The notes below the pieces were generated by a model. The model worked only from the letters and a program-made list of their open reading frames with translations. It had not been told where the DNA came from and made no database searches. From Caenorhabditis remanei (taxonomy: Eukaryota; Nematoda; Chromadorea; Rhabditida; Rhabditidae): 64,000 bases of DNA. Shown here in pieces: positions 1-64,000 of the stretch (its first letter is position 1; every line of letters begins with the position of its first letter). Position numbers and translations under genes: made by a program. The stretch is from contig NC_071331.1 of the NCBI RefSeq assembly GCF_010183535.1, positions 23,250,001 to 23,314,000 of the forward strand, read 5' to 3'.

Positions 1-180
1 CCGCTTTCCTCCTTCCGCCTTCCAACGAAAAATTTTCGCTTCCGCCTTCCGCTCTCCGCTTTCCGACAATATTTTTCAATTCCGCCTTCCGCTTTCCGCC
101 CAAAAAATGTTTATTCCGCTTTCCGCTTTCCGCTTTCCGCCTTCCGCCATTTCGAAAACCGCATTCCGCTCAAATCTGGT
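1..180. repeat. CCGCTTTC/CCGCCTTC pyrimidine repeat, right part of a hAT-type miniature element
   Basis: The window opens inside short tandem variants of ccgctttc and ccgccttc, ending in gcattccgctcaaatctg. The same arrangement closes the complete element at 4460-4898, so this is probably the right end of another copy, with one mismatch in its terminal repeat. The left end is outside the window. Confidence 0.7.
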
Positions 181-2318
181 CTGGAGTCGTCTGCTGTACG
201 ACGTACTACTATTCAACCGGCGAAACTGAAAACTTATTAGTGTTATGGACAACTGGGACCTTTCATATCAAGTTCAAACAAAATTCCGAAACTGTGAAAA
301 AGAAAACAATTCAAAACGTTTTCTAAACGTAACTAACACCAAAAAAGCGAAATTTCAATTATTTGCTTAATAAAATTTCAAAATAGAGATTTCTAGCAGC
401 ATATAGCAAAAACAGTCGCCAAAAAACGGTTATTAATAAAAAAACACTATTTACCGTTTCACAGATTTCATGAAACGGTAAATTTTTAAATTTTTCTATT
501 GTTACGTTTTTATTGACATTCAGAAGAATTTCTAAAATTAGTTGCTAGAAGGCTGAACATAATTACCCAGAATTTTTGAAACGTTGAAAATGTGATTTGA
601 GGTATTATATTGATCATTTTAAATATATTTTTCCCCGTCAAACAGGCACACAGACATCTCATCAGACGCCGCCGCAGAAGTTCAGAAAAAATAATATTTG
701 CACGTATTCCCTAATTTCCACGTGTCACTAAAAATGATGCAAGATTATATGAGTACATGTATCAAAAACCACCTGTGTCTAATAGAAAATGGGGAAAAGG
801 AAACAGAGTATACATGACTTTCTGCAAAAGAAATTTATGGTCAGGGATGCAAATAAGTAACTGAACATGTTTAAGCTGCAGATATCTGCTACAATGACAA
901 AAATTATTACTGTTTCAGAAAAAACTTTAAAATTAAATTATTACATCAACATTAGCATTTAAAATCCAGATAGAACATTAAAAATCATCTATAATTTCAT
1001 TTGAAGGAAAATTTTTTTTTAAAGAGTATCGAATTTCTGAGTCCCTAAGAATTTATTTGCTGCTTCAAAAATTCCGGATATTACTCAATGTTAGTAATTT
1101 GATAGTGACTCGCAGATCTAAGAAAGTTATTTATTTCAATGAATGTTTCAGAGAATTGTAAACCAGAAATGCATTTTTAATTATGACATTATACCAATGT
1201 TTGGTTAGCAAAACTCACTCTTTCTAATTATGGTAAAGTTTAACTGTTTTTTGTATAGCACAATGTGAATTGCGTCATAACTTTTATAGGACAGTGTATA
1301 TTTTATTTTTGAAAGCAAAAAAAAACTGTTTCTGAAAATATTTATAGAAATCATTACTAGAAGCAGTTGCTTAACACAGTTTCGATTTCAACCCGATTTC
1401 ATTAAAACAAAAAGGCGAAGCTTAAAACTTTTCTGGGTTATTAGTGTTATTGACAACTGAAATTTGTTTAGGACAAAAATTTAACACTATCTAACTTTCA
1501 TATTTCTTACTTTTTCACATTTCCCTGAAACAGTAAAAATTTTTGGAGGGTTTTTTTTATTTTTCAGTAAACGATAACTGTAACTGAATTCTTGAAAATT
1601 TCCATTTTTTGGGAAAAATAGTTTGGAGACGTCTACTGTACAAAATAGACAATTTTATTTTACAAAAAAAATGTTACCCGAAATAAATATTCAAAAAACT
1701 CTGAAACTGAAACAAATTTTCAAGTGTCTCAATAAAAGTACAAGCGGCGTTTCCGAACTATTTTTCCCAAAAATTTTCAACTTGGAAGAATTCAAAAATT
1801 GTCTAAACCTCGCAAAATCTTAACTGTTTCAAGAAAATGTAGAATTTTTAACGTTAGTTGGTGATTTCATGGAAAAAAATTGCTAATTTTTTGTCATAAA
1901 CAAATTTCAGCGATCAGCGGTCATTATGAATTGGACACAAAACAACTCTTGTCAGGCAATTAAATATTTTTCTACGAAACCTTTCTCGATTTCTTTCCAG
2001 ATTGTTACTTTTTGCTAATCGTCCTCAAACGTTTTACGAGTGGGAAGAAAAGTCGATAAGACTCTTCACTGATAACAAAAAAGTGTTTCTCAAAGACTTA
2101 TTTCATTCATTCATATTCTATTCTATCACCCCCTCCCTTCCAAAATAATATTCATAATGGGGATATGTATATAATTTAGAAAACATACGTTTTGTTAGAA
2201 ATGAATATTGCTAAAGTTAGAATCAATTCCTAGAAGAATCAAATCCTAGACCAAAATTTCAGATTAAATGATACTGATACTTTCTCTTAATAAAATAAAG
2301 ATAATTCAGCTTTTCCAG
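181..2318. promoter_or_regulatory. Intergenic piRNA block 1a: 21U-RNA core motifs
   Basis: No credible protein gene was found. The stretch carries CTGTTTCA cores starting at 910 and 1824 (+) and the reverse complement at 1526 (-). For the 1526 copy, a T at 1486 on the - strand follows a YRNT context at about 43 nt. The segment 1190-1850 is paralogous to 3750-5190. The core is known in C. elegans as the upstream motif of autonomously transcribed 21U-RNA genes; function here is inferred. Confidence 0.75.
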
Positions 2319-3619
2319 CCGCATGTCTTCCATATCAGAACAACACTGTCTTATACGCGTATTCAACTGACATCGACTTTAAAACATACGAGGACGGTGC
2401 TTTTTTTATGTTCTTTTATGCTGATAAATATGCAACAATGGCAAATGTTCGATTCGATACGAAACAGGAAGAGGAGATAGAGTACCACTCTGACAAAAAG
2501 TATGTTCATTTTTTGTTTTTGCTGCTTTATTAAATCCTTTTGATTCAGAAGTTTAAATGATTTTTTATGGGCTCATCAACCAGATCCATCACTTGGATAT
2601 GGAGATAACACTACTGGTAGTAACTTGTACACGGTTTTGAAGGTTTGTACTATTTCATCTCATCTTTTATTCAGAAAATATTCCAGAAATTTCTCAACAA
2701 TAAGAAAGCGTCAATATGCGGAGCACAAGTGTTCATTGCAGTAAAACGATATCCAGACGAGTCTGATGTATCCGACATCATTTCCCAACTACGATCAAAT
2801 CATGTGATGGTGTTCATTGCTGTTGACAGTATCCCATCGGGCGGTTCCAATTCTGCAACACTGTACGAAATGTCATTTCAAACAAATGGGTACTGTGTGT
2901 TTGCCAGTGGCCGGGATCTTGATTATGTGAGTTCATTTAGTAAAAATAGAATGAAAATGTTCACTGTGAAAGTTTGCTTTGATCTTGTGTTTTGAATGTT
3001 TCTGTGCAAGTAATAATGTCTTTTCGCAATTGCCGATAGTTTCATCTCGATGATTACGTTTCCTCACAAAAGATACAACCAAACATTCTTTTCTTATCTA
3101 AAAATTTTCAGGCTTTTGACAACATGATCGGACAACTTGATAACCCTTACCAGTTTCTTGCTCAAAATTTTGTGGTTTCTGGATCGGGTCGAATTGAAAC
3201 ACCGACATTCAGAACTCCTTTACCGCCCGGTTATGAAGAATCTTGTTCAGTTGTGATAACTGTTCAAAACCATAGTATGCGATAATTTCCATGTTAAAAA
3301 GTCCACTCACAATGTTTGCAGCACTAGACAAGTTATTTGTATCAATGAACTATACATTTGCGAGTACTGATGGATTTTATGATTTCAAATTTCCTGGTTA
3401 CCAATCGTTTCCTCTTTATGGAACTGCACAAGCAGAGAGCTTGATTCTGAATGGCTCGGTCTCTTACAAATGGACAATTGACTATCATTACAATTCTGAT
3501 GCACCACAAATCATTCAATTAAGAATGTACAGTGACTAGTGAGTTTTTCAGAAACTTTTACTATTGCATAAATCTAATATTTCAGTTATCACGATTTCCT
3601 TCCATTGCCAGTTTTCTGA
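2319..3619 (+). CDS. VWA-like secreted-type protein, 5' end not found
   Basis: Six exons splice in one frame: 2319-2499, 2549-2642, 2675-2926 (a second in-frame acceptor gives 2687), 3112-3274, 3322-3538 and 3586-3619, ending in TGA. All have GT/AG borders. The product reads through an alternating hydrophobic region (AQVFIAVKRYPDESD, then VMVFIAVDSIPSGG) typical of a von Willebrand factor A-like Rossmann fold, followed by a beta-rich tail ending LPVF. It resembles nematode proteins of the DUF7154/VWA type that often accompany C-type lectins; that family name is from memory and tentative. The first exon starts in phase and needs an upstream exon with a start codon and signal peptide, which I could not find in the preceding kilobases. 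The gene may be 5'-truncated or have a distant first exon. piRNA cores flank it on both sides, with none inside. Confidence 0.6.
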
Positions 3620-4459
3620 TGATCAGTTCATTGTTCCTTCAACATGGGCTTCCTCCTCGAAAGCCGATTAAAATTTTATGAAATTTTATAACATAAATAG
3701 TTCCTGAATATTTTCAAATTTAATTATTTCAAATTAACCAACTAAAAATTCTTAACAATTCTTACTTTTTCACAATTCCCTGAAACAGTAAACATTTTGA
3801 GAGGTTTTTGCTCCAGTAAACGATAACTGTAACTGAATTCTTAAAAATTTCCATTTTTTGTGAAAAATAGTTTGGAAACGTCTGCTGTACAAAATACCAA
3901 AATATTGCCGAAATGAAGCTCAATTACCAAATGCAGACCATTATCAAACAGAATATAAGTTCTGTTTCAAAAAATACTGAAACTGAAAAAAATTTTCAAG
4001 AGCCCTAGTTGGTTGTGAACACAAGAGGTATCCAAACTATTTTTCCTGAAAATTTGGAATTCGGAAGAATTTAATTATAATTGTTAGCAAAACTCACTCT
4101 TTCTAATTATTGTGAAGTTTTATTGTTTTTTGAATTACACAATGTGAATTGTTTCACATTTTTTATAAAACTAAATTTAAAAAAAAACTGTTTCAAGAAA
4201 TATTTATAGAAATCATTACTAGAAGTGGTTGCTATGAACGTAGTTACGATTTCAACTCGATTTCATTAAAATAAAATGGCAAAACTGAAATTTTCTGGGT
4301 TATTAGTGTTATTGGCAACTGAAATTTGGTTAGGACAACACAATTTAACACTAACTAACTTTCATATTTCTTATTTTTCTTATATTTTCTTGAAAACAGT
4401 TTTTTTTTCAATTTCAAAATTTCAATTTTTTGGGAGCAATAGTTTAGAGACGTCTACTG

Positions 4460-4898
4460 CAGAGTTGAGCGTAATTCCGCCTTCCTCTTTCCGCTTTCCG
4501 CCTTCCGCTGTTTAAAGATATTTTCCTCAGCTGGAAAAATTTGATCACCTATTCCAATTTACTGATATTTTTGAGGTTTTTTGCAGCAAAGCTATCAGTG
4601 TTTACCGAAAAAAACAAAATTTAACTCAAATTTAACCATTTTAGTGTTTTTTCACTACAAAATAAGGCCAAAATCGTGTTTTTGAAAGCGACATTGTATT
4701 CCGCCTTCCGCCTTTTGGCATTTTTTTCCATTCCGCTATCCGCCTTCCGCCTTCCGCCAAAAAATTTTCGCTTCCGCCTTCCGCTCTCTGCTTTCCGCCG
4801 ATATTTTTTTCAATTCCGCCTTCCGCTTTCCGCCCAACAAATGTTCATTCCGCTTTCAGCCTTCCGTCATTTCAAAAACCGCATTCCGCTCAACTCTG
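4460..4898. mobile_element. hAT-type miniature element with 8-bp target duplication
   Basis: The 12-bp perfect terminal inverted repeats are CAGAGTTGAGCG at 4460 and CGCTCAACTCTG ending at 4898. The flanking 8 bp GTCTACTG is repeated exactly at 4452-4459 and 4899-4906. The paralogous sequence at 1631-1638 has a single GTCTACTG followed directly by the matching flank, so it is the empty site. An 8-bp target duplication with CAGAG-type ends is the signature of the hAT superfamily. The interior holds ccgccttc-type short repeats and no transposase. Confidence 0.85.
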
Positions 4899-5186
4899 GT
4901 CTACTGTACAAAATAGACAATCTTATTTCACAAAAAATTGTTTCAAAAAATACCCGGAGTAAATATTATTTATCCAATATCAAACAAAATAAAAGTTCTG
5001 TTTAAAAAAATTCTGAAACCGAAAAAAATTTTCAAGAGCCTCAATAGAAGTACAGTGGCGTCTCCGAATAATTTTTTCCAAAAATTTGAAACTTGGAAGA
5101 ATTCAATTACAATAATTGTCTAAACCTCGCAAAATGTTAACTGTTTCAAGAAAATGTGAAAAATTAAAATTTTTAACGTTAGTCGG

Positions 5187-5207
5187 TTATTTCGTAGAAA
5201 AATATAG
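5187..5207 (+). ncRNA. Candidate 21U-RNA locus
   Basis: The core is at 5141-5148. CGGT at 5184-5187 supplies the YRNT small motif, and its T is 42.5 nt from the core centre. Confidence 0.6.
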
Positions 5208-6003
5208 CAAATTTTTTGTCTTAAACAAATTTCAGCGGTTTCAAAATTAAAAAAAAAATTTTCACAACAAACTTGCTAAGGATTTTAATTCTTTCTGCTT
5301 AAAATAATGTATCGACTCTTCACTGCAAAAAAAATCTGTTTCAAGAAGAACACATAAAAATTCTATGAAGTTTGGTTGCAATTTAGATGTGATTTTGTGT
5401 TTCAAATAATTTATAAAATACATATCAATCTGGGAGATATTAATAACGCTAACAATGACTTTGGCTATTTTCCTTAATGAAATTAATACTGGCATGTTTC
5501 ATGCCAGCTGGAAGTTTTCCGTTTCACAGCGTTTACAAATACAGCAATTTGTTGTGAAATATAATATGTTATGGACAGAAATGTCGAAACGAAGTATTGG
5601 AAAATGTTATTGATAATGCCTCCAAAACTATTAGGATTGCAAAAATTTCAAGCATCTGTGTTTCTGCAAAAGTTGAAACAGAAAAAAGAAGTGAAAACTA
5701 TATTTTAGCGGCGTCAATTATTTTTTATAACATTGCGTCGCTAAAATCAAAAAATGAAATGTTCGTTTGATCAGAACAATATAAGTAATTTTATTGAAAA
5801 ATAAACTATGTTTAAGAAAATTTTGAAACACAAATTGTATTATTTTCTAAAGTTACTATTTCTTGTGTTTTGAATGTTCTCTTCAGTTTAGAAATAGTAT
5901 TGTTTTTCTGTATCAGATTTTTGTCCTATGATTAGCATCATTAGTATCGTACTTAACTTCAAGGATATTTGAAACCGTAGAAAATTCTGATACATCTTGT
6001 ATA

Positions 6004-6143
6004 TTATCACGCCAGGCTTCTAACAACCGTGCTCTACCGAAACCGAAGAAAATTGTGTGCGAAATTAAGAAACCCAGAGAAAAAGAGACATTTCTCAAGG
6101 GGATTTCAGTGGAGCGCAGTTGTAAGAACTGCGCCGAGCTAAT
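6004..6143. mobile_element. TTAGCACG/GTGCTAA-type MITE
   Basis: This degenerate palindrome of about 140 bp has arms resembling cttctaacaaccgtgctc and ggagcgcagttgtaagaac, with an agagaaaaagagacatttct centre. Related copies lie near 18541, 21132, 32142, 41552, 46530 and 56022. Confidence 0.65.
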
Positions 6144-6327
6144 AATGCATTCTGACAACGATGTGATTATGTTTTTTTTTAATTCTGCAAAACCATCATA
6201 AAAAGGGAACGGATATAATAAACACAATATAATATAAAAAATAGAAATTATTTTTAAAAAAACTTATAATTCAAACTTTTCACTGTTTCAGATAATCTAA
6301 AAACCATTTTCGGAAGAAGTACATTAG

Positions 6328-6348
6328 TGCATCATCCTATTGACTAGA
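6328..6348 (+). ncRNA. Candidate 21U-RNA locus
   Basis: The core is at 6283-6290. TAGT at 6325-6328 is the YRNT context, 41.5 nt from the core centre. Confidence 0.6.
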
Positions 6349-7291
6349 AACACCGTTTTTCAGTAATTTTTTCTAGAAAGAAAAAAGTTTTTTTTTGGAT
6401 AACCGATTTTACTTGTTCACTAAAAACGTTAATAATTGTGTCAATGTTTCAAATAGCTATGAAATAGAGAAAGTTTGATGAAACTGTGATTCGTGAGAAA
6501 ATTGTAAAATATTTCTTGTTTTATAACATCCTGCAAACTAACCAACAAAGTTATTTTTCCAGTTTCATAAATTATTGAAACAGTGAGTTTTTGTGTAATT
6601 ATTCAGTCGTTTAACAAGATCTATTAGTTGAATAAACCAAAAAATAAAAGAAACAAAATTATCAAAACTTAAAACAAAAAATAATCACTATAAAAACTTG
6701 CTGGTTCAGAAAATTTTGAACAATAAATAAGTTCTTAAGATTATTAATAATAAAAGCGAGTGGATTCTAAATTCTGATTAAGATAACCAGTTTCAATTCA
6801 ATTCAGTTTCAATCAACAATAATTATTTTCATGTTTCAGGTACTACGGATTTAAGACGATGCTAGCAAATTAACACTGAGCATATAAACAGTATTATCAA
6901 ATAAAAATAATAAAAATCAGTCAGCCCATCAAAAAAATCTGTTCAAAAATGTATTTTTTTGAAGAGACTTGAAATAGATAACATTTGAGATTAAAACTGT
7001 TTGGAAAATTCTTGGAAAATAGTGACGCGATTTGACAATTTATTGATAGAAAAAATAGCTTTTTGAACTTTTTAAAAAAATTATTATTCATAGCATAATG
7101 TTTATTTCATAACGTTTACTATTTCAACACAACAAAAAATAGAAAACTATTTTTTCATATCGGTTTTTTTCATTCGGTATCGCATGAAAATTTAATGTAT
7201 CTGGTTTAAAGTTACAAAGCGTATTAATTATTCCAAAAAAATGTTCTGTTTCACAATTTTTTTTAAACAATGAAAATTATGAAGTAGCCGA

Positions 7292-7312
7292 TAGTTCTTC
7301 TTCTCTGGATTC
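7292..7312 (+). ncRNA. Candidate 21U-RNA locus
   Basis: The core is at 7246-7253. CGAT at 7289-7292 gives a T 42.5 nt from the core centre. An alternative T at 7295 also has a YRNT context. Confidence 0.6.
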
Positions 7313-7446
7313 CCAGACACACAGACTTTTGAAATTAAACAATTACATTGTGAAGACACCAAGACATTCAGGTATCTAGACAGAGTTACACTTTCTGCTA
7401 CTGTTTCAAAAAAATCTCATTCATCGAATTGGAAAAATTAAATCAT

Positions 7447-7467
7447 TGATCGGAAAAGCATTATTAT
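7447..7467 (+). ncRNA. Candidate 21U-RNA locus
   Basis: The core is at 7401-7408. CATT at 7444-7447 gives a T 42.5 nt from the core centre. Confidence 0.6.
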
Positions 7468-7594
7468 CACTGTTTTAAGCAAAGTGCGTGTTCGAGCGGC
7501 ATATTTCATACAAAATTGCTTTTTCATTCTTAAAATAAAATAAAAATTACTGTTTCAGTAAATTTTTAGTTTTTGAAATCAAATTTATCACTAA

Positions 7595-7615
7595 TTTAAC
7601 AGCACTATGGATCTT
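7595..7615 (+). ncRNA. Candidate 21U-RNA locus
   Basis: The core is at 7550-7557. TAAT at 7592-7595 gives a T 41.5 nt from the core centre. Confidence 0.6.
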
Positions 7616-7687
7616 TTAATTATTTAATTATTATCTTTGTTTCAAATTACTGTAACTTTGTTAACAGTTTCAACTATTGTCACAACT

Positions 7688-7887
7688 AACTTTCTTGACA
7701 TTCGGTGTTTGCGGACCTGAGTTCCCGCGTTTAAAATAAGCCACGCCCCCTTTCCATTGTCTCGGCTATGATATTAGTCGAACTCCCCGATGTTTTCTGA
7801 ATATATAGCCGACACAATGGAAAGGGGGCGTGGCTCATTTTAAGCGCGGAAACTTAGGTACGCAAACACCGAATGTCAAGAAAGTTT
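7688..7887. mobile_element. Palindromic MITE of about 200 bp
   Basis: Inverted arms begin with aactttcttgacattcgg and end with its reverse complement. The arms also share the segment ccacgccccctttccattgt. There is no coding capacity. It sits inside the piRNA block between cores at 7550 and 8092. Confidence 0.8.
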
Positions 7888-8524
7888 ATTTCGACAATAA
7901 AATCTAAAAAAGTTCAGTTTTCCGACAAATTTCAGTTCGCTTTTCGGCCCCTCATTTAGTTACAACTAATTAAATTTGTCTAATTGCCGCCAGTTTCATA
8001 CTGTCAAACAAATTTTACTACCTGTATCATTTCCGTCTTACAAAACAGCTGTTCGTGTCATTTAATATATTAGAAATCTCTTGAAACAGCACATTTTTCA
8101 AGTATTTTTTTGTTGGTTCAGTCAGTAAAAATTGTGTGGAATATTAACTGTTTCAGATACTTGTGGTAATCTAACTCACATAAACACTTGCTACTTTTTG
8201 CTACTTTCTGGTCGTTTTGTAAAGTCCACGATTTTTGCCACGTGAAATTTATTATTTCATCTTTTTTTCCACGTTTCCGGTGAATTTCTTTTAATAAATC
8301 CTTGTTTCGACCGCTTTCTACTGGACAAGAAAATATATAAAATTCTGGATTGAGAGCGCGGTCTCGTCAGCAGTAGACTCTCTCCAGTTTCTTCGAAATT
8401 TGCGTTTTAAGCCTAATTTTTTAACGAAAAATCTCAAAAATGTCGAAAATCAATTTTTGCGTTTTTTGGTTGGAAGGGATGCATCACATAATTAGAATCG
8501 CTCAAAAAAAAAAGTATTCCAAAA

Positions 8525-8640
8525 AGCAACTTTAAAAAATTGCCACCACTGGGGGTCGAACCCTGGTACCCAAATTGGTACAAAAACGTCCACAAGTACG
8601 TTTTGTTTCCTTAACGGACTTAACCAGGTGAGAAAAACAC
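8525..8640 (-). other. tRNA-derived degenerate sequence
   Basis: On the - strand the stretch contains a D-arm-like tggttaagtcc and a T-arm-like agggttcgaccccc. It lacks a pairing acceptor stem and a clear anticodon arm. It is probably a tRNA pseudogene or tRNA-derived repeat rather than a working tRNA. Confidence 0.4.
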
Positions 8641-8760
8641 AAAACAACATGATTTGGAAAAATGATGAAACAAAAATTCACGATTTACCGGTAATTTACC
8701 GAATACTCATTTACCCGTAATTTAACGAAAAATTACCGGTAATTTACCTCACACTGCAGC

Positions 8761-10477
8761 GAACTGAAGATCGGCTTCTTTCCTTTCTGTCGATGTTGTC
8801 CATGATTTGTGGAATTTCTGAAAATTCAGGCGGAGAAGTATATAGAGTATTTCTTCAACTAACCGCATTAAAACCATATTCAGCGATCGATAACCGACAC
8901 GATTTGAAGACGAATGACCGATGGAATTCCTGAAAACAGACACATTATTTGAGAGTATTGAGAGAAGGACGAGACAAATACAATAAAAGCGAAAAGAAAA
9001 TTATGAAAACGTTTCGAAAATGGGGACATTCTGCACTTTTTTGATAAATTTAGAAGAATAATCGGAAGAAAACTGTAAAATTTGCGAGAAAAACGGAATA
9101 TCGAAAGTAGGGACGAGAAACGCTCAACAAAGAGAGACGGAGACATTTTGCTAAGCAACGCTAAAACGAAAACAACCGATTTTTAAGCAATTTTTTGATA
9201 TATTCAGCGAGTATTATTGTTTGAATGATGATAATTGAGTAAACTATTATTCGGAGACAAATTTTTGGCGAAAAATGAAAAAAAAAATGTGCGAGAAACT
9301 GGGAAAATGAAACTTTAACGCTGAAAAAAAAATTAACCTTGACGCTGTATCGGCTACTTCCGTTTTCTTTATGAGAAGATTCGTTGAAAGCATACAATTT
9401 ACACCGTAAAAAATCGAAAAAAACTGAAAAATTTGAAGTTTAATAGCTGAAAAACTGAAAATTGGCTAACGTTCAGTTTAGCGCTGCTTAACAGCGCTAA
9501 ATAAATCGTGTCGATTTACGGTAAACAACACGCGCTTGCGTAATATCGGAGTGTCGTAGTATTTTAGCGCTGTTAAGCAGCGCTAAAGTATGAGGCATTT
9601 CTGACCGTTTCTTTATATTTTTCGTCATTTTTTTCTAAATTCAGCTAAATTGTATTGTTTCTTTTCAAATTGTATCAATTTTCCCAGAAGAAATCGATTT
9701 TCAGAAATAAAACATTTGAAAATTTGGCAAAAAGGTCGAATTCTGTTGATTTTTACAGATTTTTCCGCCGCCACGTTCGAATTTTCTTGAAAACTTCCAA
9801 TTTGACAGTTTTATTTTTATTTTTACGGTTTAAATTGTATGCTTCAAACGAATCTTCTCATAAAGAAAACGGAAGTAGCCGATACAGCGTCAAGGTTAAT
9901 TTTTAGCGCTGCTAAGCAGCGTTAAAGTTTCATTTTCCCAGTTTCTCGCACATTTTTTTTCATTTTTCGCCAAAAATTTGTCTCCGAATAACAGTTTGCT
10001 CAATTATCATCATTCAAACAATAATACTCGCTGAATATATCAAAAAATTGCTTAAAAATCGGCTGTTTTCGTTTTAGCGCTGCTTAGCAAAATGTCTCCG
10101 TCTCTCTTTGTTGAGCGTTTCTCGTCCCTACTTTCGATATTCCGTTTTTCTCGCAAATTTTACAGTTTTCTTCCGATTATTCTTCTAAATTTATCAAAAA
10201 AGTGCAGAATGTCCCCTTTTTCGAAACGTTTTCATAATTTTCTTTTCGCTTTTATTGTATTTGTCTCGTCCTTCTCTCAATACTCTCAAATAATGTGTCT
10301 GTTTTCAGGAATTCCATCGGTCATTCGTCTTCAAATCGTGTCGGTTATCGATCGCTGAATATGGTTTTAATGCGGTTAGTTGAAGAAATACTCTATATAC
10401 TTCTCCGCCTGAATTTTCAGAAATTCCGCAAATCATGGACAACATCGACAGAAAGGAAAGAAGCCGATCTTCAGTTC
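8761..10477. mobile_element. Foldback element with arms of about 640 bp
   Basis: The left arm 8761-9420 is nearly the exact inverse of 9836-10477. The ends are gaactgaagatcggcttc and its complement. The centre (9421-9835) carries a second palindrome built on ttagcgctgcttaacagcg (about 9478-9587). Open frames in both arms are mirror images and are not genes. The element has no exact CTGTTTCA core, unlike its surroundings, so it probably entered the piRNA block later. A transcript crossing it would form a long hairpin. Confidence 0.8.
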
Positions 10478-11712
10478 ATTGATAATTTCAAGAACAGTCT
10501 GGGACATCCTCCCTTTTCTCTCGTTTTATGGTTACTGTTTCCGTATTTTCAGATCTTCCGATATTGTCTCTTCTCGTCTGCATCCTCCAACGATTCAACT
10601 CAACAAAAATTCTATTTTATTATGGAAATACCCACGAAGAAAACTTGCCTATTCACGAACGCAAAATAATGCATTTTTATGGCACAAAAATGCATGAAAT
10701 TGCATTAAATGGTACAAGCAGTGATGTGCGGAAATAAACATTTCGGAAATTTCGGAACTCGGAAATTTGCCGAATTATCTAGTTTTATGTTAAAAAAAAG
10801 ATGAGGAAAAACAACCAATTTCGAAATTTACTGTGCATGTATAGAAATCGTGAAACAGACGAACAAAACATTTTTGACTGACTATCCATCTTCAGAATTA
10901 TTTTATAAATTCAAGGATTCCGTTTCTGAAAAGTTTGAAACAGATTTTTTATTATCAAAATAATCGAATGGTTGTTACAACTCGGTTAGTGTACCTCATG
11001 CTTTTTTCACTTCTGAAATATGTTACTGAATATCTTGAAAAATACTCTCGATATTTTGTTCACATAGAAATTTATGTAATCCATTACTCAAAACTTGAAA
11101 AACTGAAGCAGACGAAAAAATTCCGATTGGAACTGGTATGAATTGAAATTTATTTTTTCTGAAAGTTCATTGAAACAGTAAAAGTATTTTATGTGTGAAA
11201 GTGAAGTAAACACCAAGAAATGAAAGTTATGAAAAAATATTTCATAGAATAGATAGAAAGATCGAAATTGGATATTGAAAGTAAAAAAAAATAATATGAA
11301 AGTAATTTAATTAATTTTTTGAAACAGTAAAAATAGTTTTTGTGATGAAGATAGTAATTGCATATAATAATTAATGTTTTGTTGTTGCTTATTAGTGGAA
11401 AAATTCTTATAAGTTTTAAAAAATCAACATTTTATATTTAGTTGTTCTAAAACAGTAGTTTTCTAGTAATTTCTCAAAAGTTGAGCACAGGTACTGATTG
11501 GTGCACAATAAATCGAAAATATGTCGAATAAGAAAATTCATAAAAAAGATCAAAATCATTATGAAACAATAAAAATTCTTAACAAACTAAATAACAATCT
11601 AAACAGACTATATTTAAGGTCTTTGTGAAACAGTGAAAGAAAAGCATGTGCATTGCTAACATACTTCCAAACTGACTTCGTGACCGTCTTCAATTGAAAA
11701 AATTGATAATTG
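10478..11712 (-). promoter_or_regulatory. piRNA block 2: five - strand core motifs
   Basis: TGAAACAG starts at 10851, 10937, 11171, 11320 and 11626, all giving - strand motifs. There is no + strand copy here. No supported protein gene lies in the stretch. The 11320 copy has a YRNT T at 11280 (43.5 nt). The 11171 copy is listed separately. Confidence 0.75.
11112..11132 (-). ncRNA. Candidate 21U-RNA locus
   Basis: The - strand core is at 11171-11178. CAGT on the - strand (11135 down to 11132) places the T exactly 42.5 nt from the core centre. Confidence 0.6.
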
Positions 11713-14577
11713 TTAAGAGACAATCTCTGACTGGCTCGAGCATAGGCCACCAGGCCATGTTACACATGTACCAAGTTGATCCGTTTTGGCTGATTTTTCA
11801 ATATGTTAGTACCCAAGGAATTCTAAGAATTTTATACCATACCAGATTAGGCTCCGCCCCCTTTGACCTAGCGAAACGATGAAGTTGAAAAATGAAAATT
11901 TTTATTTCGAAAGATAGGATCAAAATTCTTTCAGAAATGAATTGCCAGCCTCATTTTGTGCATTTTATAAGATAAACTATTTTTTCTAGCTCTTCTGCGT
12001 CATATAGAAAAAATCACTTTTTTGAAAAAATTGTCAATTTTTTCATGTTTTTTGGATTTTTCGGCAGGTCGAAGTACTGTGGTCCGAAGCAAATTTATGA
12101 TGATTAAATACGTATATGTGTTGTCTTTCTGAAAATATAAAGACTTTCCCCAGATTCCACTGTCAGGCCGAGTTATGATAAAAAAAGTGACGAAATTTGA
12201 TGCACTTCAACGTACCCCCCTCCATGGTAAAAAATGGCTGTGTGATAAAAATTAAAAATATTTTAGATTCGAGTTATTCAGAGCTAAAATAATACTCACA
12301 CAAATTTGCAGACACTTCTGGCCATGTTTCAGCGAGTTACAGACACCTCCTCCATTTTTTCGTGTCAAAAAGTTTGAGCTCTCGTAGCTTTCCAGATCAT
12401 GACTCAAAATTTATGAAACTTCGAGAAAACACTGGAATATACTTCAAAAACACAAATAATTAGCTGAAAATCAAATATTAAAAAAATTCTGGTTTTTCAT
12501 GCGCCAAAATATCTCACTATCGTTGACCCATGAAGCTATCAGTTATGAAATGAAACGAAAGTTTAACAAAACGACGGAAATTGACATTTATTTAATTATT
12601 AGGTTGGCAAGAAAGTTTTTGACCATAACTCAAGTCATTCCTACTCAGACAGAAAATATGCCCGATAGCATACGTAGTGACTATATTGGTACACAACAGT
12701 CTGCTGTTTATTGGGTACGTTCCGGATATCTTCCTGCCAAAACTCCGGTTGTTTCAAGCTAAAATAAACTTGGACCCATTTCTCGACTTGACTTCAAGTT
12801 TCGTATTCCTGTCCAGCTGTAGCACGCTGTATTACCCCGAATATATGATATTTTGTTAGAGGAAGGTTACAGCTGTAATTTGTGTGAGCAAGAAGTATTT
12901 TGCAAAAGTAGGTTAGAATGTACGTCGTCGATTATATAACATGCGGATGCGCAACATCATGGAGGCGGTGGATTTTTTGACCGCGTGAAACTGAGGACTT
13001 GCGTAGAGCTTTAATTTTTTGCACAGTAAAAGAGCAGTAGTGTAAAATTATGGTTTTGCACTTGTCTAGAAGATTCCAGTTATATACGTTGTGTAGGGAG
13101 GGCATGACTTTGATTTGGAATCGTTCTCGTTCGACGATGACTGCTGGCGTTCAATCAACGCCAAGTCACTTGACTTTTCTGTAATAATTACTGTACAAGA
13201 CCATCGTCCTGTTAAAACTAAGAAACGGTTCAATCAATTAAAATTTGGAGGAGAAGAGAGGAATTGAAGTCGTAGGACTACCCTTCGCTAAAAGTTCCAA
13301 TCGACTAAAAGATGTCGAGCACATGTCTCAATTTTTATTCTTGCCAACACGTTTCAAGAAATTTTTAACTGTGGTAGTAAATAGTGTGGACTGTCATTGA
13401 TAATTCACAAAAATATTTGGATGGATACTCTTCCTCTATAACTCACAGAATGTACAAATCCTGTTCATATGGTCTTTTAGTACGTGATACTTTGATCATT
13501 AAAAATGACATTTCTCAACATTGTGAACTAAATTACTTTTAGTGTGTCGATAGAAGATTTCACCCTTGCTAAGTTCTCCTATCGGTTGAGCAATTATGGT
13601 AATTTTAGTATAACATGTAATGGGAAATCGAAAATATTGCTGTAAGAATTGTTGGTCAAGAAAGAAAATAGGCAGGGCTCTCCCAGAAGGGAAGCGTCGG
13701 AAGAAAATGCTGTATACTATCAGAATTCCAGAGAGTTCATCTAACATAGGCCATGCATAGTTGGTTTTGATTCTCGTCATTTTTCTGACAGCATTCAAAA
13801 CAAATCATGGTCAAAAACTTTCTTGCCAACCTAATATTTGTGTTTTTGAAGTATATTCCAGTGTTTTCTCGAAGTTTCATAAATTTTGAGTCATGATCTG
13901 GAAAGCTACGAGAGCTCAAACTTTTTGACACGAAAAAATGGAGGAGGTGTCTGTAACTCGCTGAAACATGGCCAGAATTGTCTGAAAAGTTGTGTGAGTA
14001 TCATTTCAGTTCTGAATAACTCGAATCTAAAATATTTTTGATTTTTGTCACACAGCCATTTTTTACCATGGAGGGGGGTACGTTGAAGTGCATCAAATTT
14101 CGTCACTTTTTTTAATCATAACTCGGCCTGACAGTGGAATCTGGGGAAAGTCTTTATATTTTCAGAAAGACAACACATATACGTATTTAATCATCATAAA
14201 TTTGCTTCGGACCACAGTACTTCGACCTGCCGAAAAATCCAAAAAACATGAAAAAATTGACAATTTTTTCAAAAAAGTGATTTTTTCTATATGACGCAGA
14301 AGAGCTAGAAAAAATAGTTTATCTTATAAAATGCACAAAATGAGGCTGGCAATTCATTTCTGAAAGAATTTTGATCCTATCTTTCGAAATAAAAATTTTC
14401 ATTTTTCAACTTCAATCGATCGTTTCGCTAGGTCAAAGGGGGCGGAGCCTAATCTGGTATGGTATAAAATTCTTAAAATTCCTTGGGTACTAACATATTG
14501 AAAAATCAGCCAAAACGGATCAACTTGGTACATGTGTAACATGACCTGGTGGCTTGAGCGAGACATTGTCTCTTAAG
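11713..14577. mobile_element. Foldback element with arms of about 750 bp
   Basis: The left arm (about 11713-12462) and right arm (about 13836-14577) are inverse copies, sharing for example taccataccagattaggctc and ctttccagatcatgactc. The outer ends read ttaagagacaat and its complement. The left loop (12463-12600) is followed by a nested element (12600-13835). No exact piRNA core lies inside. Confidence 0.75.
12600..13835. mobile_element. Nested mariner-like element
   Basis: About 28 bp at each end are inverse copies: TTAGGTTGGCAAGAAAGTTT with extension at 12600, and its complement ending in CCAACCTAA at about 13835. A TTAGGTTGG-type end and a TA target fit the mariner class; the assignment is from memory of the class. 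The interior shows no readable D,D34D transposase, so the copy is non-autonomous or decayed. Confidence 0.6.
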
Positions 14578-14649
14578 AAGAATTAATTAAATAATTATGA
14601 GGCAGTTCTGCAACAGTGAACAATCTGAAGATAAATTTTTACCTTGGTT

Positions 14650-15205
14650 CAAAAAACCGGCTGACACCAAAACGCCACATGTAGATATATGGCATATATA
14701 TATGGCAAAAAACCAGAATAGACATTGATAATTGCCCAATTGAAGTTTATGATTTAAGTATAATTAGTATGAATAATGGATTTACAATAAACGAGAGAAT
14801 CCAATAACTAAGCAGAATATTCAGTTTGGTGTTTATTTGACAATTGTGAAACCGAAACTAATAATAATTATTTCCCTCTTCTGAAAAACGGCTCCGGGAC
14901 GTTTTAGAACCAGGCGTTTGAAAACCGAGAAATTTCCAAACCAGACATTCAATACCAGCCATTTTTCAGTATAATTGTTCTCCTTCATTGACATAGTTTC
15001 TAAATGTCTTGGATTGAAATTATGTCCAAGTGTTTCAAAAGATTCATTTTGAAATTTTGAAACAGTGAAAAAATTGTTCCTGTCTATTGACTGATCAGAC
15101 GGCGATAGTTTCAAATGCAATACTTTTCTTAATTTTTTCCGAAAATTTGGAAAAAAAATAGAATAACCAAGGGATTGGAATCCAGACACTGCAAATTGAT
15201 AAAAT
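14650..15205 (-). pseudogene. srj-type receptor relics (exon-1-like and last-exon-like)
   Basis: On the - strand, 15090-15200 matches the last exon of the intact receptor at 16323-16500 (shared LGYSIFFPNFRKKLRK-type segment and SPSDQ ending). The stretch 14650-14830 matches that gene's first exon, but with internal deletions and a short (TA) expansion. The order on the - strand is last exon then first exon, so these are remnants of two neighbouring copies, or of one array broken by the 11713-14577 insertion. Neither can be translated across the gene. Confidence 0.65.
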
Positions 15206-15869
15206 TACTGTTTCAGAATATCACAAATTGCTATTCTGTCACACAAAAATTCCCTGTTTCAAACTTTATGAAAATGAGTTACTTCTTGTCCTATAGTAAT
15301 TTTGTGTTTAGAAAATAATCTGCCACCGTGAAATTGGGAAACATTGATTAGAGATAAATATAATAGTTGTCTGAAACAGTAATTATTAAGAAGAGTATCT
15401 AGCTTGGTGTTTCTAGAAACTCGCAAAACAGTAGAAAAATTCATTTTGGAACTTTCGAAACATTTCGAACCCAAAATGATATGTCAAAAAAATTACATTT
15501 TTTGCTTTATTTTCAGTATAATTATTTACACTCAATGTCTGACATGAGAATTTAAGAATTAGCTGAAACTGGGCTCACAAATACTTTCGAATGTTCTCTA
15601 CTATATGCCATTGTCAGAATTGGCAGAGTTATTCTCATTGGCTGGAAATCTCGGTCTGTGAAATTCTTTAGAGAATTGGGAATTGAATTTTCAACCGGCA
15701 AAAAAGTTTCCTTGTAAAAATTGTGAGATTAACAAAATTAACCAAAACTGAAAGAATTTACTGAACAGTAAACGTTTTTCAGTGCTACAATTACAACCAA
15801 GTTTTCAGAAAAATTCATTTAAATTTTTTTTTGAAACAGTGAAAATATCTGAAATTCTGTTGTAAACAC

Positions 15870-16209
15870 CATACTTGCAAAACCGGGCCGGCTCGTAACT
15901 CTCCTCAAACTCAATATTATAAGCTGAAAAATATACCAAAATGTGGATCTCAACGAGTTCTATATCCGTGACTTACTACGGGCCGGATGGCTATTCGTTA
16001 ATATGTCGCGTGCCGGGAAAACGTGCCAAAAAACGCGAAAATGACCGAAAAAGCCATTCTAGCCCGCCCGCGGCACATTAACGAATTGCCATCCGGCTCG
16101 TAGTGGGCCACGGACATAGAACTCGTTGAGATCTACATTTTGGTATATTTTTCAGCTCATAATATTGAGCTTGAAGCCAGTTACGCGTCGTCCCGGTTTT
16201 GCAAGTATG
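15870..16209. mobile_element. CATACTTGC palindromic MITE
   Basis: Inverted ends are catacttgcaaaaccggg and its complement ending gcaagtatg. The inner arms share gtggatctcaacgagttc and ccggatggctattcgtta. Full or partial relatives occur at 27652, 45032, 46705, 47176, 56775, 61105 and 61317. Confidence 0.8.
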
Positions 16210-16246
16210 GCAAAGTAATTCAAGCAATCAAGGTTCAAATTGTTGG

Positions 16247-16267
16247 AGAATTCATTTGATAAAAAAA
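16247..16267 (-). ncRNA. Candidate 21U-RNA locus
   Basis: The - strand core is at 16307-16314. TGAT on the - strand (16270 down to 16267) gives a T 43.5 nt from the core centre. Confidence 0.55.
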
Positions 16268-16322
16268 TCAGAAAATTGAAAGAAAAACAAGAACTTTGTA
16301 AAGTTTTGAAACAGTAAATAAA

Positions 16323-18857
16323 TTATTCTTGTCTACAGTCTACTTGTCTACTATCTGTCTGATCAGACGGCAATGGTTTCAACAAAAAATGAAATCCTTC
16401 TCTCAATCTTCTTCGGAAAGTTGGAACAAAAAATAGAATAGCCAAGGGATCAAAGAATGGGAACGCGGACACTGCGATAGATGACGTGTGGTAGACTCCG
16501 CTGAAATTTTTGAACTATTTATGGGCGGTGCTAGAAATCTCGTATGACCTACCGCCCCAGATCAACACCAAAAACCGGTAAATACCAGGAGAAGACACAG
16601 GGTGCAAAGCTGACAACAATCGGGATCACTGATTGGACGACTAGTGCTTTCATCAACTGGGTCTGCAGGGATTTGGTATGTTTGCTCATTATCAGAGCAC
16701 TACTATCCAAACGTTTCATTATCATTAATCCCAAAATAAAATATAATATGACTGAATCCATAGAAAGTACTGTGATAGCAGTTATACCAATTAGCGATTT
16801 CTGGACAGCGTCATAGCTTCCTTCCTAGAATTTTGAGGGAGCAATTAAAAGGAAAATTTGAAAATAAATGAGGTACAGTACAGAGTTACAGGGAACGCGG
16901 AAGTTTGGTCAGTGCGCATTATTACAATGACTAATTATTTGTCAGTGTAAGTTTACACTGACAAACTTTAATTCAAATTTTCAGATTGTTGTTTGTCGAA
17001 AAATGAGTTTTTCAAGACTTCAAAAGCCAAAAAGAAGATTTTTGAGCTGAAAACTTTTACACGGACGAAAACTGTCAAAAATGAGGTTTTCATCATAAAA
17101 ATGAGCTCACTATTCAAATTTTCAGCAATTTTTCAGAAAATCGTGCGTTTTTTTTTGGAAATAAGCTTAAAATGTAGTATTTGAGTGAAAAAATCAGTTT
17201 TTCATTCCAAAAATAGCAATATCAGCTAAAATTGATATTTCGAGTCGAAAAATCGGGTTTTCGGATTAAAATTCTTGCTTTTAAAGACATTTTTGAAGTA
17301 AAAACTTGAATTTTGTGTTAAAATGTAAATTTGAAGCGAAAATTGGGGTTTCCGGGGGTAAAATTAGCTGAAAATAGAGATTTATGGGGTAAAAATAACA
17401 AAGAATGTAGAATTCCATGCAACTCTGCTACAGTAACCCTTACCTTGTATAAAGTGACAATCATGTTAGAATCCAAAGAATCCAACCCATAAACTTCCAG
17501 AATCGAGTCTCTCATGTACATTTTGCGTTCACGATCCGCACCAATTAAGTAGTAGCAACACTAAGCAGGGACTTTTTTTTTTAATTAAAAAAAACCAAGA
17601 AACTCACAACTATATAATAAGCCATGTGAGCCAAACAATAGACTACTGTAACCACCATACCGTAGGGGAGGAAGTACTTGGTGAGAAATTTGTTGCTGAA
17701 AATGAAAATTTTGGTTAAAATTAATTAATTAATTAAATTAGCTGACTTAAACAAGACCATATAACGATACACAAAATGAGCATGGAGGATTGCGTAGGTG
17801 GTTGGTATAAAACTGCATCGTAGCGCCAGAATGAATTGGTTCAAGGGGGAGTACTGGAATGAGACAGGGACGGTTTAGAACTGGGACGTTTTGAATCCAA
17901 TTAGGTAGTGTTTTGGGGTGGAAGCCCCAAAATGGCTTATTTCAGCTCAAAAAAAGCGATTTTAGCCGATTTCAGCTCAAAAATGGCCACCTTTAGCTCA
18001 AAAATAACTGATTTCAGCTCAGAATGGCCGATTTGAGCTTTAAATGGCTGCTTTTCAGCTCTTTCTTTAACAACAGTCATCCCAAGGGTTTCCGATGCTA
18101 CAGTATCCTTCCTATATACCGACTGAGCTACAGTATCCTTATCTTCCCAACGTACAGTATTCTCTCAGAGCTACAGTATCCTCCATAAGTTTCTGCAATT
18201 GCAGAGGTACCGTAGCCCACTTAGACACACAAAAATGTATGTTTTCTGACGTTTTGAAACCAGACATTTCGAAACCAAGACATCCTGCAACTGTGACGTT
18301 TCAAATCCTTTTTGTCCCAATTTTAATTTCCAAATGTCTTAAAAATGAGATGGTTTCGAAATGTCATGGTTTTTAAATGTCTGGTTCTGAAAAGCCTCAG
18401 TTGTCAAATGTCCCCGATTTTGGTTTCGAAAAGTCCTTAATTCATCTAAGAACCGCCCGCCTACCTTCACAAACAATCCATCGGATATAAAAACTGAGAA
18501 CGCGTAACGATGATCGTGAATACACTGAAACAATTTTATATTAGCACGACAGGCTTCTTACAACCGCGCTCTACTGAAAGTGCTGAAAATAGTGTGCGAA
18601 ATTCCTCTCGGTGGAGTGCAAATGTGCTAAGCTAATACATAATTCCAAAAATTCCCTTAAAAATTTACCAATGGCACCAAAACGTCACATGTCGAACATG
18701 CCATATTAAAAATGGCGAAAAACAAGAGTAGACATCGATAATTGCCCAATTTAAGCTTCCGATCGTTAAGAATAATTAGTATGAATACTGGATTCACAAT
18801 GAATGAGCAGAGCCCGTTGAATTTTGGGATATAGTAGTGTGGCCAGTTGGTGTACAT
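16323..18857 (-). CDS. Serpentine chemoreceptor, class J-like (srj)
   Basis: Seven exons on the - strand join in frame to 336 residues: 18669-18857, 18465-18524, 17747-17853, 17608-17695, 17444-17560, 16553-16824 and 16323-16500. The start MYTNWPHYYIPK, the FVYRYMVLFK segment after TM3, the LQTQLMKALVVQSVIPIVVS stretch and the FDPLAILFFVPTFRRRLREG tail match the Str-superfamily srj pattern of nematode odorant receptors. These are seven-pass G protein-coupled receptors of chemosensory cilia. All key segments are present and no frameshift was seen, so it looks intact. Introns 1 and 2 carry a MITE (18541-18636) and short ctacagtatcctt and gatttcagctcaaaa tandem repeats (about 17935-18190), but no exact piRNA core. 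Assignment to srj rather than str is by memory of family sequences. Confidence 0.85.
18541..18636. mobile_element. TTAGCACG-type MITE, shortened copy
   Basis: The element has the same ends as the 6004-6143 family (ttagcacg and gctaa) but a reduced centre. It lies in intron 1 of the srj gene. Confidence 0.6.
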
Positions 18858-19673
18858 GATGATTTGAGAATTTTTATGTTTGGAGGTATAAATAATGATT
18901 ATTCTTATGTTTAGACAGACAGGAAATTATATAGTGGTGTATTCATGGGAACTAATTTCCGATTACATGCAAAACAAGAATAATTGGGATTACAATTATT
19001 TTGAAAACAGTGAAAACATGAAAAAAGACATACAATTATTACCGGAAGTTAAAAATTGTGAAGTTTTTATTTATTTTCGAAGCTGTGAAAATTTTCTAAC
19101 AGCTCAAAACTTGACTGTAAAGACTGCAACTTATTCATCAAGTCTAATTTTCTTTAAAACTCATTTTCGCAGTATTTGAAACTGAAATTTTTTGTATTGT
19201 GAATGCAAAGACAATTGGCCTTAAAAACAGATTTTATTTGAAAATTCTTGCGATTTATGCTTTTTTTATTATAATTTCACGTAGTTAATTTCATGACGAA
19301 AAATAATTGACTAATGATTAGGAACTATAAGAATAGATACCAAAAAATAATTTAAGGTGAGTAAGTTATTTTTGAATTTCCAATTATCTTATTTTCAGTT
19401 GAAACTGTAATTTTTATTGTTCCATTAAAAATTTTTGACTGATTTTTCTAAAGAAACTATTGATAACATTGCTAATATTATAAATTCCAAAAAATTAAAG
19501 ATTTTTTGTGTTAATTGTGGAAATATTGCAATTATTGGACTAGTTTTCTCACAACTTCCACAATTATGGTTTCTCTCTGAAACAGCAAATTTTGTGGGTT
19601 AAAACCCTTCTTTAATTTAACTAATTATTTTTTAATTTAAAAAAATTTAATGGCTAATTAAAATTTAATTCAG

Positions 19674-19694
19674 TTATAGCTTAATTATACGCCA
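19674..19694 (-). ncRNA. Candidate 21U-RNA locus
   Basis: The - strand core is at 19733-19740. CAAT on the - strand (19697 down to 19694) gives a T exactly 42.5 nt from the core centre. Confidence 0.6.
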
Positions 19695-20891
19695 TTGAAC
19701 ATTATTTTGCTATCCAGAATTATAAAAGCACTTGAAACAGAAATAAATTTTTGAGAAATAAGCAGAAATGAACTTCTTCTCGAAACAAAATGCATTGAAA
19801 CCGATTTTTTGTGCTTTGTTTTGTTTAGATCTGCACATTTTGAAACAGTAAATTTTATTAAAGCCAGTTTTTACTATACCATAAACTTTACAGCCCAAGA
19901 AACTGAAAGATTTGAATACAGTATTCCAAAATTGGCACCGATTGGTCTTAAAATAAATGGTTTTATCACTTTTTCACTATTTTTTCGATATTCTAGCTAT
20001 AAAATTCTGGAAATTTTGCTGTTCTTTTTCTTAGATTCTGAGAAACTGAAAATTTGTTGTTTTATACCTTTTTTCAAATTTAACTGATTATATTTGAGTT
20101 TTGTTTAAATTAAATCAATGACTGAAGAAATAGAAAATATAATCAACTAATTGAACATTATTTTGGTATCAGACATTGAAAGTTCACAATCGTAAAAGTA
20201 AATACAGAAAAGTTTAAGAGGATCTTGAGAAACTGTAACTTTTTTCTAGAAAATTATGAAGGCACAGTGATAATTTCGAAATGTTCACTGTCTCAGTAGG
20301 TTCTCAATTTGTAGCTTACTTTTTATTTATTTATTGGAAAACTGACATTACAGGAAAATACACATTAAAATATGAAACATTTCAGTTTTTAATTTTTTTA
20401 AAGTAAACTTTATGACAATATTAAAGATTAGCTTTCCGTTTTATCTTCATATTATAACTCATGCAGCAATTTTTAAAGTTTACATTTATTTAATGATCTT
20501 TTAAAGCTATCGGATACTAATTTTGAGTATAAAAAATTGAGAGTCTTGAGTAAAAAACAGAAACAAAAAAAATACTGTACAAAGAACAATCGGGCTATCG
20601 TGAAAAAGAAAAGTTTCATTTTGATTTTTTTGATACATTAGTGTGTCGGTACCAAGTTTTGGAGAGTAATAGGTCTAAAAAAGTGAAAAAAGTGAAAAAT
20701 TGAAGAAAAAAAAAATCTGTTTCAAACTTGTTTCATCATTTTTTCAAATACTGTATTATTACCGTTGCCTAACACACCTGTAGCAATAATTATTATTTAA
20801 AAATAATTTTGAAACAGTGAACAATTTTCAAATCGGCAATTATTACTGTTTCAACAAATGCATAACATATTTTGAATTGGCTCTATTTTAC

Positions 20892-20912
20892 TATAAAAAA
20901 TCCAAAAGTTAC
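20892..20912 (+). ncRNA. Candidate 21U-RNA locus
   Basis: The core is at 20846-20853. TACT at 20889-20892 gives a T 42.5 nt from the core centre. Confidence 0.6.
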
Positions 20913-20940
20913 GCAAGAATGCGCAATTTTTTTTTGTTGT

Positions 20941-21113
20941 TTTGCGGCAGGGTCAGAGCGCAGTGGGCGGAGCTTACTTTTATGGTTTAATCGATTTTTT
21001 AAATGATTTTTCGATTAAAACAGAAATTCATATTGAAATTCAATGTTGCTTCTGGTTAAAAATTTGTTAAAATCTTATCCGTTTAAGCTCCACCCACATT
21101 TCCCTGCCGCAAA
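20941..21113. mobile_element. TTTGCGGCAGGG MITE
   Basis: Inverted ends are tttgcggcaggg and ccctgccgcaaa. The subterminal gggcggagctta and aagctccaccc are also inverted. About 173 bp, with no coding capacity. Confidence 0.75.
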
Positions 21114-21131
21114 TATCTTTTAGTTCATTTA

Positions 21132-21271
21132 TTAGCTCATCACAGTTTTCACAACTGCGCTCCACCGAAATACCCTCGAAAAATGTCTCTTTTTCTCTGA
21201 GTCTCTCAATTTCGCACACTATTTTCTTCGGTTTCGGTAGAGCGCGATTGTAAGATGCGTGTCGTGCTAAT
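21132..21271. mobile_element. TTAGCTC/GTGCTAA-type MITE
   Basis: This is a relative of the 6004-6143 element in the opposite orientation, with gcgctccaccgaaa and ttcggtagagcgc arms. Confidence 0.65.
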
Positions 21272-22612
21272 ATATATGTATCGACTAATTCTTTTTTCTA
21301 TTTCAAATTCATTTTCGATTTCCTTGAAATATGCACGAACTTCTTCTCGATTCATAAAAAAACAATGACAAATTTTGTGAATGGAACAGGTTTTTTTTTT
21401 AGAAAAAATACATTGCTACAAACTACAAAAAATGAAGTTCAAAGAATCAAAACACAAAATTTAAAAGTACAAATAACGTCATACAATAATGACCAATAAT
21501 TTATGTCTTATTTGGAAAATTTTGAAACAATAATTTTATTTTGAAGTCATTGATGAGAGTTAAGCAGAGAACGCTGAAAAATCAGATTTTTATTATAAAA
21601 CTGCAAAAAATTGATTGAGACAGTATAAAACGAAGAGAAATGACTTTTTTCACTTTGAAAACGTGATTTTTTATGTTTTTGGACATGTAGTTCGACTGAC
21701 ACACAGACCGACCAATTTTTCGAGACGTAAAGTTGAAAATACCGAAAAACACCAATATTTTGCTTGAAAATGCTCAAAGTGGACGGGAAATAAGTTTTTC
21801 AAGCTGAAAATCCTCAAAAACCGATATTCTCAATTATTTTTAGAGATTTTTACTCAAAAATTGTGCAAATCCAGGCTCCGCTCTTTTTTCATTGTTTCAG
21901 TAGGAGAAATTACTCAGAACAAACAAATTACTCGAAATTTCAAGATGAAATTACAGATTTTAAAAGTTTTTTTGAGTAATTTTTTCACTGAAACAGTGAA
22001 AAAAAGGGGCGGAGGCTAGTTCGGATAAAATTTGACAATTTTTAGAGAAAATCTCTAAAATGACTGAAAACATTGATCTTCGATGATTTTCAGCTTTAAA
22101 AACTTAATTTTCACTCAATTTAGGTATTTTAGAACAGAAAATTGTAGTTTTTTGGTAATTTTGCACTAAAAATGCCGTAAAATCGGTCTGTCTGTGTGTC
22201 TGTCGATCCAGATGTCCGAAACCTCAAAAATTACGATTCAGGGGTCAAAAACATTTTTTTTACTCAAAAAGTCATTTTTCTGATTTTCAGCCGATTAAAA
22301 CTGATTTTTTTCGAAAAAGTTCAAATTTTGAAGTAGTTCAAAATGCTTTTTTCAAAAAATTTCCTTCTGCAAAGCTTAGATCGATATTCTAGCAAAAATA
22401 AAAATAAAACCAAATTTTACAAAAAGTTGAATTTTTTTCATCACCTATCATCTCTAACACAAAAAACCAATATCAAACTACCTTTCCTTCTTTTTTTGTT
22501 TTCTAAGCTCCGCCCATTAGAACAACAATAGAAACGCTTTCTTTTCAATTGATAATGTATAAAAAACTATTGCTTCTCCACATTTTTCTCATTTTTCTCA
22601 TTTTCATAACTA

Positions 22613-25363
22613 ATGGAAACGAAAACCATCACTGGAATTGTCTACTCGTTTATTTCCGCGGCGACACTTGGCTCCACGTTGGTCCCTCTGAAATTCTTCG
22701 ATCGAAGTGATGGAATATATTTTCAATGGGTACAGACTATGGGACAACTCATGGTTGGAGTATTTCTGACAATGTTTACGACGCCTAGTCCGGTTTTGCC
22801 GGTGGCAATGATTAATGGAGTGTTTTATGCGATTGGTGAGTGGAAAACTTCAAAATTTCCGATTTTGTCTGTCTGTGTGTCTGTCTATATACCTCGCATC
22901 ATTTTAAACAAAAAACAAAAAAGTTTGACACTATGTGGAATCGAACCCTGGTACCTCGGAGTGCAGTGGTTACTGTCTACCTTAACCACTCGGCCACCAT
23001 TGCGAAATTTTCGATTTTTTTTACGTTTTCAAAAATTTTTTTGAACTTTTTCAAAAATCTACAGTACTTCCATGGCCTAACTTTCATAGATTACTGTAAT
23101 TCAATTCTTGGCCAACAAATAGTATTAGAGCACCTTATAACAATGAATCCAAGACATTTTTGGTTTCGAACTATTTTGAAACAGAGAAATTTAAATTTTT
23201 GAAATTTTATAATAATCATTATTATTGTTGTACAGAGAATTTTACGCTTATCAGTTTTGTAGTCGACAACTTTTTGCTAGCTCCGCCCACTTTTGAGATA
23301 TTCCCAAAAATTCGAAAACTGTGTATTTTGCCGTGGTGGTGAAAATTCGAAATTTTCGAATTTACACTAATTTCTCAATTTCAAGTGCTTTATGTTGCTT
23401 TCATGCAAAAATCTAAAAATACGAAAAAATCTGCAAAATTTAAAAATTCTAATGTTCACCAACACGACAAAATGCACAGTTTTCGAATTTTACCACTTCC
23501 CCGTTTTAAAAGCTTATATCTCAAAATTGGGCGGAGCTATAAAAATGTTGTCAACTAATAAAATGACCGGCATAAAATTCTTTACATTTTTGTAGTCATC
23601 AACTTTTTGTTAGCTCCACCCTTTAGTTCTATCTTTCAGGAAACTCGTTCAGTGTCTTCATAATGGAAAACCTCGGCATGGCAATCGGATACCTTATCTG
23701 GAATTCGGTTGCTTGTATCGTCGGTTGGGCAGTCACTAGATACGGACTGTTCTATAATATTCAACAAATCCCAAAATGCGAATGGTTAAGTGTGCTTGGG
23801 ATAGCCGGTATTATTTTGGGAAGTGCGATTTTTACAATGGTGAAAAAGAAATCGATGAGGGTTCGTCCGGCTCCGTGGAGCACGTTGGAAGACCAGATTA
23901 AACACGCGAAGAAGACAAAGGAAGAGCCTCCGATCCCCAGGAAAATAGTGTGAGTTTATTGAGAAAGACGCAGAGAAGCTAGAGTCTCTAGTTGTCTGCG
24001 TCTCCGCCCTCTCTCTCTCGGACTTTAAAGGCTCATATCTCAAAACGAAGAGGAGCTAGAAAAAAGCGGTCAACTACAAAAATGTTGCAAATTTCATGTA
24101 GATTAATTTTGTAGTTTACAACTTTTTTCTAGCTCCTTACAGTTTTGAGATATAGCGCTTTGAAGTTAAGGAGATAGAGCAAAGAGACACTCAGAGAGAC
24201 GAGAGTATCTAGATTCTCTGCGTCTCCTCCCTCTATCATTTGTGTGAATTGAATTTTTAAACTTCAAAAGTCTGTCTGCGTGTCCAAATGTCCGGATGTG
24301 CGGTCTGTGTTTTTCTTGGGACTTCCGGTTGTCTTGTATCCCGATTTTTCTGATTTTCTAAACTAAAAATGCAATTTTAAGCCGGTTTCGCTGAAAATTT
24401 GTTTTTTCGTGAATTTCATTCAAGTAATCACAAAGAAGTATCAAAATCGGTCAATTATTCAGTTGAAACTCAAACTTTAAACTCAAAATATCTGTCTGTG
24501 CCCATATCCTCCTCTCTTCTTTTCTCAACTTCAATCGCTAATATCTTAAAAAGGGGCGGAGCTAGAAAAAAGTTGTCAACTACACAAATACGCAAAATTT
24601 TCCAAGGATCATTTTTGCAATTAACAACATTTTTATAGCTCCGGCCATTTTTGAGATATGAGCCTTTAAAGCACCGAGAGACCCAGAGAACCTAGACAGC
24701 TTTGTTTCTCTGCGTCTCTCCTCACCTTCAACCGCCCGTATCTCCACAGGGTTTGAAGCTATCAAAAAGTTTTCAACTACAAAAATGAAGCTCTCGTTCT
24801 GATCTACCAGGTCAACATATTTTTAAAATTCTTTTATTTTTATAATTTCAGCTGCCTCCTCCTCACCATGTTCGTCGGATTCCTCTACGGTAACTTCTAC
24901 TCCCCAATCAGCTACCTCATGACAAACGACCCGGGAGCCAGTCAAGACGTCCGCTCCTATTTCTTGTCCTATTGCCTCGGCGCCTCATTCACATCTACCG
25001 TAATCTTCATGGGATACTCGGTGGTCATGAAAAACGTGCCACGTTGCAATCCGGAGCTCACCACCCCGTCGATCGTCTCAGGCATACTGTATGGCGTAGG
25101 GATGCTCTCGTTTTTTACGGCCTGCCAGAATTTGGATCAGGTAACCTAATTATAGTTAATTATCTATAAAAAACTAATTATTTTTTTAGGTCATCGCCTA
25201 CCCAATTCTGTCAAAAGCGCCTGGAATCGTTGTCAGCTTGTGGGCCATATTTTTGTTTAAGGAAATTCAAGGAAGAAAGAATATAATCCAGCTGTTTTTT
25301 GGGATTTTTGTGACTCTTTTGGGGATTTGTTGTGTTTCGTTGTCGAAGGTGCTGGATATTTAA
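22613..25363 (+). CDS. TMEM144-like multi-pass membrane transporter
   Basis: Four exons (22613-22835, 23640-23949, 24852-25140, 25190-25363) join in frame to 331 residues. The product begins METKTITGIVYSFISAATLG and contains several glycine-rich hydrophobic helices such as GMAIGYLIWNSVACIVGWAV, FVGFLYGNFYSPISYLM and AYPILSKAPGIVVSLWAIF. A polar loop with PWSTLEDQIKHAKKTKEEPP separates the two halves. This is the TMEM144 (formerly DUF1632) family, related to the drug/metabolite transporter fold with about ten helices; the substrate is unknown. The ATG at 22613 gives a normal N-terminus. Intron 1 (804 bp) holds a tRNA-derived fragment and one - strand piRNA core at 23177. Introns 1 and 2 hold repeated copies of an agctccgccc / ttttgagata element in both orientations. 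Two upstream lysine/AT-rich open frames are not part of the gene. Confidence 0.9.
22928..23006 (-). other. tRNA-derived degenerate sequence in intron 1
   Basis: On the - strand it reads ggtggccgagtggttaagg followed by agggttcgattcc, which resemble Leu/Ser tRNA D and T arms. Acceptor strands do not pair and the T-stem is broken, so it is a pseudogene or tRNA-derived repeat. Confidence 0.5.
23177..23184 (-). promoter_or_regulatory. 21U-RNA core motif in TMEM144-like intron 1
   Basis: An exact TGAAACAG lies inside intron 1, antisense to the host gene. It is the only exact core found between 21990 and 26456. Confidence 0.5.
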
Positions 25364-27328
25364 TTTGAGAAAATGAATGAATTCTTAAATTGTTAGAATG
25401 TGGGCGTGGTTTAAATATATTATACATAATGACGTAAAAACAATGACTTGAAAGAAATGGAGGCATTTTTACAAGGAATTTTGAAACCGAGAAAAAAGTT
25501 GACACCTTGCTGTAAAATCAATATTATGAGCTAAAAAATATACGAAAATGAAAATCTCGACGAGTTTTATGTCTGTAATGGGTCAAAAAGAGTTGCAGAC
25601 AACTCTAGGCTAAACATTTTTTAAATTTTCAACATTTTTCAGAATATAGTCATGATTATAATTTCCTGAAAGCTCTCATTTTGCTGATTTTAAAAGTATT
25701 TGTTTGATGAACCCGACAGAATTACAGCAATTTTCGTCGGATTTGGTTGGTTTTAGTGTCAAACAATAGGAAATGTTTTGATATTTGATCTGAAAAATAT
25801 ACCATATCGGATCTCGGTCTATAGACGAACAAAAAATTGGCTAAAATCGCAAAAACCCTCAAAACTCGCTTCAGAGGGAGTCTACAGACTAAAAGTTTTG
25901 AAATTTTTGAAATACCGTATCTCACGCTGAAAATGGGCTAGAAAATGCGGTGTTGGGTGCAAATCTGCTTAAAAATTATTGAATAAAAGTCAGCTGTTTT
26001 TCGGGATTTTTGTGACTCTTTTGGGGATTTGTTGTGTTTCGTTGTCGAAGGTTTTGGAGCTTTAATTCGAAAGGATAAATGAATTTTTAAACTGTTAGAA
26101 TGTGAGCGTGGTTTAAATATACATAATGATGTAAAAACAGTGACTCGAAAGAAATGCAGACATTTTTACAAGGAATTTTGAAACCGAGAAAAAAGTTGAG
26201 AATCATGAGCTGAAAAATATGCGATGATGAAAATCTCGACGAGTTTTATGTCTGTGACGGTGACTACTGCCGATGGTTTTCAGATGTAAAAACTTTGACC
26301 TATATTTTTTTCAAATACCAGGCCTCGAGGGCAAAAACTGAATACATATTTGGAATCAGCGTTTTCTCAGATTTCCAATGATATAAGTCACGGCTCATAA
26401 CTCCGCTGTCATTAGGTAACCTTGGTGGCTTCAAAAATAAAACTCGTAGAAGTTTACTGTTTCAATAAAACATTGAAAATTGTTGAACGGAACTTGGGAT
26501 AGTAAGACAAGCCATTGTAGAAACTGATTCTTTCTATAAAAAATCGTATAAGAATAAGAACAAAAAAAATTGGGAGGGGGAACAAGGAATTGAACTAAAT
26601 ATATTTCGCATGATAAACAATAAATGTTTTGATAAACTATTAGGAGAATGAAACTGTTGGGAGCTGATGAAAGTGCGAATTTGAATGATTCAGCACGGGA
26701 AACGGTGGTCTGTGAAGGTGAGCAGCTCACATACATATAGTGCTGAAATTTTGAATAATTTAAAAGAGTAGAGGTTTTCGTGGTTTTAGATAGGTTTATT
26801 AGGGTAAGAATAAGGATGGGAAGAAGAAGTCATGAATGATAATAAGAACGGTATTTATACTGGATTTTCGATGGGCGGAGTCAGCGGCTTCAAGGCAGGC
26901 AGGGCAACGGGCGCTTCAGGAATGTGCATCATGGGACTGTGGGCGATAGAGCATTTGAGGTTTGAGTTTGGTTATGGCGAATGACGTTGATGGGGCATGT
27001 AGAGACGGTTTGGATCTTGTGGGCGGCTGGGTGAGATAGTGTTGGGGATTGGAGACGGTTCCAGAATGTGATGTGGATGGGATATGGAGCGGCGTCTTTG
27101 ACAGTGTGGGTTGATGGCGAGCGAGTGCATGAGTTGGTGAGACGTTGACGGGAGATCTGTAAGAATCGTGTTAGGCTTAATAATGGAAATGGGACGTGGG
27201 AGTGGGCTCGCCTGTCCTGGACAGAGACCCGGAAGTTATCCGTATGGGATGATGATGATGCGTCACCGGGTACAAAGTCCGGTGGGATCTTGGAATACCT
27301 AAGGGATTACGATATCCCTTACAAAAGT
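25364..27328. repeat. Partial duplication of the TMEM144-like 3' end and GC-richer spacer
   Basis: Positions 25990-26265 repeat 25287-25560: the end of the last exon (FFGIFVTLLGICCVSLSKV) plus 3' flank with small differences. The copy lacks the rest of the gene and is a fragment. A piRNA core lies at 26457-26464 (+). Positions 26310-26420 match the foldback family of 44175. The stretch 26800-27328 is GC-richer than its surroundings; a - strand open frame there has proline/threonine-rich low complexity and no family I recognise. Confidence 0.65.
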
Positions 27329-27595
27329 TTAGAATGTATCATGCTTACATCTGGATACCACTGTTGCATCGCCCAATTCCACAATGTAGATTCCAGTGTG
27401 AAGTTGGTTAACCGGACACTTTCCGTAGAATGCGAATCCACAATTTCCTTTTGCCATGTGACACCCAAAGTTCATCCCGAATGGCTCGCAGTAGGTTGTC
27501 GAAATCGGGCCTTCGGTTGTGTAGATGACATATTTCGGGAGATTGTACTATGCATATATTGATCTACCGTGAATGAAGTTTCCTACGGGAGCAAC
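27329..27595 (-). pseudogene. Cysteine-rich gene fragment with in-frame TAG
   Basis: A - strand exon from an acceptor at 27595 to TAA at 27329 reads VAPVGNFIHGRSIYA, then TAG at 27548-27550, then YNLPKYVIYTTEGPISTTYC and a Cys-rich tail (CEPFGMNFGC, GNCGFAFYGKC, CPVNQLHTG). If splicing used the later acceptor ending at 27548, the stop would be skipped and 72 codons would remain open. No start exon was found; upstream lies a MITE (27652-27890). Family not recognised. It may be a decayed gene or the last exon of a live one. Confidence 0.45.
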
Positions 27596-27651
27596 CTGTA
27601 ATGATTGTCTGTATTAAAGTATAATCATGACTGTGGGTTCGAGATTGGTAA

Positions 27652-27890
27652 GGTGGCTATTCGTTAATGTGCCGCGGGCCGGGAAAAAGTGCCAAAAAAC
27701 GCAAAAATGGCTAAAAAATCCATACTAGCCCGGCCCGCGGCATATTAACAAATAGACATCCGGCCCGTAGTAGGTCAGGAATATAGAACTCGTCGAGATC
27801 TACATTTTGGTATATTTTTCAACTCATAATATTCATTTTGACGCGAGTTACGCGCCGGCCCGTGTCGGCCCGTTTCTTTTTTACAAGTAT
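27652..27890. mobile_element. CATACTTGC-family MITE, 5'-shortened copy
   Basis: It shares ggctattcgttaatgtgccg arms and an acaagtatgg right end with the 15870 element. The left terminal repeat is missing. Confidence 0.65.
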
Positions 27891-27959
27891 GGTAGATCTC
27901 ATCACAAAAGTACGGTATGAGCCTTTTTAACAGATTTCGTGGCGAGACCCAAATTTGTA

Positions 27960-28860
27960 GTGCTGATAAACTGTGCTAATTTCAAAAAAAAACTTACGAC
28001 ATACTTCACTGACATCTCCAAATCGAGGGTTTTCTGTTCCGCTAATCTGTTGTTGAAGCTCTTTTAAAAAAAGATAAACGTGTGACTCAGCTTGTGCGCT
28101 GCCTCGAATCCTACCGTTTCATCGAACCCCATGTTCCTGACGATTTCCTATAAACTGAATTTTCCAAAAAGTGTTATTTTCCAAAAAAAATTATATATAT
28201 TTTTTACTGTTTTAACAAAAAAAAACGTAATAAACTCAACTCACTGTGTTTTTAATTTTACTTCTCCCGATCAATGAAATTAAAAACTAAAATAGGCAGA
28301 TTATTTTCTACAAACAGAGTGCTGAATAAAATAGAAAATCAAAAGCCCTAAAAGAAACACGGATTCTGACATTTCTGAACTTGACTCCCCCTCTTATTTT
28401 TATTGTATTTCTTTTTTTGTATTCTATTTTTAATTGATTAACCTTCACGTATCGAGCATGCGTAAATAAATAATAATAATAATAATAATACCCCATGTTC
28501 CTTTCCTATAAACTCTATTTTTTTTATTTTTCCAAAAACTATTTGTAACTTACTTTTAAAAAATGCCACAACTCTTTGGATATTGGATTTGTCCTTCCAT
28601 TGCCAGGATTATACGTAGACTTTTCAGTTCGAAACTTCATTGTGACATTCATGGACCATCTGCAATAAAATTCGTTTCCAAGTAACATTTTTATGAAACA
28701 GTAATATTTGAAAATTATTTTACAATTTCCAAACATTATTTTTCACTGTTTCAGCAAAAAACCTTGTTAAACTCTACTCACCGAGTTTCCAGTTGTTGTT
28801 CTTTGAGATTAGTAAAATAAATAAGAAGGAATTCTATAAAAATCAAATAAAGGGTAGGCT
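27960..28860 (-). other. Possible short gene of unknown family
   Basis: On the - strand, three short open segments with splice-like borders can be joined. The first is near 28783-28815, ending before GTGAGT. The second, about 28556-28657, reads WSMNVTMKFRTEKSTYNP and then GNGRTNPISKELWHFLK before GTAAGT. The third, about 28000-28060, is glutamate/glutamine-rich. The start is missing and the phase of the last junction is uncertain. The parallel place in the duplicated block (38671-38960) reads differently. An (AAT)n tract lies at 28469-28490. Treat as unproven. Confidence 0.25.
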
Positions 28861-29111
28861 TGTCACCAGACGGCCAATAGGAAGAGAATACTAAAGTAGA
28901 AATAAAAAATGAAACAAAATGTTGGAAAGAGGGAAAATGTGACTCATATCAGAAAAGGGAAGGAGGGATAGAAGAGAAAAAAGAAAAGAGTTAGAGAGAT
29001 CGGGCAGAACTGTGATGAGAAAGAAGAGACGCAGAGAATCGAATCATCATTTCAAATTTGTTTCATCTTTTTAAAAACACTTTTTGAAATATAAATTTTC
29101 AAAAATAGATT

Positions 29112-29132
29112 GAAAATGATTAGATAGTCTCA
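29112..29132 (-). ncRNA. Candidate 21U-RNA locus, left half of a dyad
   Basis: The - strand core is at 29171-29178. TAGT on the - strand (29135 down to 29132) places the T exactly 42.5 nt away. The partner core at 29155 faces the other way. Confidence 0.6.
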
Positions 29133-29201
29133 CTAAATAACACCACGCATGATACTGTTTCAAAAATTATTGAAACAGGAAAAAATAGTGGTCTTCTTTA
29201 C

Positions 29202-29222
29202 TGGTTTATCGATATCATTCGA
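29202..29222 (+). ncRNA. Candidate 21U-RNA locus, right half of a dyad
   Basis: The core is at 29155-29162. TACT at 29199-29202 gives a T 43.5 nt from the core centre. Confidence 0.55.
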
Positions 29223-29344
29223 ATTCAAAAGTATGATTTTTAAAGAACAAAAATTTTAATCACGATTTTTCAGTAGAAAAAAGATTTGGTGCTCAATATG
29301 CTATTAATTATTCGCATTTTAATTTACTAGCTGAAAGTCATTAA

Positions 29345-29876
29345 AGGAGGACTGAAGTCATATTTTTTTATTTCAGATTCTGATACTTCAGAAAATTCTG
29401 AACAACTTTCATCATTGGAGCATGTGCTAAAAATCGCTCTAAACGCCCTTAATTCACGTTTTCCCGGCTCAAAAGGAGCCTAGGTGGAAGAGTTTTCCCA
29501 CGCGAATTTTTGCCCCCGTGTAGTCCTCTCGGACAAAATTATTTCTTTTTATTTCTCGATTTTTCGTTTTCTTGCTTTTTTCAACACATTTTCGTGTTTT
29601 TTTCAATTTATATCGTAAAAAAGAAGAAAAAACACGAAATTTTGTTGAAAAAAGCAAGAAAACGAAAAATAAAAAGAAATAATATTGTCCGAGAGGACTA
29701 CACGGGGGCAAAAATTTGGGTGTGAAAACTCTTCCACCTAGGCTTCTTTTGAGCCGGGAAAACGTGAATTTAGGGCGTTCAGAGCGATTTTCAGTATATG
29801 CTCCAATGATGAAAGTTGTTCAGAATTTTTTGAAGTATCAGAATCTGAAATAAAAAAATATGACTTCAGTCCTCCT
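29345..29876. mobile_element. TTAA-flanked palindromic element of 532 bp
   Basis: Perfect-looking ends AGGAGGACTGAAGTCATA and complement are flanked by TTAA at 29341-29344 and 29877-29880. The arms run almost to the centre, including cccccgtgtagtcctctcgg and its inverse. A TTAA target is characteristic of piggyBac-type transposition. There is no transposase, so it is a non-autonomous element. The open frames in it are mirror images. Confidence 0.8.
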
Positions 29877-30084
29877 TTAACTGAAAAACTACTGTTTCAA
29901 ATGAATATTAATTTATGATTTTTTTTGAAACATTATTAAACTTTGTACAAATATCAACAATCTTTTTTGTTTCAACATTTCTCAGCATCAAGCATCACAG
30001 ACACTATCCAATTTATTGTTAGTTGTTCCACCATTTAACTGTTTCAAACACTTTTGAAATAGAATAAAAAACATTTTGTGCTAC

Positions 30085-30105
30085 TATGTAAAATTTGTTT
30101 TCATA
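30085..30105 (+). ncRNA. Candidate 21U-RNA locus
   Basis: The core is at 30039-30046. TACT at 30082-30085 gives a T 42.5 nt from the core centre. Confidence 0.6.
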
Positions 30106-30500
30106 ACCTCTTTCAAGAACATTTGTTAATGGATTTAGTTTTTGAAAGTTCTTTAGAAAATTGTCGGAATCTGGAACAGTTCTAGAAAATACGAAAAGAC
30201 ACGATTTGTATACTCGCTAAATTTTCTCTAATACAACTTTTACTGTTTCAAAAATTTTGAAACAAAATAAAAATCTTTGAGCAGTCTTTCTGTGTACATA
30301 TATTTTGAATAACTTTTTAAAATCTTTTTTTTATTAATAACTTTTTTACAAAACACTAGTTTTTAAGAAAAGTTAATTAAATTTACTGTTTCTCGGATCT
30401 TATTGAAATTTCTGAAATTCTGAAAGATTACTAAGAGATAACTTCTGTGTTTCGAAACCGGAACAGCAGGTCACTATTTCCTGCAAAGCCAATTAAATTT

Positions 30501-31479
30501 TCAGTAAAATTTGAAACAGAAAATTGTTGAACAAAAAATGAATTTAAACAAAGTCAATATTGAAAAATAACAAGAACCATTACAAAAAAACGGAAGGAAA
30601 ACGGGATTCGCGGAATTCATGCAGGGGCAAGGAGTAGATTTCTTGATGCTTTGTGGATTGAATTTTGTGATGACTGATGGAGGATTAGGGTAGTAAGTGC
30701 AGACACCGACCGTCGAGTTTCTCTCGAATTCAAGACCTTCTTGAAGATTGAATAACTCGTTTTTTCTGGAATATACTTGTTCATATTTTTAATTCCCAAT
30801 CCTCCCTCACCGATAATTCCTACAAAAATCCCGATGCATCCATCGGTACCATTTAGTTATAGTTGAATTGAATCTGTTCTGCAGGATGGAATCGTAACAT
30901 CCACGTATGTAAGCTGTTTGGCCTAGAAATTGATGAATTTCAACGAATTTTAAAGACTAAACTTACCATTTATTTCTTCTGTCAGTGTTAGACATATTGA
31001 AGCGCAAGGGATGGTTGGGATGGATTTGTAGGTGGTAATATTGTCATTGCAGTCATCTGAATAGGGAATATTTTGTCGGAAGTAAAAATGATCGGAATTC
31101 GGAAGGCGGAAGGAAGGAATTCCGCACAGCTCTGATACCGATATAATTGTAAAAAAAGTAACCAAATGTTGGTCAGTGTAAGGTTACACTTACCAACTTC
31201 AACCTTTCATAACTCCACATGGATGGTTCAAAATGAAAAACTGTCAACGACAAACTTGTTTTTGGGTCTGTTACGCTGAGTTTACCTGTGTAAACAACCG
31301 GCTTTTTATAGATGCATGGCCATTTGTTTTCGTAGACCTCTGACATACATGAGTAACAGGGAAAGACGTCTAGAAGACATATAAATCTTTTTTTTTTGTT
31401 TAAAAATTAACTCACGCGGCTCTGACGCCTTCGCAAAATAATTAGCAGAACTTGTGAGAATGAGAAGTTTAAGAAACAT
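30501..31479 (-). CDS. Ly6/uPAR-like cysteine-rich secreted or anchored protein
   Basis: Five exons on the - strand join in frame to 204 residues: 31416-31479, 31286-31369, 30967-31056, 30811-30922 and 30501-30765. It starts MFLKLLILTSSANYFAKAS, a signal peptide. Cysteines follow the pattern CYSCMS, DDCNDNITTYKSIPTIPC, CLTLTEEING, then GQTAYIRGCYDSIL, which fits a nematode Ly6-like three-finger fold. The tail is hydrophobic (VFLPFFCNGSCYFSILTLF) and could be a GPI-attachment or membrane segment. A longer exon 3 using an acceptor near 31137 is also in frame and adds residues including CGIPSFRLPNSDHF. The stop lies in a repeat-rich stretch beside a piRNA core (30512), so the true 3' end needs transcript evidence. 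Role unknown; Ly6 proteins often act at synapses or with receptors. Confidence 0.65.
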
Positions 31480-31689
31480 TTTGAGTAGGTGAAGAAGAAG
31501 ATGAAAATAAAAGACTCATTTGTTACACTTTGAAGGGAGCAGCCAGGGAACGCTCCCAATCATCAACTGTTGTTTTTTGATAGGTACGTCAAGAGAGTTT
31601 CCGAAACTTGATGAAAATTATATTATATCATTCTTATATATAGAAGACAAGTGGTGTTTGTCTGTCTGTCTGAGGCACTGTCCGCAGCA

Positions 31690-31790
31690 ATTTTGGAAAG
31701 ATAAGAGAAACTGAGCCAGCGGGCAAAACCGAACTGTCGTGCATTGGACAGCGACAGCCGCTTTAGACCACTCGGCCATGCGGGCACGTT
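31690..31790 (-). other. tRNA-derived degenerate sequence
   Basis: The - strand reads catggccgagtggtctaaag, a Leu/Ser-type D arm, followed by gttcggttttgcccgc in place of the T arm. There is no closing acceptor stem. It belongs to a dispersed repeat with gtctgtctgtctg nearby. Confidence 0.4.
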
Positions 31791-31956
31791 TGAGAGAAGG
31801 TGGCCACGTGAATGAGGAGAGGCCAGCCGACTGAATCGCCGAAGGCGAGGCAGATAGGCTGGTAATAATATATTAATCATTAGCAATCCGTACAGCTAGA
31901 TAAATATTTTTCCGTCCGTATTTCTACCAGGCACTGCTTTGTGAATTCTTCAAAAA

Positions 31957-31977
31957 GTTGTTTACTCGATCAAAACA
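31957..31977 (-). ncRNA. Candidate 21U-RNA locus, left half of a dyad
   Basis: The - strand core is at 32016-32023. TGCT on the - strand (31980 down to 31977) places the T exactly 42.5 nt away. The partner core is at 32000. Confidence 0.6.
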
Positions 31978-32044
31978 GCAATAAAATTTACACTACTCAC
32001 TGTTTCAGAAACTTTTGAAACAGGGGAAAAGTGTTGACTTTTAC

Positions 32045-32065
32045 TGTCTCATCGATTTCTATTTG
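32045..32065 (+). ncRNA. Candidate 21U-RNA locus, right half of a dyad
   Basis: The core is at 32000-32007. TACT at 32042-32045 gives a T 41.5 nt from the core centre. Confidence 0.6.
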
Positions 32066-32141
32066 AATTCTTAGAACTCAATAGATTTATTAACCATAGA
32101 ATTTGTTTTGCACAAAACTTCAAAATAATTAGTGTAATCTA

Positions 32142-32253
32142 TTAGCACGGCTCGCTTCTTATAACCGCGCTCTGTCGAAACTGAAGAAAAAGGCGTGGGA
32201 AATTGAAATACGCATTTCGGAGGAGCGCAATTGTAAAAACTGTGTCGAGCTAA
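32142..32253. mobile_element. TTAGCACG-type MITE inside the duplicated block
   Basis: The ends are ttagcacggctcgcttctta and gtcgagctaa. The same insertion is present in the second block copy at 41552, so it predates the duplication. Confidence 0.7.
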
Positions 32254-33411
32254 TACACTACAATAAAATGAAACTATTAACAATATTTTTGTTTCAACAT
32301 TTCTCAGCATCAGTACCGACACTACAAGGAGCATTAAAAGTACTTAGGGAACAAAAAAAGTTTAAATTATAACTCCGAAACAGTAAAAAAAGAATTAGAA
32401 AACTGACTTGTTGGAGCTAGAATTCTGGATTTGCGACAGCATTACATATTGTTCAACAGAACACTATAATCTTTAATTTAAAAAAATTAAAACAGCAAGT
32501 TTTGGGAATGAATTCTCTAGAAACAAACTTGACTTTAATAAAAATAACAAGAAATAAAAATCTGAGTAATTCTATTCCAAAAATTTTGAAGCATACAGAG
32601 CCTATTGCCCAACGATCAATTCTACTATTGCATGAAACATTTAGAATGTGAGTTTGAAACAGTAAAAAAATATTTAAATGTTTCATTTGCTATAAAAGTG
32701 TACCTAAATAATAAGGGTTTATAGAAATTAATCTTATAGTGAATGCAAATTAGCTCGCATAGACAACATCGCAATGAGAAAACTCCATTGTTTCAGCATT
32801 TCTAAAAATCAGAATTTGTTACATGTTCATTTATTGACATCTGTATGTATATTGACACCTGTAAAATCCTTTGATTTTGAGTCATTTGAGATTATAAAGA
32901 TGATAGAGGGAATGTTACTAAGGACATCTGGACAAACAGACATACACATTGTCAAGATTTTTTCTGTTTCAAATTTGTTCTGACTTCTGCTGCCGTACGG
33001 TTTCTTCACTTCTGTCACTTCATATTAAGGATATAAATCTGGAAAACCATATAACACCAAGAATCAGAAAAAATGAATTTTATTTGGGAGATCAGTGGAA
33101 CAGTATTTATTTTTCATTTTCTGTTATTCTGCTCTAATCGAGTATTGTTTCGTTACTTGGAGATTTGTTAATCAATGTTTTTATGCTCATAATTATTTTC
33201 AGCCCCTGAAACTATTTTTGAAATAGCTAGAAAATACTGGAGAAAATACTTTATTCTGTTTCAAAGTTTTTCAAAACAGAAAATATGACACTACCGATTG
33301 TTCAGCAAAATATTAGCAGTTCAATATAGTTTACATTATCACAAAAGAAATATTCTAGCCAATTGAAAATAAATGGATTATTATTGTTTTAGAACAGTTT
33401 GAAACATAATT

Positions 33412-33432
33412 TTTTCACAAGATGAACGACCA
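33412..33432 (-). ncRNA. Candidate 21U-RNA locus (duplicated)
   Basis: The - strand core is at 33470-33477. CAAT on the - strand (33435 down to 33432) gives a T 41.5 nt away. The same arrangement occurs at 42859-42879. Confidence 0.55.
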
Positions 33433-33893
33433 TTGCTACCGAAAATATAAAATACTGACATGGTAACTTTGAAACAGTGAAATAATATTGGAATATTCAT
33501 TTTGCTATTAAAAATAGTCCAAATCCGTAATATCTTTGAGTTCCTGGGAGTTTTAAATATATTTTTATTTAGAAATTAAAAAAATAAGCGACATTTTTTT
33601 ATTTTTAAAGAAAATTGAAAAAGAGACAACAATAAACAGCTAGATTAAAGTAACCAAATAAAACCGACAGGATATAGAATTATTGCCGGACCAAGTAAGT
33701 TGTAGTTGGAAACATTTTAATTTCCAACAGTTTTTTAACCGATTCGATTTCCTTATCAGTTCAAAACATCAAATATATATTTTTATGAGAGTGCATGACA
33801 ACTCAACATCATTATCATTTAATTACCATAATTATTATGATCAGAAGCAAATACCAAAAACGCGAATCATTCATTCATCATTCCGTTACACGA

Positions 33894-34551
33894 ATGAAGT
33901 ATACTGTTCTTTTTCTAATATCCATTTCTCTCCTTAGCAATGTCAACTGCATCTGCGAGACAAACTGCTCATGTCCAGATCTTCGTGCTTTTGCTTGGAG
34001 TAGGTCTATATTATAACGAAGATTGACTGAAACAGAGTTTTTGAACGTCTCTGTTTTTAATTTCAGATGAGGACAACATAATGACTTACGAAGAAGGCAT
34101 CGGGTGTACTCGGAAAATAATGTGTTATAAACAGTATTACGACGATGGTATACGTTTAGTTTTTAATGCAACGGAAATTCCATTTCCATCTGATAAAGAT
34201 CCCAATAACGATTGGCTGGTGAGTTAAGCGGATGTTTCCATTTCAATCAAATAAATATACAGCAAGCGCCCACGCAGGACGAGATGTGGGGAATGGATGT
34301 GGCGCTTATAGATTTCTTTTCTTATTTTGGATTTGTATGTGAAAATGGAGTCTGGTATATCACAAAATATCCGCATGGAATAGTTTATGCAAATGCGGGT
34401 AGCGGATTCACTGGTCCGACGGATGAGTTTAATGGAAAAAGGTCAAAAGTGAAGAGTTTCTATTGGTATGCTGACTTTAAAAAAAAAACCGAATTATATA
34501 TTTTTCAGTCATGATTGGCGTGAGTATGTTGAATCAACTCCGATGCCTTAA
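33894..34551 (+). CDS. Small secreted cysteine-rich protein, DUF281-like (copy A)
   Basis: Four exons (33894-33999, 34067-34218, 34263-34465, 34509-34551) give 167 residues. The start MKYTVLFLISISLLSNVNC is a clear signal peptide; longer upstream in-frame ATGs at 33795 and 33837 would bury it, so the ATG at 33894 was chosen. The mature part has paired cysteines (ICETNCSCPDL, GCTRKIMCYKQYY, GFVCENGVWYI, SFYCHDW) and ends STPMP. The layout recalls nematode-specific DUF281 domains, but I hold that name loosely. AATAAA follows at 34573. Intron 1 carries a piRNA core (34028). A near-identical copy sits at 43347-44010. Confidence 0.8.
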
Positions 34552-34869
34552 AATGTATGTTTATATTTTTGAATAAAGTTCTTCAGTTTGCTAATTTGTT
34601 TTTTTATTGGATCATCTGAACGTAAAATAGAAAAGTTTACATTCATTTTGTTCCATTTATATTTAAACTTCAGATAATTCAAACAGTTTCAAAATTTATC
34701 TAAATGGTTTTTTCTAATATTATGCTGTCTCGCTAGTGTTAATGTTAAGGTGATTTTGATAATTAAAATTTCTCGTTACACAGTTATTTAGCAGCTAATA
34801 TATTTAGCAATACTTTTTCTTCCAACCTTTCTGAATTATACTTCAAATATTTAGCAATAGTTTCAGTTG

Positions 34870-34890
34870 CTTTTGAACTCCCGGTCAAGA
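34870..34890 (-). ncRNA. Candidate 21U-RNA locus
   Basis: The - strand core is at 34929-34936. TATT on the - strand (34893 down to 34890) places the T exactly 42.5 nt away. Confidence 0.6.
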
Positions 34891-35590
34891 ATAACAAATT
34901 TATGTTATTTGTACTTTTATTGCAAGCTTGAAACAGTAACTCAAAATATAGACTTGTGTCTTCAGTTGTGAAAAAGATTTGCCAAGAAACACTAACAATT
35001 TAATTTGATGTTATCTATTGAAAATTTTTGAAACAGAAAATGAAATACACGAAATAAAAACGTTTGGTTTCAGTACCTTTAGTAATCTTTCAGAATCCGA
35101 GAAACAGTAAAACTTCTCTCTTTTTCAAAACAAAATACAAATGCCACATACTGAAAACCAAATTTTTTAGATCCTGTTTCCAAAGTTTCTGAAACAGTAA
35201 AAAAAGAAATGCAAGGCAATCGCAAAGTTCAAATCATTACAAAAACTATAAGCATTCCGTTTTCTGTGATCAGCACATAAAACTTGCATATCAGCGAACT
35301 TTTAAGAAGTACCGACAAAAGATCACGAGAACAGTTCATGACTCGAAAAACCAGTTCGAACTGATGATCCTTCTTGCAATATAATTTCGCTCTAACTGTT
35401 GTACTTCTTGAAAGTTCACTGATAAGAAATTGTGATTTTTGTTCACATAAAATTTAGTGAAATGTCAGGTATTGTGAGTTCTGTAAGAACATTAATTTTT
35501 AATGGTTGTCAGGCTACATAACCTGTCACTTACTGCTTATAAATAGCACAGTGCCTTTGCATTGTGCAACACAATTTCAAGTTCAGTCGA

Positions 35591-37241
35591 ATGACTTGGA
35601 TTATTTTTCTACTTTTTTGTTGTTTGATACCTGCAAACTATGGTGTAAGTTGTTAATCTTCAAAACTTTTAAAATATTATTCGAGTTCAGAGAAGCATTG
35701 CAGTGAACGATGCAGATGAAAATGCAGAACAAGCAAAACTTAATAGATTCTTGAGCAAGAAGAGAATCTTAATCGAACTACAAGCTGAAATTTTTGGAAT
35801 CTCCCTCCCACCAGCTAGCAATGAAACCGATATTGACAAAAATCCTTACATAATGGAAGGAGATATTGTATACACTGAGGAACAATTAGATATACTCATA
35901 GAGGATGTTCGGGGACAACTTTTTGCTAAAAATCATCCAGAAGGACCCAAGCAACTATCACTTACTCCAAATCTAGCCATGCGATGGACTATGCCAATTC
36001 CTTATTATTTTGATACTTGGGGTAGGTGAACCGCTAATATCTTTACTTTAACTAAAGGCAACTTAAATCTAAATGGATTATTTTAGTGAACAGGACAACT
36101 ATTCTAGCAGGTATACGTCTTTGGGAACAGGAGACATGTATACGTTTTACCAGAAAAGACAGTAAACCTCCAGGAAACTCTATTCAGTTTATTACCGGTT
36201 CTGGGTGAGTGAGAGAAGATTACTTTGATCTGTATTGATGATAATCTCGATATCAGGTGCTCTTCACCCGTAGGAATGCAAGGAGGAGCTCAACCCGTGA
36301 CACTTCATCCTATCGCATGCAATACTATTGCCACAGTAGTCCATGAAATAGGTCATTCTAGCGTCGAGTTTTTATTCATATACCCATTATTTTTCAGCTC
36401 ATTCTCTCGGAGCCTGGCATGAACAGAGTCGCTCTGATCGGGATTCATATGTGGCTATCTTGAGCGATAACATTCCGGAAGGTGTATATCCGGCTAATTT
36501 CGGGAAAAAGTCAACCATGGATTATGGAGTTGGTTACGATTATGGTTCTGTGATGCACTATGCCAAAAATGATTTTGCGATTGATACCAAAAAGCCAACA
36601 ATCATTCCTCGTGATCCGATGATGGAAAATGTTATCGGACAAAGAGTTGGATTATCTTTCTTTGACGTCAAAAGGATGAATCTAGCTTATTGTAATGGTG
36701 AGTTTGAACTATATAATTACCTAGATACATAATTCGAATGTTTCTTACAGCAATTTGCAAAAATACTCTACCATGCCAAAATTACGGATATGTGAACCCG
36801 AACAACTGTAACGTCTGCAAGTGCCCTCCACCGTATGGTGGAAAACTGTGTGACCGTTTTCAACAATCTGGTTGTGGTGATTTCACACTTACCGCTACTT
36901 CGTCTTCAAAAACTATTACTGCATCCGGAGCTAAGACATGTTATTTTTTCATTACGGTTAGAGACAAAAGAAGTTTTGGAATTATGTATCAATATCATAT
37001 TTAGGCTCCACCAGGCAAGAAAATTCAGTTTAAAATGCTGGATCAACGTCTTTATGACTACTTGGGATTATGCAAATACAGTTACGTTGAGGTCAAAGTG
37101 AAAAGGGATTTCACAAAATACGGACCTCGTTTTTGTAAACTCCCTCCACCTGTCCTACTGTCGGAAACCAATGAAGCAATGATTGTGTTTCAAGGATATT
37201 TCTCAACTAACAGTTTCACTATGGAATATCGCTCTGTTTGA
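35591..37241 (+). CDS. Astacin-family zinc metalloprotease (nas type) with EGF and CUB domains
   Basis: Seven exons (35591-35644, 35691-36021, 36087-36204, 36257-36351, 36398-36697, 36751-36956, 37005-37241) join in frame to 446 residues. Residues 1-18 form a signal peptide (MTWIIFLLFCCLIPANYG), followed by a prodomain. The catalytic domain starts near MRWTMPIPYYF (about residue 115). The zinc motif HEIAHSLGAWHE (197-208) is split by intron 4 and fits HExxHxxGxxH. The Met-turn is SVMHY (250-254). An EGF-like module (about 302-334, CQNYGYVNPNNCNVC) and a CUB domain (about 340-446, ending MEYRSV) follow, the order of C. elegans nas subgroup III. It is a secreted protease; the substrate cannot be told. 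Every key residue is present. No piRNA core lies within the gene, although dense blocks lie on both sides. Confidence 0.9.
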
Positions 37242-39741
37242 GTTATTTCCTCTATAAATAAACGTATTCAAAACTGTAACTTTTCTGTTTTGAAACAATT
37301 TTTGTTTATAATTATGGTAATTATAATAATTAAATGATAATGATGCTGAGTTGTCATTAGCACAGGATAACTGATATTCGGAGAATTAATGTTCTTACTG
37401 GAATCACATTTCTTTTAACAATCAGACTGCATTCATGACATCACACTGTGTTATGTAGCCTGGCAACAATCAAAATTTGATGTTCTTACAGAACTCACGT
37501 TTCTTGCAGAAATCAAACTGGCATCTCACTAAATTGTATGTGCTTTTGAACAAAACTCACAATTTCTTATCAATGAATGATAAGTACATCAAAAATATTT
37601 TGCAGAAAGGGTTACTGATTTTCCCAGTCATAAAGTGTTCTCCCAATCTTTTTTCGGTATTTCCTAAAAGTTCAATGATAAGCAATGTGATGATCAGAAG
37701 AAACAAAAAGTTTATAGTTTTTGTAATGATTTGAACTTTGTGATTGTTCTGTATTCTATTTTTTCTAGTTTTGTCTGTTTCAGAAACTTTGGAAACAGGA
37801 TTTTAAAAATTTGGTTTTTAGTACATGGCATTTGTATATTGTTCAAATACTCTAATTTATAAGCAATAAATTAATTTCATTTTCTGTTTCTGTAATTCTG
37901 AAATAATTAAAAAAAATGACGCCACGCATTTTTATTTTGCATATTTAATTTTCTGTTTCAAAAATTGCCCTTGTATAAAATTAAATTAAATCATTAGTGT
38001 ATCTTCGAAGATAATGTTGCAAAAAAACACACGCCTGAACATGTCTTCCCTGATAAAATCTCTTCTCGATGTTTCAAATGAAATATTTCCCAATTTAATC
38101 TATCAAAATATTTCACCCTCAATTCTCATAACTATCAATCCGTGTCCTTTGAAAATCTGAATTGAAAATCTCATTAAACTTCATTTTAATGTAACGTGTC
38201 AGTGATTTGCTCCTTCGTTTCAATAAATAAATTGTAAATTAATGGTTAAAACTATCAGTGTTACATGCAATTTTTGTGAAACGGCATTTTTTCTGTGATT
38301 TTAAAAAAGACTGTTACAAAATTTCCAAATTACATTCTGATTTTCGAATGATAAATCAGTTCATCGTCTACTTCCATTTTATTTTTATAATTAAGGGAAC
38401 AGTAAGTTTTCAAAGTTTTGAATGAGTTGAGATAATTAAATTCTACTTCAAAACAACAATTGATTATGATAAAAACGCTGAATTTTATAATTACTGTTTG
38501 AAACAGTGAGATTATGTCTGAAGCGATATAATCGAAGACAATTATCGTCATTTGACAAATTTTAAAACAATTTCTATTTGAAACAGTGAAAAAAGCTTTT
38601 TTTTTAACGTTTTCACGCCGGAAAAGTTTAGATTTTTTTAACTTTCGATTTTTCATACTAATTTCAGTTCTCATTTCCAATTATCCAAGTAGTGCCGAGA
38701 TTCCATTGACTTCCTGGCAAGCCGTCGACTGAAAGTCTGAAATTTCAACTTTTGCTTCTGAAAGAACACGTCGAAGGCGGCGCAGACCGGCTGGCCTATA
38801 ATAAAATGCGTATATCAGTCACACTTTTATAAAACAGTAGTTCTTGGAAATTATTTTACAGTTTCAAAACAAAATGATGTCTATTTTTCACTATTTCAGC
38901 GAAAAACCTTGTTAAATTTAACTCACCGTGTTTCCAGTCATGATTCATAGTGTTTCATCAAGAGAACAATGAAAAGTTAGAGATCGGGCAGAAGTGTGAT
39001 GAGAATGAAGAGACATAGAGAAATAAATAGTCATTACAAATTTGTTTCATCTCTTAAAAAACAAATTTTGAAACATAAACTTCATTTTTTCCAATATTTT
39101 ACCGTTTTAAAACGTCAGAAATCTACGTTCTACTACTAATTAGCACCACGCTCGGTAATGTTTCAAAAATCATTAAAACAGAAAAAAGTGATCTTCATTA
39201 TTGTACAACCGGCATAATTCAAATTCAATAAAAACGGGAATAACGATAAACTACTGTTTCAAATGAATAGAATATTATGAGTCATTTTGAAACAGTATTA
39301 ATCGTGAAAATTTTTTATAACATTTCAAATTTTTTTAAATGTAAAATTTTTATGATCTACACATGTACATAGACAAACACTCACAGAATTCAGAATCCAA
39401 TCAATTTTTCATTACTTCACTTGTTACAGTTTCTTTTGAAACAGACAAAAAATTCAAAATTAAGTGGGATAACTCGTTAATTAAATATTGAAGGTGTGCA
39501 GAAACTGGAGAGTTTTGGAGAGTTTTATGAAAAAAGGCCAATATTATAGCAGGATTGTGTCATAATGTCAAAACATGTTTTTATCTCGAAAAATAGCGGA
39601 AGTTTCAGTTCAATAGGTGTTCCCTCACCAAAAATCATCGAGATAGTATATAATAATTGGTTTCATTTAAAAATCATCAACTCTAGATTTCTTTGGTTTC
39701 TATAATTTCTACACCCTTCTAATATACAAATTTCCAGAATC
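37242..39741. promoter_or_regulatory. Intergenic piRNA block 6a
   Basis: CTGTTTCA starts at 37775, 37953 and 39254 (+). TGAAACAG starts at 38499, 38579, 39288 and 39437 (-). Positions 37775-37798 form a near-dyad with one mismatch in the right half. For 39437 the best YRNT T is at 39400 (40.5 nt). Positions 38270-38690 are paralogous to 47740-48050. Confidence 0.75.
38671..38960 (-). other. Possible two-exon short ORF of unknown family
   Basis: On the - strand an ATG near 38950 opens MNHDWKHG before GTGAGT. After an acceptor near 38805 the frame continues QPVCAAFDVFFQKQKLKFQT to a TGA at 38671-38673, about 50 residues in all. There is no signal peptide and no family match. The corresponding place in the other block copy (about 28556-28815) does not keep this frame, which argues against it. 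Confidence 0.2.
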
Positions 39742-39852
39742 ATGTTCTTCAAGGTTGCCTTCGCCGTCGTTGTCTGTTTCGTTTTGACTTCTGCTCTTCC
39801 GATTCCAGGAGATATCGGAGGAAGTCTTCCAAGGAGCTCTGATGATAATTAA
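39742..39852 (+). CDS. Small secreted peptide precursor, 36 residues
   Basis: A single-exon frame begins MFFKVAFAVVVCFVLTSALP and ends DIGGSLPRSSDDN. The first 18 or so residues form a strong signal peptide with an ALP cleavage context, leaving a short acidic peptide with no cysteine. A TTTCCAG immediately upstream could be an acceptor or trans-splice site. Codon use (GTC, TTC, GCC) is richer in C than the surrounding AT-rich DNA, which supports real coding. No family recognised; a neuropeptide-like or antimicrobial role would be speculation. It lies between the two arms of the large duplication and has no copy in the first arm. Confidence 0.55.
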   Translation: MFFKVAFAVVVCFVLTSALPIPGDIGGSLPRSSDDN

Positions 39853-40399
39853 AGACACGTCGACGCTATAAGACTTATTGTTTGCAGTTCCACATTTCAC
39901 TTTTTCAAACAATTTTGAAGTAAAAACAATCATGTGGTACTGTTTAACTTTCACCATAATTTTTTAAAAACTGTTTCAAAAATTTTTGAAACTGAATAAA
40001 AATCTTGGCTTCTTGTTTGAATTGACTGTGTGTATTTTGAATGATTTCATCTTAAGTATGTAATAACATTTTTTCAAAAACACAAATTTTAAGAAAATTT
40101 TTATTTAAATTATATTTACTGTTTCTGGGGTTCTATAGAAACTTCTGAGATTTTGAAAGATTACTAAGAAAATTTTTCCCGAAGTAGGCAAAAATAACAT
40201 TATCATGTTGGAAAATTATTCTATAACTTGAGGTAAAAGTATTCCCTAAATAAACCAATTTTAAAAATTGAAATTACGACCATGATAATTAATTAAAACA
40301 TAAAACAGTATTGTTTCAGAGATACATTTTAAACAAATAAATTTGAGTCAATACTGAAAAACAAGAAGAACCAAAACAAAAAAGGGAATGACACGGGAT

Positions 40400-40920
40400 C
40401 CGCATAATTCATGCATCCACAAGTGGATGGTCTGTGAAGTGAATTTTTTCATGACTGGTGGAGGATGAGTGTAGTAAGTGCAGACACCGACTGTCGAGGT
40501 TCTCTCAAATTCAAGACCTTCTTCAAGACTGAATAGTTCGGTTTTTCTGGAATATGTGTGCTCATATTTTTAATTCCCAATTCTCCTTTACCTATAATTC
40601 CCACAAAAATCCCAATGCTTCCATCGGTACCACTTAGTTATGGTTGAATTGAATCTGTTCTGCAGGATGGAATCGTAACATCCACGTATGTACGCTGTTT
40701 GGCCTAGAAATTGATGAATTTCAACGAATTTTGAAGACTAAACTTACCATTTATTTCTTCTGTAAGTGTTAGACATATTGAAGCGCAAGGTATAGTTGGG
40801 ATGAATTTGTAGGTGGTAATATTGTCACTGCAGTTATCTGAATAGGGAATGTCTTGCGGGAAGTAAAAATGGCCGGAATTCGGAAGGCGGAAGGATGAAG
40901 GAAGGAATTCATTTAATTGT
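40400..40920 (-). pseudogene. 5'-truncated copy of the Ly6-like gene
   Basis: Exons 3 to 5 of the gene at 30501-31479 are recognisable on the - strand (IPTIPC and YIRGC segments, 40680-40850). The similarity stops near 40915, before exons 1 and 2, where unrelated duplicated piRNA sequence begins. Exon 5 has acquired small changes. Without a signal peptide exon the copy is probably dead. Confidence 0.65.
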
Positions 40921-41190
40921 TTAAAAAAAAGTGCTTTTCAATTTCACAAACTTTTTCAGAAACTTTTGAAACAGGGATAAAGTGTTGACTTTTACTGTTT
41001 CATCGATTTCTATTATAAATCTTAGAACTCAATAGAATCCCAGGTTTAACCCCCCAGAGACCGCTCGTACAAAAAAGGAATCAACTATGAATTAGGCTAA
41101 TTTGCCTATGAACAGAAAGACCCCATCAAACTTTCAATAATTACTGTTTCAAGTTCACTAACTACTGAAACAGGAAGTTAGTATTCATAA

Positions 41191-41211
41191 TGCTATTGAA
41201 AATGGGACACA
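41191..41211 (+). ncRNA. Candidate 21U-RNA locus
   Basis: The core is at 41144-41151. TAAT at 41188-41191 gives a T 43.5 nt away. A - strand core at 41166 faces it. Confidence 0.5.
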
Positions 41212-41367
41212 GCAACGGATACAGAGACTCTTTTAATAAGAATTTATAAAAATTTCATAATTCACCAAATTTCACTTCAAAAACAGACGTCTCTGCCCAA
41301 TCAATAAAACGGCTCTGTATATATTATTTTTTCCTTTCTTGTAAAAAATAGACAGGAAAAGACACGT

Positions 41368-41388
41368 GTAGTGTAATCAATATAAACA
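41368..41388 (-). ncRNA. Candidate 21U-RNA locus, left half of a dyad
   Basis: The - strand core is at 41426-41433. CGCT on the - strand (41391 down to 41388) gives a T 41.5 nt away. Confidence 0.55.
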
Positions 41389-41454
41389 GCGATATAATTT
41401 ACACTAGTACTGTTTCAGAAACTTTTGAAACAGAGATAAAATGTTGACTTTTAC

Positions 41455-41475
41455 TGTTTCATCGATTTCTATTAT
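41455..41475 (+). ncRNA. Candidate 21U-RNA locus, right half of a dyad
   Basis: The core is at 41410-41417. TACT at 41452-41455 gives a T 41.5 nt away. The predicted RNA overlaps the next core at 41454. Confidence 0.5.
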
Positions 41476-41551
41476 AACTCTTAGAACTCAATAGATTTAT
41501 TAACCATAGGATTTGATTTGCTCAAAACTTCAAAATTAATTAGTGTAATCT

Positions 41552-41664
41552 ATTAGCACAGCTCGCTTCTTATAACCGCGCTCTGCCGAAACTGAAGAAA
41601 AAGGCGTGGGAAATTGAAAGACGCATTTCGAAGGAGCGCAATTGTAAAAACTGTGTCGAGCTAA
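41552..41664. mobile_element. TTAGCACG-type MITE, second block copy
   Basis: It is nearly identical to 32142-32253 and in the same position of the duplicated unit. Confidence 0.7.
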
Positions 41665-42253
41665 TACACTACAATAAAATGAAACTATTAACAATATTTT
41701 TGTTTCAACATTTCTCAGCATCAGTACCGACACTACAAGGAGCATTAAAGGTACTTAGGGAACATAAAAAGTTTAAATGATAACTCCGAAACAGTAAAAA
41801 AAAGTATTAGAAAGCTGAATTGTTGGAGCTAGACTTCTGGATTTGCAATATGAGACAACACTACGTATTGTTTAACAGAACACTATAATCTTTAATTTAA
41901 AAAAATTAAAACAGCAAGTTTTGGGAATGAATTCTCTAGAAACAAACTTGACTTTAATAAAAATAACAAGAAATAAAAATCTGAGTAATTCTATTCCAAA
42001 AATTTTGAAGCATACAGAGCCTATTGCCCAACGATCAATTCTACTATTGCATGAAACATTTAGAATGTAAGTTTGAAACAGTAAAAAAATATTTAAATGT
42101 TTCATTTGCTATAAAAGTGTACCTAAATAATAAGGGTTTATAGAAATTAATCTTATAGTGAATGCAAATTAGCTCGCATAGACAACATCGCAATTAGAAA
42201 ACTCCACTGTTTCAGCATTTCTAAAAATCAGAATTTGTTACATGTTCATTTAT

Positions 42254-42274
42254 TGACATCTGTATGTATATTGG
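42254..42274 (+). ncRNA. Candidate 21U-RNA locus specific to the second block copy
   Basis: The core is at 42207-42214. TATT at 42251-42254 gives a T 43.5 nt away. The first block copy has TTGTTTCA at the matching core (32788). Confidence 0.5.
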
Positions 42275-42858
42275 CACCTGTAAAATCCTCTGATTTTGAG
42301 TCATTTGAGATGATAAAGATGATAGAGGGAATGTTACTAAGGACATCTGGACAAACATACACATTGTCAAGATTTTTTCTGTTTCAAATTTGTTCTGACT
42401 TCTGCTGCCGTACGGTTTCTTCACTTCTGTCACTTCATATTAAGGATATAAATCTGGAAAACCATATAACACCAAGAATCAGAAAAATTAATTATATTTG
42501 GGAGAACTGTGGAACAGTATTTAGTTTTTATTTTCTGTTATCTGCTTTGGTCGAGTATTGTTTCGTTACTGGGAGATTTGTAAACCAATGTTTGTATGCT
42601 CATAATTAATTTTAATCCCTGAAACTATTTTTGAAATAGCTAGAAAATTCTGGAGAAAATATTTTATCCTGTTTCAAAGCTTTTCAAAACAGAAAATATG
42701 ACACTACCGATTGTTCAGCAAAATATTAGCAGTTCAATATATTTTTTCAAAGATTAAGTTTGTTGGCATAATTTTTCAGAGTTTACATTATCACAAAAGA
42801 CATTTTCCTAATCGTACATAAATGCACTATAAGTGTTTCAGGAAAGTTTGAAGCCGTA

Positions 42859-42879
42859 TTTTTTTCACAAGATGAACGA
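42859..42879 (-). ncRNA. Candidate 21U-RNA locus (duplicated)
   Basis: The - strand core is at 42917-42924. CAAT on the - strand (42882 down to 42879) gives a T 41.5 nt away. The counterpart is at 33412-33432. Confidence 0.55.
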
Positions 42880-43346
42880 TTGCTACCGAAAATATAAAAT
42901 ATTCACATGGTAACTTTGAAACAGTGAAATAATATTGGAATATTTATTTTGCTATTAAAAATAGTCCAAATCCGTAATATCTTTGAGTTCCTGGGAGTTT
43001 TAAATATATTTTTATTTAGAAATTAAAAAAATAAGCGACATTTTTTTATTTTTAAAGAAAATTGAAAAAGAGACAACAATAAACAGATAGATTAAAGTAA
43101 CCAAATAAAACCGACAGGATATAGAATTATTGCCGGACCAAGTGTGTTTTATGTTGTAGTTCTTACATTTTAATTTCCAACAGTTTTTTAACCGATTCGT
43201 TTTCCTTATCAGTTCAAAACATCAAATATATATTTTTATGAGAGTGCATGACAACTCAACATCATTATCATTTAATTACCATAATTATTATGATCAGAAG
43301 CAAATGCCAAAAACGCGAATCATTCATTCGTCATTTTGTGAAAAGA

Positions 43347-44010
43347 ATGAAGTATACTGTTCTTTTTCTAATATCCATTTCTCTCTTTACCGGTGTCAAC
43401 TGCATCTGCGAGACAAACTGCTCATGTCCAGATCTTCGTGCTTTTGCTTGGAGTAGGTCTATATTATAATGAAGATTGACTGAAACAGAGTTTTTGAACG
43501 TCTCTGTTTTTAATTTCAGTTGAGGACAACATAATGACTTACGAAGAAGGCATCGGGTGTACTCGGAAAATAATGTGTTACAAACAGTATTACGACGATG
43601 GTATACGTTTAGTTTTTAATGCAACGGAAATTCCAATTCCATCTGATAAAGATCCCAACAACGATTGGATGGTGAGCTAATAAGAGATATTTTCATCTTT
43701 ATCTAATAAATATTTAGGCAGCGCCCACACAAAACGAAATGTGGGGAATGGAGGTGGCGCTAATAGATTTCTTTTCCTATTTTGGATTTGTATGTGAAAA
43801 TGGAGTCTGGTATATAACGAAATACCCGCATGGAATAGTTTATGCAAATGCGGATAGCGGGTTCACTGGTCCGACGGATGAGTATAATGGAAAAAAGTCA
43901 AAAGTCAAAAGTTTCTATTGGTAAGCTAACTTTTTTTTTCAAAAAAACTTAATTATATATTTTTCAGTCATGATTGGCGTGAGTATGTTGAATCAACTCC
44001 GATGCCTTAA
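43347..44010 (+). CDS. Small secreted cysteine-rich protein, DUF281-like (copy B)
   Basis: Exons 43347-43452, 43520-43671, 43718-43920 and 43968-44010 have exactly the sizes of copy A and also give 167 residues. The start is MKYTVLFLISISLFTGVNC. Differences from copy A are few (for example NED to IED after exon 1, and GSGFT to DSGFT). Cysteines and the STPMP end are kept, so both copies appear functional and recently duplicated. Intron 1 again carries the - strand piRNA core (43481). Confidence 0.8.
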
Positions 44011-44174
44011 AATTTATATTTTATTTTTCCTGAATAAAAATTTCCAGTTTTCTAACTTGTTCAACTATAAAATTCTATTTTCCAGGAGCCCGAATTCGTG
44101 TTTTCAAACTTTATTCTAATTGAAAGATCTGAACGTAAAATAATTCACATTCATCGTTTTGCCCGTACAAAAAA

Positions 44175-44414
44175 GCTGATTCCAAATATATATTCAGTTT
44201 TTGCCCTGGAGGCCTGGTATTCGAGAAAAACGAGGTCAAAGTTCGGAAAAATGACAAATTATTGTATTTTTAACGCGCAAAAATCGCAAAGAAATTTCAT
44301 CAAATTTTTCGCGTGTCAGAAAGGCAATAATTTGTCATTTTTCCGGACTTCGACCTTGTTTTTCTCGAATACCAGGCCTCGAGGGCAAAAACTGAATATT
44401 TATTTGGAATCAGC
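44175..44414. mobile_element. Foldback MITE with ggcctcgagggc arms
   Basis: Inverse arms run from gctgattccaaatatata to its counterpart ending ggaatcagc, and include ataccaggcctcgagggc. Relatives lie at 26310-26420 and 48655-48845 (the latter in calpain intron 2). Confidence 0.7.
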
Positions 44415-44563
44415 CAAATTTCAGCTTTTAAATGATATAGGCCACGTCCGATAACTCCATTACCTTCCCTAGTTAGTTTGATCAAAAAACATCAGTAGAT
44501 TCTGTTTTAGTAAGTTTCTGTTTCAAGTTAACAATTCAAAAAATGAAAAGGAAAACGTGCTAG

Positions 44564-44584
44564 TCGAAATTGTGAATTCGGAAT
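44564..44584 (+). ncRNA. Candidate 21U-RNA locus
   Basis: The core is at 44518-44525. TAGT at 44561-44564 gives a T 42.5 nt from the core centre. Confidence 0.6.
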
Positions 44585-45031
44585 GATCTAACAATTATTT
44601 TTGGTGAGCAACTTTGCAGAATTAAAGTTTTAAAATTTATATAATAAATACAGCTATCTTACATTTGCAATCCAAAACACATAAACACATTAAACTTGCA
44701 ATAGTTAATGTTTCATGTTCACTAAATACTGAAACAGGAATTTATAATAGTATTTATTATGATGTTGAAAGTAGGACACAGAAAATAGGTTCATGAGTCA
44801 TCACCACCGAAGAATTGCAAATCAAAAACAGGAAGTTTTGAAAATTACGAAATCATTACGTTGGAACAAAGATTTATATATAACACTTTGAACTGAAACA
44901 TTAAAAATATCGTTTTTTTCTTCAGGATATTCAATCAGTTATGCATCGGATTTTGTTGAAAATTTAAGAAATTTAGGAAATTCTTGAAACGGAAATAATA
45001 TTGACAGACACCGGTAATAATTGACAATTTC

Positions 45032-45267
45032 CATACTTGCAACGGGCCAGGCCCGGCTGAAAAATTTGAACTGAAATTTTGTACAAAAATTTTAATTTTT
45101 TTGAATTTTTTCCCAAAATGTCGAATTTTTGACTATACTTCAGGATTCAATCAAAAGATAGTTATACATCAAAAAATTAAAATTTTTAATGTAAAATTTC
45201 AAAAAATTTGGTAAAAAATAGGTACTTTTTTTTTGAAGCCGGGCCGGGCCGAAAATTTGCAAGTATG
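45032..45267. mobile_element. CATACTTGC-family MITE variant
   Basis: The ends catacttgc and gcaagtatg bracket gggccaggcccggc-type arms, with an AT-rich centre unlike the 15870 copy. Confidence 0.65.
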
Positions 45268-47695
45268 ACAATTTCAATGAATTGTAAACGCTTTTGAAAT
45301 AAATAAAAAATAAATTACTGTAATACATTTTTCTGAAAAAGTGAGATAACTTATAGGTAGTGATCCAACGATGTAATTTTATAGTTTGTCTTGAGTACAT
45401 TATTGTAACAAATAGTGCAACTAATCACGGTTATCACAATGTCTGTCAATATTTTTTTCCGTTTCAAAAATTTCTTAAATTTCTTGAATTTTCCACAAAA
45501 TCCAGTAACATATTTCAGTTTTAAAGATAAAGAACGTTTCAAATTGCACAGAAGACTTCTATCGGTGCGCCCGAAATAGAATGAATAACAGGTTATGGTC
45601 AAACTATCAATTTTATATTTGTTGTTTGAAACAGTAAAGATTTTCTAGATGAAAATACAACGAACCAACAAATTGGAGGAAATTTGAATTTTTATTTTGC
45701 GAAATTTTGAAACTGTGAACTTTATGATCACTTTAATTTTAATGTTCACTGTTACAAAATGAATGTTAATAATAGTACCACAGATTTCTTTAATATAATT
45801 TTTGTTTCATTGTCTTATAATTTCTGTCCCATATGTACTTATTAGATTGAAGCTATTATTCCATTGATAGAGGAAATAGAAACGTTGATAATTTTTTTGA
45901 ATATCATGATTGGCCTGGTATGTTCTTAACACAAAATTGCGAAAAAATTGAAACAGTGATAATTGATTTTTTTTTCTCGATTCAAAAATATCTTTTCATC
46001 TCATAAACTGAATAGCTAGGACATGTCTCTTAAATTCATGAATTTATGTTTTCAAGATTTTTGTTGTTTAGAAAAACAAACACATTCAATAATTTTGGTT
46101 AATTCTATTTTTCTGAATTTGGAAACTGCGAAAGTTAAGGAAAATACTTTAACAAATAACAGTTGTAAGATATTTAAATATTGGCTTCATTTGAAACAGT
46201 GAAAATTATTCGAATTATTCGGTGCATGTCAGAAAAGTCTTTTTTCATGCGATTTTTTCCTTTAAATGTCAAATGAATTCACTGCCACCAACGAGTTGAT
46301 GGAAAACCAATTTTTGAAACAGTAAGTCTTTTCATCAAGATGTTAGTTATATACACAATGTCTCCACCAAAAACCACGAACTCATCGTTGGCTGAAATAT
46401 TATTTTATATGTAAATAAATTTTCAAACAGTAATTTCACCAAAAGAATTGTTGTTGTTTCTTAAAAACGGAAAACTAGAATACAATATGACCAAGCATCT
46501 ACGATTTTATTTCAGAATTGATATTATTGAGCGCGTTTTACAACCGCGCTCTACCGAAACCGCAGAAAATTGTGTGCGAAATTGAGAGACTCAGAGAAAA
46601 AGAGACATTTCTCACCACCAACCGCTAACTATTTCCGACATAAACTTCCAACTTTAACATTAAATGTTGAAACAGTAGAATTTTTTGTTAATTAGCATAA
46701 TAATGGTTGCTTGCAAACCGGGCGTAACTCTCTTCAAATTGAGTATTATAAGGTGAAAAATATACCAAATTGTAGATCCCGACGAGTTCTATGAGTCTGA
46801 TATAATACAGGTTGGAAATAAAAACTGAACTGATTTATCATTCGAAAATCAAAATTGAAAAATTATGCGTTTTTATCAATTCTTATTGTTACAACTCACT
46901 CAAAATTTTGACTCACTCAAAACAAAGCAGAACTGATTTATCATTTGAAAGTCAAATATTAATTTGGAAATTTTGAAACAGTAATTTTTTGTTATTTTCA
47001 GATTATTCCAACAATGAAGAACTGCATGAAGAACTGCGGCTCTTGACCGTACTTTAGCCATGAAAAAGTTTTATACTACGGTAGTCGCGTCGAGACCCAC
47101 TCCGCGTCCCCAGGCCGAACTTTGAGCGAGTGGTCAGCCACCGGCGGATGGGTAATAAGTCACATTCATTCATGCTTGCAAACAGGTGTGTAACTTGCTT
47201 AAAATTCAAAATTATGTATGATCTTAAAAATTTACCAACCAAAATGTAGATCTCGACGAGATCTATATATGTGACCTTCCACGGGACAGATGACAATTCG
47301 TTAATGTGCAGCGGGCCGGGCTGGAATAGCTTATTCGACTATATTCACGTTCTTTCCACACATTTTTTTCCGACACAAACACTTTTTTTAAAAGAAAAAC
47401 CAAAAAACTAGTTTCGTTCGTTTCTAGCGGACGGATAGATGCAAGTTTCCGTATTCAAATCTCAGTCGGTAAATATGGAACAGAGTTCGACGGTAGGGCT
47501 TGAAATGGGACGCGGTGGGAACCTATATTCTTGAAAAAATTAAGAAAATCGGAACTTTTTTCAATTCCAGGGAATCTTTATGGTCGAAAAAACGTCTCAA
47601 ATCAAATTTGATTGAAATAATTTGAATTTCGAAACAGCAAAATTATTTACTGTTTCAGAAATATCCAATGTCAGTCTGTGGAATTTATTTTTTAA

Positions 47696-47716
47696 TGATT
47701 GTTTATTTAATTAGCC
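47696..47716 (+). ncRNA. Candidate 21U-RNA locus
   Basis: The core is at 47650-47657. TAAT at 47693-47696 gives a T 42.5 nt from the core centre. Confidence 0.6.
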
Positions 47717-48058
47717 TGATATGCAGTTCTTCATTGTTGGAATAATCTGAAAATAACAAAAAATTACTGTTACAAAATTTCCAATTTAATATTTGATTTT
47801 TTTAAAATAAATCAGTACAGGGTCTATTCCCATTTATTAATTAAGGGAACAGAAAGTTTTCAAAGTTTTTTTTTCAAAACAGTAAAAATGTGTCTGGAGC
47901 TATATAATCTAAGCCAATTGACAAATTTTAAAACAATTTCCATTTGAAACAGTAAAAAAAAACGATTTTTTAACGTTTTCACGCCAGAAAAGTCCAGAAT
48001 TTTAAAAAATCTTTCAATATTTCATAACCAATATCATTTCTCATTTCCAATTTTTCCA

Positions 48059-51000
48059 ATGTCCACTTTCTGCGTGGAATTCCATCCTTCCAAAGAGGAA
48101 ATCTTCCAGAAGAGTGATGATGAATGTCGTGAGCACGCTGAACTCTTTAGGTACCTCCTAAAATTACAGTAACCCTAAACCACGCCCCTTTATTGCAGAG
48201 CCGTCGGAGGTGTCTACTTTGATGCGGACTTCCTGCCCAACGCGAAATCTCTCGGAAAAATTATAACCGATTTGGGGAAAGCGGATTTCGAGAATTTGAA
48301 TGACCCGTGGTACCCGCCGAGTCGATTCTATAAAAATGGTTGGAGTGTCTATGACAATGCATGGCCATTCCACGTGACACAGGGACGGTTGGGCGACTGT
48401 TGGCTGGTGGCGGCGATAATGTGTTTGGCGAGAAGAAAAGACCTGTTGGAACATATTCTGCCGGAGAAAGAGTATACGAGGGACTGTGGTATTGTGCAGG
48501 TTCGGTGAGTACAGATTTTCGGAATTTTTTTTCCGAAAAAAAAAGAAAAAAAACTGAGGAAGGTCACGTTCATAGGGATGAATTAAACTGAATTTTTATA
48601 ATTTTCACGAAATTTCCAAAAGTAATAGGGAAAGCCTCCAGGTAACCGTGGAGTTATGAGTCGTGCCCTATATCATTGGAAAGCTGAGAAAACGCTGATT
48701 CCAAATATATATTCGGTTTTTCCCTCGAGGCCTGGTATTCGAGAAATATGAGGTCAAAGTTCAAAAAATTGCAAAAAAATTTACATTTTTCACAACTTTG
48801 ACCTAGTTTTTCTTGAATACTAGGCCTCAAGGGCAAAAACAGAAAAAAACTATCTGAAAAATTAGCTTTTCTTCGGCAAAAATCTTGAATTTGTATGAAA
48901 ACTGTGCGTTTTTTTCAAAACAGAATACCAGAAACTTGTTTTTGAATACAAAATTAGAAAAAATGAGAGGAAAAATCGAAAAATCACTATTGTTGTTACT
49001 GAATTTTTGAAAATTTCAAGTTTTTCGGAGCGCGTTTTTTTTAAACATAATCAATGGACATTGCTTAAAATTGGAAAAATCTTTTTCTGACAGATAATTC
49101 ACATTTTAACAACATTTTGAGCACCGAATTTACGTCTTTTAGTTGAAATGGATCGGTATGGTAAAGCGAAAATGGCTCATATCAGAAAACAGTTTTCCTT
49201 GAAATTTCTAAAGTATTGAGGGTCATATTTACTTTTATCAAACATTTTTCATTTTTTATTTTCAGACTATTCGTCGACGGAAAATGGGAGGTCATAAAAA
49301 TCGATTATCACATCCCGCAAGACGACGGACGTATGCGTTTTTTAAGAAATTCGACGAACCAATTATGGGCGGCGCTTATCGAAAAAGCGTATGCGAAGGT
49401 ACTCGGCACGTATGGACACCTCGTTGGCGGTCATTCGAATAATGCGTTTCGAGTTTTCACCGGGAGTCATGGAAGACGGATTCCGTTTACGAAGGATGCG
49501 GATCCGGATAAGATGTGGGAGGACTTCATTCGATATTAGTTAGTTTTTTCTTATCCGGAAGTCGGAGGTCGAAAGTCGGAAGTGAAAATGCCTGGAAGTC
49601 GGAAGTGATTTTCTTTATCCGGAAGTCGGAAGTCGGAAGTGAAAATTTCATATCCGGAAGAAAAGAACGTAAAACTCGCGAAAATTAGTGGAAAAATGGT
49701 TTTTGGCTGAAGAAATGCCTATTTTCTGTCCCTTTAGACCATTTTTCCATGTTTTTCTGCGAATTTCGGAAGTCGGAAGTCGGAATTCCTGACAACACTG
49801 ACTAGTATCGTTAGTCAACACACTGAAATTTCCGAAATTTCGATTGTTGAGCGGAATTCCGCTTTCCGCCTCCGCCGTTCCGCCTAGAGGATATCAGCTT
49901 GAAAATTTTTTGCTTGCCTACTCGAATTAACTGATTTTAAACGGAATTTAACAGAAATTTGAAAAAATAAGGCTTCTAAAAAACGGCATTCCGCCTTTTT
50001 CCATTTCAAAAATTGCATTCCGCTCAACTCTGATCTCAGTCCTTTCCGTTCTCCATAAATTGAATTTGAAAATTTCCGAATACCACACTTTTTTGGCCCC
50101 AGAGTTGCGCGGAATTCCGACTTCCGTTTTAGAAGAAAATCGATTCCCATAAAGTTTTGCTGCATTTTCTCCAGCTCCTCGAACTCCCTAATGGCCGCTG
50201 CGACACCAAATTTCGAGAAGGACTCAGAAGGTGAGAAGCTTTATGAAAACGTTGGAATCGACAATAACCACGCCTACCCGATGCTCGATTTCCAAGAGAT
50301 CGACGGTGGCCGTCACCGTCTAATTCAGTTGGGATGCTCGAATTCCGAGAGGTGGAAAGGCAAGTGGTCCGATCTTCCGGCATATCCTAATGGTAAGTCG
50401 GAATCCAGAATCGGAATTCCGGAATTTTGGAACCGGAAAGACATTTTTCAATTTCCGGAATTCGGAACCGGAATAAAGTTGTTCACTTACTCGAATTCGA
50501 TATACGGAACCGGAATGAAAAAAATCGGAATCCGGGATCCGGAATTCGGAACCGGAACACAATTTTCAAAATTCGGAATCCGGTATAAAATTTATCAATT
50601 TCCGGAATCCAAAATTTGCAACCGGAATAAAAAATTTTATTTTCTGGAAACCGGTATTCGGAACGGAACAAAATTTTCAAAACTCGGTTTTCCGGATTTT
50701 CCGGAATCCGGAATCCGGAACCGGAATGAAAAAAAACCGGAGTTCTGAAATTTCGGAATTCGGAATCCGGAATAAAATTTTTATTATTCGGAATCCGGAA
50801 CCGAAATGGAAGAAAAACTCGGAAATTCGGAATCAGGAATTTTGGAATTCGGAACTTCGGAATTTCGCAACTGTAATGTAAAAAAAACCGGGGCTTAAAG
50901 TGCATTTTCGGGAATTCCGAAATCCGGAATTTTAAAAAACTTGGAATTCCGGGATTCAGTAACTTCGGAATAAACTTTTTCATTTTCCGGGATCCGGTCC

Positions 51001-54000
51001 GGAATCCGGAAGCGGAATGAGAAATACTCGGAATTCCGGAACCGGATCATGAACAAAATTTTTCATTTTCCGGATTTCGGCACCGGAATGAAATTTTCAA
51101 AATCCAGAGTCCGGAATTCGGAACTGGAATGAAAAAAACCCCGGAATTCCGGAATTTTTTTAAAACCCCGGAATTCCGGATTTTCCGGAATCCGGAACCG
51201 GAACAAAATTTTCAAAACTAGGAATTCCGGAATCCTGAGTACAGTAATTCGGAATTTTGGAATCCGGAATTTCGGAACCGTAACGTAAAAAACCCGGAAT
51301 CTATCCAAAATCCGGAAAAGGAACAAAAAAAAACGGAATTCCGGAATTCCGGAATTCTTTTCCTCTCCAGACGTCACTCACACCTTCACTGACGCCGAGC
51401 GCGCGGCGTGCGAGAAAAAAATGTTCTGGATCGAGATCACTGACTTCCTCCAATACTTTCACTGCCTCTACGTTTGTGAGTATCGATTGAAGTGGGCGGA
51501 GCAATGTTTCACACAGCATATTCACAGGCAACCCGACGATGAGACACAGTAAGCGAAAAGAAAAAAAAAATTGAGAAATTTTTTTTTTCGAAATTTTTGA
51601 AATTCCAGAATCCTAAAAATGATTGTCAGGGAGCGACAGGAATTTGTTATTGAGGTTGGACGACGACAAGATGATCATGGGAAAGTAAGCTCCGCCCACT
51701 ATTGACCCTTAGCTCCGCCCACTATTGACCCTTAGCTCCGCCCACTATTGACCCTTAGCTCCGCCCACTATTGACCCTAAGCTCCGCCCACTTTCACACC
51801 TAGCCCCGCCCACTTTTAGGCCTAGGCTCCGCCCACTTTTGACCCTAAGCCTAAGTTCCGCCTATTTTGAGCCTAAGCTCCGCCCATTTTTACCCTAAGC
51901 CTAAGTTCCGCCCACTTTTCAGCCTAAGCCTAAACTCCGCCCATTTTTGACCCTAAGCCTGAGTTCCGCCTATTTTTAAGCCTAAGCCTAAGTTCCACCC
52001 ACTTTTAAGCCTAAGCTCCGCCTATTTTTTGGCACTAAGCTCCGCCCCTTTTTAAACCAAAGCTCCGCCCACTTTTGACCCTAGGCTCCGCCTACTTAAA
52101 GGATAAGGCTAAGCTCCGCCCATTTTCAGCACACCCTATTCCTGAATATCCACAAATCGACGGGTGACAATAAATGTGGAGAATTATTGCTGACATTCAA
52201 TGAATATTCTGATAGAATCTCGACTGAACAATTCTATTTGGACCCGGGCACCTATTTTGTCGTTTTTTACAACTATCCGGTTTACGATCAACTCGAAATT
52301 GTGATATTAGACTGGGTTGTCAGAAGGTGAGCTTTTTTTTTCGAAAAATTCTGAAAATTTGGAATATATTGGTCAATTTTTACCCAAATTTTTTTTTGAA
52401 ACTTTAATTTTCGAAATCAGCGTGTCGAGACCTTTCAAATGAGTATAATCATGCCTATATTTGAAGTACTTTCAAAATTTCACCCCTAAAACGAAAATCG
52501 TGGTGAGACCCAAACCTAAATACCCACACTAATATTTGGGTACAGTACCAGAGTTGCATGGAATTCCGACTTCCGACTTCCGACTTGCGACTTCCGGGCA
52601 TTTTTATCATTCCGACTTCCGGATAAGAAAAATCACTTCCGACTTTCGACTTCCGACTTCCGGATAAGGAAATTTACTTCCGACTTCCGACATTCCATAA
52701 CTTATGATCTTTTCTCTTGAAGTTTTTGAATATTTGCGAAAAAATCTAATTCCGACTTCCGACTTCCGACTTCCGGATAAGAAATTTTCACTTCCATGCA
52801 ACTCTGCAGTACACCTAGATTCGAAAAATTCTGAAAACTTGGGTCTCACCACGACTTTAAAGGCGCAGGGCAATTTTTTTAGAATTTGTCGAAAATAGGT
52901 TCATTTAAAAGGTCTTAACGCGCTGAAATTGAAAATTTAAGTTTCAAAAAAAATTGAGTTAAAACACACGAGATATAGCAGTTATTCGATTTTTCGATTT
53001 TTTGAAATTTTTCGAAAATCTGGAACTTTGCTGTATTTTAACCGTTTGTGCTGATTTTAGACTCAAAAAACAGGAAAAAATAAGAAAAATCAATAAAAAT
53101 CAAACGCCAACTTTAATTTCGTTAGAAAAAAGGTTTAGATTCGAAAAATTCAAAAAACTTGGGTCTCACCACGACTTTAAAGGCGCATAGGGGAAATTTT
53201 TTAATTTGTAGAAAATAGGTCATGCATATACTCATTTAAAAGGTTTTAACGCGCTGAATTCGAAAATTTTAGTTTCAAAAAATTTCGAGCTAAAACTAAC
53301 GAGATATAGCAGCTTTTCAATTTTTCGATCTTTTCGAAATTTTTCTAAAATCTCTAACTTTTTGATTTTCCAACCAATCTTGCTGATTTTATGCTTAAAT
53401 TATCTAGAATCCATCAGTCTACCATAAAAAATACAAATAACTTTTTTCTGCCAGCCCAAAACCATTCGACACTACCGTATCCCTGGATTTCGTCGCTTTT
53501 CCGTTCTCCACTCTTATCGATAGTGTGCAACAAGTGATACTGAAATATGGAAACGTTGAGAAACGAGAAGAGGACACTATTGTGATCTACAACTGGAAAA
53601 ATGCGGAATGTTGTCTGATTTTGGTGGAGAATTTGATGAAATGGACACATGTTAGAGTGAAGTGAGTAGTTTTTTTTATGGAAAAATATTTTTTGAAAAA
53701 GAATTTTTTCATTTTTTTTTCAGACAAATTTTTGCATGATTTTCAGCGTCAATAACATGTCAAACTCTGAAAGCCTTGATTACTGGACACTGAAAGATAA
53801 AGAGAGATGGTGGCCGGTACCGCCATTATCGAAATGCATTGTCGCCTATTTTCAGAATAGAAAAGTCGGTTTGCCGGCTGGTCACGTAAAAATTGAGGTT
53901 GGATTTCCTGTTTTTTGAGTCTAAAATCAGCAGAATCGGTTACAAAATGGCAGAGTTACAGATTTTCGAAAAGTTTCGAAAATTTGAAACTAGAATTTTC

Positions 54001-54397
54001 GAATTCAGCGCGTTAAGACCTTTCAAATGAGCCTATTTTCGACAAATTTCGAAAAATTGCCATGCGCCTTTAAAGTCGTGGTGATGAGACCCAAGTTTTC
54101 CAAATTTTTCAAATCTAGAAATGACTAGAAGCTCACAGTGTACTGTAACTAAATATCAGTGGGGAATTTTGGGTCTCACCACGATTTTCGTTTTAGGGTT
54201 GAAATTTTGAAATTACCAAAATTTAGGCATGATAAAGGTCTCGACACGGTTTTTGAAAATTCTAAATAAAAAATAATCACATTCGTTTAAATTTTAAACT
54301 TTTTAAGTACCAAAACAGTTCGTGGATCTTCGGGCCATTCGATCGGAAAGAATCGGAAACAATCAAATGTGAACTGCAAACTGTGATAACTGTTTAA
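48059..54397 (+). CDS. Calpain-like protein lacking the canonical catalytic Asn
   Basis: Ten exons join in frame to 595 residues: 48059-48150, 48199-48504, 49266-49538, 50175-50392, 51371-51548, 51609-51684, 52130-52326, 53455-53661, 53747-53897, 54308-54397. The calpain protease core is clear: WPFHVTQGRLGDCWLVAA with Cys98, LWAALIEKAYAKVLGTYGHL, then NNHAYPMLD with His256. The usual LIRLRNPWGE segment instead reads LIQLGCSNSERWKGKWSD, so the catalytic Asn position appears to be Cys. Two beta-rich C2/domain III-like regions follow (IHKSTGDNKCGELLLTFNE, then VHVRVN-type strands), with no EF-hand domain. Calpains are cytosolic Ca-dependent cysteine proteases; this one may be weakly active or a pseudoprotease. 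Exon 3 ends at a GTTAGT donor just inside TAT TAG; if unspliced there, the product would stop at residue 224. Introns carry minisatellites and no exact piRNA core. Confidence 0.8.
49556..49790. repeat. GGAAGTC short tandem repeat in calpain intron 3
   Basis: Runs of ggaagtcggaagtcggaagt alternate with unique AT-rich sequence. The inverse form (gacttccgacttcc) returns in intron 7 at 52560-52800. Confidence 0.7.
49843..50032. mobile_element. Miniature element with GTTGAGCGGAATTCCG / CGCTCAACTCTG ends
   Basis: The right end matches the hAT-type element at 4460-4898 and the interior again carries ccgcctttc-type sequence. It lies in calpain intron 3. Confidence 0.5.
50393..51365. repeat. CCGGAAT/GGAATTC minisatellite filling calpain intron 4
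   Basis: About 970 bp of variable short units such as ccggaatccggaaccggaat make almost the whole intron. Several long open frames on both strands (isoleucine/proline/arginine-rich) are artefacts of the repeat. Confidence 0.85.
51688..52124. repeat. CTCCGCCCACTTTTGACCCTAAG minisatellite in calpain intron 6
   Basis: About 18 to 20 variable units of roughly 23 bp, with the first four nearly identical. The unit strand is sense to the gene. No interspersed unique spacers are present, so it is not CRISPR-like. Confidence 0.85.
52390..54250. repeat. Dispersed inverted repeat units in calpain introns 7 to 9
   Basis: Units sharing gggtctcaccacgactttaa and aaggtcttaacgcgctga recur at about 52400-52550, 52820-52960, 53110-53290 and 53960-54250, in both orientations. 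They explain most of the non-coding sequence of these introns outside the 52549-52806 element. Confidence 0.6.
52549..52806. mobile_element. Miniature element with CAGAGTTGCATG ends in calpain intron 7
   Basis: The left end is cagagttgcatgg and the right end ccatgcaactctg. The interior is gacttccgacttcc repeats. cagtac occurs beside both ends, but not as a clean 8-bp duplication. Confidence 0.55.
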
Positions 54398-54956
54398 CTG
54401 ATTTTATTGAAATAAAATGTATCAATGGGTATTGGGTTACTGTAACATACCATTTTTCTGAAATTTTATGAGGAGGCACGTTGTAAATACGGTGTATGCA
54501 GAATGATATTTAATAAAGAAATGAAAAAATTCAGAAAGTGAAATATATCGGAATACCATTGCAAAATTCAAAATTAGATCAAAATGGATTTTTTGTGAAA
54601 CAGAACAAAAAAAATAGTATTAGGCAACTGAGAATCTTGAGGCCTTATTTTTTTCAAGTTATGATGTATTGATCAAATTTAAATATATTTGAAATTACAT
54701 TTACTAAAATTTTGAAACAGAAAAAAATTGAACTCAGACTTTCCTCGAAACAGAGGAATAATTGATATCCAAGCGGTACAATTTCATTTTTTTTTCGAAA
54801 ATTTTAATTAAAATGCCTTGTAAACTCAAAACTTGTCTTACAGACAAACTTTTTATTGCTGTTTCAGAATTTCCTTTGATTTTCACATTGAAAAAAGAAA
54901 TTTTTGATAATTGGAAAGACCTTTCTTTGCTCTATTTTATTGTTTTAGTTATCTGG

Positions 54957-55028
54957 CAGAGTTGCGCGGATATCCGACTTCCGACTTCCGACTTCCGTTT
55001 TTGAAAAAATCAGTTACGCGCAACTCTG
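54957..55028. mobile_element. 72-bp hAT-type miniature element
   Basis: Ends CAGAGTTGCGCG and CGCGCAACTCTG are perfect 12-bp inverted repeats around gacttccgacttccg. The flanks ttatctgg and ttatctga match at 7 of 8 bases, an 8-bp target duplication with one change. Confidence 0.75.
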
Positions 55029-56021
55029 TTATCTGATATAGAAATGAAAATTAGGAATGAACAATGATAAATGATTTATTCGATCAACTGTCCACAATTG
55101 TTTCCGTCTAACATCAATATTTTTTGTAACAGTGAACAAATTAAATTTCCAAAAAGAGCCGTAAATCAGAACCGCTCATAGATTATAACTCGGGCGGCTT
55201 TGATTCGCTGGTTCTTATGCCTTTTCTAACATAAAATCAAGTCACATTCAATAAGCAAGCGCGTCCAGAGGCGCGACAGTTTCCATAAAACAGTAAGGAA
55301 TAACAAAATGAGAAAATCGGAACAACTGAAAAATATACAGCTATTTTGAGATCTTTTATTTTTGAAACAGAAATTTTTGACAAAATTATTATTATTATTT
55401 TATGCCCGTCAAAAACAAACAGCTAGGCGACTGAAAATGTTTGAAAGAGTGACATTTTATTAGAAATGTTTTTAAAAAATGGAGAATGCTTTCCAACACC
55501 TGCGAAACATTGATTAGTCAATTAACAATTTGTTGGTTGTTTTGTAACTTTGTGAAACGGTGAAACTTATTCATTGATCTGTTTCGTTTACCAACTACAT
55601 AACACAATTTTCAAAATAATCATGTAAATGTTCCAAATTTCGTCCATACCTAAATAGTGAATTGACGACAACGAAACCATTACTGAATCAGAAAAATAAA
55701 AACCGCATTTCGAGTTTTTCCGAAACAGTAACAATTGTTTTTTTTTACAAAAATGTAGTTTTAATATCATGGGATAACTTCAAAAGGCAATTATAATATT
55801 ATATAATGATTTTTATATTAGCTATCTGATTTGTTTGAAACAGTGTGTTTTGCTGCTAACAGGAATTAGAATTTGAGATATATATATATATATATAACTA
55901 TAACTGTACCGTGAACCGTACAATCATTGTGAGAATCTATTATTTGAAACTTTGAAACCGTAAAAAGTGATTAAAATAATATAGAAGGATCAGAGAGACA
56001 AGATATAAAAAATTTGAAACA

Positions 56022-56174
56022 TTATTAGCTTTGCACAGATCTTACAACTGCGCTCCACCGAAATGCCTTCGTCTCTTTTTCTCTGAGTCTCTCAATTTCG
56101 CACACTATTTTCTTCGGTTTCAATAGAGCGCGGTTTCGGTAGAGCGCGGTTGTGAAAGACGTGCCGTGTAAATA
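56022..56174. mobile_element. TTAGC-type MITE
   Basis: It has the same arms as 21132-21271 (gcgctccaccgaaa, then gtttcggtagagcgcgg), with a short local duplication of tagagcgcggtt at the right arm. Confidence 0.65.
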
Positions 56175-56774
56175 TATAAAATCCACTAGTCCTCAATTCA
56201 AGTTTGGCTGGTTTTGATCCAGCCACAGTTTTAATTAAGGAAATTTAATTAAAGACACAAAAAACGATAATTTTTCAAAACAGTGAAAATTCTTTTATGT
56301 CCATATTTCTGGGATTATACGCATTAATACTCAAAATTGTTTTGAGCCTATAATTTATCAACTGTCGTATTCCATTGAAACTTCTGATCGATTCTAGCCG
56401 GTGTCTGTCCATTGAAACTTCTGATCGATTCTAGCCGGTGGAATTCCAGCCAAATTTCAGCAAAAACCGCGGTGGTGACTTATTTCTTCAATAAATTTTA
56501 ATTTTGAAACAGATAAAATTCTAATTTACCGAGACAATATCTTATATAATACATTTTCTGATTCAGAGAATTTTTAATTTTTAAGGAAAAAATGAATCAT
56601 TTGATCGTTTACCGCAAATATGTATGACATTTTGAAACATTGTATTGAAAAAAACATAGACGGATTTTTTTTAAATATTTAATATTAAAATTCCTTCAAA
56701 AAATAAACGGCAACGAATATGATTCCCCATACGGTTTTGCAGTTACGTTACGTTTGAAACAGGAAAATAACCTA

Positions 56775-57117
56775 ACTTGTCAACCGGGCCGGCTCGTAAC
56801 TCGCGTCAAACTCAATATAACGAGCTGAAAAATATACCAAAATGTAGATCTTGACGAGTTCTATGCCCGTGACCCACTACGGGCCGGATGCCTATTCGTT
56901 AATGTGCCGCGGGCCGGGAAAAAATGGCTTTTTTGGCAATTTTCGCGTTTTTGGCACTTTTTCCCGGCCCGCGGCACATTAACGAATAGAGATCCGGCCC
57001 GTAGTAGGTCACGGACATAGAACTCGTCGAGATCTTCATTTTGGTATATTTTTCTGCTCATAATATTCATTTCGACGCGAGTTACGAGCCGGCCCGTGTC
57101 GGCCCGTGTTGACAAGT
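56775..57117. mobile_element. ACTTGTCAACCGGG palindromic MITE
   Basis: Ends acttgtcaaccgggccgg and complement. The arms share gatcttgacgagttctatg and ccgggaaaaa with the 15870 family. The - strand open frame across it is a mirror artefact. Confidence 0.8.
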
Positions 57118-57141
57118 ATGAAAATAACAATATTGAGACTG

Positions 57142-57162
57142 ATTTTCCACAAAAAGTAGATA
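57142..57162 (-). ncRNA. Candidate 21U-RNA locus
   Basis: The - strand core is at 57201-57208. TATT on the - strand (57165 down to 57162) places the T exactly 42.5 nt away. Confidence 0.6.
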
Positions 57163-57573
57163 ATAAATAAAGTAGATACCATGATTTATTTGAAAACTAT
57201 TGAAACAGAAAACTTTTTTCTATTTTAATTTTGAATTCGCCTGAACCTTATTGTATACACCATCAAGTAGCAAATTAATGTTTTAAAATCTATATTTGCT
57301 GGAAATTGCATCAAAAACATGAAAAACGAAGAAAAATCTCAACTTCAATTAATAACCGAGTTTTTCAGCCGTAGCCTAGAAAACCAAATTTATTGGAAAA
57401 CTAGTCCCCGAGCTCAAAAAAGGTTCAAAAATGCCTAAAAATCACTCAAAATCACCGATGGTCGAGTTTTTTTGGGTTGTTTCAAGCCATTTTTTTATAT
57501 TTAGAAATGGAAAAAAAAAATTTTTTCCAAGAAAAACATAAAGTCTTTATTTAGCAATTACAAAATATAGTTT

Positions 57574-58856
57574 TCAAATCGGAACAGCTGGAGTACAATT
57601 GGCATTGTCTGCAATTTTCCACTCGCCAATTATCTTCACCCACGGTTTCCATTTCTCCACTCCACACACGTTAGTAATACCCTTTTCGATACATTCACGG
57701 TATGTACCAATGATGTAGCACGGGTATTCGAGCTGAATTTAAAAAAAATTTATTTTTAAATAAAAATTTTTAATTACCTGACCGAGTTGTACCCATAGAT
57801 CATGAGCCTCTACCATACACGCAGGAGGCGTGGTCATTTTCTTTTGGCAATCGGCGTACCCATTGAAATAATAGGTGGTGACATCACAGAGCACATTGAG
57901 CATTTTGGAGATTTGAGTGTCAGCGAGACAAGGGAGGTTTGAGAGGCACGTCTGGAAAAGAATGGTGAAAATTAAGGTCAGTTGGGGGAAAACGGAATAA
58001 AAATTTAACTCGGGGACTAGTTTTCCATGAATTTGGTTTTCTAGGCCACCAAATGGAAAACTCGACCGCCACTGTTTTTGATCAAAGTTCTTGTTTTTTT
58101 TTAATTTCAAGTGTTTCTGAGCGTCCGAAAACAATTTCCGCATAAAATTTTGGCTCAGGGACTAGTTTTCCCAAAAATTTGGTTTTCTAGGCCATCGGTG
58201 CAAAAACTAGGCCGCCACGGTTTTTGGTCGACTTGTTGAGTTTTGCGCTCGTTTTTATGTCTATAATTGTTTTCCACTTGGTGTTCTAAAAAACCAAATT
58301 CAAGGAAAACTAGTCCCTGAGTTCAATTTTTGTGAAAATCCGGTTTATAAACATAAAAACGAGCCCACAATTCAACAAATAGACCAAAAACGACGAGTTT
58401 TTGCATCAGTGGCCTAGAATACCAAATTTGGGAAAAACTAGTCCCTGGGCCAAAATTGTATGCCATTAAAATTTGAAAAAACGAAAAAATTCGCATAAAA
58501 AAGGTGGTGGCCGAGTTTTTCCATTTGGTGGCCTAGAAAATCAAATTCAAGGAAAACTAGTCCCCAACTTACCTTAGCACTCTCACATTTCTTCACAATC
58601 TCCTGACCTTCATCTGTGGTGAAATTCTCGAAATTTATAGTTGCTCCTTTAAATGATGTGGTCACTGGCTGAATTTCAATTCCAGATAATTAACTATAAC
58701 TACCTATCAAAATTACCCTACCGTAAGACAATCCCTGGCTTTTGAGGTATCACTAGCATTGCAGGTGTTGAAATAGTAGGTAGGGAGGTAGATTGCGTAG
58801 GAATAGGGGAAAATTGTAATGCAAAGAAAAATTGGGAGAGGATTCCAGTTTGGCAT
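57574..58856 (-). CDS. Secreted DUF19 (T20D4.11-like) cysteine-rich protein
   Basis: Four exons on the - strand (58722-58856, 58573-58668, 57778-57951, 57574-57732) meet in phase 0 and give 187 residues. The ATG at 58856 opens MPNWNPLPIFLCITIFPYSY, a signal peptide; an upstream in-frame ATG at 58901 would lengthen it. Cysteine spacing (TCNASDTSKARDC, KKCESAKTC, NLPCLADTQ, LNVLCDVTTYYFNGYADCQ, PPACMVEAH, YPCYIIGTYRECIEKG, TNVCGVEKW, NANCTPAVP) is that of the nematode DUF19/T20D4.11-like family, secreted proteins of unknown role. All introns carry a ctagtcccc / ggcctagaaa dispersed repeat. A poly(A)-type AATAAA lies just past the stop. An inverted copy of exon 2 sits at 59808-59903. No piRNA core occurs within the gene. 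Confidence 0.85.
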
Positions 58857-59379
58857 TTGAAAAAGGGAAGGATGTGGAAATAGGGGGATGCTTTGGAGCA
58901 AAAAACAAAAAACTGGCGGTCAAAAAAAGGGAAAAGTGGTCCCTGGGGGTTTAATGTCCTCTTGAAAAGAGCAAAACGGAAAAAAGGTTCAAGGAACATC
59001 TTTTTTTCAAAAAGTCACAAAAAAGGAATACTGCACCTCCAACGCACCCAAGGGATTACTGCGTGCAAATTCTTAGTGCAACTTAAAGGCGCATAGCATA
59101 AAAGTTCTAAAGAAAATAAACGGATTTTGAAATGGCGGGAGGAAAAATTCCGTTAAAGTAATTATTTTACTGTTTCCGTGAGTCCTATTATCATAAGAAG
59201 TATTTAAGATGCGATAATACAATGAAATGATGATACCTAAAAAGAACGGCCCGGAATAGAACTGGTACGAATAAAAACCGTAGGAAATGTATAGTCAAGT
59301 CATGGAACTCTCTCTTACAATAATAACACTCATTGCAATAGGGAAATGATTACTATATCGAAGTGAACCAAAATTTAAT

Positions 59380-59693
59380 GGCTCCGCGACATTCCGCAAC
59401 TGCGACATTTCGCAACTAGTCATTTCGCAACTGCGACACTTCGCAACTGCGACATTTCGCAACTACGACGTTTCGCAACCACTGGGCATTTGCATATTTG
59501 GGTCAGCAAAAAATGTTGAGTGTACCAGAGTGCTTGGGAACATATTTGAAAATAATTACATATAAGAAAAAGTTATCTGACCCATTTTTAGACAAAACTA
59601 GGTTAAACTATTGCTAGTTTAATGGTTGCGAAACGTCGTGGTTGCGAAATGTCCTAGTTGCGAAACGTCGCAGTTGCGAATTGTCGCGGAGCC
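59380..59693. mobile_element. GGCTCCGCGAC MITE with GCGACATTTCGCAACT subterminal repeats
   Basis: Ends ggctccgcgac and gtcgcggagcc. The left arm has five to six tandem variants of actgcgacatttcgca, and the right arm has the inverse series. taat occurs at both outer flanks. Confidence 0.75.
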
Positions 59694-59769
59694 AATTTAA
59701 TAAATTTAGCCGATTTTTTTGGTATCATTGGATTTTTTGTAGTGATGCCTCAAAAGTCAGGTAATTTGA

Positions 59770-59903
59770 TAGCTAATTATAGTTAATTATCTGGAATTGA
59801 ATTTCAGCCAATAACTACCTCATTCAAAGGAGCAACTATAAATTTCGAGAATTTCACCACAGCGGATGGTCAGGAGATTGTGAAGAAATGTGAGACTGCT
59901 AAG
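59770..59903 (+). pseudogene. Inverted fragment of the DUF19 gene (exon 2)
   Basis: On the + strand, acceptor ttgaatttcag and an exon reading PITTSFKGATINFENFTTAD then GQEIVKKCETAK, with a GTTAGT donor, match exon 2 of the - strand DUF19 gene (58573-58668), together with part of its flanking intron. No other exon follows within the next kilobase, so it is a fragment. Confidence 0.75.
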
Positions 59904-60422
59904 GTTAGTTAGTTTTGAACCAGGACAGGGGAACATACTGTAAAATTGAAATTTTCTGTCAAAAACAATGAAAAATCCGTTTTTTCCTCAAAATTCAAGC
60001 CCAAAACATAAAAAAAACGCATTGTGGCCGAACTTTTTTATGTGTGGCCTAGAATATCGAAAAATCGACCAAAACTATCGTTTTTTGATGGATTCCAGCC
60101 TAGTTTTCGGTGAACTGTCCACATTTTTTGTTTGAAAATAGCAAAAATCTCATTTTCAAGTCAAAAAATTGAAGAAGTGGCTGAAGTTTGTCAGTGTAAA
60201 CTTACACTGACTAAATGTTGGTCACTGTAACAATGTGCACTGACCAACTTCAAACTTTTCAGGAAATGAAATTCTTTAGACACAAGTTTTTTATATAAAT
60301 AAAGAAGATTTCTGATTTTTAGGGGGTTTTTTTTTAAGTTTCAACAAAAATTCAATAAAACCGGAAAAAAGGCTACTGTTTCAATACTTTCTCACATATG
60401 TTTTATGCACAATATAGATTAA

Positions 60423-60443
60423 TGTCTGTAGTTTTTCACGACT
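60423..60443 (+). ncRNA. Candidate 21U-RNA locus
   Basis: The core is at 60376-60383. TAAT at 60420-60423 gives a T 43.5 nt from the core centre. Confidence 0.55.
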
Positions 60444-61316
60444 ATAACCTTATTTTGAGCTCAAAATAAAAAACCTACGATAATTTTTTGTCTCCTTTAT
60501 CCTAACCACTGTTACTACATATTGCTACAAAAATCATTTTTTTAATCTGGTACAAATCAAAACAGTCAATCCTTAAAGACCTTCAGTATCCTTCCTGAGT
60601 AGCTATTCAGGGGGCAATATATTATTTTATAAGCCGTTCATAATGCTTTCAGAAATTTTTTTAAAACTAATTATGTTCATTTTGATACAGTAATTATTTT
60701 ACTGTGTCAGAAAGTGTTATTATCATAACAAGTGTTTTTGTGCCAATTGAAATCCATCCATAATGAGAACAACCCGGAACTTAATAATTACTGTTTCTAT
60801 ATAAACTTTATTAGTTTTTCGAAAATTCTGGAAGTATTACATTGTGTCCTTTCGATAAATAAAAAATGGTACTGACCACCTGAAAAGCTTCTCTGCTTTG
60901 AAGACTACTCACAGGAAGATTACTGTAGGTCTTCAAGACAAAGTGCACGGTACTCACGTTATATTGACGGTTGCTATGTATTTGTACCGGTTTTATTCCG
61001 GGCAGTTTTGATTATTGGCAGCAATTTTTGTAGTGATCTTGGGGATTCGATGACGTGGAATGCTTTAAAACATTATTTAATTTTCTAATATGTCACTGGG
61101 TTTTCAAAAAATCTTTTTCCCGGCTCGCGGCATATTAAAAAATAGCCCCGTACTAAATCACAGACATAGCACTCGCCTAGATCTACATTTTCTATACTTT
61201 TCAGCTCATAGTATCGATTTTTAAGCGAGTTGGCCGTCGATGCACGTAACTATGCTTTTGTCTTGAAACAGTAGAAAATGTTGAGTGAAAATCTTTTAAA
61301 AATTGAAATATTTATA

Positions 61317-61598
61317 CATGTCAACCGGGTTCTATGTCTGTGACCTACTACGGGCCGGATGGCTGTTCGTTAATATGCCGCGGGCCGGGCTAGAATGGCT
61401 TTTTTGGCCATTTTCGCGGTTTTTGGCACTTTTTCCCGACCGTGGCATATTAACAAATAGCCATCCGACCCGTAGTAGGTCACGGACATAGAACTCGTCG
61501 AGATCTACATTTTGGTATATTTTTCAGCTCATAATATTCATTTTGACGCGAGTTACGAGCCGGCCCGTTTTGGCCCGTTTCGGCCCGGTTGACAAGTC
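61317..61598. mobile_element. CATGTCAACCGGG palindromic MITE
   Basis: A relative of 56775-57117, with a shortened left arm and an intact right end gttgacaagtc. Confidence 0.7.
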
Positions 61599-62102
61599 TG
61601 GAAATATTGAAATGTTTGATTATTTCAACCTGGTTTCACTCATTTCACAACATCAGAATAATAGGATACACTTTATTAGAAAAGTATTCGATACTGCAGT
61701 GAGAAAAATGTGATCTCTCTAGAATGATAACATTTTGAAACAGTAACATTTTTAAAAACAATGAATTCGAAAGTGCACTTTGTTTTGAAGACCTTCAGTA
61801 TCCTTGAGAGGCAGAGAAGCTATTTAGGGGGTCAGTATTTAATTTTCCAAAATAGAAATGGTACTCAATATAAACTCAAAGGCGTATTGTAGTCGGTTAG
61901 GATATTTTAGTATCATAATGTATGATGAGTTCATTTTCATAGTTCAAGAATTTTCAATTCGGTCCACAACCCGCTGAAAGCGAGCGACGGAAAGTTTGGT
62001 CAGTGAAATGGCCGAAGAAAATTGGGTGGCCTAGAAATTCGACTTTGCATACATTATAATGTGAAGCAAAATCATTCATGATTTTTTTGGATACTCCTTT
62101 TC

Positions 62103-62123
62103 ATTTGACAATACCTTCAGAAA
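62103..62123 (-). ncRNA. Candidate 21U-RNA locus of a divergent pair
   Basis: The - strand core is at 62163-62170. TAAT on the - strand (62126 down to 62123) gives a T 43.5 nt away. Confidence 0.55.
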
Positions 62124-62226
62124 TTAATACAATCTTATTAATTGTACTTATTAATTGTATAGTGAAACAGTAATTATTTCACTGTTTCAGTGAGTGTTAT
62201 TATCGTAAGAGAAATATTGAAAGCAA

Positions 62227-62247
62227 TGGATTTAGTGATTAAGCTAA
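62227..62247 (+). ncRNA. Candidate 21U-RNA locus of a divergent pair
   Basis: The core is at 62182-62189. CAAT at 62224-62227 gives a T 41.5 nt away. Confidence 0.55.
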
Positions 62248-63928
62248 ATTAATATTTCAAAACAAATAATTTTTTGGCTTGTTACTTCATATTGCTACAA
62301 AAAAAAAGATCACTGCAAATTCAATCAAAACATCAAAATTTAAATATTAGTCACATATCTTGGATTCCTGAAGACAATTGTCAAAAATCTGATAAAATGA
62401 TCAAAAAATACTGGAATACTTATAATTTGAAATTTTTTTGAAACAGAAAAAGTTTTTTTTTGTTGCATGAATTACAATATTGTATTGAAGGTATAACTAC
62501 CCTTTGAGCAGGGCCAATGGATACTAATTAACTAATTAACTTTGTCTAATTGTTGTCAGTTTCACTTCCGTCTTTACTTCCGCTCAGCTCTGCTAGTCTT
62601 CCCCGGAATCCTATTGTCCGTTAGCCAAGAAATTGGAAAGAAGAGGGAAATGGAAGGGTTGTAAAATAAATCCCCATCTTTATGGACGGAAGAATGAATA
62701 GAGTGTAGTCCGGATTACTGTACCTAGTAATTAAGTTTTGGTGGTTTAACTATCTACTATTTTGGAACACATTAACTTGCAATTGAAGTTATTCTGCGTT
62801 GTAAAAATAATTGATAATTTTTGAAACAGAAAATTTTTCAAATGAGATTTTCACAGTTTCTAACAATAAAATTTGGAAAATTCAGCAAAAACTAGTCGAA
62901 AAACAATAAAAAACCGAAAATTTTAGTGGTGGCCGAGTTTTTGAATTTTCTAGGCCACCGTTGAAAAAGTTCGGCCACAACGCGTTTTTCACGATTTTTA
63001 GATGCTCTCGACCTGAATTTTGATGAGAAAACCGATTTTTTAATTGGTTTTGACAAAAAAAAAAACAATTTTCACAGTAATTTTAGTCAATTTTGGTGGC
63101 CTAGAAAATTCAAAAGCTTGGCCAACTCGATTTTTCGACTAAAAAACTGGTTTTTCACGATTTCTAGCCTAGAAATTTGTGAATTTCAGCAAAAACTAGT
63201 CTAAAAACAAGAAAAAAACAAGCATTTTAGTGGTGGCCGAGTTTTTGAATTTTCTAGGCCACCGATGAAGAAGTTCGGCCACCAATCAAAATCGACCATT
63301 TTTGATGATTTTTAGATGTTCCGGATCTGAATTTTGATGAGAAAACCGATTTTTGAACTGGTTTTGATCAAAATTTTGAGTTTATAGTATTTATGATCAA
63401 TTTTCAAGGCGTTATGGCCCAGAGAATTGAAAAAGTCGGCCATTACCAATCTTGTGTTTTTTATGGTTTCCAAGGTAGTTTTCGCTGCATTTTCCAAATT
63501 TTAGGTCAAAAAATTAAGAAAATCTTGTTTTTAGGTCAAAAATGTCAGGTTTTAAAATGTCCCTCCATACAGAGAAGTACATTTGGATAATAAGGGGGAG
63601 GGGGATTAGAAATTCTTAGAGTACAGATCAAAGTGTAGACAGGAGACGATCTACGGTCCCCCTATTCTGGAGACTCTCCCTGGAGAAAAGGGGGATCAGA
63701 TTCCCCCCTTTCCGGAGGATCCAAAGAAGAAGAGCAATTAAGAGATAATCCGCTCGAGACCCACTTTCTGACCTCCCCCTATTTCCACTTTCTTTGCTAC
63801 TTTTGTTCCTTTTTCGATTTTCGATTTTCACTACTTTTAGCTTCATTTTGAGTTTCACTTTCCACTGTTTCTATTTATTTTTTAGTTTATTTTTGGGTTT
63901 TAGAGGCAGAAATAATGAAAATTGACCA

Positions 63929-63949
63929 AAATTTTGGATAAAAGCAAAA
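63929..63949 (-). ncRNA. Candidate 21U-RNA locus
   Basis: The - strand core is at 63987-63994. CAAT on the - strand (63952 down to 63949) gives a T 41.5 nt away. Confidence 0.55.
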
Positions 63950-64000
63950 TTGGCAATAGATACTATGCCCAGCTTTCTAAAATTATTGAAACAGTTTTAA

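Follow-up and report, generated by a model that had tools for sequence, protein, structure and literature searches.

A probable type I 21U-RNA gene cluster with candidate palindromic promoters on the right arm of Caenorhabditis remanei chromosome IV

The 64,000-nucleotide stretch analyzed here (the window; C. remanei PX506, chromosome IV right arm, 23.25-23.31 Mb) very probably belongs to a cluster of type I (Ruby-motif) 21U-RNA genes, as judged from its sequence. It contains 101 exact CTGTTTCA cores, 40 on the plus strand and 61 on the minus, and most of these are followed at a fixed distance by a YRNT start site. In and around the window, a subset of cores is paired with an inverted core a set distance away; when both cores are intact, they form a 24-bp palindrome that probably, although with less assurance than the cluster itself, acts as a promoter in both directions. 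The features are collected in Table 1.

Core density and predicted start sites

A first-pass annotation, working by eye, had arrived at about 101 cores in the same strand proportions, and the exact count agrees with it. The enrichment over chance that it described also holds, but the expected number, given there as 2 to 3, is computed to be 3-4: the mean of 50 Markov-1 simulations is 3.1 (highest 7), and a dinucleotide formula gives 3.7. Among all 8-mers in the window, taken with their reverse complements, CTGTTTCA has the top over-representation score. An equal motif density elsewhere, which would have spoken against the annotation, was not found; 20 stretches of 10 kb from the same chromosome (200 kb) contain 68 cores, 43 with a YRNT, versus 101 cores in the 64-kb window, and five 5-kb stretches of other chromosomes (25 kb) contain 2. 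Genome-wide (130 Mb), ACTGTTTCA is present in 8571 copies and the reversed word in 2306. If ACTGTTTCA were evenly spread, about 4 copies would be expected in any 64-kb stretch, and 62 are observed in the window. Although ACTGTTTCA is in excess genome-wide, its density over the first 6 Mb of C1 is that of the background.

Because of local duplications, the 101 cores fall into 73 sequence families. Their flanks and spacers are A/T-rich with weakly conserved columns, as seen in column counts of 100 of the 101 sites (one core lies too near the stretch end); the chromosome IV sample used for comparison comprised 66 of its 68 cores, the rest again being too near a stretch end. No core overlaps the 13 exon stretches with Pfam matches (3334 bp), where 5.3 would be expected; this test covered 20 of 100 ORFs with exon ends set by hand, and one of the stretches, 50173-50373, is a match under the Pfam cut-off. 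The strand bias of the cores has a P of 0.046. Strand-sorted blocks of cores were considered and rejected, since 49 of 100 neighboring pairs share a strand versus 51.6 expected. Searches of the window with Rfam at the gathering threshold and with ARAGORN returned nothing.

A YRNT lies 34-36 nt past the core end in 80 of the 101 cores (23, 33, and 24 cores at offsets 34, 35, and 36, with 0-17 at all other offsets from 0 to 75) and is absent there in 21. The spacer to the T is consequently 37-39 nt, and the T lies 41.5-43.5 nt from the core center, in keeping with the 41 to 45 nt previously given for most of about 30 measured cores. At control offsets, the same 101 cores have a YRNT in 21 cases (20-22) and in 30 cases (50-52), and at random window positions the background is 19.3% (2000 draws) or 22.1% (4000 draws). 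For C. elegans type I genes, the relevant passages of PMC3597512 place the T after a spacer of ~35-42 nt. Thus, the assignment to the C. elegans type I layout stands, but the host species is C. remanei rather than C. elegans. The type I reading is supported by the core, the YRNT spacing, the A/T-rich flanks, the use of both strands, the lack of cores in the tested exons, and the location on chromosome IV.

Within the window, the 80 predicted 21-mers include 77 distinct sequences, and some duplicated cores yield identical predicted 21-mers. A duplicated segment with a per-site identity of 90.6-99.4% between its two copies has three predicted 21-mers identical in both. The earlier description of each core as an independent unit does not apply to all of them, since some are inverted pairs within one palindromic promoter and others are duplicates.

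Taken together, these features suggest the following model. The CTGTTTCA core and its A/T-rich flanks would be bound by a nematode SNAPc-derived complex, whose members in C. elegans are SNPC-4, PRDE-1, and TOFU-4/5. Pol II would start at the YRNT, with the T after the 37-39 nt spacer, and produce a short capped precursor; trimming of this precursor would then give a 21-nt RNA that starts at the T and would be loaded on PRG-1. Piwi-domain matches, 67 in number, are present. The germline is guarded by the small RNAs known as piRNAs; about eighty miniature genes for them are predicted in the window, some of which appear to share a mirror-image promoter.

An inverted second core at +16

Among 153 sites in and around the window, 28 have an inverted second core at exactly +16, an offset that came from scanning offsets; no other offset from 8 to 59 exceeds 4. 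Counting each family once reduces the excess to 9 of 72, with at most 3 at other offsets; column shuffles give a mean of 3.2 and a highest value of 11 (P 0.001). On the rest of chromosome IV, the dyad is found at 3 of 58 sites (P 0.016 versus 28/153), or at 1 of 56 (P 0.0012) when both halves of a palindrome at 3.10 Mb, too near the stretch end, are left out. Stretches at 23.45, 23.70, 23.875, and 24.1 Mb have 1 in 49 but form a poor replicate, because three of the four are arrays mostly without start sites. Stretch L068 has the dyad at 6 of 27 sites; it was chosen for palindromes already known there and so provides no test. The two flanks of the window, fetched after the dyad was noticed, have it in 6 of 42 cores. 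Finally, 28 of 38 approximate matches lie within 23.108-23.655 Mb of chromosome IV. The +16 inverted core appears to be largely local to this region, which has a promoter flavor of its own: A at -1 of the core is commoner, and about one-fifth of the sites have the inverted core.

Eleven exact 24-bp palindromes were examined, all on chromosome IV: nine at 23.21-23.59 Mb and one each at 0.755 and 3.10 Mb. A YRNT is present in 17 of their 22 halves, on both sides of 7 loci, one side of 3, and neither side of 1. Outside the window, the figure is 11 of 16 halves (P 2e-5), with both, one, or no side occupied at 4, 3, and 1 of 8 loci. Given these 17 halves, the palindromes look like two-way promoters, and where a start site lies on each side, as is mostly the case when both halves are intact, two diverging piRNAs should be made, with 5' ends 67-71 bp apart.

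The three exact palindromes in the window are related copies. A dispersed transposon as their carrier was rejected, since the 171-bp unit around 32000, the sole window unit searched, has 3 matches in the genome, all within the window. A hairpin or terminal-inverted-repeat source was likewise rejected because there is no pairing beyond 24 bp. Palindrome flanks are clearly alike among the window copies only, together with one 15-nt match at E 0.012.

Table 1. Coordinates of the core cluster, candidate palindromic promoters, predicted 21U-RNAs, and duplicated segments in the window
Feature	Position	Strand	Details
Cluster of 101 exact CTGTTTCA cores	910..63994	40 + / 61 -	80 are predicted type I 21U-RNA genes
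Exact palindromic putative promoter	29155..29178	.	CTGTTTCA-N8-TGAAACAG, two Ruby cores in one site
Predicted 21U-RNA, rightward half of 29155	29202..29222	+	YRNT offset 36
Predicted 21U-RNA, leftward half of 29155	29112..29132	-	YRNT offset 35
Exact palindromic putative promoter	32000..32023	.	CTGTTTCA-N8-TGAAACAG
Predicted 21U-RNA, rightward half of 32000	32045..32065	+	
Predicted 21U-RNA, leftward half of 32000	31957..31977	-	
Exact palindromic putative promoter	41410..41433	.	CTGTTTCA-N8-TGAAACAG; 24 bp identical to 32000 palindrome
Predicted 21U-RNA, rightward half of 41410	41455..41475	+	
Predicted 21U-RNA, leftward half of 41410	41368..41388	-	
Near-palindromic putative promoter	3962..3985	core +, CAGTTTCA -	YRNT both sides
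Near-palindromic putative promoter	6560..6583	core -, CAGTTTCA +	YRNT both sides
Near-palindromic putative promoter	30039..30062	core +, CTATTTCA -	YRNT both sides
Near-palindromic putative promoter	35174..35197	core -, CTGTTTCC +	YRNT both sides
Inverted duplicate of 35174	37775..37798	.	YRNT only on +
Near-palindromic putative promoter	39971..39994	core +, CAGTTTCA -	YRNT only on +
Near-palindromic third relative of 32000/41410, one half mutated	40951..40974	core -, CTTTTTCA +	YRNT at 34-36 absent on core side, present on other side
Near-palindromic putative promoter	33256..33279	core +, CTGTTTTG -	YRNT both sides
Duplicate of 33256	42669-42692		YRNT only on +
Weaker near-palindromic putative promoter	3765..3788	core -, CTTTTTCA +	YRNT both sides
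Related copy of 3765	1510-1533		YRNT only on core side
Weaker near-palindromic putative promoter	5658..5681	core -, GTGTTTCT +	YRNT both sides
Weaker near-palindromic putative promoter	5141..5164	core +, ATTTTTCA -	YRNT only on +
Weaker near-palindromic putative promoter	10920..10943	core -, CCGTTTCT +	YRNT only on -
Weaker near-palindrome	39421..39444	core -, TTGTTACA +	YRNT at 34-36 on neither side
Duplicated segment, copy 1	32600..34190 (ends approximate)		Five piRNA-type cores: 32655, 32964, 33256, 33470, 34028
Duplicated segment, copy 2	~42020..43640 (ends approximate)		Cores 42074, 42379, 42669, 42917, 43481; plus 42207

Alternative readings and the arrays to the right

Another way to read the +16 inverted half is that a single complex touches the DNA there a second time, at a symmetric or bivalent site that boosts firing in one direction, with the opposite YRNT being incidental. 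Many inverted halves are indeed imperfect (15 of the 21 in the window match 6-7 of 8 letters), and a preference for A at columns +18 to +20 is seen in the 10-kb chromosome IV samples as well, so that a weak downstream element may belong to the general motif. However, the YRNT rate of the intact halves resembles that of ordinary cores (17/22 versus 80/101, against a background of 19-22%), and even imperfect halves in the window are above their control (8/15 versus 14/73). Among all imperfect halves, a YRNT is present in 20 of 39, including 10 of the 23 whose GTTTC is broken, which is above background but not clean. A second contact is a possible, though less likely, reading of the dyad.

A different concern is that a repeat or satellite containing CTGTTTCA merely carries the cores along, and that they are not promoters. 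The grouping of the 101 sites into families by local duplication would fit this, as would the repeat-borne cores, mostly without start sites, that lie 0.4-0.8 Mb to the right of the window, and a 102-bp tandem repeat containing the core whose 22 matches are all at 24.045-24.102 Mb. Yet the YRNT phase is kept in four-fifths of the window cores (80/101), core, flanks, and phase are common to the 73 families, the 171-bp unit is confined to the window (one unit searched), and the palindromes stop at 24 bp, so they are not hairpin elements. It is therefore very improbable that the window cores are such passengers. As for type II 21U-RNAs, which are capped by-products of ordinary gene promoters, their YRNT starts and the two-way transcription described in sections of PMC6468775 recall the arrangement in the window. 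Unlike the window sites, however, they are made at gene start sites and by definition lack the Ruby motif (PMC6317315, in the portion consulted), which is present at every site counted here; the chance that the window represents this class is close to nil.

In three stretches at 23.70-24.1 Mb of chromosome IV, YACTGTTTCA is dense, letter-exact, and repeat-borne, but start sites accompany just 12 of 43 cores; consequently, the core by itself is no proof of a piRNA gene. The word TTTACTGTTTCAG has 1 match on C1 among the matches listed. Perhaps these right-hand arrays are raw cores for new piRNA genes, or perhaps an array of another protein. In this connection, the arrays of C. elegans meiotic pairing centers also consist of a short motif enriched near one chromosome end, as described in part of PMC9071541. 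Compared from print descriptions alone, the C. remanei array differs from the C. elegans chromosome IV pairing center in lying on the right arm. Pairing centers are the binding places of HIM-8/ZIM zinc-finger proteins. A broader and rather doubtful proposal is that the right arm of chromosome IV is a birthplace of piRNA genes. In this scenario, Ruby cores would multiply in local repeats and stay letter-exact even without a start site (~23.6-24.1 Mb), and adjoining cores would have gained start sites and often a second half, giving palindromic promoters with two piRNAs made per binding site (~23.1-23.6 Mb).

Relation to known systems and significance

Since 21U-RNAs of C. remanei are already in print (PMC6468775, from the portion available), the cluster in the window is of a known kind. 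What appears to be new are the +16 inverted cores with their palindromic promoters and the exact core arrays to the right. In C. elegans, type I clusters are placed at 4.75-7.5 and 13.5-17.5 Mb of chromosome IV by the available parts of PMC3597512, PMC6317315, PMC4015492, and PMC9683057. The window shares with them the CTGTTTCA core, A/T-rich spacer, YRNT, use of both strands, largely non-coding setting, and chromosome; it differs in species and in the +16 dyad, an inverted partner core at constant spacing that those parts do not mention. According to passages of PMC9683057, C. briggsae piRNA clusters lie at 9.8-12.0 Mb of chromosome I and at 0.02-7.1 and 13.0-15.0 Mb of chromosome IV, partly at places unused in C. 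elegans. The cluster at IV 13-15 Mb has strong A/T motifs around the core, a region-specific promoter flavor like that of C. remanei, although the flavor itself differs: A/T-rich flanks in C. briggsae, A at -1 plus the +16 dyad in C. remanei. With regard to SNAPc (PSE) snRNA promoters, the sites counted in the window are the short core alone.

A palindromic type I promoter was not found in the main text of PMC6436959, PMC9683057, PMC3597512, PMC11262695, PMC6468775, PMC6317315, PMC4015492, or PMC11822377, where the sole mention of a palindrome concerns CRISPR, a scope that excludes most subscription literature. Similarly, the accessible parts of PMC6436959, PMC9683057, PMC11262695, PMC6468775, PMC6317315, PMC4015492, PMC11822377, PMC7884074, and PMC4050365 describe no type I promoter that works in two directions.

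The combination of palindromic promoters, segmental copies of predicted piRNA genes, and nearby start-poor arrays offers concrete places to test, with small-RNA data of existing types, how piRNA genes are kept up and renewed. Nematodes maintain more than ten thousand piRNA genes, each with its own promoter. In addition, a shared palindromic site would be a straightforward means of asking if direction is set by the piRNA transcription complex.

Abundance and start-site spacing of the Ruby core

Within the 130,466,896-base assembly (186 contigs), the window (C4:23250001-23314000) carries the exact 8-nt Ruby core, CTGTTTCA, 101 times, 40 on the + strand and 61 on the - strand, just as the first-pass annotation had counted. 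No other 8-mer in the window has a higher over-representation score (101 vs. 3.7 expected). In about 30 measured cores, that annotation had also placed the T of most YRNTs (the 21U-RNA start site) 41-45 nt from the core center, and this layout is confirmed: YRNT begins 34, 35, or 36 nt after the core in 23, 33, and 24 cores, respectively, that is, in 80/101, vs. 19.3% or 22.1% of random window positions (two draws); the remaining 21 cores lack YRNT at 34-36. Thus, a 5'-U position can be predicted for 80 cores (33 on +, 47 on -; see table), and 77 of these 80 predicted 21-mers are distinct within the window. Among one-letter variants in the window, YRNT is present for CCGTTTCA (7/8), CGGTTTCA (7/10), and ATGTTTCA (10/21), with no excess for CTTTTTCA (6/21) or TTGTTTCA (6/23), a behavior that agrees only partially with the C. 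elegans core, given as NNGTTTCA in the accessible text of PMC7884074.

Such density is not equaled in any of twenty 10-kb stretches taken along C4, a comparison that the first-pass annotation had called for. There are ~16 cores per 10 kb in the window vs. a maximum of 10 in any of these twenty, which together hold 68 cores (43 with YRNT) and 8 copies of the reversed control word. The flanking 10-kb stretches have 13 and 29 cores; a 5-kb stretch at C4 23.45 Mb has 6 (YRNT in 5), those at 22.3, 22.7, and 23.0 Mb have none, and five 5-kb stretches on other chromosomes have 2 altogether. Genome-wide, ACTGTTTCA occurs 8571 times vs. 2306 for its reversed word, and the first 100 matches listed, on C1, are spread across 6.0 Mb, which is close to how densely the reversed word occurs. 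Judged from the sequence, the original observation is exact and its interpretation as a type I 21U-RNA cluster is sound.

The predicted promoters also have a local flavor. An A precedes the core at 101/153 sites of the region (window, flanks, and a stretch at 23.10 Mb) vs. 17/58 elsewhere on C4 (P 2e-6). Genome matches to the extended word TTTTACTGTTTCAAAATT number 41, of which 38 fall within C4 23.32-23.97 Mb and the remaining 3 within 18.86-19.63 Mb. Since none falls inside the window, the extended word is a marker of the sequence to the right of the window. A comparable region-specific flavor is described for C. briggsae IV 13-15 Mb in the available portion of PMC9683057.

When 160 nt around each core are compared, the 101 sites fall into 73 families. 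The group at 32655-34028 is copied at 42074-43481 (90.6-99.4% identity per site), 1526/1824/3781/5141 are related copies, 35190/37775 are inverted copies, and 29155, 32000, 40967/40995, and 41410/41454 form another related group. These, the clearest copies, indicate that the predicted piRNA-type genes of the window multiply through segmental copying. Elsewhere in the window, 8749-9439 and 9649-10669, ~0.2 kb apart, share reading frames on opposite strands, and consequently probably form a large inverted repeat (foldback).

A Pfam scan covered 20 of the 100 window ORFs (see table). No core lies inside the 13 Pfam-marked exon stretches (3334 bp, bounds set by hand) vs. 5.3 expected. Cores are also absent from 47945 to 54596, around a ~23-bp, AGCTCCGCCCACTATTGACCCTT-like tandem repeat at 51686-52097 that adjoins the calpain-like exons. 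The 10-bp AAA/TTT periodicity, which when raised resembles periodic An/Tn clusters, has a ratio of 7.45 in L022 (C4 24.35 Mb) and 3.63 in L020 (21.85 Mb); it is weaker (1.8-2.2) in L019, L021, L029, L028, L025, and the window, and 1.0-1.5 in other sampled stretches.

Predicted 21U-RNA genes (core start, strand, predicted 5'-U) and Pfam-matched exons, in window coordinates
Feature	Coordinates	Strand	Basis
Predicted 21U-RNA genes	1526(-)->1486; 3781(-)->3741; 3962(+)->4009; 4188(+)->4233; 5141(+)->5187; 5336(+)->5382; 5674(-)->5636; 6283(+)->6328	as marked	core and YRNT
Predicted 21U-RNA genes	6576(-)->6537; 7246(+)->7292; 7401(+)->7447; 7550(+)->7595; 8082(-)->8044; 8148(+)->8195; 10936(-)->10897; 11171(-)->11132	as marked	core and YRNT
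Predicted 21U-RNA genes	11320(-)->11280; 11626(-)->11586; 15058(-)->15019; 15254(+)->15300; 15372(-)->15333; 16307(-)->16267; 19578(-)->19539; 19733(-)->19694	as marked	core and YRNT
Predicted 21U-RNA genes	20810(-)->20771; 20846(+)->20892; 21989(-)->21950; 23177(-)->23139; 26457(+)->26503; 28694(-)->28655; 28746(+)->28793; 29155(+)->29202	as marked	core and YRNT
Predicted 21U-RNA genes	29171(-)->29132; 29892(+)->29937; 30039(+)->30085; 30512(-)->30473; 32000(+)->32045; 32016(-)->31977; 32655(-)->32615; 32964(+)->33010	as marked	core and YRNT
Predicted 21U-RNA genes	33256(+)->33302; 33470(-)->33432; 34929(-)->34890; 35029(-)->34991; 35190(-)->35150; 37775(+)->37822; 37953(+)->37998; 38499(-)->38459	as marked	core and YRNT
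Predicted 21U-RNA genes	38579(-)->38541; 39254(+)->39299; 39288(-)->39250; 39971(+)->40017; 41144(+)->41191; 41410(+)->41455; 41426(-)->41388; 41454(+)->41501	as marked	core and YRNT
Predicted 21U-RNA genes	42074(-)->42034; 42207(+)->42254; 42379(+)->42425; 42669(+)->42715; 42917(-)->42879; 44518(+)->44564; 45627(-)->45587; 45949(-)->45909	as marked	core and YRNT
Predicted 21U-RNA genes	46668(-)->46628; 47650(+)->47696; 54596(-)->54558; 55363(-)->55325; 55836(-)->55798; 56505(-)->56466; 56755(-)->56716; 57201(-)->57162	as marked	core and YRNT
Predicted 21U-RNA genes	60376(+)->60423; 61264(-)->61224; 61736(-)->61698; 62163(-)->62123; 62182(+)->62227; 62439(-)->62400; 62822(-)->62782; 63987(-)->63949	as marked	core and YRNT
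DUF7154	3276-3536	+	Pfam over cut-off
srj-type chemoreceptor exons	16552-16824, 17321-17560, 18660-18926	-	Pfam over cut-off
TMEM144	three ORFs, 22610-25146	+	Pfam over cut-off
TRA-1-regulated family protein	34209-34511	+	Pfam over cut-off
Astacin	36352-36729	+	Pfam over cut-off
Calpain-family protease	48179-48505, 49165-49536	+	Pfam over cut-off
Calpain-family protease, further matches	50059-50745, 51289-51549	+	under Pfam cut-off
DUF19	57742-58161	-	Pfam over cut-off

An inverted core at +16

Close pairs of cores on opposite strands prompted a scan for the inverted core, TGAAACAG, at every offset, with 6 or more of 8 letters counted as a match. At +16 from the core start, a match is present in 21/100 window sites vs. 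a column-shuffle mean of 7.5 (highest 17, 1000 shuffles), and in 28/153 region sites vs. 9.8 in shuffles (highest 18); any other offset from 8 to 59 gives at most 4/153. With one site per family, the +16 match is found in 9/72 vs. 3.2 (highest 11, P 0.001), and other offsets reach at most 3/72. On the rest of C4, it is seen in 3/58, two of these being halves of one palindrome. The resulting palindromy ends at 24 bp, and clear similarity of the flanks is confined to the window copies. A genome search with the AT-rich palindrome fully written (up to 3 mismatches) located 38 places, of which 28 are at C4 23.108-23.655 Mb and 7 at other C4 positions, while C1 has 2 and C5 has 1; the reversed control had no match in the same search. 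A differently worded query yielded 30 strand-hits, of which 29 are on C4, vs. 0 for its reversed control. Of the 11 exact palindromes, which are the yield of the sampled stretches and the two genome searches rather than a census, nine fall within C4 23.21-23.59 Mb; the remaining two are at C4 0.755 and 3.10 Mb.

YRNT is found at 6/6 halves of the three window palindromes. Its presence at 34-36 of intact halves was set as the test before the surroundings outside the window were inspected, and there it is found at 11/16 halves of eight exact palindromes (P 2e-5), on both sides in 4, one side in 3, and neither in 1. All 11 together have YRNT at 17/22 halves (both sides 7, one 3, none 1), and the paired predicted 5' ends are 67-71 bp apart. 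At 50 loci, one half is exact and the other keeps at least 6 of 8 letters; tallied by half over these loci, YRNT accompanies 48/61 exact halves, 4/8 with NNGTTTCA, 6/8 others that keep GTTTC, and 10/23 in which GTTTC is broken. The most direct reading is that a palindrome would be two ordinary Ruby promoters placed back to back on one site, and we consider it reasonably likely that such promoters fire both ways. Type II 21U-RNAs are two-way (PMC6468775) but lack the Ruby motif (PMC6317315), as stated in the accessible parts of these papers. Palindromic type I promoters are not described in the accessible 21U-RNA/piRNA literature that was searched.

Core arrays to the right of the window

Farther along C4, cores become dense in another way. 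The 5-kb stretches L068 (23.584 Mb), L069 (23.70), L070 (23.875), and L071 (24.1) contain 27, 28, 9, and 6 cores, with YRNT at 34-36 of 17, 7, 4, and 1. In L069-L071 pooled, YRNT (12/43) is not different from their 19% background (P 0.17) and is far under the rate of the window (P 1e-8). YA precedes 39 of these 43 cores; dense YACTGTTTCA, letter-exact within degenerate repeats, occupies L069:1-5000, L070, L071, and part of L068. The L069 cores themselves lie within degenerate local repeats, a few array cores are at 20-nt spacing, and a 102-bp tandem repeat that carries the core has 22 matches, all at C4 24.045-24.102 Mb.

In L069, ACTGTTTCA has 25 exact copies vs. 14 one-letter variants, whereas among the remaining frequent words listed, those free of overlap with it have variants that outnumber exact copies. 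Because its variants are so few by comparison, the array ACTGTTTCA is kept exact, even though most copies are unlike ordinary piRNA promoters. Several candidate readings of this pattern can be offered. The arrays may serve as a platform bound by the complex that acts on piRNA promoters, or be raw material for new piRNA genes. They could instead be the site of another protein, as in a pairing-centre-like array, or they might reflect recent local spread.

Other words recur in their own places. Matches to TTACTGTTTCAGC at C4 23.6315-23.6537 Mb repeat with a ~13.5-kb shift, which suggests a large tandem duplication. A small local group of TTTACTGTTTCAG / TTACTGTTTCAGC matches is present at C2 1.140-1.147 Mb. 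Among the first 100 matches listed (the last on C4 at 19.27 Mb), TTTACTGTTTCAG is missing from the 5.6 Mb of C4 12.94-18.52 Mb and frequent on both sides.

Relation to known 21U-RNAs

The accessible text of PMC6468775 refers to an earlier profiling of C. remanei 21U-RNAs and puts their number at 2-3 times more than in C. elegans. In the latter species, cores that have a C at the 5' end are associated with expression in the male germline, as reported in the available part of PMC3597512. By this rule, the window genes would be male-biased, since the core word searched begins with C. The window cluster adds one more example of an established type, and C. remanei was no new producer of 21U-RNAs; the interest for specialists lies in the palindromic promoters and in the arrays to the right of the window.
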